NCBI GenBank assembly: GCA_015179045.1
Contig: WHUZ01000006.1
Coordinates: forward strand, 1,860,001-1,924,000
DNA from: Kalaharituber pfeilii
Taxonomy: Eukaryota; Ascomycota; Pezizomycetes; Pezizales; Pezizaceae
Reading direction: 5' to 3'
DNA length: 64,000 nt
This document shows, piece by piece, positions 1-64,000 of this stretch. Under the pieces are notes generated by a model. That model ran no database searches. It was not told the DNA's origin and saw only the letters and a list, made by a program, of their open reading frames with translations. The translations under genes and the position numbers were made by a program. Numbering within the stretch: position 1 is the stretch's first letter; every line of letters starts with the position of its first letter.

Positions 1-700
1 CTCAAGTGGGCTTAAATCAAAGCCAGGGCAGGAAGAACATAGTAGATTATTTTTCATACTTCCTTCCCTACTTTGTAGCACATGGGGGGTGACATGCACT
101 GGAATATACACAACCATAATCTAGGATATACTTTGGAGTCACCATATGTGAATGTGACTACCTGAGGCCTTGCAACTCAGTATATCCTCTGTTGCTTATG
201 CTAAATAAGTATATCAAGTTTTGTGACCATTGGACTAATCTGTACAGAGTTACAGTTACGTCAGAAACTACATTTTCGCTTACTCAGATTGATGGCAGTA
301 TTGAGCTATTATTTGATGAGAAAGATGCACAGAGACTCTGTAAAGCTATATTATAGAAATACATGCATGGGGAAATGTTTACTAAGTGGATTGCAGCATT
401 GACAACTGGTTGGGACAGTTGAGCACTGCAAGGTATACATATAAGTAGAATCTTAACTTCCTCACATAGTACGTAGCAGTGTATGCCAACTTGAATAGCC
501 TATGCTGAGGAAGCATAGCTAGTTTTGTTGTATATGGCCATGTCATGGTGTCACCATGACGGTCGTGAGCGGCCTGTTTATGTCAGATATATCAGATAGA
601 TATGTACTATGTGATATACAACAGCAATAATTGCATCACTATCATGTAGTACAATATAGGCTGTATACAGTCTCGAAATCGGCACAAAGGACTAGGTATA
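1..700. other. No gene recognised
   Basis: AT-rich stretch with no long reading frame, no recognisable protein motif and no terminal repeats that I can pair. I see nothing that supports a gene here. Confidence 0.5.
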
Positions 701-893
701 TATAGAGTGGTGGCACTATTATATCAAAGGTGCATTCTCACTTATGCTGGTATACATTAGTACTGCAATGTTGTAAAGTACAACTGATGTGTAGACGCTC
801 TCTAAAATATGAAAGATGATTCCATATATTCTGCTATGCTTTGGCTTCAATTTGAGCCCCCTTGAGAGCTATTTGTACTCACAGGAATTTTTT
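701..893 (+). repeat. 193-bp repeat, second copy at 45588-45779
   Basis: This stretch recurs almost unchanged, in the same orientation, at 45588-45779, with only scattered substitutions and a 2-base gap. In the second copy it starts directly after the poly(A) of a LINE derivative. The short frames inside it (816-1064) show no protein signal. It could be a small dispersed repeat or part of a larger decayed element. Confidence 0.8.
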
Positions 894-1195
894 ATTGTAG
901 TATCTAGAAGATGCTTAATATCTCAGTTGGATACAATATTCTGGTACAGGAATATACAGTGCTATATTGCAGATCTCAAGTTATTACTAACAATGTGTTG
1001 TAATATAGCACTGGTAATATCATTGCTACTATTGCACGAGCAGATAGAGTATTATAGTGAGTAGGTATTTGCTAGTAGGTGTAGAGGAAATTATTTTATA
1101 AGGTGCAGAGGTGATGCGCCTGTGGATGCTATAGGAGTGGCATCACTTTTTCAATATAGCCTATAATTATTGATTCATCATACCTATTAAAGGTA

Positions 1196-1262
1196 TATTC
1201 TGTAAGATATGCCTGACATTTGGGTAGTGCAAACAGGTGCAAGGTGCCAAGCGTTATCGGTA
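1196..1262 (+). repeat. Degenerate repeat shared with 21238-21338 (minus)
   Basis: The segment starting ATTCTGTAAGATATGCCTGA resembles the reverse complement of 21238-21338, including a GGTGCCAAGCGTTAT-like core and a GGTATGCACAT-like end. The second copy abuts the broken 3' end of a NACHT gene, so this may be a dispersed element that truncated it. Boundaries and class are unknown. Confidence 0.5.
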
Positions 1263-1807
1263 TGCACATACGGGCTATGGCAAGGGTCTTTATTAATGAA
1301 AGTAAAGAAAAGGCAAAACAATCCCCTAACTAACTACATGTAATGCCCGCGAACTCCTCCGTGATGCGGGTGACAAGCCCGGTATCTCCTACTTCCGTCC
1401 CCTCTCCGACTCGTACCGGACCGTTCTGACGGCGTAAATCATAGTATGCAACCATGAAACAACCGGCAGCATGAGTGGCGTAGGATTGCTCGAAGCGGTC
1501 ATCTGAACTCCAACGAGGGGAAATTTAGCAGCAACAGCACAATACACCTACAAGCGATCCCTCATTTAACACCTCTCAACCCAATCATTCGCTTAGAAAG
1601 GATGGCTACAGCTGGAGCATTCCATGCCTATTTCCCTATTTCGTTGATGTGAGAGTTCCTGAAATTCATAGGTATAGATTATCTTTTCGATAGAGAAATT
1701 GCTGAAGTTTTATTATGCGTGTGTAGCTCTCACAAGGTAATTCGTATTACAAAGGCCGTTATATCCTTACCTTTGCACACAGCGGTATTGCGGATTGTTG
1801 GTGGCGG

Positions 1808-2098
1808 GTGGTCAGCGAAAACGATTCTTTGATGGAGTATAACCTACGTCGTATGAGGCCTCAGTATTACGTAGCTTCACACAAGAATGAAGAGCATGTT
1901 AAAAAGGTCTTGCATGAGGCACTTGGAGCTTTCTTTGATGAGCATAACACTCTTTCAAGCTTCATGTTTGTCCGAAAGTTTGCTTGTAGACAGGACAAAT
2001 GCAGAGATGTTTGTCATGGGACAGCAGATTGTATCCCTGTCCAGGAGGTCCTTGAGTATCGTAGTGGAACCTGGTACGTAGTTGTTATCCCTTCTTGA
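1808..2098 (+). CDS. Hypothetical protein or exon fragment
   Basis: Open frame of 96 codons; the first ATG is at 1832, because the nominal start is GTG. It has a cysteine cluster (CRQDKCRDVCHGTADC) but I do not recognise a family. A GTACGT splice-donor-like site near 2073 suggests the frame may be one exon of a larger or broken gene. There is no clear promoter, and the downstream sequence is LINE debris. It could be non-coding. Confidence 0.25.
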   Translation: MVSENDSLMEYNLRRMRPQYYVASHKNEEHVKKVLHEALGAFFDEHNTLSSFMFVRKFACRQDKCRDVCHGTADCIPVQEVLEYRSGTWYVVVIPS

Positions 2099-2235
2099 GT
2101 CCTGATTCCTTGGTTTCCTTGGGCCCTAGCAACTTTAGAGTAGTGAGCGGCACGAGCCGAGCCAGCTCGAGTGCTCTATGGGTCAGCCTACATTTGTATG
2201 GGTTCCTATGCTGACTTTGAGAGGAAACATTTTTT

Positions 2236-2345
2236 TTATTTATTTTTCATATCACGTAACCCCGCATGCAGCTGTTCGCCATGACAGGGCCCCTGGGTCT
2301 AAACCCTCCAAACCCGGAGGCAGGCTTAGAGAGTAAACATGCCGT
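2236..2345 (-). mobile_element. LINE 3' tail, type II hairpin (antisense)
   Basis: A T-rich run followed by CACGTAACCCCGCATGC and GCTGTTCGCCATGACAGGG is the reverse complement of the type II LINE tail (hairpin CCCTGC/GCGGGG, then poly(A)). The element continues rightwards without recognisable coding sequence. The 2380-2600 flank holds several GC-rich variants of GCGCCCTGGG, resembling the short repeats at 14738-14815. Confidence 0.65.
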
Positions 2346-2615
2346 GATATTGAGAGGTATTATTTAGTGCGCCCTGGGAGCAGAGAGTGAATTTGATTGC
2401 GCCTGGGGCAATAGAGCGTCGTGAGTAGGTGCATCATGTGTAGAGGGGCGCAATGCAATTTCTTAATTACGCCGGGCGCTCTGGGGTGGAATGTCAAGTT
2501 TCTAAATATGCCCAAGCCGCTGTAGGAGCTCAAGGCGATCGCCGCGCCCAGGGCGAGGTGGTTGCGCCCGGCCAAAAAAATATTTTTGCTGATGCATTCA
2601 CAATTCTGATCATAT

Positions 2616-2690
2616 GCCCTGCCACGGCGAACAGCGATAAGCGGGGTTATGCATACGTGATATAACAAAAACAAAAGAAAAAAAAAAGGA
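2616..2690 (+). mobile_element. Hairpin-only retroinsertion, type II (degenerate)
   Basis: CCCTGCCACGGCGAACAGC, GCGGGGTTATG and an A-rich run form a type II tail with no upstream LINE sequence. Flanks AATTCTGATCATAT (2602-2615) and AATTCCGATCACAT (2691-2704) match at 12 of 14 positions and probably are a decayed target-site duplication. It is older than the other copies. Confidence 0.55.
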
Positions 2691-2996
2691 AATTCCGATC
2701 ACATTGGGAAGCAGGATCTTCAAAGCATTAGCTCGATGTGTAGTATCTATCTCAATGGCAAATCCTGCTACAAATCGTTGGGGTAGTATGCATGAGATAT
2801 GAAGCAAGAAGCAGATATTCCTATTGGTTCTATAGACCACATACATACCCCTTGTGGACCCACATTATCGCCAGATCCAGATCACCTCGTGTTGCCCTTT
2901 CCTCCCACCGGTCCCTCACTAGCCTCGCGGGTCCCTCGTGGGTGGGGTCCCCGTTGGCAATTCTCTTTATTTTGACTATGGCTATCTTGGAGTCTG

Positions 2997-3056
2997 CCCT
3001 GCCATGGCGAACAGCTGTATGCGGGGTCACGTGAAAAAAAAAAAAAAAAAAAAAAA
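2997..3056 (+). mobile_element. Hairpin-only retroinsertion, type II
   Basis: Sixty bases: CCCTGCCATGGCGAACAGC, the GCGGGGTCACGTG half of the hairpin, and about 23 A. It is flanked by the perfect 13-bp duplication ATCTTGGAGTCTG (2984-2996 and 3057-3069). No LINE coding or UTR sequence precedes the hairpin. It lies within the RNase H remnant of another LINE. Confidence 0.9.
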
Positions 3057-3080
3057 ATCTTGGAGTCTGTGACTATCAGT

Positions 3081-3727
3081 GGATGACTTCCCGTCGGCCC
3101 AGACGACCAGACCCAGACCTTATCAGTGCTCGATCTACCACAAAAAAATTTTAACCCCCTTCCAAATTTTAGATTCTGGCGGACCCCCCCCCCCCCCCCC
3201 TCCGCCAGACCCAGAATTTTTGGAAGCGCGTTCCAAATCAAGTGACTAGTAAAAACGGGGTTAGATCAGGTAACATAGCATAAAAGAAAATAAATGCTGC
3301 CAACACCAAAATTTCTGCATATCGCAAATTGATTTCTACTGCAACGCCTCAACTTATGCAGAAATTGAGCATAAAGCTGTCTTTCATTTCTTTGTTTACG
3401 TGCATTACACTTTTCAGCTTACGCGATAACAACGAAAGCAGTTTTACTTTACCTGAGGAGCTTTACTGCGAATCTAGTACAATTAGACAGAGCCTGTGCC
3501 AGTCAAAGGATTGCAAAATGTAGCATTCAAATTTACTCTTTGGAAGTAAATTTTTGGTATCGCGATATGACTAAGTGAAGCGCGAAGTTGTTCCCTGACA
3601 AATCTGAGATCTGGGAATCTGGACGTTCACGAAACTTGAATTTTGTGATTGCGACGGGAATCGGGTCTGAGACGGAATCTGGAGGTGGGGTCTGGGTCTG
3701 GTCGTCTGGGCCGACGGGAAGTCATCC
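3081..3727. mobile_element. Non-autonomous TIR transposon, 3-bp TSD (PIF/Harbinger-like)
   Basis: Inverted termini of about 38 bp begin GGATGACTTCCCGTCGGCCC at both ends, flanked by the 3-bp duplication AGT (3078-3080, 3728-3730). Removing the element and one AGT restores the RNase H frame of the host LINE. A 3-bp duplication with GG-start termini resembles PIF/Harbinger elements, but the TSD is not the usual TWA. There is no transposase; the interior includes a 20-C homopolymer near 3185. Confidence 0.8.
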
Positions 3728-4303
3728 AGTAGCTCTCCTTCTTGCTGAATGAAGAAGTAAGGAAATAAGAGATAAGTCCCGTCAAAGTCCCGTCCCTATC
3801 AATCATTTACACTATAGTCCTACACAAAAGACACCTCTACTTCCACATACCTAGGGGAACAGACCACCGTCAATGATGCAGAACTCATTGCCATGAGCGA
3901 AGCATTACGCAATCAAGCTGGAGAACTGCTAATCATAACTGACTCTAAGGTATCGATATCCAAGCTCCTAAAGATCGCCCAGGGAGAGCCCACCCACAAA
4001 GGACCGGCAAAACTGGTTAGAGACGCCTGGAAAGCCAGAACAGACCGAGGTGACTGGGACGTTGCAGTGATGTGGGTCAAGTCCCACATAGGAGTCAGAG
4101 GGAACACCGAGGCAGACACAGCTGCGAAAATAGGCACATGCCTCCCCTACCAAGATGAAACCATAACAGAAGATGGGATACGACAAACCTCGAGACATCA
4201 GCGCGCCACAGAGAGAAACCGGCTAGGGCTCAGCTACCGTCCCCTGACAAGACTTGGAAGTCAACACATAGCCACACTAGCAGGAATACTGGGTGGCAAG
4301 TTA

Positions 4304-6552
4304 GAGGGAGCTATGGTGCTCCGACCGACTATGGGGAAGCGACCGAGCAAAAAGGGAATTGTGACACAGGGGTAGTCTTAGTGATAGTCTTCTTTCTGAA
4401 GGCGACAGCCATGTAGATAGGTATACATCAACAAAATGGTGAAGTCAAAGTCAAAGTTTAAGGACCCGGAGTCAGATATGAATAGAGCAATTGATTTTGC
4501 TCGCAAAAATCCAGATGTGAAAAGATCCTCAGTTGCACATCAGTTCGGAGTGAATCAAGTGACCTTACGGCGAAGACTCAATGGTACACAAAAAGCAAGA
4601 CGCCATGCACATGTAGAGCAACAATTGCTGTCTGCAGGAGAAGAAAAATCTATTGTTGAGTGGTGTGAAATTATGGCAGATATGGGATTTCCTTGTCATA
4701 TTCCTATGTTGGAATCCATGGTGATATTGGTACTAAAGTCACGAAATGTTTCACGAATTTTTATTGGGCAACAATGGTATCAGCGCTTTTTAGCACGGCA
4801 TCCAGATATTCAATATCGTTATGTTCAATATTTGGAGCGAGCTAGAGCATCGAAATCTGCAGATGCTGCAACTCAGGCAGATTTTTATGATAAGCTTGCA
4901 AAGTTACTACGGCGATTTGGGATTCAGAAGCAAGATCTTTGGAATTGCGATGAGAAAGGAAATACAGTTGGAGTTATGGCAGGGCGGAGAAAAGCAATTG
5001 TACGAGCAGGCAAAAGACAACCACAAGCAGTTGGAGAGGGCAATCGGGATTTTGTTACAGTATTAGAAACTGTTAATGCGGCTGGTGATGTTTTGCCTCC
5101 ATTTGTGGTATGGTCAGCAGGGTCACATCGTGATGGATATTATGGACGTGGGGGTGTTCATAATGAGGCTGCATCATTTGCTTATAGTCCCAATGGCTAT
5201 ATGGATGATGAATTAGGTCTACAATATATGATCAGTCATTTCGATAAGCTCACTCGAAGATCACCTCCACCCGGCAGTCTTTATCCAGATCGCATCCCAT
5301 CTCGCTGCTTAATTGTTGATGGACATAGTTCGCATATCCATTACAGTGTTGTAGACTATGCATTAAAGAATAATATTCATATGCTATGTCTTCCGCCACA
5401 TTCTACACACCTTATGCAACCGCTTGATGTTGGCTTATTCTCTCCACTTCAGACTGCTTATGATAATCAACTTCGAGATTGGATATACTACAATCCTACC
5501 AAGATTCTCCGCAAATCTGACTTCTGGGTTCTCCTTAGTGCTGCACGGAAGCTTACCTATACTAAAGGGAACATTATTTCATCTTGGGAGGCAAGTGGTT
5601 GTTTTCCTGTCAATGCTGATAGGATTACTACCGAACAGTTCTTATCTGAGGTGCAACCTTCCCCAGAAATACCGCCATCACCTCAACAACTCAAAACTCT
5701 CCATCAACAAGTCCGAGCAACCTTAAATACACCTACTCAGCTTCAGTTGCTGGATCAATATCACGAATTTGCTGAGCAGAAACTCCAGAAGTACCGGACT
5801 ATTGAGCCTAACAACAAAGTGCTACAAAACTTCCGACATGGCAAAGTGTCGGAACCCACCTCACTCAGAGTCATTAATGGAGGCAGAGTGTTAGATCGCG
5901 ACTATGTAATCAAGGAGCAGGCTCGAATTACTGAAGTTCAGAAGAAGGAAGAAGAGAAGGCTGCACGCAAACAAGCAAGAGAACTTGCAAAGGCACAAAA
6001 ACTTATCAGCAACTCTACTATCACTAGCCAAGCTACACTTACCACTTCTGGGACTGCCACTCAACATCTAGTTGGATCACCGGTATGGCATATTGAAGTT
6101 GGATACCTTGCTCCAGCAGAACAATACCAGATGTATCGGGAACTTCAATTTTTCCAGTACACAATAGGTACAAAATCTCCATTCCATAGTACCCCTATCT
6201 CTTATTTATATTGCCTTGTCATTCCTATGCCCTTTAACTAACATTTCCAGGTCCGGGTGGTGTAGGCTATGACCAAAAAGTGTAGGTGGTGGGCGTTGGT
6301 TAAGCTGGGGGGGGGGATTGTAGGACTGCGCTATGTTTTGCTCAATTTCTTTCTCTAATATACCTGTATTTTAATTATTAGACTTTTTTTTCTATTGTCG
6401 CTAGGTCATATTCACTTAACTTCATTTTTATTTCCACCCGCAAGGCATGGTTGTTGTGCTGTTCAATGTTGCGTTGAGGTGCGGGGATCACAAATTTGGC
6501 CAAATTTGGTCGGTCGCTTCTCCATAGTCGGTCGGAGCACCATAGCTCCCTC
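4304..6552 (+). mobile_element. Complete pogo-like DNA transposon
   Basis: The element is 2249 bp, with inverted termini of about 43 bp that begin GAGGGAGCTATGGTGCTCCG, and a TA duplication at 4302-4303 and 6553-6554. It encodes one transposase with all three catalytic aspartates. Intact termini, an intact coding frame and a perfect TA duplication suggest a recent insertion that could still be active. These termini differ from the CAGTCTACCCTTGCTATACC family elsewhere in the window, so it is not the partner of those short elements. Confidence 0.95.
4436..6285 (+). CDS. Pogo/Tigger-family DDD transposase
   Basis: Cut-and-paste transposase. Residues 15-55 form the psq-type helix-turn-helix (SSVAHQFGVNQVTLRRRL); 60-125 are a CENP-B-type DNA-binding region. 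The catalytic DDE-superfamily core has D172 (NCDEKG), D295 (LIVDGHSSH) and D331 (PPHSTHLMQPLDVG), i.e. the DDD form typical of pogo. The first frame runs to 6241, but a good intron (donor GTACAA at 6168, CTAAC, acceptor AG at 6250) would join it to a short last exon ending at 6285 and give 588 aa. The C-terminal part (about 460-560) is charged and coiled-coil-like. Confidence 0.93.
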
Positions 6553-6870
6553 TACTACGGAAATGGCAGTACGAAATCGGGAAAGCAGACAGCCCAGAAT
6601 GTCGATGGTGCGGGGGGAGGAGGAGGAGACTACTGAACATGTGCTCACTAGGTGCAGGACATGGAAACGAAAGTGGCCAGGGGGCATGCAAGACTTGGTC
6701 ACTCCTCCGAAGAGCAAGGACACAGACCCACTAAGAGACATCTTGGAGTGGGCAGGGGCATAGGAGACACACAGAATCTTTTATTATTCCTTTTCTTCTA
6801 CCTTCATATGTATCTAATCTCATGTAACTAATCTCGCCATAGCCCCCAGGGCGGCACGCGAGTAATGATA

Positions 6871-6901
<31 letters not shown>

Positions 6902-6910
6902 TAGTCCTAC

Positions 6911-7234
6911 CAATGGCTAGAGATTCCACTTCAATGGGCAGTTCTTTAACTATTCTGTTTTTCTGTTATTTCTGTTTCTGTTGTCACTGTGTCCTTGTCT
7001 GCAATTAACTGTTCGGTTGCAAAGCGCCACCCATGGTTCGGCGAGTATCATTTCATGTAGTGTAAAAGTGCGAATTGACAGCTTGAAGGCACTCGTACTC
7101 TAGCGCGGTTTTAGCGGCCTGCAGACTGAAATCACACTTTTTCAGATGCTTACTACCGTAAACTTAACATTACATAATAAAATTAGGCTGTCGTTGTTCC
7201 CAATTACATTAATTTTCCTGCCCATCCCTATTCT
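6911..7234. other. No gene recognised
   Basis: Follows the LINE target-site duplication. It contains a TCTGTTTTTCTGTTATTTCTG-like pyrimidine-rich run and no supported gene or terminal repeat. Confidence 0.4.
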
Positions 7235-7326
7235 GTTCTGCCAAGCATTTTATTCTATAACGGAACCTTGCTATACCGGACGAAAAAGGCCGGATTTTAC
7301 AGATCCGGTATAGCAAGGGAAAACTG
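7235..7326 (+). mobile_element. 3' end of a pogo-type MITE
   Basis: The sequence CCAAGCATTTTATTCTATA...ATCCGGTATAGCAAGGG...ACTG matches the right ends at 11449-11532 and 47967-48056. The left end is not identifiable, probably lost or separated by the LINE to the left. Confidence 0.7.
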
Positions 7327-7328
7327 TA

Positions 7329-7444
7329 TACCAATCTCCGAAAGCCACATGGAGGTATAAGTATTAACCCTGCTAACCCCGCCATAGCCTACCAGGCGGC
7401 ACGCGAGTAATGATACAGTCTACCCTTGCTATACCGGACCTCGC
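7329..7444 (+). repeat. 116-bp direct repeat, left copy (right copy 8935-9050)
   Basis: This unit recurs at 8935-9050 with one substitution noticed. It contains a target-site half (ATTAACCCTGCTA), a type I LINE tail without poly(A), and the first bases of a pogo-type terminus (CAGTCTACCCTTGCTATACC). The two copies flank the 1488-bp TIR element exactly, which suggests a tandem duplication coupled to that insertion. Confidence 0.85.
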
Positions 7445-7874
7445 TATCTCTTGGGTGGGCAAAACTTCGCTAAATTCGATGCACTAGTTTCACTGTGTGG
7501 CGTCCAGCCAAGAGGGTCTGTGTACTATCAAATTCCTGACCTCAAGCAATGGCCAGTACATATATCTTAGGCACGGGAACAGCGCATATCTATTCAATGT
7601 CTTTATATCTACTAGAACATTCTCGAAGTTATTTATTACAGTACTTGCAAGGAAGGTCAAAGCACTTGTAGTGAGATATTAAATACTATTATAAATTTGT
7701 GCAATATGTCGTGTATCGCTTTGTCAGAACCAGTATTGTTTTTACTATTTCCACAGAATGGCAACAGCATAACTATTAGATCATGTAGTTAGTCCTAGCA
7801 GTCAATATAATATGGGCTTATACAGTCTCATCAGCCTCGTAGTATGCGAGTGCAATCCTACAAGTAAATGTGTA

Positions 7875-8838
7875 TGGTGCTGTTGGTCAAGAAGGGACCA
7901 GTTGTAAAATTCGCTGACTTGCTGACTAATACGTCCAAATCACCTTTGCCTCTTAGATTATTGACCAGCCCCTTGGGTTGACCATTCCCGGGGGTTGACC
8001 TCTCCTGATGTTAACGAATAATCAATCTGAGCAAATTCCGCACCCACAGTATTGCAATAATGAAACAACTTTATGATATCAGACAACTCAAGTGAAATTC
8101 CTGAATGTGAGTATTCTGCTTTAGTGCTTTTTTTCACTATGAAAAATAATTGACAATGCTGTGATGGTTCTGCAGACACTCAGCTAGTACCAGCCGTACA
8201 GCTGAGTCTGTCAGCTATGTTAAGATGGCTCATCCCAGCAAGAAAAGAGGAGCTTGTGGACTTGCTTCAATAGCTACAGTTACAGTGGCAGCAGATGCTA
8301 CTATTACACTGAATTTTATTGTATTTTTTTTGGCAGTGGCGAAGCATCATGCTCGCAATAATTGTGAGTATAGTATTGATGCTTTATGACCAACTATTCC
8401 TCGGAGTCTTAGTTCTATTTCTGATATTAATATTAATCACTTTTCTTACAAATATCTATGTACTTCCTGTCAAGAGAGTTGTAAATAAGTACAAAAGAGT
8501 TTACAGAACATGTATAAAAGTTATCGAAAAATTCAGTAGATCATGTCTGTATAGAGCAACTTTCTTTTTCACACTCGTACTAATTCTACAATATTGGCAT
8601 TCTTGGCATGTAAAATTCAGGAGGCTCCCCATATAAAGTTCAGAATTTTCAATCTAGAATGTCTCAGCACTCATTAAATATTTTTTAATTCAGACATCGA
8701 AGAGTTGTAGAGCAGACAAAATAGTGCGTAATTACGGAGTTTAATTTTCAATCAGGTGTGGTTGTGTAATGAAATTATACTTCAAGTTTCAGTCCGTAAT
8801 TTTGGTTGGTGGGGGTCCCTTCTTGACCAACAGCACCA
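7875..8838. mobile_element. Nested TIR element (TGGTGC family), 964 bp
   Basis: Termini TGGTGCTGTTGGTCAAGAAG and its inverted copy end at 8838, with TA at 7873-7874 and 8839-8840. The first bases (TGGTGC) are shared with the 580-bp element at 51786-52365, so the two probably belong to one TA-targeting family. No transposase is recognised. Confidence 0.78.
8319..8636 (+). CDS. Small putative membrane protein inside a TIR element
   Basis: Open frame of 105 codons; a nearby ATG at 8349 (MLAIIVSIVLML) would give a shorter protein. It predicts two or three hydrophobic segments (about residues 11-45 and 83-95) separated by a basic stretch (VKRVVNKYKRVYR). I do not recognise it. The frame lies in AT-rich sequence inside a non-autonomous transposon, where hydrophobic frames arise by chance. 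Confidence 0.22.
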   Translation: MYFFWQWRSIMLAIIVSIVLMLYDQLFLGVLVLFLILILITFLTNIYVLPVKRVVNKYKRVYRTCIKVIEKFSRSCLYRATFFFTLVLILQYWHSWHVKFRRLPI

Positions 8839-9559
8839 TACGTTGCAAATTTGATATGATTGATCGGCATGACAAGGACTAAAAGTAGTGAAACTAGTGC
8901 ATCGAATTTAGCGAAGTTTCACCCGCCCAATAGATACCAATCTCCGAAAGCCACATGGAGGTATAAGTATTAACCCTGCTAACCCCGCCATAGCCTACCA
9001 GGCGGCACGCGAGTAATGGTACAGTCTACCCTTGCTATACCGGACCTCGCGAAACAGGAAACCTTGCTATACCAGATGGCCTCTGGCTGCAACATCCGTT
9101 CCCCATACAAATCGCCCTTGCTATCCTAACAATTCCGGACCGGACAGAAACCTCCAGACAAGTACCCCCCTGTCTCCATACAAATAATATTTGCTATACC
9201 GGACGCGCTAATACTAATACATCTTAGACTACTCCATTTCACACTTGGCTGCCACCACTGCTGTCACTGCTTCTGAATGCCGTTGCTACTACTGCTACCA
9301 TCACTTGCTACAATGTTGTTCGAGTAATGGAAACTGGGCACTTCGTTGCTTCTTGTCAAAATACCTGACTAAGTAGATACAGCTACTGGTCAGCTTAAAA
9401 TAATAAATTAGATACCTTGGATATCAAAGTTAAGTTAAAGTACAGTAATCTTACCAATTCATCTCAAAGATGTTTATCAAATTCATTCAACTTTTCTCCA
9501 GCATATTTTGGTTCTAGTCAATGTTTACATATTTGATGCTTCTCAAGCACACTCAAGGC

Positions 9560-10887
9560 AGCTGCAAGCATTAAAGAAGGCAGCTGGAGGGGGAGAGGCA
9601 CAGGGGTAGAGGGGGTGAACGCAGTGTGCGGAGTGGAGGGGGCGGAGGTGATCCTGGACGCAGCACAGGCAAGGGCGATGGTTCGGGAAGTGGAGGTACC
9701 ATCGGAGCTTGCAGAACTATGCACAGGAGATTTCAGGAGAGGGAATGAGGAGAAGGAGGAGGGGACGAGGAACTGGAAGGACTGGGGGGTGCAGTGGGCC
9801 CTGGAAGAGGGGGATGGATATGAAAGCGTTTTGGACCGCTGGCAGGGGCAGTGGTCAAGGTTCTCGGAGGAGGGCGAGGAGATCTCATGGGGAGGAGAGT
9901 GTGAGAAGGTGAAAGTGGAGTGCGCAGAGAGGCTAGGTAGAAAGGGGGAGGGAGAGAAGAGTGGGAGACCTCGGTTGAGGAAGCCGGAAGAGGGAGAGCG
10001 GTTCTCTTCTCGGATGGTAGTAAGGTCGAGGACAGCAAGGTGGGGGCGGGGGTGTGGGGGAGATCAGCGGTGGTGGCGGAGGTAGTAGGGAGAACGGCGA
10101 CGGTTTTTGACGGGGAGGTGAGAGGGGTGAGAAGGGCGCTGGAGAGTGTACCGGAAGAGGTACCGGTCCTGGTTTGCTTAGATTCTGAAGCTGCTGTCAT
10201 GGCGATTCAGAAGGCAGGCAGGGAGGGAAAGGGAAAGACGGAGGATGTGAGAAGGGTGGTGAATGCAGTGGCGAGGAGAAAGAAGAAGGGGGGGATGCGA
10301 AACTGTTGTGGGTAAAAGCTCATATCGGAATCGCAGGCAACGAGAAGGCGGATGAGTGGGCAAAGAAGGGGACGGTGATGCAGGGAAAGGAGGTGGCCAC
10401 CGGAAGCGGGGTGCGCCAGAGGGTGAAGGCGTGGAGGAAGGAGAAGAGAGAAGTGGAGGGCTTTGGAGGAGGAAAGGTCATGGAGTGGAGTAGGATGGCG
10501 ACATCAAACTTCACTGCATTGCGACTGGAGCGAGGAAGGTGTGCTAGGTGGTTGAAGAAGCTAGGGGTGGCGGAATCGGATAGGTGCAGGTGTGGGGAGG
10601 TGCAAACGGGGGAGCATCTCGCTTTCCGATGCAGAAGTCAGGAGAACCGCCCAGAAGGTTTTGAGAGGTGGAGCGACATGGGAAAGGATTGGAAAAGAAA
10701 GGCGGAGAATGGGTAGGAGTATGACGTTTTAGAGAATTTCTTCGCTGGGGTCAAGTTCTAGAAGCTAGGAGAGCGGGGGCGATGGCGCGTGGGGGCCACG
10801 TATGTAGAGAGTTAGTATAGCCTGTCTCCGGGCTATGAGGGCTTGCCCAGGGACCCTGCCATGGCCACGTGCTACAAGCGGGGTTAT

Positions 10888-10916
<29 letters not shown>
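9560..10916 (+). mobile_element. 5'-truncated LINE-C with RNase H, type II tail
   Basis: AAGCACACTCAAGGC flanks the insert at 9545-9559 and 10917-10931, and the site occurs once, uninterrupted, in copy 2 (about 46576). The coding part shows a LINE RNase H: SDGSK near 10012, CLDSEAAVMAIQKA, then WVKAHIGIAGNEKADEWAKKG. It ends with a CRCGEVQTGEHLAFRC zinc-knuckle-like motif. At least two frameshifts (near 10010 and 10310) break the frame. The tail is ACCCTGCCATGGCCACGTGC...GCGGGGTTATGTG plus poly(A). Confidence 0.92.
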
Positions 10917-10918
<2 letters not shown>

Positions 10919-11022
10919 GCACACTCAAGGCCCGACATTTTTCTAGATTTCATGACTGATGCATATTGATGTCTTTGGCTGGGTGTGAAACAAGTTGATG
11001 TTTACTTCGTTCATCTCCTATT

Positions 11023-11390
11023 CAAAGGTCATAAAGGAATCCCAGGCAACACCGAAGCAGATCGAGCAGCCAAGGTTGGCACAGCTGACACCCCGGAATG
11101 CCGGTGGTGCGGCGAGGCTGAAGAAACGACCCTTCACATATTGTCTCAATGTAGAGTCTGGAAGCAGAGATGCCCAAGGGGTGAGGATGGATTGTGCAGA
11201 CCCTTGGGTGACCAAGATGAAGGGGAGGGCCTTCGGGGAGTGATAGGAATTTTGGAATGGCCGAGGGGTTAGCCCCGGGGGATTTACTTCTATTTTTCCG
11301 TACTTGTACTTCGTTTTGATGTAACTAGACCTCGCCATAGCCCATAGGGCGGCACGCGAGTATTGATATAAAAAAAAAACAAAAAAAAAA
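11023..11390 (+). mobile_element. Short LINE-A copy with internal deletion, type I tail
   Basis: Flanked by ATCTCCTATT (11013-11022, 11391-11400). It encodes the RNase H end (GIPGNTEADRAAKVGTAD) fused directly to the CRWCGEAEETTLHILSQC motif, and ends in the type I hairpin. The copy in the duplicated segment (from 46681) still has about 190 bp between these two blocks. The deletion ends fall in near-identical GGTNGG(TA)CACAGCTG repeats, which explains how it arose. Confidence 0.88.
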
Positions 11391-11647
11391 ATCTCCTATT
11401 TCAGTAATTATTTGAATTTACAAAATTTTATCACCCCCCCTGTCTGCCAAGCATTTTATTCTATACCGGAATCTTGCTATACCGGACGAAAAGTACCAGA
11501 TTTTAGGGATCCGGTATAGCAAGGGTAGACTGTATAAAAAAAAAAAACAATTAACCCTGTTAGAGTCTGTGAGTGAACTTGACGGGGGATGGATGGTGAA
11601 ATTCGCGATTTATTGTAATTAAGTCAGTGTAGTTAAGATAAACCTCG

Positions 11648-12157
11648 TCTGCCATGGCGAACAGCTACCGTATTAACTCACATAAGAGCAAGAAAACAAA
11701 CGCGCGCTAGTTCGGTCTTGGCAGGACTCAGGCGCCATCACTCGCGCTAGCGCGCTCTCCGTGCAATCTTGGCATTACTAAGCACGGCTAATGTCCAGCT
11801 TCTCTACTCTGTAACGGAGGTAGTAAGCGCAGAGATTACCAGGCCAAAAAGACACTTGACTAGTGATACTCGCTAATTCTCTATGTAGCTCCTATAGCCA
11901 TTGTGCGACTGCGACGCATTTGCGCATTTGCGCATTACGTTTTTCGCATTTCCTTCATAATATCAATCTCCGTGGTGTTGAGGTTAGCATCGCGGTAATT
12001 CGGGGATCATTACGTGCCCGTGCGTGATACACGCGCACTGGCACTGAGAGGTCTGACAAGACCCAACTAGCGCGCGTTTGTTTTCTTGCTTTTATGTGAG
12101 TTAATACGGTACAAGCGGGGTCACGTGAAATAAAAAAAAAGAAAAAAAAAAAAAAAA
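11648..12157 (+). mobile_element. Hairpin-only retroinsertion, type II, carrying a MITE in its loop
   Basis: The perfect duplication AGATAAACCTCG (11636-11647, 12158-12169) encloses TCTGCCATGGCGAACAGC... and CAAGCGGGGTCACGTG plus an A-rich tail. The two hairpin halves are separated by a 442-bp MITE. The uninterrupted site exists in copy 2 near 48161. Confidence 0.92.
11668..12109. mobile_element. 442-bp mariner-type MITE
   Basis: Inverted termini CCGTATTAACTCACATAA, extended imperfectly through CAAGAAAACAAACGCGCGC, with TA duplication at 11666-11667 and 12110-12111. No coding capacity. It sits in the loop of a hairpin-only insertion, so that insertion must be older. Confidence 0.9.
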
Positions 12158-12720
12158 AGATAAACCTCGCCATAGCCTTACAGGCGGCATGCGAGTAATA
12201 TTAAAAAAAAAAAAAAAAAAAAAAAATAGAGTCTGTGACGTTGGTTTTTCAATAAGAAATCATAATGAGAGGTGATATATGATACCCTACTCGAAGTGGA
12301 CTACTCGAATAGGACTACTCGAATAGGACTACTTCATTTGCTCAGTAGTCAGATGGCATCGTAGTCTACCCAAACTGAGCCTTGTGTGGCACAGTAGTGT
12401 CTAAACCTAGGCGCATGTGGCACAGCGGTGGCCCAACGCCCGAATCGGCTGATCAATATATTTGCTTCACACTGGAATGGGCGATTGTACAACGATTACC
12501 CAACTTGCAGATGATAGCAGGTACCTATAACAACCTAAGTGTCATCTGACCCCCACACGGGATGGGTAAGGTAGAAGTAATCAAAGCAAGGGAAGCAATT
12601 AAGGGGATGGGATATTGAAAACATCGAATTTCTAGGTACCCTGCTTGACCTTTTAGCTCTGATGGTCGAGGTTAGTTACCAACGGCTTTACAAACAATGG
12701 CGGCAGCATCAGTTTAGGAT

Positions 12721-12728
12721 TATAAAAT
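12721..12728 (+). promoter_or_regulatory. Probable TATA box of the secreted-protein gene, copy 1
   Basis: TATAAAAT lies 205 bp upstream of the spliced start codon (12926), followed by pyrimidine-rich sequence typical of fungal leaders. The same element is conserved in copy 2 (about 48723). The 78-codon frame covering this region is identical in both copies, but this is expected from the duplication and probably not a gene. Confidence 0.5.
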
Positions 12729-12925
12729 ACCAAAGATCTCCCTCAATTCCTTCCTGCCTCCCGAAGCCAGCTTCAATAACAGCAGCCCCCTTCTCACTCT
12801 CATCAAGCTCCTTTTACAACGCAACGCTGCGCAAGAGAACCGCCTACCTTTCGGCTGCCAGACTACGGTGGACTATATCCTCGTTTGCGTTCCTCTAGCA
12901 CATTTGAGAAGCATTTTGGGTCAAT

Positions 12926-13757
12926 ATGAAGAGTATGTTCAATGACACGAGGTCGTAATATTTTACCATTTGACCATGTGATGACTAACTTTTATGGCAT
13001 AGTCCTCGACGCCGCAACTCTGCTGGTTTCTCTAGTAGCAGGCCTGACGAATGCTTTGCCAACACCTAATGAAGTGAACAATTTCGGCCCCTCAGGTGTT
13101 AGCGCTGTCGATGACACTCGCATTAAACATGTTCTTGACGTGATGGAGGCCGATACTGGGCCCCTGAACTGGAAAACGTTCAATGACAGTGGAGCTCTCC
13201 TCACGATCCCGACTGACGAGTGGGACAAGTACGCAAATTTAGCGGGTATCATGTCTGACATTCAGACTGTTGAAGAAAGGGCTGCAGAGGCCACTTACTC
13301 GTCGCAGGTTGAAACTCGCGATATTCTTCGTCGTGCTACATTGTTTGAAGTCCCGGGAGGTATAAATGGTCACATAGCCTGGGGGCAATGCTATGATCCA
13401 GGCACTTGGGCCCATGATGAACAGATTTCAAGATTCATCCCTTGGGCATGTTGGGCCTTCGAGGTTCAGGGTGTACTTAATACGCTGGGGACCACTGGGG
13501 TGGTTAAGTTTGGAAATATGAAAAACGCAGCTGGTGATATGTTTTCTGTATATTTTCATTGGGGATATAATGGGTTCCTGCACTTTACAGTTGCTGATTG
13601 TAATGTAATCCTGAACCTGTTGGTGAATAATTACTGTCAGGGGAGTGACAGGGATACTCGTGGTGGAAGAATTGTGATTAATACAGGAGTCGTTGGCGGC
13701 CCGTCGTGGCTTAGTGCATTGGTCGTAGACGCAGAACCACGAGCATCTTCTATATAG
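12926..13757 (+). CDS. Secreted prepro-protein, copy 1 (3' end replaced by an insertion)
   Basis: Two exons are proposed: ATGAAGA (12926-12932), a 70-nt intron (GTATGT donor, TGACTAAC branch, TAG acceptor at 13002), then 13003-13757. Splicing creates an otherwise absent signal peptide (MKILDAATLLVSLVAG...TNA, cleavage near residue 20). A propeptide of about 90 residues ends at the dibasic RR (112-113), a Kex2-type site, leaving a C-terminal domain with four cysteines (about 132, 152, 202, 214). The DC...L...C...GG pattern vaguely recalls fungal effector-like domains, but I cannot assign a family. A 1.33-kb repeat inserted at about 13747 replaces the last codons found in copy 2. Role unknown; effector, defence or mating roles are only guesses. 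Confidence 0.75.
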
Positions 13758-14180
13758 TACTGAGATAAAAATTTTCGAGAATAACTTGGGCCTCCTCTCT
13801 TATCGGGCCAATAGATTTCTATACTTTGTGGCTATGACCTCTACAAGTGGCTTCTGATCAGCACTTCTAATAAAACTGTGCAAATCTCTGTCAACTTGAG
13901 TAAGTCGTCCCATCAAACTAATCAAAATAAAGATAGCTTGACTTCTATGATATTCTGCTGAATTAAAGAATAAATCTATCTTAAAACTTCCTCCTCACCT
14001 TCACCCCTTTACAACTCCGCAATTTGACAATGCAAAGGTAAGAGTCACCATTGGCACTACTATATTAATACTGAAAAATTATAGGTTATCGGGTTGTACT
14101 CTAATAAACTTGCTACTTGAGAAACTTGAATGCTATGGTGGATAGCCTAATAGGTAAGTGAGAATGCACTATACGATTCA

Positions 14181-14483
14181 GTGAAGGGTTCGGCAAGCAA
14201 TTCATTATGTGAGCTAACTAGCAGCTTAGCAGATGAGTTAGAAAGTTCAACAAGTTCAGCATGTAGTCCTACAAGCGATTCGGCAAGTAATTCGGTAGGG
14301 GATTCAGCAAGCACTTTAGTGGGAGATTCAGCAGGCACTTTAGCGGGGGATTCAGCAGGTACTTTAGTGGGGGATTCAGCAGGGGATTCAGAATTTCAGG
14401 AGATTCAGCAGCCAATTCAACAAGCAATTCAGCAGGCCAGTTCAGCGGGCAATTCAGCAAGTGATTCAGCAAGTTGTAGTTAA
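14181..14483 (+). repeat. Minisatellite-like array with an open frame (SAGTLxGD units)
   Basis: Tandem copies of a unit like GATTCAGCAGGCACTTTAG give a repetitive frame rich in Ser, Ala, Gly and Asp. The inverted copy lies at 38187-38430. Both strands stay open because of the repeat composition. I treat it as a repeat, not a protein gene. Confidence 0.7.
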
Positions 14484-14737
14484 TGGGTGGGCAACTGGAA
14501 AGTGGAAGTTTAGAAGAGATAGTGAGCGTAGTGGTGAGATTTTAGTTAGAGAAGTTGATTAGATAAAGTTGACAGATATAGTTGTTGTAAATATGACTGC
14601 AGCGGAGGGATGTGAGTTTCCAGATAGGAATGTGACATCTAAGGGTAGAGATCAATTTTAAAGGTGCGGGTCTTGATAATACAGTGCTATCCTTCGGTGT
14701 TTGTACACCTCTATCAGTTTTTCTCCTCTTGATGTCA

Positions 14738-14815
14738 CCTCCCAGGGCGCATCACCCCTCTAGGCACGTCACCCCCTAGGCGCGTCACTTCCCTAGGTGC
14801 GTCACCCTCCCCAGC
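14738..14815. repeat. About four 16-18-bp tandem units (CTAGGCGCGTCACCCC)
   Basis: Imperfect repeats of CTAGGCRCGTCACYYCC, also present inverted at about 37865-37935. Immediately downstream is CGAGCGAAGCGAGTGGGG, a palindromic motif that recurs as GCGAGCGTAGCGAGCGGG near 15055. Confidence 0.75.
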
Positions 14816-14862
14816 AGTTGTATAGACCCCCGAGCGAAGCGAGTGGGGTCTCTCAGTAAGTA

Positions 14863-14932
14863 CAGTCTAACCTTGCTATACCGGACGAGTAAAAATCTGG
14901 CACTTTTTGTCCGGTATAGCAAGGTTAGACTG
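14863..14932. mobile_element. 70-bp foldback MITE of the pogo-type family
   Basis: Almost entirely two inverted arms (CAGTCTAACCTTGCTATACC...) around a short spacer, with TA duplication at 14861-14862 and 14933-14934. The inverted copy of R1 (near 37817) has the empty site with a single TA, a clean presence/absence pair. It shares termini with 9022-11532. Confidence 0.95.
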
Positions 14933-15163
14933 TATGTGTGCAAGCGGCTGAAAAAGTATATTTACTACTCCATGACAGCACCAAAGCCCCTAATCCCGGT
15001 CGCGAGTGTCGCAAGCTCTGCCTCAGCTCCCGCCGCACGCTCTGCCCCCATTGCGAGCGTAGCGAGCGGGCATTCTCTCGTATAAGTGTAACTGTTAGAA
15101 AATAAAATCGAGATTCTAGCAGTCTCTCATGTTGAAGGAAGAAGATGGTAGCGAAGGTATAAT

Positions 15164-15840
15164 GGGTGCCTTCCGCTAAGGATTTATGTGAAATTTAAAC
15201 CCCTGCTTTGAAATAAAACCGGGGTCCGTATCCCTGTTTTATTGTTTGGTAGAGCGTTCGAAACAATTTTTTGAAAGAGGGGTACCCCCCCCCCTTTCAA
15301 AATACTCACTTGAATAAACAATAAACAATAAATTTCAAAAGCAGTTAGTTAGAGTACACTACTGCTGAAGTAGCATAGTCTACAATACCTATACCACATA
15401 GAGGATATTTAAATTCACATTTGCATCATTTGCACCTATTCCTGCTTGCATATGTAATATCCAGTAACGCATTCTTATGCTCTAGCTAGAAATTTTTACT
15501 CCGACAGTTCAGCCTCCTCTACTCTTTCACTTTTCAGATACATTAATACCTGACTGCTGCCTAGTGCTTGCCAGCGGAACTTGACTGCTATTTCTTAAGA
15601 CCTAGTGCTCTCTCTTGGTGCTTGGGAGCTCCTGTTGTCTTTTGTGGTGAGATTGACAGCTTGTTCATTGGCTCATAATTTCTGCATTTAAGGTGTAATG
15701 TCTGCATAAACAAAATGTTTTCTTGATTTATTATTTACTCGCGTCCAAGAGCTTAGAAAAACTACCCCCTGCTTGCAGTGGAAATGTACCCTGGTAAAAT
15801 TTGGTTTGAATTTCACATAAATCCTTAGCGGAAGGCACCC
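15164..15840. mobile_element. 677-bp TIR element, 3-bp TSD (PIF/Harbinger-like)
   Basis: Inverted termini of about 38 bp beginning GGGTGCCTTCCGCTAAGGAT, with AA T duplicated as a 3-bp site (15161-15163, 15841-15843). The uninterrupted site is in copy 2 at about 49828. There is no transposase. The interior contains a self-complementary GAAAGAGGGG/CCCCTTTC stretch. Confidence 0.9.
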
Positions 15841-16218
15841 AATATGTATTATTAGCTCTTGTTCTGAGTAGACTTGATGCTGTGCAAATAAACTAGTTCA
15901 TCCTCTCTACCATGGGCTGGTAGCTTGTATGCAGAGTTATGTAAACAAAACAAGAGGACTGGTCCATCTAAAAATCAGTCTACTCGCATACCACATGAAC
16001 AAGTGAAGGAGACATCCCCCTAGAGGTCCTGGCGTGGGCGGAGGGGGATGAGTAGACTGTGATACCTGTTTCTATGTGCAAATAGGCCTGCGAAAGTTGA
16101 GTTTTTTTATGGCCTGCTGAGATATACAATTTTTACATCCGCAGCACAACATGTAATTGCAATACTATTACTTTGAAAGCAGTATCAAATGAAGGCTCTA
16201 TATTTCACCTGTATATCT

Positions 16219-16492
16219 TTCTAAAAAGATAATGATTCTGCTTGACCAGAATATCATAGCAGCTGTGGATTAGAACACTGGTCAGCTCAGTGGTGGTATT
16301 TGTCCTCTTAACGAACTTTATGGACCACTGGAATATCGGCAGCGAGCAGGATCCGACAATGCATACGGCAGCCACAACTTCACGCTAGGAGAGCTCCTTA
16401 TGACCCGGTGCTTTCATGTGCTCAGGGCAGAAGGGGAAAGTTTGGTGTCGTACAACCTGAATAGCATAGGAGAAGATTGGGAACTCGTGTGA
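16219..16492 (+). pseudogene. Disabled copy of the 86-aa frame at 50219-50479
   Basis: Near-identical to 50219-50479 but an in-frame TAG (CAG in the other copy) near 16272 stops it after 13 codons. It may be the tail of a gene or simply duplicated non-coding sequence. No family recognised. Confidence 0.5.
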
Positions 16493-16680
16493 GGTGGTTA
16501 AGGTCTGGGTCAAAATACAGTCATTTTTCTGGCCTAACTAGGTATATTTGAACCATCAATACACAACGGCTCTCCGCTGGGAAGAGTCGGATGGAGATGA
16601 ACGGGGGATTGGAGCCGCTTATATTACTAACGATGCTCATGAATTGCTACATGGTTGTTTGTATTTCCTTTATTTCTTTT

Positions 16681-16735
16681 GTTATAGCCTTGTCATAGCT
16701 CTCAGGGCGGCGAACGGGTAATGTGAAAGGAAAAA
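16681..16735 (+). mobile_element. Decayed type I LINE tail
   Basis: GTCATAGCTCTCAGGGCGGCGAACGGGTAATG resembles the type I tail with several substitutions, followed by an A-rich run. It is shared by both duplication copies (also about 50671-50728), so it predates the duplication. Confidence 0.55.
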
Positions 16736-16967
16736 AAACGGCGATTCAAGGTTAAAATGGTATCACTTGGTTGCTGGTCTATAACAAAACAGTCAGTTTA
16801 TAGGAACGAAGGAACATATCCTTGTGCTTGATTCTGTGTAAGGGAAACCTGAAATATTTAATGTGAACTGCTTGAGCTGCGTTGCTACCCTATTGTTCCG
16901 GTGGTCAATTACCTTTTGATTGTTTCGGGTGCTTCTCGTACGTATACATATTTTCGGTTTTTAGAAG

Positions 16968-17294
16968 CTACTTGTGTAAAGTCTTAACAAAAGGCTTTTT
17001 TTTCTTTTGCGTTATTTTAATATCATCAATCACGTGCCGTCCTAACCAAGGGCTATGGTGATAGCTATACTTATCAATAAAGGAAACAATGGACATGAAA
17101 CCTAAAGGACACCCGGAATCTTGCATTTGCAACCGCCGTCCCAATCGTACCCATTTCAGCAGTTCAATCAGCTGTTGTGAGCGTGCCGGTAGTTGCAAGC
17201 TCGCGTAGTAAGGACCTCTGCTCAGCTGGGAGGTCACTGCTGGACAGTAGCTGCGGAAGTGGGCGTGGGGAAGTGCGATATCTAGGTTTTGCAT
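16968..17294 (-). CDS. Unknown 108-aa protein, duplicated (copy 1)
   Basis: Open frame on the minus strand with an equal-length partner at 50956-51282; the two differ at about nine residues. It has a leucine/arginine-rich centre (PARSQQLIELLKWVRLGRRL) and a lysine-rich end. No known domain or signal peptide. Preservation of the frame in both copies slightly favours a gene, but the duplication is recent. Confidence 0.3.
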   Translation of the reverse strand: MQNLDIALPHAHFRSYCPAVTSQLSRGPYYASLQLPARSQQLIELLKWVRLGRRLQMQDSGCPLGFMSIVSFIDKYSYHHSPWLGRHVIDDIKITQKKKKPFVKTLHK

Positions 17295-17565
17295 GTCACA
17301 AGGTCTATGGATGTAGAAAAGAATAATCTATGGTAGAGAACATAACAGGAGACAGAAAAAAAAAGCAAGATGCTTAAAGGAATGAAGGGCGCGTGGCAGA
17401 GGAGCTGTTCAGTTGCGCCCTACACTGCTGGAGACGGTATGGTAGGTAATGTATACCGGAATCCTAGCGGGAACGGTATTGCATGACTTGTATGGCCCGT
17501 TTGGCATGAACTGTGCAGTATGAAATCCCATGCTCTTGGTAACTGGTAAATATGCACGTATATAA

Positions 17566-18469
17566 GTGTTACATTACGGCTTGTTGAAAGCTAATTGTCC
17601 TCGCGTTCACTTTATCTTTAACTTTATACATACACACCCTGCGTATTTGCATGCTGGAGTGCACTATCCACCACGCTCGAAGTCTCGCGCGCCTGGTGTG
17701 CTTCCGGCTTTCATGTGTTGTCAACTGCATCCGCTTGTAGCTTATATGCTGGGCACACGGGAATACAGACAGCTACGGCCAACCCTTAAAAACTACGCAT
17801 CTGTCCTAGATGCCCCTCGAGGGTCTTGGCGCGGGCCCAAGATTTGGATCCGCCAAGTCGCTTGCTCCAGCTGCACCATTCTATTGTCGAATTCCCAGCC
17901 TCGTCGGCGACTTCTTACATCCCTCCAATCTCCGCGCAGGGTGTCATCCTTCCCCCTCCGGCTTCACTTTATACAATCTCCATTTCTTCGTTGTCTGGTA
18001 TCCCACCACGCCGCTTTCTCCTATCAGCTCAACGTGTCGTATCGTCCTAAGCTCGCCCCAAAACTTGTTCAAAATATGTGACTGCGCTATAGCTGCTAGG
18101 CCAGAGCATAATGTCTACGTTGTACCTCGGAGACGGGGTGGCTATGGCGGGAGTTGGCAAATTGAAAATGATGGTGTTCCGGGCCATTCGGTCACGCTTT
18201 ATGCAATGGAAAACAAGACGTGTACTCACAGCGTCCTACAAAGCTACTCTAGGAGGATCACAAAGTGTTTGTTCCACGGAGAAGTTCCAATGATCAGGAA
18301 ATTTTCATTGTCCACTGGGGATGACAGGTGCCCTTATGCTAGGGATAAGAAACTAGGTGTACGTTCCGAGTGGTCCGAGACTACTGTGGCTCGGCCTAAG
18401 CATAATTGTGCACAGGGCTATTGGCGACTGGCCCGAATTATGAGTGGCCCGGACCAATTATGCATATGA
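17566..18469 (+). other. Duplicated sequence, no confident gene
   Basis: Overlapping open frames in several phases run through here and in the copy at 51554-52770, but none shows a recognisable domain and frames differ in length between copies. A 39-bp segment flanked by GTGC near 17660 is missing from copy 2, as expected from a microhomology deletion. Confidence 0.4.
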
Positions 18470-18536
18470 TAAGACCCCTGAGTTGACACCCTCGACGGTG
18501 GGCTGACTTCTCGTAGACCTTTGAGACGTGGGTCCT

Positions 18537-20410
18537 TTTTATTTTCTTTTTTTTTGGGTCACGTAACCCCGCATACAAACTACCGGCCTATGGCGGGGAC
18601 CCATAAACCTGGGTCAGGATATAAACAACTAACTACGCGCTCTACGTACACACTCTGGGCACCCAAAGCACCCTCCGTCCCCGGGTATCCCAGATTAAGG
18701 CTGCCAAACCAGGCCTCGACCGGGTCGCCCTCCACACCCTCCTGCTTCCACCCTTTCTCCTCTAAGTCCTCCCAACACTGCCAGGTGACTTGCACACCAT
18801 TCTTGTTCTTCCTCCTGGACCTCTCAAACTCCCTGCACTCAAACACCATGTGCCCAGAACTCCATTCCTGTCCAGAGGAACATCGTGCCTCCTCTCCCTG
18901 GATTTTCCTCCTCCACATGCCCCCGCCCTTCCCAGTCTGCAGCCGGGTGTAGTTTGTGAGTGCTTTCCTGCCCCACTTAATGAACTTGCCCCTGCCAAAG
19001 CCACTCTGCTCTCTCTCCTCCTTTCTCTTCTTGACTAACTCCTGATGTAGGCCACCTTCTGTAGCCTGACTATCTTACCTCATGGCTCCGGCTCCCTCCT
19101 TCGCTTTATCTGCCCTTTCATTGCCCTCTATTCCGATATGTACCTTCACGCAGGCGCGCTTCAGGGCCCCTAGGTTCCTCAACCTCTGCCTCCTCTACAA
19201 TCAGTTCCATCACACGTACCAGGTCCGCAGTACTCGCTTTGCCTGTTCTCTCTGCATTCCTGACTGCACTGATTGCTACTCTGGAGTCCGTGAGTAGCAG
19301 CACCTTTGCCCTATTGTCAGGCAGACAGAGCAGCCAAGATAGGCGCACTACTCCCCTACCAGACAGAGTTGATCACGAAGGCCAGGATGCGCACGGAGGC
19401 GAGAGCCCGACGGGCGGAGGAAAGAAACAGGCTGGGATTAAGTTACAGACCTCTGCAGCGGTTGGGCGGATTGACAGCCACCTTGGCAGGACTGCTGGGG
19501 GGCAAGGGCCTCAGAGCATGGAAATTCAAGGTCGACAAAGCGGAAAGCCCGGAGTGCCGATGGTGTGGAGAAGGGGAAGAAACGGCGGCACAAATCTGGG
19601 ATGAGTGCATGGTATGGAGTCAGAGATGGCCAGGGGGTCAGGGCGGGGTGAGAGAACCGCCAAGAGCCAAAGAGGAGAAGAGAGACCCGCTGGCGGCCAT
19701 GCTAGCGTGGGCGGGGAGGGAGTAGGTGTCGAATGTACTTCCGAAGGGTAAGGTCATCTCATTTTCCTATGTCCTATATTCCTGTGATTTGTCGTTGCGG
19801 ATTCTATTTAGCTAGTTATCTCCTATGTGCCTTTTATCTCGCCATAGCCGGTAATGCGGCATGCGAGTAATGATATAAAAAAATTTGCCCTATTGTCAAC
19901 AGCCTCCAGGACTCCTCTCATCCCAAGCAACCTCTCCGCCCCATACTGTTGCCTTCACACCTACCCACCTGCTTCTCTCTGCCTCACCTGCCACTACCTG
20001 CTGCCAGCACTACCCACCACCTACTCCTCCTTCCTCGCTGCAGCTGCCATCTGTGGAGATGGCCACAGAGTCCCTTGACCTCTCTTATAGCCTTCTCCTA
20101 CTTGGTAGGGGAGTCCTCCCTGTCTAGCTTGAGGTAGAGGGCCTCCACCTCTGCCATTGGCGGTACCGTGCGCCCCCATGATACCCTCTCCTCCTCATCT
20201 ACCTCCAGTGTGCTGGCGATCCTGCCAGCCACTGACTCGAATCCATCATCCTCCTCTATGGCACGCCCCAGGCTGAAATCCCTCCAATCCGCTACCTACG
20301 AGCCTCTCCTGTCAAGTCTCTCCTGTCAAGTTTGTCAAGCCTCTGCTGTTCAGTGCTTGCGAAACTACTGTTACCCTGAACCGGTCGTATCCCTTAGCAA
20401 CGCCTGCCCA
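18537..20410 (-). mobile_element. LINE-B (type II tail, antisense), split by another LINE
   Basis: A T-rich run (poly(A) of the minus strand) and the hairpin GCATACAAACTACCGGCCTATGGCGGGG mark the 3' end. Moving right, the minus strand encodes the C-terminal SSGHMVFECREF motif, a LINE RNase H (KVLLLTDSRVAISAVRNA), and, beyond the inserted LINE at 19320-19883, the STDGSCSEEGG motif of the RNase H start near 20060. Stops and frameshifts make it inactive. A second copy with the same nested insertion is at 57139-58016. Confidence 0.85.
19320..19883 (+). mobile_element. 5'-truncated LINE (type I tail) nested in LINE-B
   Basis: TTTGCCCTATTGTCA is duplicated at 19305-19319 and 19884-19898. The insert has an open frame (to 19725) with ADRAAKIGALLPYQTE, RNRLGLSYRPLQRLG, ATLAGLLGGKGLRAWKFKV and the CRWCGEGEETAAQIWDEC knuckle, i.e. 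the end of a Tad-like ORF2. The type I hairpin and a short poly(A) follow. The same insertion at the same site is present at 57390-57954. Confidence 0.93.
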
Positions 20411-21237
20411 CCGTCGCGCGTGAAATATATATAGATAAACATCTCTATTAATTTCTACTTTCTGTCAATACCTATACTTAAAAGCTACTTAGAATATATT
20501 CTTCTATATGTAGAGTTATATTCCAGAGTATTCTAAATATATCTTATATTCTTAGAATTATACACAGACTAAATATCAAAATTTGCTTCTAGCAAGGAAA
20601 CTATATGTATGGATATTAGCTTACCACTTGTTCTATATGTATCTAATCATTGTGAAACATTCCAGATCTCTTGAATTTATACTATAGAAGGTATATGCAT
20701 CTGCTTAAGGTTCTAAATTACTATCTTGCCATTTTACATCTGCATAGGGTTCAGATGCCTAATTGGGCAACTACTACTATAGAGTATAATTTAAAATTTA
20801 CAATTGGCTAACTGAGGTGCAGAGGTTACTTTCCTATGCCTCTTCAAGCTGTATGTGCAATTTAATTATCTTCTATCATATGAAGATTTAGCCGTACAGG
20901 AGGCTGTTGTTTTAATTCCGGAAGTGCGCCGGATCCCGGTCAGTGACGTTATCGAGTGTCTATGAATGGGACGGTAAATATATTTGTATGTGGACATCAT
21001 TTTTGTGCCAAAGCTGAGTGTGAAAAGATGTGTATACCGAGTGCGGGCTTAGCGAAGAAATAAGAGAATACCTGAAGGAAGGGCTCGTCGTTATTGGAAA
21101 AATCATCTAGTCTATTGAGCGAGAAGTTACGAGAAATAGGCACTTATATACATGAATGTAGACATCCAAAGGAAGGAGTGTAACACGAAATAATATAAGC
21201 GCCGGGAAGCAACCGGCGCGCGATACCAGTACTGTAT
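20411..21237. other. AT-rich region, no gene recognised
   Basis: Very AT-rich from 20430 to 20890, then GC-richer around 20920-21240. No frame longer than about 60 codons with protein-like composition, and no paired termini. Confidence 0.5.
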
Positions 21238-21341
21238 GGGTAACGATGTGCACACCGGTAACGCTGGGCACCTTGGCGCCAGTTTCGCACCCTTCCCACC
21301 ATCAAAATGTCAGGCATATCTCACAGAATATATCTTTAATA

Positions 21342-23606
21342 TTCCTTCCAAGAGTCCTGAATGTCCAGGGTGAGGCGGCTGGATACAAGTATTTTCACTG
21401 AACAGTTTGAATTCATGACGGAAATGAGGGCTTTTAGGAGAAAACGGCGCACATCCTCAGGGCACTCATCTAGTGCATCTAGTATTTTTTTTTTTTTTTT
21501 TTTCACGTGACCCCGCATGCGGCTGTTCGCCAAGGCAGTGGATCTAGTATGATGACTGGATGTTGATAGCACCTGAGTAGATTTATGATGAGCTCAATGC
21601 TCATTGTTGCAGGCAGTTGCAGGCGGGTGCTTGCGTGCAGAAGGATCTTGCTCTTGCTTTTCGTAGGCCTCTATTGCGGGTTTGCAAATGATCCCATTCA
21701 TAGGGCATGCAAGCTGTTTAACAAGAGAAAGTAAAATTTTATCTCTATCATGACAGTCCTGTTCATCTCGCTTGCAATAGAAAAATGCAACCTTATCAGC
21801 CTTTGCCTGGAGGTAATCGATACCCGCTGACCTGGGAAAATCAGTAATTGCCTTCCAACAACTAGTTTCAACATTTGGATGCATCAAAGATATTGTTACT
21901 TACATGAGTTTTGTTTTACCCGCACCAGCTGAGAAACGGAATATCAGCTACTCTGCAAAAGTACTATAGGAGCAGGATGCAGGCGGCCTTACGAATCCCA
22001 TGTAACCATAATATCGATGAATTCTCTGCTTGCCACCAATCACAAAACTCCGTTCTCCAAAATAGCCATTTTCCAGTCGCATCAACACGCCCCTCCTGTG
22101 CAACGTCATGATGGTTTTGGTATGGGACCTTCGAGAACCATCTGAGGACTTTTTTTCTTTCACTTTTTAGAAAAGCACGTTAGACTCTGACCGTTAATAT
22201 TCATCCACCCCTGGTAGGTCACAGGGGGTAGCACGGTGTGGTAAAGCTTACCCTCAATGATCTTGCACATCGCAGTTGTGATGGAAGCAATTCTTCCAAT
22301 AATCGGCTCAAAGCCTTTCACAAGTTCTTTCAGAGCATTGAACTCCTCTAAGCATCAGTTAGCAAGAATAGGGCTAGTGATCAATATGTAGTGGAGGAAG
22401 GCTATCTGACTCTGATTGACTGTTCTTGCGATCCCGTGATCTGGGTTAATGTCAGTTTTCTGTTGAGTTGTCCGCAGTACTGATACTTGAAGGGTCTTAT
22501 TTCTTACAGCACTTCTCCACCACATCAGCCGCTACACCCAATGCCAATTCTGGCTTATCAAGCAAGCACATTTTCTCCAACACCTGTCCCGGATTTTTCA
22601 AGTCTTCTAGAGTGCGTTTCCCTAGTTCCAGTGATTTCACATTAGATTCTCTGTGACCTGCTGTATGCTGTGTGGACGATATTAGTGAGCATCCCTACCA
22701 AAACTGTTAGCTGCTTCCGCTGTTGGAACCACCTCCGAAGTGAGGTATAATTATTCGTATACTGCACAACGGCTTACTAGCATGCTTACCCGCTCCACAC
22801 CAACAATAGCAGCTGCCATGTTCTGCTCCCCGTTGATGAAAATCTGTGTAGGCCCGTATGCATTAGTTGAAGGTTTCAGGTGAGCATGATGAGATAGATA
22901 GCGAGGGTTAATCAAAGGCAGAGTGTACAAAGAGGGGTATAAGGGGGAGGATGCGGAGTATGCTGGATAATATCACTGGGAATGCAGGAATCAAACCGTC
23001 AAGATAAATCGTACTCCCGTCCATGGCAAGGCAGTGTGTACAGGATCAAATTGTGTCGCTACATCTCCTACATGCTTGAACTTTTCAATCCAGCCTGTTA
23101 TTGCTTCTGCCTTTTCACGGACATCTATTTCCCTCTGCCCCCATTTCAGCTTCCAACGTTTTTCTTCACATTTTGCCTGGGCCTCCCTGGCAGTCTTCAG
23201 AAGCTCTTCCGAAAATTCCCTTTTTCCAGAAATGGTCTTGACTTCTATCCCTGCTTTCTCCAACAGACTCCTTTGCTCTGTGGGAAGACCTTCAAATACT
23301 TTTGCCCATAGATCCTTTGATACCCCCCATTCATTGCCTTTGCCGCCAAAATGTACCCAGCTTCTGATCGTCACCTTTCGCATTAGGGTTATTTCCTTGA
23401 CTACCATCTCGTTTGATAGGTTGATTTGTGTCATTTTCACAGGTGCCAGCCAGTTCATCCCCAAGCTGCTCTGTTGGTTCTGCTACAATTCTGGCGTCTG
23501 GGTTCGGATTTGGAGAATTATTTTGCAAGCTTGGTTTGAATCCAAACACACCAAGCAATCTGTCTCGCTTGCGGGGTCTCGCCTTAGAGGTATTATGACC
23601 CTCCAT
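21342..23606 (-). pseudogene. Broken NACHT/STAND (NLR-like) gene
   Basis: Minus-strand remnant of a fungal STAND protein. The N-terminal region is at 23606-22991 (WIEKFKHVGDVATQFDPVHTA, LPWTGVRFILT), then short exons (INGEQNMAAAIVG near 22820; EEFNALKELVKGFEPIIG near 22310). A frame with HHDV...ATGKWLFWRTEFCDWW near 22060 reaches WLHGI, which splices over a 64-nt intron (21929-21992) to PGAGKTKLM, an intact Walker A. The next exon (from 21831) has VAFFYCKRDEQD. Walker B (VIILDALDEC) is cut by a hairpin-only insertion at 21486-21541, a +1 shift lies near 21620, and the gene ends after LVSSRLTLDIQ, so effector and repeat domains are lost. Start chosen at the ATG at 23606; exons upstream of Walker A are approximate. 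Confidence 0.8.
21486..21541 (-). mobile_element. Hairpin-only retroinsertion, type II, in a Walker B motif
   Basis: Fifty-six bases (minus strand: ACTGCCTTGGCGAACAGC, GCGGGGTCACGTG, poly(A)) between ATCTAGTAT duplications (21477-21485, 21542-21550). Removing it rejoins the NACHT Walker B segment in frame. No other LINE sequence is included. Confidence 0.9.
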
Positions 23607-23919
23607 GTTTGGACCTGGTGAGACGGTCCGGGATTGATATCTCGGCCAGACGCTAAGAGATCTCTGTTTACTCGGTTCCGCTGGTGCTGTGGAAGTTTTT
23701 TTTTTTGAGTTTCGCTTGCTTTCCGTTACTAATCTTTGATGTGGGATGCAGTGGAAACTTGGATTTTGACTCTTACCTAGTCTCATGCCAAGCCCCTAGA
23801 CTCTTACCAAAGAAGTGTAGTGGGAACATTTACGTTAGGGGAGGGAGTTTACTGTGGTTGCACAACCCCCTGTCTGTTGCGTCTATTCAGCATGGAGTGC
23901 AGCCGCAGCCAGACTAGTA

Positions 23920-24300
23920 CAGTTGTCCCTCGCTATATGATACCGGATCTGTAAACTCCGGCCGTTATTAAATAAAATGCTTGGCAGAAATACAATAGGG
24001 ATGGCAGCAAAAATAATAGAAAATTGCCTAATTTGGAAGTGGATCGAGGATCACAACCTAATTTAATTATGTAAAGTCAGCTTTAGTAAGCATGTTCAAG
24101 GTGAATGCAAAGGTGGGGCAGCTAAGATTGGATGTATAAGTATTAATGTATCCGGTATAGCAAATATTATTTGTATGGAGACAGGGGGGCAAGAGCCTGG
24201 TAATTGCTCCGGTATTGTTAGTGCGTCCGGTATAGCAAGAGGGTTTTGTATGGGAACGGAATGTAGCAGCCTGAGAGCATCCATTATAGCAAGGGAAAAA
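23920..24300 (-). mobile_element. Short pogo-type element (inverted copy)
   Basis: Starts CAGTTGTCCCTCGCTATA and has internal CCGGTATAGCAA repeats plus blocks that are the reverse complement of 9022-9220 (for example CCATACAAATAATATTTGC). The right terminus has decayed. It lies about 300 bp upstream of the broken NACHT gene. Confidence 0.75.
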
Positions 24301-24509
24301 AATGATCAACCACTTGGGTACATCCATTTTGGATCTTTAAGCTAGAAGTCCTTCAATCTCCCGAGCTCCCTTTCCGGCACGGGTAGGCTGAGAACGTTCC
24401 TTACTGACAGTTCAATTCCCAATTATTGTAGGTAGGCAGCGTGATATACAAGACCAATGTTACTACCTGAAGGAAGGAACTAGACTACCACCACCGAGTG
24501 TCCCGTTTC

Positions 24510-24640
24510 AGCAAACAATAACTCACAGAATATCCCTCCGATATGTGCGGTGAATTAATTATGGACTAAATCGACCGCGCTGAATGCGATTATGAAGGAA
24601 AAACGGCGCAAAATTCACATCAATAGCATCTACAGTTGTG
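24510..24640 (-). pseudogene. Possible decayed NACHT fragment
   Basis: The minus strand resembles 21342-21480 loosely (CTCACAGAATAT, AAACGGCGCA and a GATGC start near the Walker B position). Too degraded to translate reliably. It may be a remnant of a tandem NLR copy. Confidence 0.2.
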
Positions 24641-25954
24641 TCATCTCTCGACGCTGCGAAATAACCCCCCCTGCTGCCACTAGCAATATCCACTCTCTGC
24701 AACACTCAACCTGCCTTACAGAATAGGCGCAAATGATACCGCCAGTGTTATGTTGCCATATGAGGTTAGTAAAAGCTCGGGATCTACAGAGTAGCACTGT
24801 ATACGCCTTCATAGTCAACCTGAAATAGAGACCTTTTGCCTTAGAGTTTTCCAAATGCCTAGAAACTAGGGGTCCTTGCCAAAAGACCTTTCGTATAGGC
24901 TCTAGAGAAAAGCGACAGCAGGAAAACAGAGATAGCGCTTATCGATTATGAGCTGCACCGTGCACTTGTTACTTCAGTGCCAGCGGGAGTACTTAGCTAC
25001 TTGCCCAGTATCCTCTTCCAAACTCATGAGTTAATAGTAGGGTTTCTAGAACTCACAGGATATCTTGCGCCTTGCCATAGGTATCGTAATTGTTGAGATA
25101 TTCCGAGTTAAAGTTGTAGAGCTTTAATAGGGGTGAAGCTTTGGCCGTGTTCTCGTATCCAGTTTTCTGCTGCGACACACTTCATTAACTAATAGGGGCA
25201 CCGCAGGGGTCGGGAAGATCTAGAGCTTCTTTGCGAAAGGTTTCTAATTTATTTTTTCAAACAGGTTGCTGCTTCAAACCTCATCAACCTCCAACTCTAA
25301 CTCCGGCAACTTTAATTTCAACTTAGCTGGCCCTGAATTGGACTATAGGCATAGCAGCTCGTGTGGAAGTAGCTCTAGCGCTACAGAGTTCAACTCCCCA
25401 GGCAACCACCCCACCATGAGCTCTCCCAACACCAACCACAACAGCACCTACCTGTATTCTTGCTCACGTCCTCGACCACGCCCTCGCCTGTCGCAATTAT
25501 GGCTGCAGTGTCCTTGTTCTATCTATGATCCAACAACAGCCGGTTCATGATAGCTACTACCACCCCCTTCCCCGTGCGCCTATTATTCTGAAAAAAAGAG
25601 AGCAAGCGAAAATTAAAAACCAGTGACCTTAGTTCCACTAGAATTCAATTATATGGAACCAGAGCATTACCACTGATTTAACGAGCGATTGGAGGAATAC
25701 CCCTGGTAGCCTGGCTCTGTTCCCCTTCTTTGATAAGTATCTGGAATGGAACTGTGGTCCCAGCCCAGGACTTGATTCTTCACTAAATGGCCGTTGCAAC
25801 CGGTGTGTAAAGAGGTGGATAAGTAGTTTATGTATATACATAAATATGCAATTGCTATGGCCTCAAACTGTTTCCAAGTTGAGAAATTTTAGGATACTTG
25901 ATTTTCCTCTATTTGAGAGAGAAGAGGACAAAAGCAAGAACCCCCAAAGATCTA
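24641..25954. other. No gene recognised
   Basis: Contains a 94-codon frame at 25266-25550 rich in Ser, Asn and Thr, without a recognisable domain. I see no supported gene or element termini. Confidence 0.4.
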
Positions 25955-26140
25955 CAGTGACCGGTAAAAAGTCTTGGGGAGTATGCAGTATTGCGATAAG
26001 TGTGTCCTGCAATATGCAAATCGAGTCTGCATTTATCTTCTGGAAAAAGAGATCTCTTTTGCCTAACGAATACAGACTCAATCTACATATTGCCTTACCC
26101 CAATGTTGCCTAATACCCAAGAGTTTTTACCGGGTCACTG
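25955..26140. mobile_element. 186-bp foldback MITE
   Basis: Termini CAGTGACCGGTAAAAAGTCT (left) and its imperfect complement ending 26140, with TA at 25953-25954 and 26141-26142. Inverted similarity continues almost to the centre (GGAAAAAGAGATCTCTTTTG), so the whole element can fold back. Frames on both strands here are by-products of the palindrome. Confidence 0.88.
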
Positions 26141-26394
26141 TATGACCCAAGTCCAGAAACCTTTATAACCTGCCAAGAAAGAAAATGCACCAAAGAGATG
26201 GCTAAGCTACAGAATATTTACACAGTGATTAGTATCGGGAGAAGTAAAAAATGAGAAGCGAAGAAGTAACAAGCAAAAATGAAGAGTTCGGCGGGTCGGG
26301 CGGAAAATGGCGAGTTCGAGTGTCGAGGTGCTACTGCTGGGAAGGGGGGGATCTGCTGTTGCTAGCGAAAGGCGGCTGCTCATTTGTAAGTAAG

Positions 26395-28761
26395 TTTTTT
26401 TTTTTTTTTTTTTTAAATCACATAACCCCGCTTGTAGCACTTGGCCATGGCAGGGTCCCTGGGCAAGCCCTCATAGCCCGGAGACAGGCTAAACTAACTC
26501 TCTACATACATGGCCCCCACGCGCCGTCGCCCCCGCTCTCCTAGCTTCTAGAACTTGACCCCGCATTCTCCTACCTTCTAGAACTTGACCCTGGAAAAGA
26601 AATTCTCTAAAATATCATACTCCTCTCCATCCTCCGCCTTTCTCTTCGTCCCTCTCTTCTGTCCCCTCCGTTCCATACGGTACCGGCTTCGCATGTACCG
26701 TCCTCAGCATCCTCTTCCACAGCTTCTTCCCCCTTACCACTGTCCAGTTCTCCCCCTCAATCCTCTTCTCCGCCTCCTTTGCCGCCTTCTCCTCCTCCTC
26801 CTTCAGCTTCCTCTCCTTCTCCTCCAGGGCTGCCACCTCCTCCTGTGATCCCGCCGGCATCTCCATCACCTCTGCCACCTTACTCAGCACCTGTGCTCTC
26901 TCCACCGCCTTCCTCCGCTCCTCCGCTACCCTCTTCTTGCTCTCCTCCTCTGCTTTTCTCCACCTTTCCTCCTCCCTCTTCTTTCTCTTCTCCGTCTCCT
27001 CCTGGAGCTTCCGGATCTCCCGAATCTCTGCTTCTCTTTTTCTCCTCTTCTCCTCCTCCCTTTTCTCTTCCTCCCTCTTCTTCTTCTCCCTCTCCAGTGC
27101 CCTTTCCTCCTTCACCGATGCCAGTCCCATCGCTGCATGTATCTCCAGGACCATTCCCTCCAGCTTCCCCATTCTTTTCTCCATATCACTCTCCCTAGTC
27201 TCTTCCCACTCCTTTCGACCTCTTTCACCCCCTCTCTCCATTCCTTTATCTCCCTCCCCGTCATCTTCGCCCTCCTCCTATATTCCAACACCCTCTCCCC
27301 TTCCCCCCCCTTCTCCTTCAGTGCCTTCCACCCTTTTTCAAAGGCAGCTTCCCCCAAAGTTGCCGTCACCCATACCCATGCTGCCCCCAGCCTCTTCGCC
27401 TCTCTTTCCTTCCCTTCTTTCCTCAGCTTGTCCACTCTCCCATCCAGCACCTGTGCCGCATGCACGAGCGCTAGCACCTCTTTCTCCTCCCTCCCCACCC
27501 CTTCTTCGTCCTCCTTCTCTTCCTCATTCTCCCCCATCTCCTCATCGTCCTCTTCCTCCTTTCCCCTCTCAGCTCCACCTACCTTTTCTTTCTCTTCTCC
27601 TCGTTCCTCCACCCTAGCTAGCACCGGCGCTGCTGCCGGCGCCTCTGCCACCGGCCCAACGCCCAGCTGTGAATCTCCGATCTCCCATTCCCCCCCGCTC
27701 CTATCCCTGAATCCTTCCCTCCTTCCTCCCCTTCCCTCGCATGGAGACCTGCTCCTGCTGCCTCCCCTCTCCCTCCTCCTTCCCCAGCTCATCATCACTC
27801 TCGTGACCCTAGGAACCCGTTGCTGCTTCTGGAAAACCACTAACGGTCCCCTCTTGACTGTGATACACTCCCTTGTCGCGTTCTTTAGAACTTCTGTCTC
27901 CCTTTCTACCACGATTCCATCCTCCCCCTCCACATACCTCCGGAACATCGCCGCATCCTCACTCCAGAGCTTTACGACCCTTGCTACCTCCGCGATCCCT
28001 GTGAGCTCCTCCGTCTTCACCCACTCCACCTCCTCTACTCCCCTCCTCGCTGCTGCCTCTACTGCCTCCTTTCTAATCTCTTCGATCATATCCAACTTCC
28101 CATCATATTCTCCCCCCTTTCTGTATGCCCTCTGTACTCTTTCTTTCACCGTAATCATATCCTCCCCCTCTCCCAGCCTCGCCAGCCACCAATCCTTCCT
28201 TTCCCATGTGTGGATAGCGTCTATCCCCCACACTGTATTCCTGTCCATTACATATACCTCCCCTGTCCATCCCTCTCCTACCGGTCCCAAGAACTGCATC
28301 TTTGGTACTTCCTCCTCCACCGACATCCTGCTCCCTGACTTCCTTAACTTCTCGTGACCTTCGCTTAGTCCTGCCTTTTCTGGCTGTGCGCCGCTTCAAT
28401 CCTAGCTCTTGTTGCTAAGACTGAAAAGGGAAGGCCGCTGCTCGTTGCTCGTTTGCGCTATTACTGTTCTTGGTCGCCCGTTCTGCAGCCGATCAGCCGA
28501 TCTCCGAAGCGATCGCGCGATCCTAGGTGCGGGTCCCTGCCTCTCGAGATTTGTGTGGGAATTCTCTGAAAAACTTCAGAAAACTTGGCCTTGACGAAAC
28601 GAGTCCTAAACTTCTGAATTCTGTAAATCAAATGAGGTATTCTTCCTTAGGCGGTCCTGAGCTTCGCTTTGATATAACTTTCACGTTCTGGAGGCGCCGG
28701 GAAGTTGGAGTTCTTCCAAGCGCTCGTTCTGAAAAAGTTGTTGTCGGTGTTGCCCTCGATA
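26395..28761 (-). mobile_element. LINE-C derivative with ORF1 but no ORF2
   Basis: Flanked by TTGTAAGTAA (26384-26393 and 28762-28771). On the minus strand: a 5' leader (28761 to about 28400), ORF1 (from 28326), and then directly the LINE-C 3' end found at 10650-10916 (GGTCAAGTTCTAGAAG..., type II tail, poly(A)). ORF2 is absent. The leader recurs at about 44803-45145 in another deletion derivative, so the 5' end is the true LINE start. Insertion duplications show that the deleted form itself was retrotransposed. Confidence 0.88.
26615..28326 (-). pseudogene. LINE-C ORF1 (coiled-coil, gag-like), frameshifted
   Basis: The frame starts MSVEEEVPKMQFLG at 28326 and runs to 27112, then continues in another phase (27241 to 26615) to GGGWRGV. 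A globular N-terminal part (about 1-165) is followed by an SR-rich patch (GGSRSRSPCEGR) and a very long Glu/Lys/Arg-rich segment expected to form a coiled coil. I see no CCHC knuckle. LINE ORF1 proteins bind element RNA; that role is inferred from position. The plus-strand Ser/Pro-rich frames over the same bases are shadows. Confidence 0.7.
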
Positions 28762-28771
28762 TTGTAAGTAA

Positions 28772-29389
28772 AACTCAATGAGAAAATGAAGTGAGAGGTT
28801 CCCACCATAGGTGCTAGCCTAGGAAGGGCCTTTGTGGTGGGTGGTTGAGAGAGGTGTCGGGGCGGCAGTGGCAGCAAAGTGAGTGCAAGGGTCAAGTCCA
28901 TGAGTAGCCTCCGGTGCAAAGCCCGCAAGGACATGGATGACTCAGCCGGCGATCGTGAACTGGCACACCGCTAGTAAGTAGTATGTATGTGAATATTCAC
29001 GTTAATGGGTCTTTCCTTGGTGTGTGTATGCAAGGAAAAGGATGTGATCGCGGCCTTATCATGAGTGAGAAGTAAACACATAAATCAAGATCTTATGTGA
29101 ATGTAGTGGAGCTATAGATGCGACCTGGTCACGTGAAAAGGGTTTGTTTGTTTGTTTCTCTGTCTCCATGCAACACAGCAATGCTTGACGGCGGCGTCAT
29201 ACACAGTAACTACATGCTTACGCTGATATATGTTTACATGGCATGCGCAGCAAGGATCTCTCTGTTATGGTAGCTCGAGAGCAAGTTGTGGGATTTTGGG
29301 GGCATCAAAAATTCATTAGACATGCAATATTGGGATTTTTATTCCGAATGTAAGTATAGAGAAACACATAAGCACATATATTGGATTTA
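28772..29389. other. No gene recognised
   Basis: Only short frames and a small (GTTT)n run near 29143. No feature supported. Confidence 0.4.
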
Positions 29390-30245
29390 TACTGTAACTC
29401 ACCACAAAGCGACGTCCACCACGTCCCGACGTATGTTTTACACCAAAACAGACCGCTCGCGACAACATATACTGTATCTCAACCACCCGAATAGAGTTTT
29501 GTATGCACAATGTAGAGGGGTTAAATTAAGGACTATTCTTCATATTCTGCACCTTAGCTTCTTCAGAAATGCTGTTTTGAAGGGATTTATGGTTCCATGA
29601 AATTCACATCCTATATTGGCGTAGGCTTGGCATATATTTTTCACTGCAATATTGAATTTCACTTGTCAGACCTGAATTAAATTTGATAAAAACAGTGGGA
29701 CACTTGGATATCATTATATTACCTTACTCAAAGATGTGAGAAGCACACAAAGAGAATTTCTGAAGAAGTGGTGGAGTTATTCACAAAATTCATATTCTCA
29801 TAGAAAATTGTATGCAACAATTGTATAGGAAAACTACCGGAAATGGCAATTTGATGTGTGAACTAGGCATTAAACAACATTGAACCAATTAAAGCATCAA
29901 ATATCCAGAGACCCATTGGGAAGACTCTGTAGCAAAATTCTATAGCCATCATGGTGAGTGTTTAGGGAAGGTAGTATATTCTACCTTCCAGTGCAAACTG
30001 TATGGGAATTCCATATAATGCATGCCAAGACATCAATGGAAATGTCATTGTGCCATTAATCAACCACAATGTCTTCTCGGAGCAAGTAGAGATATTAGAG
30101 GTGAAGAATAGCCCTTTATTTATTACCCCCAAAAAGCGCATACAAAACTCTATTCTGGTGGTTGAGATATGTGTCGTGCGCGGTAAGTTTTAGTGCAATG
30201 TGCGTCGGGACGTGGTGTACGTGGCGATTGTGGTGAAAGACAGTA
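29390..30245. mobile_element. 856-bp TIR element with about 115-bp inverted arms
   Basis: The left arm (TACTGTAACTCACCACAAAG...) is matched by the inverted right arm ending 30245; TA occurs at 29388-29389 and 30246-30247. The arms share ACTCTATTCKGGTGGTTGAG and CGTCGGGACGTGGTG blocks at roughly 80% identity. TA target and TACTGT ends suggest the Tc1/mariner group. No transposase. Confidence 0.8.
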
Positions 30246-33200
30246 TAGGGACACACCCTTCCAGTCACATATGTTTGACGGGAGGGCACTTTTCGAGCAA
30301 CGAGCATACCAGAAACTTTTTGTGGTTATATACTCTACATATTCTAAGTCATGGGAACAACTAGATTATGGCTGAAGAGTGCTAGGAGTGCTAGAGACAG
30401 GGTACAACACTAGCATTTCCCGGAACCCCGCTGCAACAAGTGTTCTTGTTATATTTACCTACGACCGCATGTGTCAAGTTTATAAGTATGCAATCGATAA
30501 AAGCATATCCCCGCTCGCTACAGTAGTTGCTCACTTAAAATTCGATAGCAACCTGTAAGTGTCTACTACTCAATTATGTAAGTATCTGCCAATATCTGTA
30601 AGTCTTCAAATTTCCCGAGTAAGGCACGGCACAAGCGCACTAAATTTTGGTGAAGAAATACTCGAAAAATATCAATTCGTATAAGTGCACCAGCTCACGG
30701 TAAATTCCTCTATCTTTCCCACAGCGCTTTTTTAACGGCGCCAGAGCCGACTTGAGATGTAGTGATTCTCATGGTGAATCAGCCGCATACCAAGTCGCCA
30801 TATCTACAACATAACCAAGCTGGCAAGCTCAATCTCCACCCAAGACTTTTCGACATTAGGTGACTAGACTAAATGCAGAGATATACTTTTACCACAGTTC
30901 ATCTAGAAACCCCAACTGCAATCAGGGAATTACAAACAAAAATAGAGAAAAATCACATATTTACTTGTTTCGTAAAAGATTGCCTTTTCAAACAGACCTG
31001 AATACCTCCCTTACTGCCTTCTCACCACAGCATCACCCCTTCTCACTTCACTCATTCACAGCATTGTTCTACCCATCTATCATCTAGGCATCCATTCTTT
31101 GCAACCGTACCGTTGCACCACTCGCTTGAAACCAACCGCACTCTTTGAAGAAAACTTGGACATCCATTGAGAGCACTAAGGTAAATAGCATTGTTCTGGC
31201 CTACCGACGAACATTGCGGTTCGCGAATGGGGCCGGCCAGCCCACCTACGAACACTGTTTTTACAGTACCACTAGGTACCTCTATGTGCTGCGAGTAATA
31301 ATGAGTATAGAAAAACGCTCTACTTCCAAGGATAATTGATATGCTAGTTACTATGTGCTTGCACAGCCCCATTGCCACTTGAAACTTGCTGTCGGTAATG
31401 TTACTAATATGACCCGCAAATTGCTACTTCCTACTCACATACTAGAAAATAATAGACAACATAGTTAAAAATTTGCTACGCTTCTATTACTGCCGTAGTT
31501 AAGAATCTAGATTTGTTATCATAGCTAAATTATTATTGTTAGGATAACTATAAGAAACTTAGTAAATATACTTCTAGTATTCTTCTCGCTCTACGCGAAA
31601 TTTCGGAGTGTCATCTTCTTTGGTCGAGATATCCGGATTCCTCCGACATTTTCTAGTATTTATTGTAGTAGTAACAAGGATTGCGTTGATGCCAAGAATC
31701 AGAATTTTGGTGGTTATATTACCAGAAATGGCACTTGATAGAATCCCTGCAAGCGCCAAGTATCCACTTTAAGCAAGTCACAACCTCATCCCTTTGGCGC
31801 ACTATTAACTTAACAAAATTCAACGTTATACTACACTGTCAGTTTTTATCCAATTTACAAATTTTTTTTATATTTTTGGAAAGCTAAGTTGAGGTAGTTT
31901 TAATATATGCAATTACCTATTGTAAATTATTAACAACTAGTAATATAAATGAAGATTGAATTTATACTATTTATTTTTCATTCTATAATTTATAACTCGA
32001 TCAATTTTCAAATGGAATCAAGTGGCCATCGAAGTCTCAGATGGTCACTACATAGGGCTATCATTTGAGCCTATCGTTCATGAGATCGAGTATGAATCTA
32101 TCACGTAGTGATAATCAATGGTAGTGCAACAACTTGAAGCTCGTAACTGAGAGGATCGCACTGAATAGACTCTCCCTAGGTGCCACAAAATGGGAAACAA
32201 CAGGGATAGTATTATCATTAATTAAGAAGGACATAAAGATAGAATAAGCAAAACGCCACGCTTGAGTAGGCTACATAACAGGGGCTAGCAAGGCATGAGA
32301 AAAGGTGAGACCCCGGTGTGAGAGGAGAGCGATAGTGTCTACTATTCTCAGAGTGACCGTAAAGTTGAGAACTGGCGGAATACACACGCACAAAGCTTGT
32401 CTTCACATGTTGAATAGCGAATGCGAACCGTGGGTGCGAGGTGTAGTATTGCAAGAGTGCCGAAAGGATTGCTTGCTTTCCTAATTACTGAACAAACATG
32501 CTACTTTTATCTACATGTTAACAAAGGAAGCAAAGAAAGTAATAACTCGAATCACAAAGTAAAGAAAGATTCTATGTCAAAGAATTCTAATAATGAAAGA
32601 AGTCCAAATTATTAAAGAACAATCAAAGAAGAATAACCAAAGAAGAACAATCAAAGAAGAACAATCAAAGATCCATTCTTTATGCCAGAGCGACAACCCG
32701 GTATCACAAGGCTTGGCCTATTCCGGTGCAACACCAATTCTTTCACAAGGCACCGACACTACTACATTATCCGCAGTAGCTTCATATATCCTCAGTAAGT
32801 ACAGGCTTCTCCACTGCTTCATGTTGTCTAAGTAGCTGAACATTGACCGGATCGAGGCCGGTCACATCCTGAACGTTTACATCCGTGAGCATGAGTCTTT
32901 CTGTCAAAACGGACAGTCTGATCCCGCCTTCTATTATCACGACATACACGTTCTGTTATTGTTTTATTGGCTTGATTCTTTCTTATCTTCGTTTCACATG
33001 TCGTTTACATGGATGGTTGCTATGGTTATCTCGTATATGTAATTCTTTCATCTATTTCTCATTTATTTACGGAATTACTTCGGATATCACATTCAGCTGG
33101 GATTTGTTTCGAACTCGCATACACTTCGTCTTTTCTTTACGAATCTGTACAAGTTTGTTGCCTATATCTACGGCTACCATTTGGGTATAGTCGTCTCGCT

Positions 33201-33350
33201 TTCTGTGTATATAGTCTGCGGAAACCCGCACCCACTTAATACCATAGAGTCGCTCAACTCCTCTCCTCGTTACCTTCCTCCGTGCCTCCACTCCATTGCT
33301 GCCTCGCTGCCGCCGTTTGCACCATTATCTTTCCTCTATAGCGCTTGCCC
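30246..33350. other. Long stretch without a supported gene; microsatellite near 32615-32670
   Basis: Frames here (31052-31378 minus, 32885-33190 plus, 33067-33291 minus, 31574-31759 minus) show no recognisable domain. 31400-32000 is AT-rich. A 14-15-bp tandem repeat (AAGAACAATCAAAG) occupies 32615-32670. The 32280-32500 segment weakly resembles 59690-59790 (GAACTGGCGGAA..., GATTGCTTG), possibly a shared repeat. The start of the 3' flank of the NLR gene is included. Confidence 0.4.
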
Positions 33351-33358
33351 CGCTATCC

Positions 33359-36300
33359 TTATTCTTCCGCTACGCATCGTATTACCCTCTCGTGGGTCAC
33401 GTTGTTACTTTCTTGGGGTGTTGCCCATAAACCGGTGATATTCAAGTCGTTTAGTGTGCCACTGACATTTTGTTGCAGCTGCCATACATATAATACGTCA
33501 CTGCCAGAGGCAAGCAGCTGGCCGTCAGGCGAGAAGGCGACACTGCTTACCCAGTTGCTATGGCGGTTGAAGGTATGGATCGCCTCTTGGCGCTGAACTG
33601 ACCATAGCTGTATAGAGCGATCGGTACTGGCAGAGGCAAGCAGCTGGCCGTCAGGCGAGAAGGCGACACTTGTTACCGAGTCGCTATGGCCGTTGAAGGT
33701 ATGGATCGCCTCTTGGCGCTGAACTGACCATAGCCGTATAGAGCAATCCCTACTGGCAGAGGCAAGCAGCTGGCCGTCAGGCGAGAAGGCGACACTTGTT
33801 ACCCAGTCGCTATGGCCGTTGAAGGTATGGATCGCCGCTTGACGCTGAACTGACCATAGCCGTATAGAGCGATCGTCACTGCCAGAGGCAAGCAGCTGGC
33901 CGTCAGGCGAGAAGGCGATACTTGTTACCTTCTGGCCTAGCTGTATGAAAGGCCTTTCTCCAAACGATACAAAGCTCATGCGAGCTTTACTTAAGTCTGC
34001 ATTCTTAAATAAGGTTTGCTGCATACGAACCTGCTTATTCACCATGGTATTAGCTAATTAAGTTGGTCATGAATAACAAGTTATAGTTAAAATATACGAA
34101 CCCGACGTAGGTCTGCATTTTGCAGTTGTGCTTGGCCAAAGCAACCACCACTTAGATCTGCTCCTGGGATCCTTATACCACGCAAATTATAACCTCCAAA
34201 GCTCTTACCAGATCTAACTAGAATCGTAATTGCATTTGCTGCTGCCTGGGCAAAACTAGCATCAACTTTTGATTGCTCGACTAGGGCCAAAAGATTATTT
34301 TGCAATAGCCATGCTCTTTCAACAATGAAATCAAGAACACCAGGATCATCGACCAGATGAAACTCATTGATTAGTGCATTGGCTTTACACTCTTTCAATG
34401 CCTCATCCTCCCAGATTACTTCAGCTACCAAATAGTCCCGTAGTGACTTGTGTAAAAATCGGTATGTATTCTTCTGTCGAATCAGCGGCGAACTGAGGCG
34501 CAAAATTTGCATTTTGATATCCTCATCTGCTAGAAAGCTTTTCCAGATCGACTGCTCTGGTGGCATAGGATTGGAGAACAGACTAACAGGCATGTAGGTT
34601 GCTTCTAATGCCTGACAACGATAGAGAGTTAGTGCAAACTGTTGACAAAAGCATCGTGCTTGGAAGGTAAAGTTGATATCGGTTAACTGGGTATATGCAT
34701 CACGCTGGATTCCTGGTAGTTGAACATTATCCAAACGTTCCCTTGCCTGATCAGTCCAATAATCAATAAATCGATAGTATAAATCTCCACGCTTGAGTTT
34801 GTCTTTACTATGAGCTGGTTTCACAGTCATAGTCATTTTGAGTAGGAAAGGGTTGCTGACTAAGGCACAAACATCAGGCTTCAGTATATACTGTTCGTAC
34901 TCCTCGATTGAGTGACCAGGTCTAGCCTTCACATATTGTGAAATGTATCTTTGGATGCTTGACTTCGAAAATGGTGCGAGGTAGTATTCTTGCAATAGTT
35001 GTGGCTGACCACGGGGGTAAAACTTGCTCTGATACCCAGAGAGCAAGTATTCAGGTCGACTGGTAATGACCACTTTAGCATTCCACGTATCGAACTCGCT
35101 TTCGGTATAAAAGTTGCGGTCTCGTCTCTCAATTTCATCATAACCATCCAAGATAAACACAAACTGCCGTTGATGTCGAATGAGGTCTATTTGGTCTTCA
35201 CGAAAACCTTGCTTAGCAAAGAAAGGAGCTATTAGGTCTCGATTGTGGGTTCCCGATGTATACACTCTAAAGAGTGAAATAAAAATAGGAACCACTGCAG
35301 TTTCTTGATTGGAAGCTTTGTCATACGCAGACCATAGCTGTCGTGCAAGGTGATGGTTGAACGTTGATTTTCCAGATCCAGCGGCACCTTGAATCAAGCA
35401 AATCTTTTGTGGCACGGCATCCGAAAGGAATTCCAGAACAGCTGCCAGTAGATCAAAGCGCTTGCTATCATGTGGATGTGTCATTCCTTCAGCCGGGATA
35501 TAAAGGTCAAGCTCGAACTCCTCCAGCTTATGCTTGGCTAGATAGTTCTTCTTAAGCTGCTCAAAGTCCGAATGTAAGGTTGTCCAAACGGTTGTTTCAC
35601 GTTGATTTGATACTAATTTACGTTAAAAAAGCGAGCAGCGAAGTGGTAGGCAAAAACATACCAAGTGCAGTTAACATATCCTTAATATCCCTAGTCGCTG
35701 CAAGGTTTTCATTCACTTTGTAGAGATATCTGCTTTTTATTTATTACAATTAGCATCAATTGTGTAACCATTTCTTATGACCAAAATTAATATAATCGTG
35801 CACTCACTAGCTAGCGTGGACAAAAGTTTCAGTTCCCCTTTGATATCATTTAGAAGACCCTCCATTCGTTTAAGATCATTGGAACTCTCTATTCTCATTA
35901 GAAAATTTGCCTATACCTACGGGACTCACATAGCGTTCTTACCCATTACCCTTTCCATAGTAGCCATATCTGCACACTCCCGAACAACCTTCTCCTTGCT
36001 AATCATATCCTCAATAAATGGCTTCATTGATATTGAGAACGGCGTGAAAAGATTCTCAACCTTCTTTGCCCCTAAATTTGTTATTAGCGAAATTCAAACC
36101 AATCCAAACTGAGTTGAGTTATCCTACAGGATGCTGAGCTACCAAAGTATTTTTGTACTTCAAGTGTAAACTTTGAAATCACATCATATAGTTCATCCAG
36201 AGCAGAACCCAACTTGCATTTAAAAGCCTCAGCTAAGTCTGAATGCAATGTGACCTCCAACGATGCTGTCATATAGATGTGAGCATAGAATTCACAAGTG

Positions 36301-36750
36301 GCCATCTTGTCAATAATCGTTGCCATTGCAAGTTCCAGGTTTTCCATTAATTCGACGCGATTAAGTGCAACCTATTCTATTAGCGAAAGCTCCATGGGAG
36401 GAAAATATTTGACTAACTTGCAAAATAAATCTAACACCAGCCCATACAAGAGCAGTGGTTTCAGGGCTATGCTGTATTGCTATATCGACTATAGTTGCAT
36501 ACTTCTGCATCCCTGCAAGCATCTGCCCTATCCGCTCCACTACGACAACACTCTCCCCATGCCTGTTGGTGTATTTCCATTGCTTTTTTTCGATATTGGC
36601 TTTAGCAGACCGAAACTCCCCAATTACATCTTCAATATTATCACGCATTTTCGTATTTTGTAAATTCTGCTGAGGAGTTTGCGGCGCCCCCCGATAGTTC
36701 CTTTGCAATTGGTGAATGCGATGAACCGGATACTGAGGTGGCATCAACAT
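33359..36750 (-). CDS. Intact NLR-like protein: fungal STAND_N, NACHT, pentapeptide, WD40
   Basis: Seven exons: 36750-36418, 36371-36143, 36071-35943, 35888-35808, 35715-35662, 35612-34102, 34030-33359. Introns are 46, 71, 54, 92, 49 and 71 nt, all GT-AG and phase-consistent, giving 1002 aa. Residues 1-275 are the fungal STAND N-terminal helical region (ALVWAGVRFILQ-VALNRVELME). The NACHT has Walker A GAAGSGKST (about 351-359) and Walker B FVFILDGYDE (about 431). Pentapeptide-like repeats follow (GADLSGG, NADLRR, NADLSKA; about 750-790), then four WD40 units (about 800-960). The layout resembles NACHT-pentapeptide-WD40 proteins known from some fungi. Such proteins act as cytosolic ATP-dependent switches in non-self recognition or programmed death; here that is inference. 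The first ATG follows an in-frame stop; an extra 5' exon is possible. Confidence 0.85.
33480..33950 (-). repeat. Four near-identical 126-bp WD40 repeat units
   Basis: Each unit encodes 42 residues around VTSVAFSPDGQLLASxSxD and RSIRLWSVQRQEAIHTFN. The units differ at only a few positions (for example GHSDW, GHSDS, RHSNW; ASRDC, ASTDR, GSDDR). Such identity among paralogous repeats is characteristic of WD40 arrays undergoing repeat exchange in fungal NLRs. Confidence 0.88.
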
Positions 36751-36844
36751 TTTGTATTTGTACTATCGGGAGTGGTGCGGGAGCAGTAACTGGGCTCACT
36801 GATACTTGTGCCTGCCCTGTTTGAGCGCCTGGGTGGGTATGCAA

Positions 36845-37586
36845 GAGCCTATCTGTTGAGGGAGGAGCGCTAGAAGCCCTCGCACCCCCCCCAATATTTC
36901 CGGCAGGAGATCTCGATCGAGATGAGCCTCTATGGAGTGGCAGAAGTTAGCCTGAGCAGAAGTAAATCGCCGTTGTGTTTGAAAACTGACCCAATGCCAA
37001 GCTTTTCCCCAAATCTGCTAACGAGTCTTTCACGGAACCCCATTTGCTTTTTGGGATCATTTTTACCCATTTGGAATTACTTGTTTCAGCGCTTATGAGA
37101 GACGACGTGATAGTAACGGTGAGAGCTTCGATGAAGGAGCCTTGATTTCACGTTGAGGATGTTGTAAGCGATGGCGATTGATGATTGTTACCTTGCAATT
37201 ATTCGTAACCCCGCATTTTTTTTCTCTACATTGTGAATTGTACCTACCCTCTGCTATCCTCAAGCAATCATTGGCAAGCTGCGTGCTTGACTATGCCAAT
37301 TGTGGACTCCACCTTGACGACTACCAAAGCGACCAGACTGCTGAGCTACCAAAGAGAGCCTCATTCAGTTGTTAAGAACAAAGAGAAAAAAAAAAAGAGA
37401 TTATGCTTGGCATCAGCCGCATACCCAGTATGTCTGCCGATCCAGGAGTGCGCACTGCGATCTGAATGTGAAGCTCATTACGCTGAAAATTTGTTGACTT
37501 CTATTATAGTACTGAGTTACATCCCTCTTGGCGGGCACCTAACCCCTGTCAAAAACGACCTTGGCAACAACCAACCATCTATTATA
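36845..37586. other. No gene recognised
   Basis: Upstream of the NLR gene. A minus-strand frame (36844-36641) overlaps its 5' end in another phase and might contribute a first exon. Otherwise there is no supported feature. TATTATAGTACTGAGTTAC occurs at 37502 and again at 37582. Confidence 0.4.
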
Positions 37587-37597
37587 GTACTGAGTTA

Positions 37598-37675
37598 CTA
37601 GTCTCGTAACCATGCATGAAAGTCCGCTTAGTCAGCGTCTGGTTACGAGACTACTGAGTTACTAGAGAATGCCCG
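37598..37675. repeat. Palindrome beside repeat element R1
   Basis: TAGTCTCGTAACCA and its complement TGGTTACGAGACTA are separated by about 27 bases, and ACTGAGTTACTAG lies on both sides. The ACTGAG motif also occurs at the outer end of R1 (TAGTACTGAGATAAAA), so this may be a rearranged R1 terminus or its insertion target. Confidence 0.6.
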
Positions 37676-38426
37676 CTCGCTACGCTCGCAATGGGGGCAG
37701 AGCGTGCGGCGGGAGCTGAGGCAGAGCTTGCGACACTCGCGACCGGGATTAGGGGCTTTGGTGCTGTCAGGGAGTAGTAAATATACTTTTTCAGCCGCTT
37801 GCACACATACTTACTGAGAGACCCCACTCGCTTCGCTCGGGGGTCTATACAACTGCTGGGGAGGGTGACGCACCTAGGGAAGTGACGCGCCTAGGGGGTG
37901 ACGCGCCTAGAGGGGTGATGCGCCCTGGGGGGTGACATCAAGAGGAGAAAAACTGATAGAGGTGTACAAACACCGAAGGATCGCACTGTATTATCAAGAC
38001 CCGCACCTTTAAAATTGATCTCTACCCTTAGATGTCACATTCCTATCTGGAAACTCACATCCCTCCGCTGCAGTCATATTTACAACAATTATATCTGTCA
38101 ACTTTATCTAATCAACTTCTCTAACTAAAATCTCACCACTACGCTCACTATCTCTTCTAAACTTCCACTTTCCAGTTGCCCACCCATTAACTACAACTTG
38201 CTGAATCACTTGCTGAATTGCCCGCTGAACTGGCCTGCTGAATTGCTTGTTGAATTGGCTGCTGAATCTCCTGAAATTCTGAATCTCCTGCTGAATCCCC
38301 CGCTAAAGTGCTTGCTAAATCCCCCACTAAAGTACCTGCTGAATCCCCCGCTAAAGTGCCTGCTGAATCTCCCGCTAAAGTGCTTGCTGAATCCCCTACC
38401 GAATCACTTGCCGAATCGCTTGTAGG

Positions 38427-38675
38427 TAGTGTTCGCATCGGTGTGAGCTGAGTCGGTGTAAGCCTTTGACAAAATTCCTCCGACCCTACTACAAACTCAC
38501 TCAGGAACTGAGCAGTAGTTGTACATTATCACACCGACTCAGTCACGCCGCACATACAACTCATACCGGCTCACTCGGCAGCCAAGTCGGGTACATTTTA
38601 CAGCGGGACAAACCGACCCGAACCCCGACTCACTCAGAAAAACCGACTCACAACTCACACCGAGTGCGAACGCTA
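38427..38675. mobile_element. 249-bp hAT-like MITE, perfect 8-bp TSD
   Basis: Termini TAGTGTTCGCATCGGTGTGA and inverted TAGCGTTCGCACTCGGTGTG. The 8-bp duplication CTTGTAGG is at 38419-38426 and 38676-38683, and the other R1 copy has the empty site. Multiple inverted ACCGACTC-type motifs inside. It shares TAGTGTTYGCATYGG ends with the element at 42149-42493. Confidence 0.93.
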
Positions 38676-38840
38676 CTTGTAGGACTACATACTGAACTTG
38701 TTGTTGAACTTTCTAACTCATCTGCTAAGCTGCTAGTTAGCTCACATAATGAATTGCTTGCTGAATCCTTCACTGAATCGTATAGTGCATTCTCACTTAC
38801 CTATTAGGCTATCCACCATAGCATTCAAGTTCCTCAAGTA

Positions 38841-39198
38841 TCGCAACCCTGGCCGGCATCCTCGGGAATAAGGGGCTCAAAGAGTGGAGATACGCCATAG
38901 GGAAGACGGACTCACCAGAATGCCGATGGTGTGGGAGGGCACCAGAGAACCTAGCCCACATATCCAACGAGTGTCAGACATGGAAGGGAAAGATAAAAGA
39001 CGGGGCGGGAGGACTAAGGCAACCAGACAAGGAGACGAACATCGCGGAGATACTGGAATGGGCAGGGCAGGAGTGATGGGTTTCCTTTAGTCGTCATCTT
39101 TATTTCATTTCATATATCTCTACATGTACCTAAATAACCTCGCCATAGCCCCCAGGGCGGCACGCGAGTAATGAAAAAAAAAAAAAAAAAAAAAAAAA
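38841..39198 (+). mobile_element. 5'-truncated LINE (type I tail)
   Basis: AAGTTCCTCAAGTA flanks the insert (38827-38840, 39199-39212). An open frame encodes the end of ORF2: ATLAGILGNKGLKEW, the CRWCGRAPENLAHISNEC knuckle, ending ILEWAGQE. The type I hairpin and poly(A) follow. The site is empty in R1 copy 1. Confidence 0.93.
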
Positions 39199-39308
39199 AA
39201 GTTCCTCAAGTAGCACGTTTAGTAGAGTACAACCCGATAACCTATAATTATTTCAGTATTAATATAGTAGTGCCAATGGAATAAAATTGACTCTTACCTT
39301 TGCATTGT

Positions 39309-39376
39309 GCCCTGCCATGGCGAACAGCTACAAGCGGGGTCACGTGAAAAAAAACAAAAAAAAAAAAAAAAAAAAA
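39309..39376 (+). mobile_element. Hairpin-only retroinsertion, type II
   Basis: Sixty-eight bases: GCCCTGCCATGGCGAACAGC, CAAGCGGGGTCACGTG and an A-rich tail, between perfect ACCTTTGCATTGT duplications (39296-39308, 39377-39389). R1 copy 1 (about 14030) has the uninterrupted site. Confidence 0.96.
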
Positions 39377-39659
39377 ACCTTTGCATTGTCAAATTGCGGA
39401 GTTGTAAAGAGGTGAAGGTAAGGAGGGAGTTTTAAGATAGATTTATTCTTAATTCAGGAGAATATCATAGAAGTCAAGCTATCTTTATTTTGATTAGTTT
39501 GATGGGATGACTTACTCAAGTTGACAGAAATTTGCACAGTTTTATTAAAAGTGCTGATCAGAAGCCACTTCTAGAGGTCATAGCTACAAAGTATATTGGC
39601 CCGATAAGAGAGGAGGCCCAAGTTATTCTCGAAAACTTTTATCTCAGTACTATATAGAT

Positions 39660-40219
39660 ATAATGATATGTACTACTAGTGCATGTGCACATATTAGCTT
39701 TAATAAGCTGAGTGCATGCAGGGTGCATGGGTGATTCGGAGATCATACCATTAATCGACGACACACACTTCCTTAGCACTTCCCTATTCGGGCGAAAAAT
39801 GAATTCCAAGCCTAACGGGTGATCAGTCCGCTCAAGCAGCATTGGTATTCAGGGTAAGTGTTCCGCGGGTCGCGTAAGTCTCAGCCGTAACATGTAAATA
39901 CTACAACTATATTTTTGAGATAATTATATATTTATCTGTACTGTTATAAAAATTTAATAGTAATTTTTTTACTATACTAATATGTTTCTGACTGTATTAT
40001 TCTATAGCAGTATATTTCTTACAATAGTAAGGGTTTTTATAAACTATAATACTACTTTTAATAATATGAAATAGTTTTCAATTAAACATATCTATAATAG
40101 TATATCTTAATAATTATTTCTACTACTTAAAACTACCTAAATAGATACAAATAAAAAGAGTAAATTAAGAAGAAATGAATATAAAGAAAGTAACTTGAGA
40201 AAAGTTATAGCTCAAGCAA
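39660..40219. other. AT-rich spacer, no gene recognised
   Basis: Strongly AT-rich from 39900 to 40200. This is the 3' flank of the minus-strand gene ending at 40220; no distinct terminator or other gene seen. Confidence 0.5.
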
Positions 40220-40373
40220 TCAAAAGTTAGGTTCCGGATCAATAGGATCACTAGAGAGAGCATAAAAGGTAGGATGAAGTTCCGTGATTTTTGTTGGACG
40301 ATATTGTTTAGCTTTTAATGAGGTTTCTGGTTTTAGAGTAACAGATGGCATCATATTAACAGTAATATCATCA

Positions 40374-42024
40374 CACCTCTACAACCTCCTCGGGCCACGT
40401 CCAACATCACGTGACCCAGGCCGTATCTCGACCTACAGGACAGGCAGCGACAAGCAGACAACTACAAACGATGCCCCTCGGCCCGACGGTCGCGGGGACC
40501 TCCAGATACTGACAAGAAAGGATCATTCAGATACCTTCCCCCAAGGAAACAGCCATCAACGCTCTTGGAACGTGCCCCAGAACCTCCACCAACCTCCCCA
40601 ACCCACCTTCAGCCCACACAGTCACCTTCGACAGCGGGGGCACCTCGAGACCCCATCAGAGGCCTCCCACACTACGAAAATTTGCCACCCGGACGCCACT
40701 ACCCCCAACAACACACACTCGCCACTCAACCATACCACCAACGCCACCTTCTACGATCGACACACACACTCGCCACTCACACAACAGCCAATCAAGATGC
40801 CCAACGACAAGAAGACAGAAGGAAAGGAAAGCTGGGACGATTTCGTGAAGGAATTGCTGAAGAAAGACGACGGGGCAAAGAAGCCCCTACCGCTAACACA
40901 GGAAAACCTCAAGAAGGCGACGGCGACAAGCCAAAAAATTTCCACACCAAAGCCAGCACTGAAACAAGACCCGTTTTCAGTCGTCGCGAGGGCGGTCGTA
41001 GCGTACCTAAAGACAGAAGAAATAAAGGCAGTGAAAGGGTCCTTCATATACTTCGAGTTCCTGGACGACCCAGACGACCCAGTAGTCGTCGTTGGAGATC
41101 CCGATGAAGGCCGACCGAGGTGGGGGGGAAACAAAGGCCGATTTATTTGGCCTAACGAAAAAGAGTTTAAACCCCCACCACCACCACCACCACCGCCACC
41201 GCCAAAGCCACAACAGAAGTTGGGCCTCAGCCCCATCGTCTGCCGAGACACGCCACCATCGCCACCATCGCCCCCGGCCCCGCCACAAACACAGCCACAA
41301 AGCTTCAGCCCTATCCGATGCGTGGACTCGCCACCATCGCTCCCGCCACAATCAGCGCCGGTAACACCCTCGACCAAGGAAAGGAGAAGGAGGATCAAGA
41401 AGCCAAGGAAAGGAAAGAAGGCTAACCTTCCTTCGGTCACAAAGACGGCTGGCACCCCAGCACCCACTCCGGCTCCGGCACCAGCCCCAGCCAACCCCAC
41501 AACCGCTCCGGCTCCAGCACCAGCCCCAGCCACCCCCACAAAGCCACAACCTCGCAGCACCAAGAACACAGCCAACAAGCCCCCGACGAAGTCAGCTCAC
41601 GCCAACAAAGTCGGACTAGTCATCCATGGCATAGCCCTGAGAAGAGAACTCGGCAATGTCAGAAGATGGCTGTCCGAAGACAATACAGACATGAAGAAAA
41701 TCATCGGGGTCCGATGGTTGAGGAACAGAGACATACTCGTCGGGGAGGGGAAAAAGACAAGCTCCATAGTAGTTTACTTGGAGAAGGAACAAGCCATGGA
41801 CAAGGTGCGACTCGGTGGTAGATGGCTCCAGGCGAGCCAGTACGAGTCTGAGAGAGGACGGAGATGATTTGGACACACTGACCGCTTTCCCCCCGCAATA
41901 CCAGACAGACCGCGGGCATCATGTATCTAAGACCTATATCTTTCCTTGTAGTAGTTTTAAATAAAACCCTCGCCATAGCCCATAGGGCGGCACGCGAGTA
42001 ATGAAATAAAAAAAAAACAAAAAA
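40374..42024 (+). mobile_element. LINE-A derivative with ORF1 but no ORF2, type I tail
   Basis: The perfect 16-bp duplication AACAGTAATATCATCA (40358-40373, 42025-42040) bounds a leader, a full ORF1 (40797-41870), about 100 bp of 3' UTR, the type I hairpin and poly(A). No ORF2 sequence is present. It lies head-on in the last exon of the unknown minus-strand gene. Confidence 0.93.
40797..41870 (+). CDS. LINE-A ORF1 protein (gag-like)
   Basis: About 357 aa from the ATG at 40797; the frame is open further upstream but the leader there looks non-coding. Order: basic/acidic N-terminus (DKKTEGKESWDDFVKELL); a small globular part (about 55-120, FIYFEFLDDPDDPVVVVG); a proline-rich linker with a P11 run and PTPAPAPAPA repeats; a C-terminal domain from about 275 (VIHGIALRRELGNVRRWL, IIGVRWLRNRDIL, SSIVVYLEKEQAMDKVRLGG) like the RRM-type nucleic-acid-binding region of Tad-type ORF1. 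It stops at YESERGRR with no CCHC knuckles, as does the copy ending at 47537. Intact and probably able to be translated. Confidence 0.82.
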
Positions 42025-42148
42025 AACAGTAATATCATCAAAGACTAAGAACAATTAGTATAGGTAGAATTTCAAGTCATAGTAAAGATTAATAACTTAC
42101 TTGGTGCCCAGCATACTAGCTTTATACGATCAAACAGATTGTCTTTTA

Positions 42149-42493
42149 TAGTGTTTGCATTAGTTACAAATACTTGTCGGTTTAACTTATCGGTTTTTTA
42201 GTACAAGTCGGGTTTTCTTTCCAAAAAAAAAACCAACTTACCTAGCTAGTCGGTTTTTTCTATATTAAAAAACTTGGACCGACAAGTTGAAACAGATACA
42301 AGTTGAAAATTTTATGTTTTACCATATAAATAATTCCTGTCCAAGTCGGTTTTTAGCTCTATTTCCAACTTGTCGAACAAGTTTTTTTTTTAAAAAAAAA
42401 AAACCAACTTGTTAGAGCAAGTTGGTAACAGTCTAAAGTAAAAACTTATACCGAAAAACTGACTTGTACCGACTTGGACCGATGCAAACACTA
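42149..42493. mobile_element. 345-bp hAT-like MITE in a coding exon
   Basis: Termini TAGTGTTTGCATTAGT and inverted TAGTGTTTGCATCGGT, with 8-bp duplications GTCTTTTA (42141-42148) and GTCTTTCA (42494-42501; one mismatch). The interior holds many inverted ACTTGTCGG/CCGACAAGT motifs. Removing it with one TSD restores the exon frame (FNLKD-NLFDRIKLV) of the surrounding gene. Confidence 0.9.
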
Positions 42494-43494
42494 GTCTTTC
42501 AAATTAAAAGTTTTGCCTTCAGTACTAAGAAATAACTGAGAACGCCTAATATAATAACCAAACCAACAGTATGCATTGATACAAAGATTATATGTATAGC
42601 TTCCTTTAGTAATTGTTCTTAAGTTGATGCAATCTCTTGTAAAATTCATGATGCCATATAATTTTTCTAATATGAATTCCTTCTGAAGATACTTGAGAAT
42701 CAAGCTTTCCTCCTGAAACTCGGCATATGCTGAATTGCTTTTAATTAATGCGTTCCAATGGGTCTATATAATTACTATAATTAGTAGAGAAAGAACACTT
42801 GTCAAGTTATAAAGTATACCTCAAAATTAGAAATCCATCTAGTTTGCCAGCCACGGATAGTATCCTTAATCTTCTGTCTAAGTTTTTTGTAAAGAGTATA
42901 ATTAACAGGAAGATCTAGGTCGAAGAATTTATGAATAATATCGTAAAGATCAGACTCAATAATTGAATAGTAGCGAGCATAGTATCTGTGTATATAGCAA
43001 ATACAGTCATCATATCTCTGCTTATTATCAATATTAAGAGCAACTCGAAATTGTTTGCAAGGCTTTCCATGAGTACGAGTCTCTTCCTCAGTCGAAGAGG
43101 ATAAAAAATCACTGTCTGAAAAAGATTAATTAGTAGCCTTCTGTTTTGCTCATACTTGTTCAATACATGAAAGATTCTGGTAGTTGTCCATATTCCGTTA
43201 AGTATAATCGTAAAAGTACCGCTTCTAGGCAAATCATCATGATTGGGATTATGCTAGAGAAAAGAATATAATATGTTAGTAGTGTATTTCACTAACTATC
43301 AAAATAGGAATAATTTGTACGCTCTCAAGAGTTTCTTGAGAGAAAACAGAGTGATCCCACTGGAATGAGACAAGTGTATCATTTGACAATTCAGAATGCT
43401 GGGCTGCAAGTGGATTAACCAGGGTGGAAGAAGGGATGCCTCCAGAGGAAAGTAGAGTAGGGTCAAGATTATTGTCAGAAACGTGGGAGGAAGA

Positions 43495-43497
<3 letters not shown>

Positions 43498-43529
<32 letters not shown>

Positions 43530-43572
43530 CACGTGACCCCGCTTGTAGCTGTTCGCCATGGCAGGGCAGGGG
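43498..43572 (-). mobile_element. Hairpin-only retroinsertion, type II, in frame in exon 1
   Basis: Poly(T), CACGTGACCCCGCTTGTAGC and GTTCGCCATGGCAGGGCA between GGAAGACTC duplications (43489-43497, 43573-43581). Net gain is 84 bp, so the host exon stays open and gains 28 residues including a long lysine run. Confidence 0.92.
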
Positions 43573-43850
43573 GGAAGACTCCAAAGTGCAGGCTATATAG
43601 TTGACCTTACAACGATTCTTAGATCCCTTAGGGTGACCCATGTTCTTTATGTGTGATGGCTGCGCTTGAGTGGTGAAGATGGATGGGTGCAGAACAGAGG
43701 CAGGGATTTCTAAGTGGGTGTGTGGGCAGATAGTATGCCATTTTACCAAGGTGAGTTGAGTCATCAGCACCTACCGGTATAGTGAGCCACTGCATAGCTG
43801 AGCAGCAGAGGGGCAGTTACTCAAACTCAACATTTTCACATTGTCACTCG

Positions 43851-43965
43851 AATTCATTATTTGTGCATGAATTCATCATTTGTGTGCGAATTCGTCATTT
43901 GTGCACGAATTCATTATTTGTGTGCAAATTTGTCATTTATGCGCGAATTCGTCATTTGTGCACGA
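43851..43965. repeat. 19-bp minisatellite, about six units
   Basis: Tandem GAATTCRTCATTTGTGYRC units (EcoRI-like GAATTC at each start), with the fifth unit diverged. Frames across it encode only the repeat. Confidence 0.93.
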
Positions 43966-44299
43966 ATGCAAATTTCTTTTTTTTTTTTCTTTTGCACTGA
44001 AAAGTGCTCCGAAATCATTAAGTCCATGAGGGAACAACCTTGGTATTCTTGGCACTTATATTTCCGGTGAACACTTCAATACACCATAGCATAAGCTCAA
44101 GCCCAGCCTCAAACCAACTACAAACAACCATGTCCTGGGCCGGCTCAAGATCATGACATGCTGATTTACAAGATAATGAAGATGGCCGTTAAGTAAGGCG
44201 TAAGTAACTACTTATTAGATATATTCTCTCAAGAAGAAAGCTAATTCTTTAATTTAGAGTATAAAAAGAAGGCTTTACATAAAAAGCTCAGGCTCCAAC

Positions 44300-44440
44300 A
44301 AGATCTACCTCCACCGCCTCCACCACCACCTCCACCACTGCCTTCACCACCGCCTCCACTACTGCCTCCACTACTGCCTCCACTACCGCCTCTACTACCA
44401 CTTCCACTACCGCCTCCACCACTGCCTCCACTACTACCAT
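44300..44440. repeat. Trinucleotide-type minisatellite (CTGCCTCCACTAC)
   Basis: Degenerate triplet repeat (CCA/CCT/CTA/CTG). The minus-strand reading is a Gly/Ser tract (GGSSGGSSGGGG). It lies in a 96-codon frame without other features, so I call it a repeat. Confidence 0.8.
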
Positions 44441-44802
44441 CAACAAGATATATAGAGACAAGCTTACAATCCATCAGCAACAACGAAAATGCGCCCTGAT
44501 GCGCGGGCGCAGCGTCATGACAATTGGACACATCTCATGCGTTAGTGCGTTCTGAAGTTCTTCTAACTACGCCCGGCGTCTGACAACCTCGCTACCAAAG
44601 CCCAGCGTCCGAACACCTCGCTAGCAAGTCCCGGCGTCCCTACTTCATGTACAATTCTGTATGCCTCATGCCACACAACATTTAACCTTACATGTCTGGA
44701 TGCCTGTAAAGTGACAGATAACGTTATTAATGAGGTAACTGACATACCGCGTCGAATGTTTACATACATACGCAAAATGGTCTATTCCACACGTGTGCCG
44801 AC

Positions 44803-45587
44803 GAGGGCATTTTCCAATGTTTCACCGACAACAACTTTTTCAGAACGAGCGCTTGGAAGAACTCCAACTTCCCGGCGCCTCCAGAACGTGAAAGTTATAT
44901 CAAAGCGAAGCTCAGGACCGCCTGAGAAAGAATACCTCATTTGATTTACAGAATTCAGAAGTTTAGGACTCGTTTCGTCAAGGTCAAGTTTTCTGATGTT
45001 TTTCAGAGAATTCCCACACAAATCTCGAGAGGCAGGGACCCGCACCTAGGATCGCGCGATCGCTTCTGAGATCGGCTGATCGGCTGCAGAAGGGGCGACC
45101 AAGAACAGTAATAGCGCAAACGAGCAACAAGCAGCGACCTTCCCTTTTCTGTGGGGGAGTGAGATCGGGTGGAGAGGCCAGAAGGAGTGGAAGAAGGAGA
45201 TGGAGCGATTACAGCGGGGTGGCGGAATCGGATAGGTGCAGGTGTGGGAGGTGCAAACGGGGGAGCATCTCGATGCAGAAGTCAGGAGAACCGCCCAGAA
45301 GGTTTCGAGAGGTGGAGCGACATGGGAAAGGATTGGAAGAGAAAGGCGGAGGATGGAGAGGAGTATGATATTTTAGAGAATTTCTTTTCCAGGGTCAAGT
45401 TCTAGAAGGTAGGAGAATGCGGGGTCAAGTTCTAGAAGCTAGGAGAGCGGGGGCGACGGCGCGTGGGGGCCATGTACGTAGAGAGTTAGTTTAGCCTGTC
45501 TCCGGGCTATGAGGGCTTGCCCAGGGACCCTGCCATGGCCAAGTGCTACAAGCGGGGTTATGTGATTAAAAAAAAAAAAAAAAAAAA
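44803..45587 (+). mobile_element. LINE-C deletion derivative: 5' leader joined to 3' tail
   Basis: 44803-45145 is the LINE-C leader (inverted match to 28420-28759). It is followed directly by the C-terminal ORF2 remnant (VAESDRCRCG, then truncated), the GGTCAAGTTCTAGAAG 3' UTR and the type II tail with poly(A) at 45568-45587. ORF1 and nearly all of ORF2 are missing. No matching target duplication was found, so the left boundary is approximate. Confidence 0.8.
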
Positions 45588-45779
45588 TATAGAGTGGTGG
45601 CACTATTATATCAAAGGAGCATTCTCACTTATGCTATATACATTAGTACTGCAATGTTGTAAAGTACAACTGATGTGTAGACGCTCTCTAAAATATGAAA
45701 GATGATTCCATATATTCTACTGTGCTCTGGCTTCAATTTAAGCCCCCTTGAGAGCTATTTGTACTCACAGGAATTTTTT
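45588..45779 (+). repeat. Second copy of the 701-893 repeat
   Basis: Matches 701-893 with few differences, directly after the LINE-C poly(A). Confidence 0.85.
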
Positions 45780-46403
45780 GGCAGTAGTAAAGGATTTAGC
45801 TAGTGCACAATACCCGGCTTCCCAGTTTTAATTTCCACACATTATAGGGAGTATACCTATATAACATAATACAAAAATCTAAGTGGTGAAGATGTAAAAA
45901 ACTTATTACAGATGTCATAAATGCATATCCTCAATTGCTAAAGCTTCACTAAATTATTGGATGCACAATGGCCTAAAATACCTGAAACTCCTCCTCATTA
46001 CCTGCTCGGCTAACTTCTACCTTTAGTTCCAGGCATGTAACTTCTGCTAGAATTTCCACAGCATGCTGTAATTATGCTAGATTATTGCCTTTATGGAATT
46101 GAACCTCTACTGGGTTAAAAATTGCATAGAAAGACATTCTGGGTATATTTATGGTCAGAATTCCTGCTTTCTCGGTAACCTACCCATTGGCCCCCACCCA
46201 CTCCAGCACACAGACCACTACCACCCCACATGTCTCACCAACTCCAATACCCCACTCTCGTGCCATTGAACTACCTTGAGCAAGTGGAGAAAGTAGTAAT
46301 ATGAAGGTATTAAGAGCATAGGGGGTATAAATTTAATTTTCAATTCCGTAAAAATATGTGACCCGCTTCTGCGTCGTGACCCGCTTCACCATAAAACACA
46401 GTA
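45780..46403. other. No gene recognised
   Basis: AT-rich sequence between the small repeat and the duplicated segment. No supported frame. Confidence 0.4.
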
Positions 46404-46682
46404 AGTAGATACAGCTACTGGTCAGCTTAAAATAATAAATTAGATACCTTGGATATCAAAGTTAAGTTAAAGTACAGTAATCTTACCAATTCATCTCAAA
46501 GATGTTTATCAAATTCATTCAACTTTTCTCCAGCATATTTTGGTTCTAGTCAATGTTTACATATTTGATGCTTCTCAAGCACACTCAAGGCCCGACATTT
46601 TTCTAGATTTCATGACTGATGCATATTGATGTCTTTGGCTGGGCGTGAAACAAGTTGATGTTTACTTCGTTCATCTCCTATT

Positions 46683-47875
46683 CAAAGGTCATAAAGGAAT
46701 CCCAGGCAACACCGAAGCAGATCGAGCAGCCAAGGTTGGTACACAGCTGCCATATTAAAACGAGATTGTCACGGAGGACGGGATGAAACAAGAGGCCAAA
46801 GCAAGGAGAGCGGCCGAAAGAAACAGACTGCATATCTCATATAGGCCACTACGCAGACTAGGCAATAGGGTCGCAACGCTAGCTGGCATCCTTGGAGGCA
46901 AGGGCCTCCGGCGCTGGAAATTCAAGGTCGGCACAGCTGACAGCCCGGAATGCCGGTGGTGCGGCGAGGCTGAATAAACGACCCTTCACATATTGTCTCA
47001 ATGTAGAGTCTGGAAGCAGAGATGCCCAAGGGGTAAGGATGGATTGTGCAGACCCTTGGGTGACCAAGATGAAGGGGAGCCCCACCACCACCACCACCAT
47101 CATCACCACCACCATCACAGCCATCGCCCTCGCCGGCACCATCACCACCACAGCCACCAAAAACACCAGCGCCGTCGCCACACAAGGCAAGAGGTAAGCT
47201 TCCGACCCAGGAGGAAGCATACCGGCGACACCTCATCAAGTCTTCGACAACCACTCCCGATGCCACCACCAAGGGAGGAGCAGGCATCTTAGGACACGGC
47301 ATCGCGTTGAGGAAAGACCTGGGAAAGGTCAAGAAGTGGTTGGAAGCGGCGAATAGGGAGTTAGGAAATATACGGGGGATTCGCTGGCTGAGAAAGAAGA
47401 CTTTGCTGGAGGAGGAAGGCAAAAAGACAAGCTCGGTGGTAGTCTACTTGGAGAAAGAGATGGACGTTGAGAGGGTGAGACTGAGTGGGAGGTGGCACAA
47501 ATCGGTTCGGTATGAGTCGGAGAGGGGACGGAAGTAGGGGATCATACTGGACGCTACTCGCATCACGGAGGGATACGCTGGGTAACACGTACTTAGAAAA
47601 GATGTATTTAGGGCATTATGGGGTAGTTGACTTCTCTTCGTTCTTTTGGTTTATTTTAATAAAACCCCTCGCCATAGCCCATAGGGCGGCATGCGAGTAT
47701 TGATATAAAAAAAAAAAAAAAAAGGTTTGAAGGGGAGGGCCTTCGGGGAGTGATAGGAATTTTGGAATGGGCGAGGGGTTAGCCCCGGGGGATTTACTTC
47801 TATTTTTCCGTACTTGTACTTTGTTTTGATGTAACTAGACCTCGCCATAGCCTATAGGGCGGCACGCGAGTATTG

Positions 47876-47900
<25 letters not shown>
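46683..47900 (+). mobile_element. LINE-A copy (type I tail) with a second LINE inside
   Basis: The less-deleted counterpart of 11023-11390. It encodes HKGIPGNTEADRAAKVGT, a block with AERNRLHISYRPLRRLG and ATLAGILGGKGLRRWKFKV, and CRWCGEAE, which ends in an in-frame TAA. The type I tail at 47841-47878 is followed by a poly(A) of about 38. Interrupted by 47080-47727. Confidence 0.85.
47080..47727 (+). mobile_element. 5'-truncated ORF1-only LINE-A derivative
   Basis: TGAAGGGGAG duplications (47070-47079, 47728-47737). The insert starts inside the proline-rich linker of ORF1, continues through GHGIALRKDLGKVKKWL, IRGIRWLRKKTLLEEEGKKT and SSVVVYLEKEMDVERVRL to the stop after YESERGRK at 47537, then goes directly to 3' UTR, type I hairpin and poly(A). 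It has the same ORF1/3'-UTR arrangement as 40374-42024 but is clearly diverged. Confidence 0.9.
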
Positions 47901-47919
<19 letters not shown>

Positions 47920-48096
47920 ATTTCAGTAATTATTTGAATTTACAAAATTTTATCACCCCCCCTGTCTGCCAAGCATTTTATTCTATACCGGAACCTTGCT
48001 ATACCGGACGAAAAGTACCAGATTTTAGGGATCCGGCATAGCAAGGGTAGACTGTATAAAAAAAAAAAAAACAATTAACCCTGCTAGAGTCTGTGA

Positions 48097-48228
48097 GGGA
48101 ACTTGACGGGGGATGGATGGTGAAATTCGCGATTTATTGTAATTAAGTCAGTGTAGTTAAGATAAACCTCGCCATAGCCTTACAGGCGGCATGCGAGTAA
48201 TGATATTAAAAAAAAAAAAAAAAAAAAA
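48097..48228 (+). mobile_element. LINE 3'-UTR insertion (type I), uninterrupted copy
   Basis: Counterpart of 11573-12226 without the nested hairpin insertion and MITE. Flanks are TAGAGTCTGTGA (48085-48096) and TAGACTCTGTGA (48229-48240). Confidence 0.85.
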
Positions 48229-48927
48229 TAGACTCTGTGACGTTGGTTTTTCAATAAGAAATCATAATGAGAGGTGATATATGATACCCTACTCGAAGTG
48301 GACTGCTCGAATAGGACTACTCGAATAGGACTACTTCATTTGCTCAGTAGTCAGATGGCATCGTAGTCTACCCAAACTGAGCCTTGTGTGGCACAGTAGT
48401 GTCTGAGTCTAGGCGCATGTGGCACAGCGGTGGCCGAACGCCCGAATCGGCTGATCAATATATTTGCTTCACACTGGAATGGGCGATTGTACAACGATTA
48501 CCCAACTTGCAGATGATAGCAGGTACCTATAACAACCTAAGTGTCATCCGACCCCCACACGGGATGGTTAAGGTAGAAGTAATCAAAGCAAGGGAAGCAA
48601 TTAAGGGGATGGGATATTGAAAACATCGAATTTCTAGGTACCCTGCTTCACCTTTTAGCTCTGATGGTCGAGGTTAGTTACCAACGGCTTTACAAACAAT
48701 GGCGGCAGCATCAGTTTAGGATTATAAAATACCAAAGATCTCCCTCAATTCCTTCCTGCCTCCCGAAGCCAGCTTCAATAACAGCAGCCCCCTTCTCACT
48801 CTCATCAAGCTCCTTTTACAACGCAACGCTGCGCAAGAGAACCGCCTACCTTTCGGCTGCCAGACTACGGTGGACTATATCCTCGTTTGCGTTCCTCTAG
48901 CACATTTGAGAAGCATTTTAAGTCAAT

Positions 48928-49765
48928 ATGAAGAGTATGTTCAATGACACGAGGTCGTAATATTTTACCATTTGACCATGTGATGACTAACTTTTATGGC
49001 ATAGTCCTCGACGCCGCAACTCTGCTGGTTTCTCTAGTAGCAGGCGTGACGAATGCTTTGCCAACACCTAATGAAGTGAACAATTTCGGCCCCTCAGGTG
49101 TTAGCGCTGTCGATGACACTCGCATTAAACATGTTCTTGACGTGATGGAGGCCGATACTGGGCCCCTGAACTGGAAAACGCTCAATGACAGTGGAGCTCT
49201 CCTCACGATCCCGACTGACGAGTGGGACAAGTACGCAAATTTAGCTGGTATCATGTCTGACATTCAGACTGTTGAAGAAAGGGCTGCAGAGGCCACTTAC
49301 TCGTCGCAGGTTGAAACTCGCGATATTCTTCGTCGTGATACAGTGTTTGAAGTCCCGGGAGGTATAAATGGTCACATAGCCCATGGGGTGTGCTATGATT
49401 CAGGCTCTTTGGCCCATTATGATCAGATTTCAAGATTCATCCCTTGGGCATGTGCGGCCTTCGAGGTTCAGGGTGTACTTAATACGCGGGGTATCAATGG
49501 GGTGGCTAAGTTAGGAAATATGAAAGACGCAGCTGGTGATATGTTTTATGTATATTTTCTTTGGAGATATAATGGGTTCCTGCACTTTACAGTTGCTGAT
49601 TGTAATGTATTGCTGAAACGGTTGGTGAATAACTACTGTCAGGGGAGTGACAGGTATACTCGTGGTGGAAGAATTATGGTTAATACAGGAGTCGTTGGCG
49701 GCCCGTTCTGGCTTGATGCAGTGGTCGTAGGCGCAGACCCACAAGCATTTAAGTGTGACTGTTAG
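48928..49765 (+). CDS. Secreted prepro-protein, copy 2 (intact)
   Basis: Same two-exon structure as copy 1: exon 1 at 48928-48934, a 70-nt intron to 49004, exon 2 at 49005-49765; 255 aa. The signal peptide ends near residue 20 (VTNA), the propeptide runs to RR at 112-113, then a C-terminal region of about 142 residues with four cysteines shared with copy 1 plus a CxC-type end. The first 112 residues differ from copy 1 at two positions, but the part after RR differs at about thirty, nearly all by nonsynonymous changes. That suggests diversifying selection on the processed product. A TATA box lies near 48723. Family not recognised; not claimed to be a toxin. Confidence 0.82.
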
Positions 49766-50218
49766 AAAATAAAATCGAGATTCTAGCAGTCTCTCATGTT
49801 GAAAGAAGAAGATGGTAGCGAAGGTATAATATGTATTATTAGCTCTTGTTCTGAGTAGACTTGACGCTGTGCAAATAAACTAGTTCATCCTCTCTACCAT
49901 GGGCTGGTAGCTTGTATGCAGAGTTATGTAAACAAAACAAGAGGACTGGTCCATCTAAAAATCACTCTACTCGCATACCACATGAAAAAGTGAAGGAGAC
50001 ATCCCCCTAGAGGTCCTGGCGTGGGCGGAGGGGGGTGAGTAGACTGTGATACCTGTTTCTATGTGCAAATAGGCCTGCGAAAGTTGAGCTTTTTTATGGC
50101 CTGCTGAGATATACAATTTTTACATCCGCAGCACAACATGTAATTGCAATACTATTACTTTCAAAGCAGTATCAAATGAAGGCTCTATATTTCACCTGTA
50201 TATCTATCTAAAAAGATA

Positions 50219-50479
50219 ATGATTCTGCTTGACCAGAATATCATAGCAGCTGTGGATCAGAACACTGGTCAGCTCAGTGGTGGTATTTGTCCTCTTAACG
50301 AACTTTATGGACTACTGGAATATCGGCAGCGAGCAGGATCTGACAATGCATACGGCAGCCACAACTTCACGCTAGGAGAGCTCCTTATGACCCGGTGCTT
50401 TCATGTGCTCAGGGCAGAAGGGGAAAGTTTGGTGTCGTACAACCTGAAAAGCATAGGAGAAGATTGGGAACTCGTGTGA
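50219..50479 (+). CDS. Small hypothetical protein, 86 aa
   Basis: Starts MILLDQNIIAAVDQNTGQLS and ends GEDWELV. The copy at 16219 has a nonsense change. Composition is protein-like and acidic, but there is no recognisable domain. It may be an exon of a larger gene or a remnant. Confidence 0.35.
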   Translation: MILLDQNIIAAVDQNTGQLSGGICPLNELYGLLEYRQRAGSDNAYGSHNFTLGELLMTRCFHVLRAEGESLVSYNLKSIGEDWELV

Positions 50480-50955
50480 GGTGGTTAAGGTCTGGGTCAA
50501 AATACAGTCATTTTTCTGGCCTAACTAGGTATATTTGAACCATCAATACACAACGACTCTCCGCTGGGAAGAGTCGGATGGAGATGAACGGGGGATTGGA
50601 GCCGCTTATATTACTAACTATGCTCATGAATTGCTACATGGTTGTTCGTATTTCCTTTATTTCTTTTGTTATAGCCTTGTCATAGCTCTCAGGGCGGCGA
50701 ACGGGTAATGTGAAAGGAAAAAAAAACGGCGATTCAAGGTTAAAATGGTATCACTCGGTTGCTAGTCTATAACAAAACAGTTAGTTTATAGGAACGAAGG
50801 AACATATCCTTGTGCTTGATTCTGTGTAAGGGAAACCGGAAATATTTAATGTGAACTGCTTGAGCTGCGTTGCTACCCTATTGTTCCGGTGGTCAATTAC
50901 CTTTTGGTTGTTTCGGGTGCTTCTCGTACGTATACATATTTTCGGTTTTTAGAAG

Positions 50956-51282
50956 TTACTTGTGTAAAGTCTTAACAAAAGGCTTTTTTTTCTTTTGCGT
51001 TATTTTAATATCATCAATCACGTGCCGTCCTAACCAAGAGCTATGGTGATAGCTATACTTATCAATAAAGGAAACAATGGACATGAAACCTAAAGGACAC
51101 CCGGAATCTTGCATTTGCAACCGCCGTCCCCATCGTACCCATTTCAGCAGTTCAATCAGCTGTTGTGAGCGTGCCGGTAGATGCAAGCTCGCGTAGTAAG
51201 GACCTCTGCTCAGCTGGGAGGTCACTGCAAAACAGCAGCTGCGGAAGTAGGCGTGGGGAAGTACGATATCCAGGTTTTGCAT
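50956..51282 (-). CDS. Unknown 108-aa protein, duplicated (copy 2)
   Basis: Same length as the frame at 16968-17294, with about nine substitutions. Contains PARSQQLIELLKWVRWGRRL and a lysine-rich end. No known family. Confidence 0.3.
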   Translation of the reverse strand: MQNLDIVLPHAYFRSCCFAVTSQLSRGPYYASLHLPARSQQLIELLKWVRWGRRLQMQDSGCPLGFMSIVSFIDKYSYHHSSWLGRHVIDDIKITQKKKKPFVKTLHK

Positions 51283-51703
51283 GTCACAAGGTCTATGGAT
51301 GTAGAAAAGAATAATCTATGCTAGAGAACATAACAGGTGACAGAAAAAAAAAGCAAGATGCTTAAAGGAATGAAGGGCGGGTGGCAGAGGAGCTGTTCAG
51401 TTGCGCCCTACACTGCTGGAGACGGTATGGTAGGTAATGTATACCGGAATCCTAGCGGGAACGGTATTGCATGACATGTATGGCCCGTTTGGCATGAACT
51501 GTGCAGTATGAAATCCCATGCTCTTGGTAACTGGTAAATATGCACGTATATAAGTGTTACATTATGGCTTGTTGAAAGCTAATTGTCCTCGCGTCCACTT
51601 TATCTTTAACTTTATACATACACACCCTGCGTATTTGCATGCTGGAGTGCTTCCGACTTTCATGTGTTGTCAACTGCATCCGCTTGTAAGCTTATATGCT
51701 GGG

Positions 51704-51762
51704 CACGAGACTAGTTTGTATGCGGGGTTATGTGAACCAAAATAAAAAAAAAAAAAAAAAGG
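51704..51762 (+). mobile_element. LINE-B tail fragment with poly(A)
   Basis: AGTTTGTATGCGGGGTTATGTGAACC plus poly(A), matching only the 3' half of the LINE-B hairpin at 18545-18600. Absent from copy 1 at the corresponding place (about 17750). Flanks GGCAC and GGCCACAC may be a degraded duplication. Confidence 0.6.
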
Positions 51763-51785
51763 CCACACTGCCTTCCCTGAACGTA

Positions 51786-52365
51786 TGGTGCCGGAAGTTA
51801 ATAATCAACATGTTGTAGCATTCCCGGCCAGCATTAGTAAGCAGCACCATATGGGTCATTTTGCTGCTTGGCCACGGTCACTTTACACGGTCGCATTACA
51901 CGCTCGCTTTACATCTACAGCTGCCCACGCTCGCACCACTCATAGAAGGTTTTTCCAGAGTCTATTGCAGGTCTACGAGAAACTATACCCAAAGCTCTTT
52001 TTTTCTATTTCAGACATCACTATTTGGCGTTATTATAATAAGTGTCTTCATATTATGCAGGCATATAAGGATGGTCATCCATATGGTACAGAGTGGGGAA
52101 CCCTTTGATGACTAATCCATTTGTATGGGGCTTGGCATGTAACATTTGCTACATTTCCTAAGAAAGTAAAAATACTTTGAACCTTTTCAGTTTTACAACG
52201 AATAAAGATTTTGCCATGAAAATATCATAGAATGATAGAGCGTCTCAAATAGTATAGATTTTTGGTATTTCTACCTTAGTTCATATCAGGTTGTGGTTGC
52301 TGATAGGTTTTGCGTTGCGTTGGTTGTGTCGCAAATTTCATGTTGATTATTAACTTCCGGCACCA
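51786..52365. mobile_element. 580-bp TIR element (TGGTGC family)
   Basis: Termini TGGTGCCGGAAGTTAATAAT, inverted at the right end, with TA at 51784-51785 and 52366-52367. Not present in duplication copy 1. No transposase; related termini at 7875-8838. Confidence 0.9.
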
Positions 52366-53335
52366 TAGCTGCAGGTTGGACAATCACGGGAGCACAGACA
52401 GCTACGGCCAACTACGTGGATGCCCCTCGAGGGTCTTGGCACGGGCCTAAGATTTGGATCCGCCAAGTCGCTTGCTCCAGCTGCACCATTCTATTGTCGA
52501 ATTCCCAGCCTCGTCGGCGACCTCTTACATCCCTCCGATCTCCGCGCAGGGTGTCATCCCTCCCCCTTCGGCTCCACTTTATACAATCTCCATTTCTTCG
52601 TTGTCTGGTATCCCACCACGCCGCTTTCTCCTATCAGCTCAACGTGTCGTATCGTCCTAAGCTCGCCCCAAAACTTGTTCAAAATATGTGACTGCGCTAT
52701 AGCTGCTAGGCCAGAGCATAATGTCTACGTTGTACCTCGGAGGCGGGGTGGCTATCTCGGGAGTTGGTAAATTGAAAATGATGGTGTTCCGGGCCATTCT
52801 GTCACGCTTTATGCAATGGAAAACAAGACGTGTGCTCACAGCGTCCTACAAAGCTACTCTAGGAGGACCACGAAGTGTTTGTTCCACGGAGAAGTTCCAA
52901 TGATCAGGAAATTTTCATTGTCCACTGGGGATGACAGGTGCCCTTATGCTAGGGATAAGAAACTAGGTGTACGTTCCGAGTGGTCCGAGACTACTGTGGC
53001 TCGGCCTAAGCATAATTGTGCACAGGGCTATTGGCGACTGGCCCGAATTATGAGTGGCCCTGTTCTCGTGCCCAGACTATTATTGTTCGGCCTCTGGTCT
53101 GGAACTAAAGTCACCCGAAATGGGGGGGTTGAGTGCGGCCGCATTTTTTTTAATTTTTTTTTTTTTAATTTTTTTCCTAAAAAATAAAGATCCCCTACCT
53201 AACATTAATGACAACAACCATTCCACAAACATCATCCCTGTTGCGAAGCCTACACAACGATAACTAAAACACTGTACTCCCATCCAATTAGCTATCTTAC
53301 TCTACTCTAATTCCTGCTCATCTATCAAGCCTACC

Positions 53336-55228
53336 ATGGCCCCTCCAAGGAAGGCTAGTTATAATGAAACTCCCAGTCGTACCTCCGACTGCTTCAAGAA
53401 GGACAATGCCGCAATCAGCCCAGGGGTGAAGGTCAAGATTGAACCAGGGCTGGCCGACGGTGGGGATGACCCTTATGAGGGTACCGCATGTGTGGAATGG
53501 AATAAAACAAACCTCAAAGAATGGCTCCCTGGTCAATTGTTGGATTTGATTCAAGCATCTACTGTAAGTATTATATTCATCAGGCCATACCTCTCGGAGC
53601 CATACCCAAAGGAGAATAGAGTACCACTTGGAGTACATGAGCTGTAGATACAGTACGCAGAATGCTACTGGGAATTATAGACTCGAAAGGAATGGATACA
53701 GAAAGTTCGCTGGCTTGTTGGCATCATCACGGTCAAAGTCCGTGCTCTGGGAGACGATTTGATCCGTAGCTTGTTGCTCCTGCTCACCCCAAAAACTCCT
53801 GGCATGGTTGAGGTTGCCCGCGAATATCAGTACATTAAAGATCTTACCCTTGAAATCCAAGGTATTCTTGTTGGTTGCTTTGAGACCCTTGCTCGCTGCT
53901 ACCTTGGTTCCCCAGCTGGGATTGAGTACCTCAAGGATACTACAAAGAAAACCGGGAAATCAAAAAAGAAATGTGGAGATCCTGATGCCGATGCTATCTC
54001 TACTTTTTTCCAGTTCACTCATGGAGAAATACTTATGTTATGGTCTGTTGCTTCCCGATATTTTGATGTATCGGTTAAGAATCCTCACACTGGCGTGGGT
54101 CGTGAATTTGTTCAAGCCCTGACAAATAGTGCCATTACTATCGTGGCAAGATATATCTGACTATTGACCCTAAATGGAATTGTTCAACCATCTCTCTCTG
54201 TTGCGGTACGCATCAAGGAATTTCATTGCACCAATTGGCCGGAGCTTGCTGGGTGGCTACCCCTTGTGAAGTTATGGGAGGGACCTAGAACTCCAGAAGA
54301 ATGGGTCATGGAACCAATGATATATGATGACCCTCGTGAGACACCTGCCTGGGGTGAACTATTAAAGAGATTGGGATTTGAACAAAAGAAAAAGGAGTAT
54401 GGAGAAATAAAGTCTATTGACTGGTCAAAAGTTGGTGGGGAGGTTGGTGATACAGACTGACCCGATTCTCAATATAGTAGAACAATACTACCAGAAGACT
54501 CTAATATGAAGGGTCAGGATGACATTATCATTACTAGTTCCATGCATTTGGGTACCCACATACCTGAGCCTGTGTCAGAAGACGAAGATGAAATGTTTGG
54601 CTTGAATGATGTGACTGCAGGTTCTACTGAAAATTGGGAGAAAGTTTTACCGAATACTCGACTACACAATGTATCAGTACCAATGGAAATTGGAAGTGAG
54701 TTCCATAATGGGACTAACCCCGAGTTAGTTAATCAGACAGCTATGGAAGAATTAATGGAGCAAGAAGAACTTGATGAGGAATTCAACAACCAGACTATTC
54801 AACTAGTCAAAAATAAACTCACAGATGAGGATATGCTTGATTATGTGACTGATGAGGCTATGAAAATTGCAAGCTTGAGGCCTTTCGGGAGAGCCTGTTA
54901 TGTCTTAGAGGAACTTAAAGCATGCTCATATCGAAGTGACCTCATTGGCATGAGAGAACGTGCCAAAAAGGAAGAGGCAGAAGGACTTATGCAAGAGATA
55001 ATCGACGCCCAAAAAAATGCTAAGAGGGATATGGATCTTTATCTAGAACTGAAGAACGAAAAACATGGATCCCTGAAGGCAATATCAACTATATATAAGG
55101 AGACGATTTCCATGAAGTTGGGGACCTCAGTAGGAATTGAGGCACTGAAGCGAACTAGTACAATATACCATCAAGCGGCCACAGACGTGATGTATCCAAG
55201 AGGTAAACATCAGCAATTGAGCACATAA
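53336..55228 (+). CDS. Unknown multi-exon gene
   Basis: Exon 1 at 53336-53563 (MAPPRKASYNETPSRTSDCF...), a 117-nt intron (GTAAGT to TAG at 53680), then one phase stays open to 55228 except for TGA at 54158 and 54458. Both TGAs lie within CTGAC, the branch-site consensus. A 66-nt intron 54412-54477 fits the phase and would remove the second; one ending at 54211 could remove the first. So the gene may be intact with about four exons (over 550 aa), or carry two nonsense mutations. The protein has a hydrophobic helix (DLIRSLLLLLTPKTPGMVEV), a Trp-rich middle (EFHCTNWPELAGWLPLVKLW) and an acidic, coiled-coil-like C-terminus (RERAKKEEAEGLMQEIID). No family recognised. Confidence 0.6.
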
Positions 55229-55842
55229 GAGGAGAGCTTCAGAGTGGAAGGTAGTTCATCTAGTTCTGCCTCGGCGATGGGCAAACGTAAAGAATATGTG
55301 ATAGAAAATGATAGCTTCTTGATGCCAGAGGTGGAAGATTGACTTTGCCATATGAGATGTTTCCTTAGGGGCAGGTGAGTGCTTTAAAGGATCCAGTTTG
55401 ATCATAGTGAGGTTTTTGATTTCATTTATACAATGTAATAACAGCATGACTGTCAGTAGTGATACTTTGTCATACTTACTTTACTGGAGCTATAGTTTAT
55501 TAGATTAGCTAGAATTAGAATATCATTCACTTCTCTCGGGAATTGTTATAATAGTACAAACGGGGTCATATGTATAATAAGAAGTTATATTAAGTAGTTG
55601 CTTTATATAATTAGTCGGATTATAGAGAAGTTAAGCTAGAGGAGAAAATTTCGATCATCTTTTTACAATACTGAAGTTGTTTCTATTCCTGAAATGGTAG
55701 TCGGGGGTGCAGGTGGACTAGCCGTGGCCTGCGGCCACTAAGGCAACGCTGTGTGGGCTGAACCCGACAACTGCAGTCGAACTGTGGAGGTCAATACAAT
55801 ATCAAGTCGGGAGCCTGAGAACAAGCCAATACAAAAGGAAGA
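55229..55842. other. No gene; possible decayed LINE tail near 55551
   Basis: TACAAACGGGGTCATATGTATAA resembles the 3' half of a type II tail, with many changes. Otherwise no feature supported. Confidence 0.3.
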
Positions 55843-56133
55843 TTTTTTTTTTTTTTAATATCATTACTCGCATGCCGCCTGAAAGGCTATGGCGAGGTTT
55901 AAGTAAGTACATATAGGTGAGAAAATAGGAAATATTAAAGTAACATTGGCATGATAACTCCGCTAGTCCTGCCCCGCCCATGTCAAGATTTCCGTCAAAA
56001 GGTCCCCTTCCTCCCCCTCTTCCTTCCCCTTTGTCTTCGGTGGCGTTTTCAGGTCCTCTAGTCCTCCAGGTATTCTCTTCTTCCATGCCGAGCAGGCCGT
56101 CGTGATGTGGCTCAGGTTTTCCGGTGCCCGTCC
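55843..56133 (-). mobile_element. 5'-truncated LINE (type I tail, antisense)
   Basis: ATACAAAAGGAAGA flanks at 55829-55842 and 56134-56147. On the minus strand: GRAPENLSHITTACSAWKK, the end of ORF2 (ILTWAGQD), 3' UTR, type I hairpin and poly(A). Confidence 0.9.
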
Positions 56134-56147
56134 ATACAAAAGGAAGA

Positions 56148-56656
56148 CCTGGCCAGGGGGTCAGAAGAATCCGGGGAGTAGTGTACTGAACAGACCCAAC
56201 TTACAGGTATTCCTGTTCTGGGTCAGCAGATAACATTTGGGTTGCACAAATTTGGGGACTCTGAGATGTCGAATGAAGGATAGGAGTCACGTTTCAGAAG
56301 CAAGTTCTTCATAAATCCTGGAATAAAGTCTACAGAAGGTGATATAGGTATTAGAGGAAAGCTTGCAGAATCAATCCGAAGGCGTGTAGTGTTACGGGTT
56401 GCAACTGACCGTCTTGCAAACCGTTGTACCAAAAGGTAGAACTACCGGTGACCCCTGGTAGTATGGTCGGGATATATAGGAGTATCCATGCATACGGGCT
56501 CTTAGTACCGGTTCGCGCCAGGTCTTCAGGCATAGCAGGGGTGGGCTGGTTACATGCACTCGTAGCTCACTGCATTTTAGCCCTGCTCTGGGTACGCTCG
56601 CATACCGCCATGTCATACCATCATGACATGCAGCTGCTCATGGGCTGAATTTACAA
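56148..56656. other. No gene recognised
   Basis: Short frames on both strands, none with a recognisable domain. Confidence 0.4.
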
Positions 56657-57066
56657 GTACGTGATTAGCAGATTGATGTTGTAACAACATTAGGGGAGGG
56701 TCGGGACCAAATCATAAATACAGGAACCAGCAGCAGGAAGTCCTTTTGCTTCTAAATACTAGTGTTACATGCCCCAGGAAAAATCTTACTAGTAGTGTGT
56801 TCACTACTTTCTTTAATGGAGAATCAAGTGGATAAATGTTTGGCCTTGGGCATAAAGACAGTTGCATTAACGAGCGCAAACATTCAGGAGGACCCATCTA
56901 TTATTGCAAAGGTGAAGCTGGTTGTTTCGAAATTGTCTATATGCTATCGGAGTTTGCCAGCCTGAATAATAAAACGTTCATGAGTATTACGCAGGCAAGA
57001 CAGTTTAAAGAAGCTCTTGTAAGCATCGTGGTTGATGAGGGGCATTTAGTACATGCATGGTAAGAG
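56657..57066 (+). pseudogene. RecQ-type helicase fragment
   Basis: Reads through QIDVVTTLGEG, a degenerate Walker A region (TSSRKSFCF), a TAA stop, then LHAPGKILLVVCSLLSLMENQ (motif Ia), LGIKTVALTSANIQED, a frameshift near 56910, FASLNNKTFMSITQARQFKEAL and IVVDEGHLVHAW (motif II, DEGH for DEAH). RecQ helicases unwind DNA using ATP; this copy is dead and cut off by LINE-B about 70 bp downstream, probably within an intron starting at 57062. Confidence 0.72.
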
Positions 57067-57138
57067 CTCCTTCTCTATATATCGATTAACATACACTAAG
57101 TGGAAAGCTAAAAGGCGAATATTTCGTCCAAAGTAGCG

Positions 57139-58016
57139 CCACCTTCTGTAGCCTGACTGTCTTACCTCATGGCTCCGGCTCCTTCTTCGCTTTATCTGCC
57201 CTTTCATTGCCCTCTATTCCGATATGTGCCTTCACGCATAGGTCCCTCATCCTCTGCCTCCTCTCTGCAATCAGTTCCATCACACGTATCAGGTCCGCAG
57301 TCTTCGCTTTGCCTGTTCTCCCTGCACTTCTGACTGCACTGATTGCTGCTGTGGAGTCCGTGAGTAGCAGCACCTTTGCCCTATTGTCAGGCAGACAGAG
57401 CAGCCAAGATAGGCGCACTACTCCCCTACCAGATCACGGAGGCCGGGATGTGCACCGAGGCGAGAGCCCGACGAGCGGAGGAAAGAAACAGTCTGGGAAT
57501 AAGTTACAGGCCTCTGCAGCGGTTAAGCGGATTGACAGCCACCTTAGCAGGACTGCTGAAGGGCAAAGGTCTCAGAGCATAAAAACTCAAAGTCGACAAA
57601 GCGGAAAGCCCGGAGTGCCGATGGTGTAGAGAAGGGGAAGAATCGGCAGCACACATCTGGGATGAGTGCAGGGTGTGGAGTCAGAGATGGCCAGCGTGTC
57701 GGGAGGTGGTGAGAGAACCACCAAGAGCGAAGAGGAGGAGAGAGACCCGCTGGCGGCCATGCTAGGATGGGCGGGGAGGGAGTAGGAGTCGAATGTATTT
57801 CCGAAGGGGAAGGTCATCTCATTGTCCTATATCCTATATTCCTGTGATTTGTCAATGTGGATTCTATTTAGCTAGTTATCTCCTATGTGCCTTTTATCTC
57901 GCCATAGCCTATAAGGCGGCATGCGAGTAATGATAAAAAAAAAAAAAAAAAGAATTTGCCCTATTGTCAACAGCCTCCAGGGCTCCTTTGATCCCAACAA
58001 CCTCTCCGCCCCGTAC
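57139..58016 (-). mobile_element. LINE-B copy 2 (antisense), split by the same LINE as copy 1
   Basis: Homologous to 19050-19990, with the same nested insertion at the same base. The minus strand encodes KVLLLTDSTAAISAVRSAG and CVKAHIGIEGNERADKA (RNase H). The right end is cut by the Gypsy LTR at 58017. Confidence 0.88.
57390..57954 (+). mobile_element. 5'-truncated LINE (type I tail) nested in LINE-B copy 2
   Basis: TTTGCCCTATTGTCA duplications at 57375-57389 and 57955-57969; same site as 19320-19883. The ORF2 frame is broken (stop after GKGLRA), so this copy has decayed more than its partner. Confidence 0.92.
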
Positions 58017-58520
58017 TGTAACGGCGGACGTGGTCTGGGGCCCGTGGATGACGGCGATCTACGGAGCGCAGGCAGGAGGCGGCAGGCGGCAGTTCAGCAG
58101 TTCGCGGGTTCAACGGTTCACAGCGGTACAGCAGTTCAGCGGATCGGCACAGCAGGTAACCACTCTACTTAGTAGAAACTAAATACAAGAGGTTGCGTAA
58201 AGAGAAAAAGGAAAGGAGAACACACAGCCATGAACACCACTTATATACACTTTCGAGACTGCAATACGCACTCAGGTCACATCCCTTTTACCCATATATA
58301 TTGTACCGACATCCTGAAATGCTTGTCAGAGGTCATCTTTTGGCATGAAGCTATCATCCTGAAATGCTTGTCAGAGGTCATCTTTTAGCGTGAAGCTATC
58401 ATCCTGAAATGCTTGTCAGAGGTCATCTTTTAGCGTGAAGCTATCATCCCGAAATGCTTGTCAGAGGTCATCTTTTAGCGTGAAAATATTTACCCGGCTC
58501 GCTATAAATATCCCGTTACA
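58017..58520 (-). repeat. 3' LTR of Ty3/Gypsy element 1
   Basis: On the minus strand the LTR starts TGTAACGGGATATT, directly after a polypurine tract (AGGAGGGGAATAG), and ends CCGTTACA at 58017, so both ends carry TGTAACGG in inverted form; 504 bp. A TATATAAG promoter-like box lies at about 58241-58248. Four 45-bp tandem units (ATCCTGAAATGCTTGTCAGA...) occupy 58311-58492. Confidence 0.85.
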
Positions 58521-58569
58521 CTATTCCCCTCCTAGGCCGAGCTCCTGCGAGGCTCAGTTGTTACTGCTG

Positions 58570-59739
58570 CTATGGTCCAGGTTTGTCTGGGTATTGCTGA
58601 TGGAACTTGTGAACAGCATCGAGGTGGCTCATTCCCTTTGAATGTTGCCAGTCAGGCTGCTCGTAACCTAGCCATTTAACAAGATACTGGAGTTGTCTGC
58701 GATATATCCTTGAGTCCAGGATCTCTTCAACATGGTAATATTCCTCTTCATCAACAATAATTGGTGGAGGTGCAGGAATGTGTTGCCCGGGGTATGGATC
58801 ACTAGCTGCAAGATCTAGTAAGGAAACATGAAAGACATTGTGGACTTGCATAGTAGTAGGAAGCTCGATTCGGTAGGCATATGGAGAGATTTTCTGCAGA
58901 ATTTTGAAGGGTCCAAGGCGGCGGTGGTCTAATTTTCGGGAGGGACGTCGAGTAGTAATATTCTTCGCATTTAGCCACACTATGTCCCCTGGCTGGAAGT
59001 CTGGAGCAGGAAGGCGGTGTGCATCTGCATTTTCCTGGTATCTGTGTTGGGCCCTACGCATTTCAGCTCGTAAGTGGTCAACAGTTGCTTTAAGAGCTTC
59101 GGCATGACTAGACGCAGTTTGTACATCCTTATCTCGATGTGGTCCTTTGGCTGGTTGAAGTTCTTCAGTCCAGTATGGGTCAAATGCGTAATTGGCAAAG
59201 AATGGGGAGATGCCTGTAGTTTCCGATGCATTATTATTGGCTGCAAACTCAGCGAGAGGTAGCCACTCTGCCCAATCGTCCTGAAGGTAGTTCACAAAGG
59301 CTCGAAGGTACTGTTCCATAACTGCATTGACTCGTTCTGTTTGGCCATCAGTTTCAGGGTGGTATGCAGTAGAAAGCTTAAGTTTGACTCCCCATCGAGA
59401 TGTCAGCGCATTCCAAAAGAGTGAGGTGAATTGTGTACCACGGTCGCTGATGATTGTCTTGGGTAATCCATGGATTTTTGCCACATGCGTCACGTATAGT
59501 CTAGCAAGTTCTTCTGCAGTAACAGTATCTCGACAGGGTATTAAGTGCCGCATTTTCGTTAATCGGTCCACCACAACAAGTATTGCATTACTCCCCTCAG
59601 ACCAGGGTAGACCCACAACAAAATCGAGAGATATATCTTGCCAGGGCTTCTCAGGGACTGGTGTAAGAGGACAGATAGTATAGATCACTACCGCCTGTGA
59701 GAGACCGGGAGAGTGAGAGCTGGCGGAACGAACGTACAA
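58570..59739 (-). CDS. Ty3/Gypsy integrase with chromodomain (5'-truncated pol)
   Basis: About 380 aa of integrase: catalytic D, D and E in LDFVVGLPW, ISDRGTQFTS and ETDGQTERVN. Then the GPF module (PGDIVWLNAKNI, RRLGPFKILQKISPYAYRI, VHNVFHVSLL) and a C-terminal chromodomain (EEYYHVEEILDSR, YLVKWLGYEQPDWQ) ending HQQYPDKPGP. Chromodomain integrases steer insertion to heterochromatin. The zinc-binding HHCC, RT and gag are missing because the element is cut at about 59700. No in-frame stop in what remains. Confidence 0.93.
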   Translation of the reverse strand: MYVRSASSHSPGLSQAVVIYTICPLTPVPEKPWQDISLDFVVGLPWSEGSNAILVVVDRLTKMRHLIPCRDTVTAEELARLYVTHVAKIHGLPKTIISDRGTQFTSLFWNALTSRWGVKLKLSTAYHPETDGQTERVNAVMEQYLRAFVNYLQDDWAEWLPLAEFAANNNASETTGISPFFANYAFDPYWTEELQPAKGPHRDKDVQTASSHAEALKATVDHLRAEMRRAQHRYQENADAHRLPAPDFQPGDIVWLNAKNITTRRPSRKLDHRRLGPFKILQKISPYAYRIELPTTMQVHNVFHVSLLDLAASDPYPGQHIPAPPPIIVDEEEYYHVEEILDSRIYRRQLQYLVKWLGYEQPDWQHSKGMSHLDAVHKFHQQYPDKPGP

Positions 59740-59831
59740 CTGATAGTGCGAGCGGGTGCGAGAGAAGATTGCTTGATTGATTGATGATTACTAGCTAACG
59801 CTCCGTAACCATACAAATATATAACCCATAC
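59740..59831. other. Short spacer, possible LTR debris
   Basis: Follows the integrase truncation point. Weakly similar to 32360-32500; nothing definite. Confidence 0.3.
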
Positions 59832-59844
59832 ATCCCATCACGTG

Positions 59845-59879
59845 ACCCTGCCATGGCCAAGTGCTACAAGCGGGGTTAT

Positions 59880-59911
<32 letters not shown>
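59845..59911 (+). mobile_element. Hairpin-only retroinsertion, type II (LINE-C variant)
   Basis: ACCCTGCCATGGCCAAGTGC, TACAAGCGGGGTTATGTG and poly(A) between perfect ATCCCATCACGTG duplications (59832-59844, 59912-59924). The loop (CCAAGTGC) is that of LINE-C, unlike the CGAACAGC loop of the other copies, yet the insertion starts at the same position. Confidence 0.95.
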
Positions 59912-59917
<6 letters not shown>

Positions 59918-59924
59918 TCACGTG

Positions 59925-60633
59925 CCACCGCATGCCAAGCTTCCCTCTCTTATGCGCACATCCTCATTATGTCAGCGTCCCCACATCCGACCCCCCTTCC
60001 CATAGGAGCGGCCCCATCGCGACACACAATGCTGCAACACCCCGCACCACTCCCTCGAACCTCCACCTTAACGACCAGGAAAGAGCATCAAGACAAGACA
60101 AATCGTGCAAAATGTGCGGAATAATGAGAAGACATGCAAAAATCAATGAAATCAGCAAAAATAGAGCACCACCTCACATCGCTGCGTATACCCCCGGTTG
60201 ACGTCAGAAGCGTTGTATCCCTGTAATCCTTCCCCCAATGACCTCCGGAACAAAGAGCTAACAAAACCATAGAAGCATAGGAAAAGCACAAAAACATGAC
60301 GAAGTCGATGAAATCCACAAAATCCGCAGAACCAACCGTTTACCCTCTCCCGCCCCGATCGCATTCAACGTATAAACCAAGGAACAATGACGACACACAA
60401 AGAAATGCCAAGAACTGCAAGGAAATTGACCGCATTTACCACCATTCCGACCCCCCTTCCAAAAAAAGCGGCCCCCTCGCGACATACCAAGCGAAGCGAA
60501 CAAATCAAACAAACAGACAGATGAACCAAGCAAGTCAAGCAGCAAACAAACAGATGAAAGCGAAGAAATCAAAGGAAATTCTATACCTACCGCTCTTCCA
60601 ATGCTCGGCCCCCCTTCTCTCAACTTCTGCTCA
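59925..60633 (-). repeat. Probable 3' LTR region of Ty3/Gypsy element 2
   Basis: On the minus strand a purine-rich tract (GGGGGAGGAGGAGGAGGAG) precedes TGAGCAGAAG at 60633, a plausible LTR start. The other end is not resolved. Internal repeats about 460 bp apart share GACCCCCCTTCC...GCGGCCCC and TCGCGACA (59990 and 60450). Confidence 0.5.
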
Positions 60634-60671
60634 CTCCTCCTCCTCCTCCCCCGAATCGTCCTCATCGCGGT

Positions 60672-63600
60672 CTACCCCCGGCGCGGAAAGAACCTCTTGA
60701 TGCGGTCACCGGCAATGATGCTATCCATGGGTGTGCCATCGAGCTCTGCAAGCAAATACGTGCCCCTATCCCTCTTGATATCCCTGATGATATAGGGCCC
60801 CATCCACCGGTTATCGAGCTTCCTGGACCACTGCTTGTCAAGCTGGCTATTGTATACCAGGACCATATCACCTATTTGCAGCTCTTCCCCTCCGGCTCGC
60901 TTCCTGCGGTTGGCATCGAAGTATCGCTTATTGTCCATCCGGCTTGTCTTCAGGTGCTCTGCTGCCGCTTTGAGATCCTCCTCTCGCCTCTCGAGCTGCC
61001 GTGCCCTCGCTGCAAGCAATTGTTCCCTCGATTGCACCTTCTCCCACTCCACCATGGCCCACGATGCGGCGGATATTTCCACTGGGAGCACACAATCCTG
61101 GCCAAACACGAGCTTATATGGCGGAAATCCGGTCGATGCGCGAGTGGTGACACGATCTGCCCAGAGAACTGCCGGAAGTCGCTTTACCCACTTGTTTCCC
61201 TTATTCCCTCCGAGCTTTGCGAGCGCATCTACGATCTGCTGGTGTCCACGTTCCACGAGACCATTCGACTGCGGGTGATATGTGGCAATCCTGACGTTCT
61301 GGATACCATACCTGGCCATTAACTCCTGCGTGAGAGCTTGGTTTTCCGGCCCGTTGTCGCATACTATCCTTCCGGGAACGCCGAATCGAGATATCCACTC
61401 ATAAATAAATGTTGCGATGGCCCTGGAGTTCGCCTTGCGCAGTGGCTTCGCTTCCACCCATCCGGAGAAATCATCCCGCATAGCTACGAAATAGCTGAAC
61501 CCCTCGTCCTTTGGCATATGCACCACGTCGAGACCAACCTTCCTCCATAGTGCGCTATACAATGTGGGATGCAGCTCTTCGGTAACCCTTCCTGGCGCTC
61601 TCTTCTGGCACGGTTCGCAACTCCTGACGTACTGCTCGACATCTCGATAAAGACCCTTCCACCAATACCGCAGTGCAATCTTGTCATAGGTGCCCTTGAT
61701 GCCACGGTGCCCGCTTTCGTCATGCAGTTGTCGGATTATCTCGAGCTTCTCGTTCCCCCAGACGACCCTCTTCGGCGGCATGTTAATTCGCGAACGGCGG
61801 AACAGCTTACCCTCTGCTACCAGGAAGTGGAGTGCGAATCTCCAGAACGAATGGAATTGCTTGTCTGTCATCTCGGGAGGCCTTTCCATGGTAACCAGGT
61901 ATCGTGCAACCTTGCGGAGCTCTTCAGGCATACCTTCATTAACCCCTTCCACGTTATTGACCCCTCCTACCTCCCATGCAAGTGCTGACAGGTCCGCATC
62001 CATCGCGTCTTCCAGGTCCTCCGGATCGCTATCCTCTGAATCTGAGCCGACCCCCCTTCCGCGTCTTGACAATGCGTCCGGTCCACCGTGCTTTTTGCCC
62101 GCGACATGCTTAATATCGAATGCGAAGAGTCGTATCCATGCGAGCCACCTATTGACCACCGAGCCTGGTAAATCCGACGCTGGCTGATTGAGCTGGTGTA
62201 CTAGCGTTTTGGCATCAATTTCAACGAGGAACCTCACGCCGTAGAGGTAAAAACGAAACTTCTTGAGCGCTTTCAACAACCCCCTGCATTCGAGCTTTCC
62301 AGAGTCGTATTTCTTCTCTGCTGGTGTCCAGAGTCCACTCTCGTACCGTGCGGGATGTCGCTTAGTGCTGCATTTGCCTTCGGAACACTCCTCTTCCTGC
62401 TGCAATATCGCACCCCAGCCGAGGAGTGACGAATCCACGGACAGAACGATCCTTCCCGAGCTTTCATAATCGATCGGCTTCAATGCGGGCGCGGATGTCA
62501 GTGCCTTTTTGAGCTTATCCATGGCTTCTTGCTGTTCGACCCCCCATACGAAGCCTCCCTTTTTGAACGTGCGGAAGATTGGTTCAGCAATGGCAGCGAA
62601 GTCCTTGACCCAGATTCTATAGTACACGCAGAGCCCGATGAAAGCCTTTGCATCTGTGGTGTTCTGACAAGGTGCCCAGTTCACGATTTTCCTCACCTTC
62701 ATCTCCTCAGGTGTGCGACCATTTGCTCCTGTCATGTATGCTACTAATTTGACGACTGATTTCAGGAACTCGCTCTTTTCACCTGAGATTGTGCCCCCTG
62801 CGCGCTCGATGTCTGCCAGGACGAGGTCTAGCGAGATGATGGCTTCCAGAACAAATTTCCGCACCCCCGGCGCAACCTCTATAGGCTTCCCACTCTCTGG
62901 ATCCAAAAACCAACTGCGGGTACGCGGTCTAGCCACGACGTCATCGATGAAAGGTTTTCCCCTCCCGGCTGCGATCTGGTCTTTTAGCGCCTTGCGAATA
63001 ACACGATCGAATAATTGCACGCCATTGGTGTAACCCTGTGGGAGCGTGGTCATGCGCAGTAGGCCGAATGGTGTCATGAATGCCGTCATGTCCCTGGATT
63101 CCGGTGCGAGAGTACACTGATCGTAGCCAGAGAACAGGTCGAGGAGTGAAATGAGCGGGTACCCTGCGAACTCTTCGCTGAACTCATCGGCGGAAGGTGG
63201 TAAACTTGCGTCCTTAATCGTCACTGCATTCAAGCGTTGCGCCGCATTGATGAGTCGGTACTGACCACTTTTCTTCGGGACCAGAAACCATGGATTGCGA
63301 TATGGGCCAAAACTACGCTCCAATGCACCACAATCGAGCTTTTGCTTCACGATTCGCACAACCTCTGCCTCAAGAGCTTTGGGAACCCGGAACCCTGGTA
63401 CCTGCCACGGAGTATGCTGCACGGTCGGAATGACATGTGGCGGCTCGATCTCGTCGATGAATCTACCCTTTTCCGTGAAATCGAATGCGAACGCGGCCTC
63501 ACGGTTGTATAGCACTTCCATTAGGACATCCAGTTCCGCCGCGGTCAGCCCCTCACCTATCTTTAATCGCGCTACCCGTTCCGGAGTAAGCCGTGTCCCT

Positions 63601-63935
63601 CTGCGTATTGACGAGAATTTTGGCGTGATCCATTGCGAATATTTCGACTCCTCCTCGCGCACAGCTTCCGTGCTCGTACCCGGTCTCTTCTCTTTACTGA
63701 TCAGCCGGTCCTTCCAATCCTCCTCACCTCCCGGCTTTAACCCCCCTTCATGCGGTCTATTAACCGGCCGAACCTTATCCTTTTTCCGCTTATATAAGGT
63801 CAGCGCGCTCCCGCCTCCCCCTCCGCTCCTACCACCGCTCCTGCTACCGCTCCTGCTACCGCTCCTGCTACCGCTCCTGCTACCGCTTCCGAACCCCCTC
63901 CCTTCCAACATCTCCAACCTCTCCATGCATATCAC
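60672..63935 (-). CDS. Ty3/Gypsy polyprotein: RT, RNase H, integrase
   Basis: 1087 residues with no interruption. The N-terminus has a (GSR)n low-complexity stretch from 12-bp repeats. Reverse transcriptase spans about 150-400 (GPYRNPWFLVPKKSGQYRLI, LPQGYTNG, catalytic FIDD near 329-332). RNase H has D501, E549, D574 and D620. Integrase follows: HHCC about 738-776 (LHDESGHRG...CEPCQKR), then D803, D860 and E895 (HPQSNGLVERGH), and a C-terminal GPY-like module. There is no protease or gag in the window; they would lie beyond 64000. This RT lineage is common in Pezizomycotina. No chromodomain seen, unlike element 1. Possibly active. Confidence 0.93.
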   Translation of the reverse strand: MICMERLEMLEGRGFGSGSRSGSRSGSRSGSRSGGRSGGGGGSALTLYKRKKDKVRPVNRPHEGGLKPGGEEDWKDRLISKEKRPGTSTEAVREEESKYSQWITPKFSSIRRGTRLTPERVARLKIGEGLTAAELDVLMEVLYNREAAFAFDFTEKGRFIDEIEPPHVIPTVQHTPWQVPGFRVPKALEAEVVRIVKQKLDCGALERSFGPYRNPWFLVPKKSGQYRLINAAQRLNAVTIKDASLPPSADEFSEEFAGYPLISLLDLFSGYDQCTLAPESRDMTAFMTPFGLLRMTTLPQGYTNGVQLFDRVIRKALKDQIAAGRGKPFIDDVVARPRTRSWFLDPESGKPIEVAPGVRKFVLEAIISLDLVLADIERAGGTISGEKSEFLKSVVKLVAYMTGANGRTPEEMKVRKIVNWAPCQNTTDAKAFIGLCVYYRIWVKDFAAIAEPIFRTFKKGGFVWGVEQQEAMDKLKKALTSAPALKPIDYESSGRIVLSVDSSLLGWGAILQQEEECSEGKCSTKRHPARYESGLWTPAEKKYDSGKLECRGLLKALKKFRFYLYGVRFLVEIDAKTLVHQLNQPASDLPGSVVNRWLAWIRLFAFDIKHVAGKKHGGPDALSRRGRGVGSDSEDSDPEDLEDAMDADLSALAWEVGGVNNVEGVNEGMPEELRKVARYLVTMERPPEMTDKQFHSFWRFALHFLVAEGKLFRRSRINMPPKRVVWGNEKLEIIRQLHDESGHRGIKGTYDKIALRYWWKGLYRDVEQYVRSCEPCQKRAPGRVTEELHPTLYSALWRKVGLDVVHMPKDEGFSYFVAMRDDFSGWVEAKPLRKANSRAIATFIYEWISRFGVPGRIVCDNGPENQALTQELMARYGIQNVRIATYHPQSNGLVERGHQQIVDALAKLGGNKGNKWVKRLPAVLWADRVTTRASTGFPPYKLVFGQDCVLPVEISAASWAMVEWEKVQSREQLLAARARQLERREEDLKAAAEHLKTSRMDNKRYFDANRRKRAGGEELQIGDMVLVYNSQLDKQWSRKLDNRWMGPYIIRDIKRDRGTYLLAELDGTPMDSIIAGDRIKRFFPRRG

Positions 63936-64000
63936 TCTTGCCTTGCTACCCTCGAATGCTAACCCGTATATTTCCCCCCAGTCATCCCTATGCCTTTCTA

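Follow-up and report, generated by a model that had tools for sequence, protein, structure and literature searches.

The 5' truncation of most LINE copies is an old question, usually ascribed to poor processivity of the reverse transcriptase (RT) or to host repair. In MGL/MINE of Magnaporthe, 33 chimeras gave 28 different template-switch sites with a GCC*A/U motif, and their MGL parts measured between 230 and 5461 nt (PMC2104539). In human SVA, the 127 truncated copies reported were distributed across regions in which 'some potential hotspots' were noted (PMC10681720).

The insertions described here, found in a 64-kb stretch of Kalaharituber pfeilii DNA (the window) and elsewhere in the genome, resemble ordinary 5'-truncated LINE insertions (L1, Tad-like) in having poly(A), a target site duplication (TSD), a LINE 3' end and an RT-bearing parent in the genome, but copies beginning at either of two hairpins, A and B, have starts quantised at stem feet rather than scattered. 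A fungal LINE, non-random breakpoints and predicted hairpins close by are shared with MGL/MINE; there MGL parts are fused to a second RNA, whereas here no fusion was seen and two or three fixed sites give stubs of ~39 or 75 nt (PMC2104539). Like SINEs with a LINE 3' tail, such as Mg-SINE (PMC2104539), the insertions are non-autonomous with a LINE-shared 3' end and a fixed 5' end; unlike them, no separate head or promoter was found and the LINE hairpin is the whole body. Preference for some truncation positions is shared with human SVA, although no link to stems is stated in the available part of that report (PMC10681720), in contrast to the stem-foot starts seen here. A literature search covering few subscription journals turned up neither LINE truncation quantised at stem feet nor LINE-tail retroposons of 40 nt. 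The inserts may be smaller than known SINEs, as the first-pass annotation had it; a search for the smallest SINEs yielded only an unrelated paper.

Hairpin-sized insertions in the window

LINEs of this genome very often insert just the last RNA hairpin plus poly(A), approximately 40 bases, cut at the hairpin foot. All seven such insertions listed in the first-pass annotation were upheld, each bounded by a TSD, and the probable eighth at 2616-2690 proved to be another. TSDs, put there at 9-13 bp, were present at all eight loci with 0-2 mismatches (four exact), but their lengths were 13-14 bp. One of the eight, the 11648 insertion, has a paralogous empty site at window position 48112. The features are as follows, class A insertions beginning at hairpin A and class B at hairpin B.

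2616..2690, plus strand: class A insertion, diverged type I-like tail and poly(A); TSD AATTCTGATCATAT/AATTCCGATCACAT, 2 mismatches
2997..3056, plus strand: class A type I insertion; exact 13-bp TSD ATCTTGGAGTCTG
8982..11549, plus strand: class A type IV insertion (CCCCGCCATAGCC...GCGAG); TSD ATTAACCCTGCTA/ATTAACCCTGTTA; split by a 2515-bp DNA element nested at TA
11648..12157, plus strand: class A type I insertion; exact TSD AAGATAAACCTCG; interrupted at TA by a nested MITE-like DNA element of 446 bp
48112..48171, plus strand: paralogous empty site of the 11648 insertion; 60-bp 5' flank shared, continuing without insert
21486..21541, minus strand: class A type I insertion; 14-bp TSD, 1 mismatch
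39309..39376, plus strand: class A type I insertion; exact 13-bp TSD ACCTTTGCATTGT
43498..43572, minus strand: class A type I insertion; 13-bp TSD, 1 mismatch
59845..59911, plus strand: class A type II insertion; exact 13-bp TSD ATCCCATCACGTG
2231..2328, minus strand: class B insertion (hairpins B, A' and A plus poly(A), the poly(A) end counted by hand); TSD ATGTTTACTCTC/ATGTTTCCTCTC, 1 mismatch
26418..28749 (ends approximate), minus strand: long type II LINE copy
44823..45587 (ends approximate), plus strand: long type II LINE copy
9560..10915 (ends approximate), plus strand: type II LINE copy whose truncation point lies 1318 nt 5' of the right arm; TSD AAGCACACTCAAGGC

The class B copy, absent from the first-pass list, begins at the foot of hairpin B. 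The copy at 9560..10915 is an ordinary scattered truncation within the element nested in 8982-11549. That at 26418..28749 is internally deleted, since only 2318 nt separate the LINE 5'-end motif from the right arm downstream of it and full length is ~7057 nt, and so is that at 44823..45587, where only 729 nt separate the two; a convincing TSD was looked for at the latter and none was found, as was the case on inspection of the copy at 245551.

A type II copy of ~7.06 kb gave domain matches to zf-CCHC, RVT_1 and RNase_H, and a type III copy to RVT_1 and RNase_H; judging by this domain layout, the parent LINE may belong to a Tad/I-like clade. Three marks of a product of target-primed reverse transcription are present, namely a flanking TSD, 3' poly(A) (seen in the listed copies) and a parent with a CCHC gag-like ORF, RT and RNase H.

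Start points at the feet of hairpins A and B

A sample of 108 type I and II copies was assembled from 116 right-arm hits (31 in 264 kb and 85 from fetched loci), of which eight without a type I or II left arm were dropped: four type III tails, a type III-like copy at 251721 without a clear left arm, a type III copy in L042, the nested 11648 copy and one chance palindromic hit. Of the 80 fetched loci, 40 were type I, taken from 100 listed places and mostly in sequence although 11 were skipped; the other 40 were type II, taken in the order of the list. TSDs were called by local, mismatch-tolerant matching, a poly(A) stretch of 5 or more A being required for counting. Far matches at L033, L043, L054 and L072 produced by a first TSD finder were rejected as false.

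The TSD placed the start at the foot of the terminal hairpin A (within ~4 bases) in 71 of the 108 copies, 7 of these calls running 1-4 bases into the insert, and called TSD lengths were 10-18 bp with a mode of 13. Starts were modal at base -1, which opens a 7-bp stem (ACCCUGC/GCGGGGU or GCCCUGC/GCGGGGU), and most sampled type I copies consisted of ~39 nt plus poly(A). In none of the 108 copies did the start lie in the interval separating hairpin A from B, the next strong hairpin upstream. Genome-wide, 678 exact cores belonged to type I and 334 to type II, with exact parental bases upstream in 131 and 160, respectively; the remaining ~547 and ~174 are estimates in which copies with mutated parental bases are counted as lacking them. 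Chance was rejected as the source of the fixed starts: reversed-pattern controls of both cores gave 0 matches genome-wide, and a uniform-start null for the A-foot spike, a rough binomial on typed counts of 71, 8 and 1 and a 6-nt interval, gave ~1e-104.

A second fixed boundary was observed in both types at the foot of hairpin B, which likewise opens a 7-bp stem. Counts allowing up to 3 mismatches (497, 317 and 200) mix subfamily divergence with truncation, and therefore the first 100 exact type II copies listed were used; among these, 94 keep all of B and 59 keep the next 17 nt, and 27 of the 35 lost in between have a TSD at B. B-foot starts with a TSD numbered 9 in the 108-copy sample, and a B-foot TSD was found in 22 of 26 further candidates picked from exact pattern listings. 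A weak intervening hairpin, A', served as the start in one or two per 100 copies.

Longer copies were either 5'-intact or had scattered starts, at 205, 262, 439, 654 and 1318 nt from the right arm. Since such copies also exist, the start-point distribution consists of spikes plus a background; the scattering expected of random 5' truncation is seen in the background and not in the A and B spikes. The first-pass annotation had claimed a fixed start near the hairpin base, which a smooth genome-wide distribution of truncation points would have contradicted. The distribution is not smooth and the fixed start stands, whereas the single boundary has to be amended by B and by the scattered longer copies. 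Uniform behaviour of the tail variants, also claimed there, holds for types I and II, but 8982-11549 carries a fourth, sequence-distinct tail (type IV) with a smaller stem-foot spike: among 39 type IV copies (41 hits, 2 left out for want of a left arm), 6 had a clear TSD at the stem, 10 had scattered starts and 23 were without an assignable start.

Predicted RNA structure and junction bases

The LINE 3' UTR can be folded as three hairpins in the order 5'-B-A'-A-poly(A), and boundary usage (A > B > A') tracks the predicted stability of the isolated hairpins: -13.6 to -17 kcal/mol for A (types I and II), -7.8 and -8.5 for B, and -3.6 and -4.9 for A'. Pairing across B-A'-A is conserved, with 97% of cells paired in an alignment of 15 sequences against 30-47% when slid, and with 14 two-sided cells and a covariation score reached by 0 of 500 shuffles. 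Two further measures of this alignment were not above shuffles, namely pairs with two-sided change (154/500) and pair types (500/500), and hairpin A alone had no two-sided change, its scores being reached by shuffles in 151/500 and 62/500. Antisense RNA of types I-III folds less well than sense. In longer contexts, the minimum-energy folds of L087 at 166 and 260 nt kept A and lost B, the 166-nt fold of L058 (type I) kept neither, and a 91-nt type I fold kept A with altered surroundings.

Among the class A junctions of type I, 42 in number, 11 carried extra bases before G(-1), and in 9 of these 11 the next base was not the parental G, TSD ends being ambiguous by one or two bases. Only 1 of about 28 type II junctions had an extra base, so untemplated addition is not general. 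Stalled RTs are also able to add bases, a point that counts against reading such additions as the mark of a template end.

Candidate origins of the fixed 5' ends

Cuts fixed at the hairpin foot would fit a defined RNA fragment better than stalling at random. Our preferred reading, at about even odds, is that these poly(A)-ending LINEs insert from RNA templates that begin at the feet of stable 3' UTR stem-loops, a moderate confidence set by the lesser support from the longer-context folds and type II junctions. By this route, LINE RNA would be decapped and then trimmed, most simply 5' to 3', until trimming halted at the foot of a strong, probably RT-bound stem, most often A, less often B and rarely the weak A'. 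Ordinary target-primed reverse transcription by the stem-bound RT would still insert the RNA stub; the enzyme would run off the stub's 5' end, at times with untemplated bases added. By itself, a 7-bp stem may fail to halt a 5'-3' exonuclease, and for this reason protection by bound RT is assumed. We infer the RNA 5' ends from DNA, and the stubs, nuclease, RT protection and run-off would follow from them. Tentatively, and with rather less than even confidence, exonuclease-trimmed stubs protected by RT-bound stem-loops may be a major retrotransposition substrate, truncation being set before reverse transcription. In type IV the smaller spike, and an antisense fold as stable as the sense fold, run against trimmed templates.

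The main rival, which is possible if somewhat doubtful, is that the template is full-length LINE RNA and that RT, perhaps bound to the 3' hairpins, releases or resolves the insertion after copying the whole stem. Starts fixed at stem feet would be expected, and in MGL, likewise a fungal LINE, template switching occurs at recurrent sites with strong predicted hairpins immediately upstream (PMC2104539). The longer-context L087 folds place a helix directly or nearly adjoining the A foot on its upstream side, but a 94-nt type II fold leaves the 12 nt upstream of B unpaired. A stall caused by structure should moreover occur within the stem or at its downstream (3') foot, not past a copied stem, yet at most 1 of the 31 right-arm hits in 264 kb (251721, left arm unclear) could start inside A, and the MGL motif GCC*A/U is absent at the boundaries (AGGG|GCCC, AGGG|ACCC). 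An RT that stops at the stem and resolves the insertion had been suggested in the first-pass annotation; the stem-foot starts agree with this, whereas starts that lie upstream of a stem copied in full, and the untemplated type I bases, fit a template 5' end somewhat better.

The other early suggestion, independent tiny retroposons whose hairpin-A and hairpin-B RNAs come from short genes and are moved in trans by the LINE, is disfavoured and improbable: fixed 5' ends and high copy number do resemble SINEs, but A would need a separate gene in each of four tail types and B in each of two, and the 39-nt body is LINE tail only. All five common loop variants (TACAA, TGCAA, TGCAC, TGCAT and CGCAT) recur in copies with parental upstream sequence; a TACAT loop occurred in 1 of 100 type I copies listed and was absent from the 100 listed of the 131 parental-upstream copies. 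A SINE origin was rejected, with 0 tRNA (ARAGORN) and 0 Rfam (gathering threshold) matches in the window and no Pol III-type head.

Trimming at the DNA level, with the cDNA 3' end degraded as far as the base of a hairpin in the cDNA and only then joined to the second strand, would likewise leave junctions at stem feet and type IV cDNA does fold as well as the sense strand, but it is very improbable, given that types I/II cDNA adopts other shapes, with energies of -2.1 to -4.9 kcal/mol (the sense strand itself reaching just -4.7 to -6.5 with the same DNA parameters) and that type I G(-1), which pairs only as an RNA G.U wobble, becomes a C.A mismatch in cDNA, yet starts are mostly at G(-1).

These insertions form a class of ~39-nt retroposons abundant enough for counting, with truncation points quantised at RNA stems and readable nearly to the base, and such stem-foot cuts make the old question of LINE truncation testable. 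Two boundaries in two families, with further families as replicates, allow template-side and enzyme-side causes to be separated. If trimmed stubs are indeed the templates, host decay of LINE RNA would not abolish insertion but would turn it into hundreds of inserts of 40-75 nt plus poly(A).

Hairpin-only insertions in the window

The first-pass annotation had reported insertions consisting only of the terminal LINE hairpin (A) and poly(A), here termed class A, each with a target site duplication (TSD); such insertions were confirmed at all eight window loci and extended genome-wide. TSDs of 13–14 bp were present at every one of the eight intervals, exact over 13 bp at 2997, 11648, 39309 and 59845 and with 1–2 mismatches in the remaining four. 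Two of the loci (8982 and 11648) are interrupted by DNA elements nested at TA:

Window 11666-12111: MITE-like element, 446 bp including both TA, ends TACCGTATTAACTC...GAGTTAATACGGTA, within hairpin A of the 11648 insertion
Window 9020-11534: DNA element, ends CAGTCTACCCTTGC/GCAAGGGTAGACTG, nested in a type IV tail (at TA); itself contains a truncated type II LINE copy (types I–IV are sequence variants of the LINE tail)

An empty paralogous site was located at window 48112, where the 60 bp flanking the 11648 insertion are repeated and continue without insert. The stretch ~11588-13757 resembles 48112-49765, with ORFs alike at 12930 and 48932 and a flank common to 11588 and 48112, and this resemblance in sequence suggests a segmental duplication as the source of the empty site. 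The 59845 insertion lies ~60 bp from an ORF (58570-59787, minus strand) that, by eye only, resembles a Gypsy-type integrase whose C-terminus is chromodomain-like. On inspection the ORFs of the window have the character of filamentous-fungal ones; a Pfam match was obtained for one of five window ORFs tested (DDE_1/Tc5-type transposase).

Start points at hairpins A and B

Patterns for the type I tail (CCCTGCCATGGCGAACAGC-5-GCGGGGTCACGTGA) and the type II tail (CCCTGCCATGGCCAAGTGC-5-GCGGGGTTATGTGA) were counted across the whole assembly (78.0 Mb, 360 contigs). Exact cores numbered 678 and 334, respectively, with patterns that demand the left arm of hairpin A, so that starts inside the stem could escape them; reversed patterns of both cores gave no matches genome-wide. 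Parental CAGGG was found exactly upstream of 131 type I copies, using a pattern laxer on the right arm that misses mutated upstream bases, and GGG upstream of 160 type II copies, with the loop fixed as TACAA, so that a few copies escape. The next LINE bases are absent from roughly 80% of type I and 50% of type II cores.

The sequence sampled comprised the eight window loci, 264 kb of contiguous sequence including the window and 80 further loci drawn from the pattern listings, and a sample of 108 copies was picked without regard to 5' flank. TSDs placed the start at A in 71 of these 108 (42 type I, 28 type II and one other), bearing out the fixed 5' boundary previously proposed for hairpin-only insertions. 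Five copies with neither parental sequence upstream nor a convincing TSD probably also belong to A, the remaining 32 run on into LINE sequence and all contain hairpin B, and a start between A and B was seen in none of the 108. Starts at A fall most often one base ahead of CCCTGC, on G in type I and on A in type II (20 each); this base is able to pair with the U following GCGGGG, which makes it the opening base of a 7-bp stem. When the 264 kb were scanned with the right arm alone, 31 matches were observed, three of them odd: one (251721) has no clear left arm and might be either a diverged copy or a start inside the stem, another is a palindrome that matches by chance, and the third is split by the nested element.

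On the 5' side of A is a small hairpin, A' (GGG-CUUG-CCC or GGGU-CUAG-ACCC), preceded by B (UAGCCUG-UCUC-CGGGCUA or AAGCCUG-CCUC-CGGGCUU), which has a 7-bp stem like A. A TSD-supported start at the foot of B was present in nine of the 32 longer copies (four type I, five type II), including one in the window:

Window ~2231-2328: class B insert (B, A', A and poly(A)), TSD at foot of B

Among the first 100 type II A'-to-A copies listed in a genome-wide count (exact matches), 94 contain all of B and 59 the next 17 nt past it (Fisher test, p ~6e-8). Twenty-six of the 35 copies lost past B were fetched, of which 22 have TSDs of 11–15 bp and begin at the B foot, one starts 7 nt further upstream and three are long or without a settled start. 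Five more of the 35 had a TSD already verified at B, giving a start at B in 27 (22 + 5) of the 94 listed exact type II copies containing it. Six of the 100 listed copies were lost between A' and B; two are long copies with one mismatch, and the other four were fetched, L128 having a 16-bp TSD and its start at the A' edge, L125 perhaps likewise, L126 having an altered stretch after B and L127 being a mutated long copy. A class B insert at locus L106 sits inside the complement of another B sequence, and at loci L062, L046 and L054 tiny elements adjoin or lie within ~130 bp of each other.

Longer copies and the parent LINE

Longer copies are not quantised, with TSD-supported starts 205, 262, 439, 654 and 1318 nt from the right arm; one full-length copy spans 7057 nt from LINE 5' end to right arm and has a 14-bp TSD. 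The LINE 5' motif (up to 3 mismatches) occurs 78 times genome-wide versus once for the control. Two window copies are internally deleted and are possible non-autonomous derivatives:

Window 26418-28749, minus strand: 5' motif 2318 nt from right arm; ~2.3 kb versus 7.06 kb
Window 44823-45587, plus strand: 5' motif 729 nt from right arm; ~0.75 kb versus 7.06 kb

At least one stem-start copy carries a type III tail (in locus L042). The type IV tail (CTCGCCATAGCCC..GGGCGGCACGCGAG) is distinct in sequence and similar in layout to the others. Among 39 type IV copies analysed in the 264 kb, six start at the stem with a clear TSD, ten have starts scattered over 87–1612 nt (two of them, with one TSD common to both, are probably duplicates) and 23 have no assigned start; the 8982 window insert is one further stem start. 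Type IV tails outnumber type I–III right arms in the 264 kb (41 versus 31 matches), and longer inserts are in the majority among type IV copies with resolved starts. The ~7.06-kb type II copy has a CCHC zinc-knuckle ORF, reverse transcriptase (RT) and RNase H in broken frames, and a type III LINE encodes RT and RNase H. In domain layout the parent resembles Tad-like LINEs, to which it may be akin.

Predicted RNA structure and proposed origin of the starts

Isolated 76–79-nt B elements of types I and II alike are predicted to fold into three separate hairpins. In a B-A'-A alignment of 15 distinct sequences 97% of cells are paired, versus 30–47% when slid, with 14 cells changed on both sides and a covariation score matched by none of 500 shuffles; pairs with two-sided change (3) and pair types (10) were no higher than in shuffles. 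For hairpin A alone (28 sequences) 90% of cells are paired versus 37–59% slid, with zero two-sided changes and scores inside the shuffle range. The antisense strand has a poorer predicted fold in types I–III and one about equal to sense in type IV. Formation of A and B in the full RNA stays a prediction, because longer-context minimum-energy folds kept A and lost B in one type II copy and kept neither in one type I copy.

Their TSDs and poly(A) indicate that these copies arose by ordinary LINE insertion. We favour LINE RNA templates that would be cut back to the stem before reverse transcription, the simplest route being 5'->3' decay that stops at a hairpin to which RT is bound; nuclease, protection and RNA stubs are all postulated. 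This reading is favoured because the copies end after the whole stem, because of the type I junction bases and because the more stable a hairpin is predicted to be in isolation, the more often its foot serves as the boundary (A > B, B >> A'). Extra bases precede G(-1) at 11 of 42 type I class A junctions, the next base differing from parental G in nine of the 11, as expected of RT running off a template end; only ~1 of 28 type II junctions has such bases. The main rival is RT dissociation once the stem is copied, although a stalling RT would be expected to stop before or within the stem, on its 3' side, whereas the observed copies end past a wholly copied stem. Separate tiny genes are an unlikely source: the five common loop variants are all seen again in copies that have parental sequence upstream, and each of the two boundaries is found in two families. 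Thus, of what the first-pass annotation proposed, the non-random boundary stands, RT stopping is retained as the main rival and independent tiny RNAs are considered unlikely.

Among published work, as excerpted, the closest precedent is that of Magnaporthe MGL LINE chimeras, in which template switches recur at sites that have a GCC*A/U motif and lie directly downstream of predicted hairpins; there RT jumping is involved and the MGL fragments are at least 230 nt (PMC2104539). Excerpts likewise describe non-random ends in SVA truncation hotspots (PMC10681720) and in 3'-truncated snRNA pseudogenes, which cluster at single-stranded segments (PMC4476161). Human L1 retrotransposition is reduced without XRN1 or DCP2, which the authors attribute to altered RNA 3' ends and RNPs, and the excerpted parts of that paper hold no description of stub insertions (PMC11014359). 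No prior report of a stem-foot LINE truncation pattern was found in the open-access papers searched. The first-pass interpretation is partly supported, and the observation represents a novel variation on LINE truncation whose mechanism can be put to the test.
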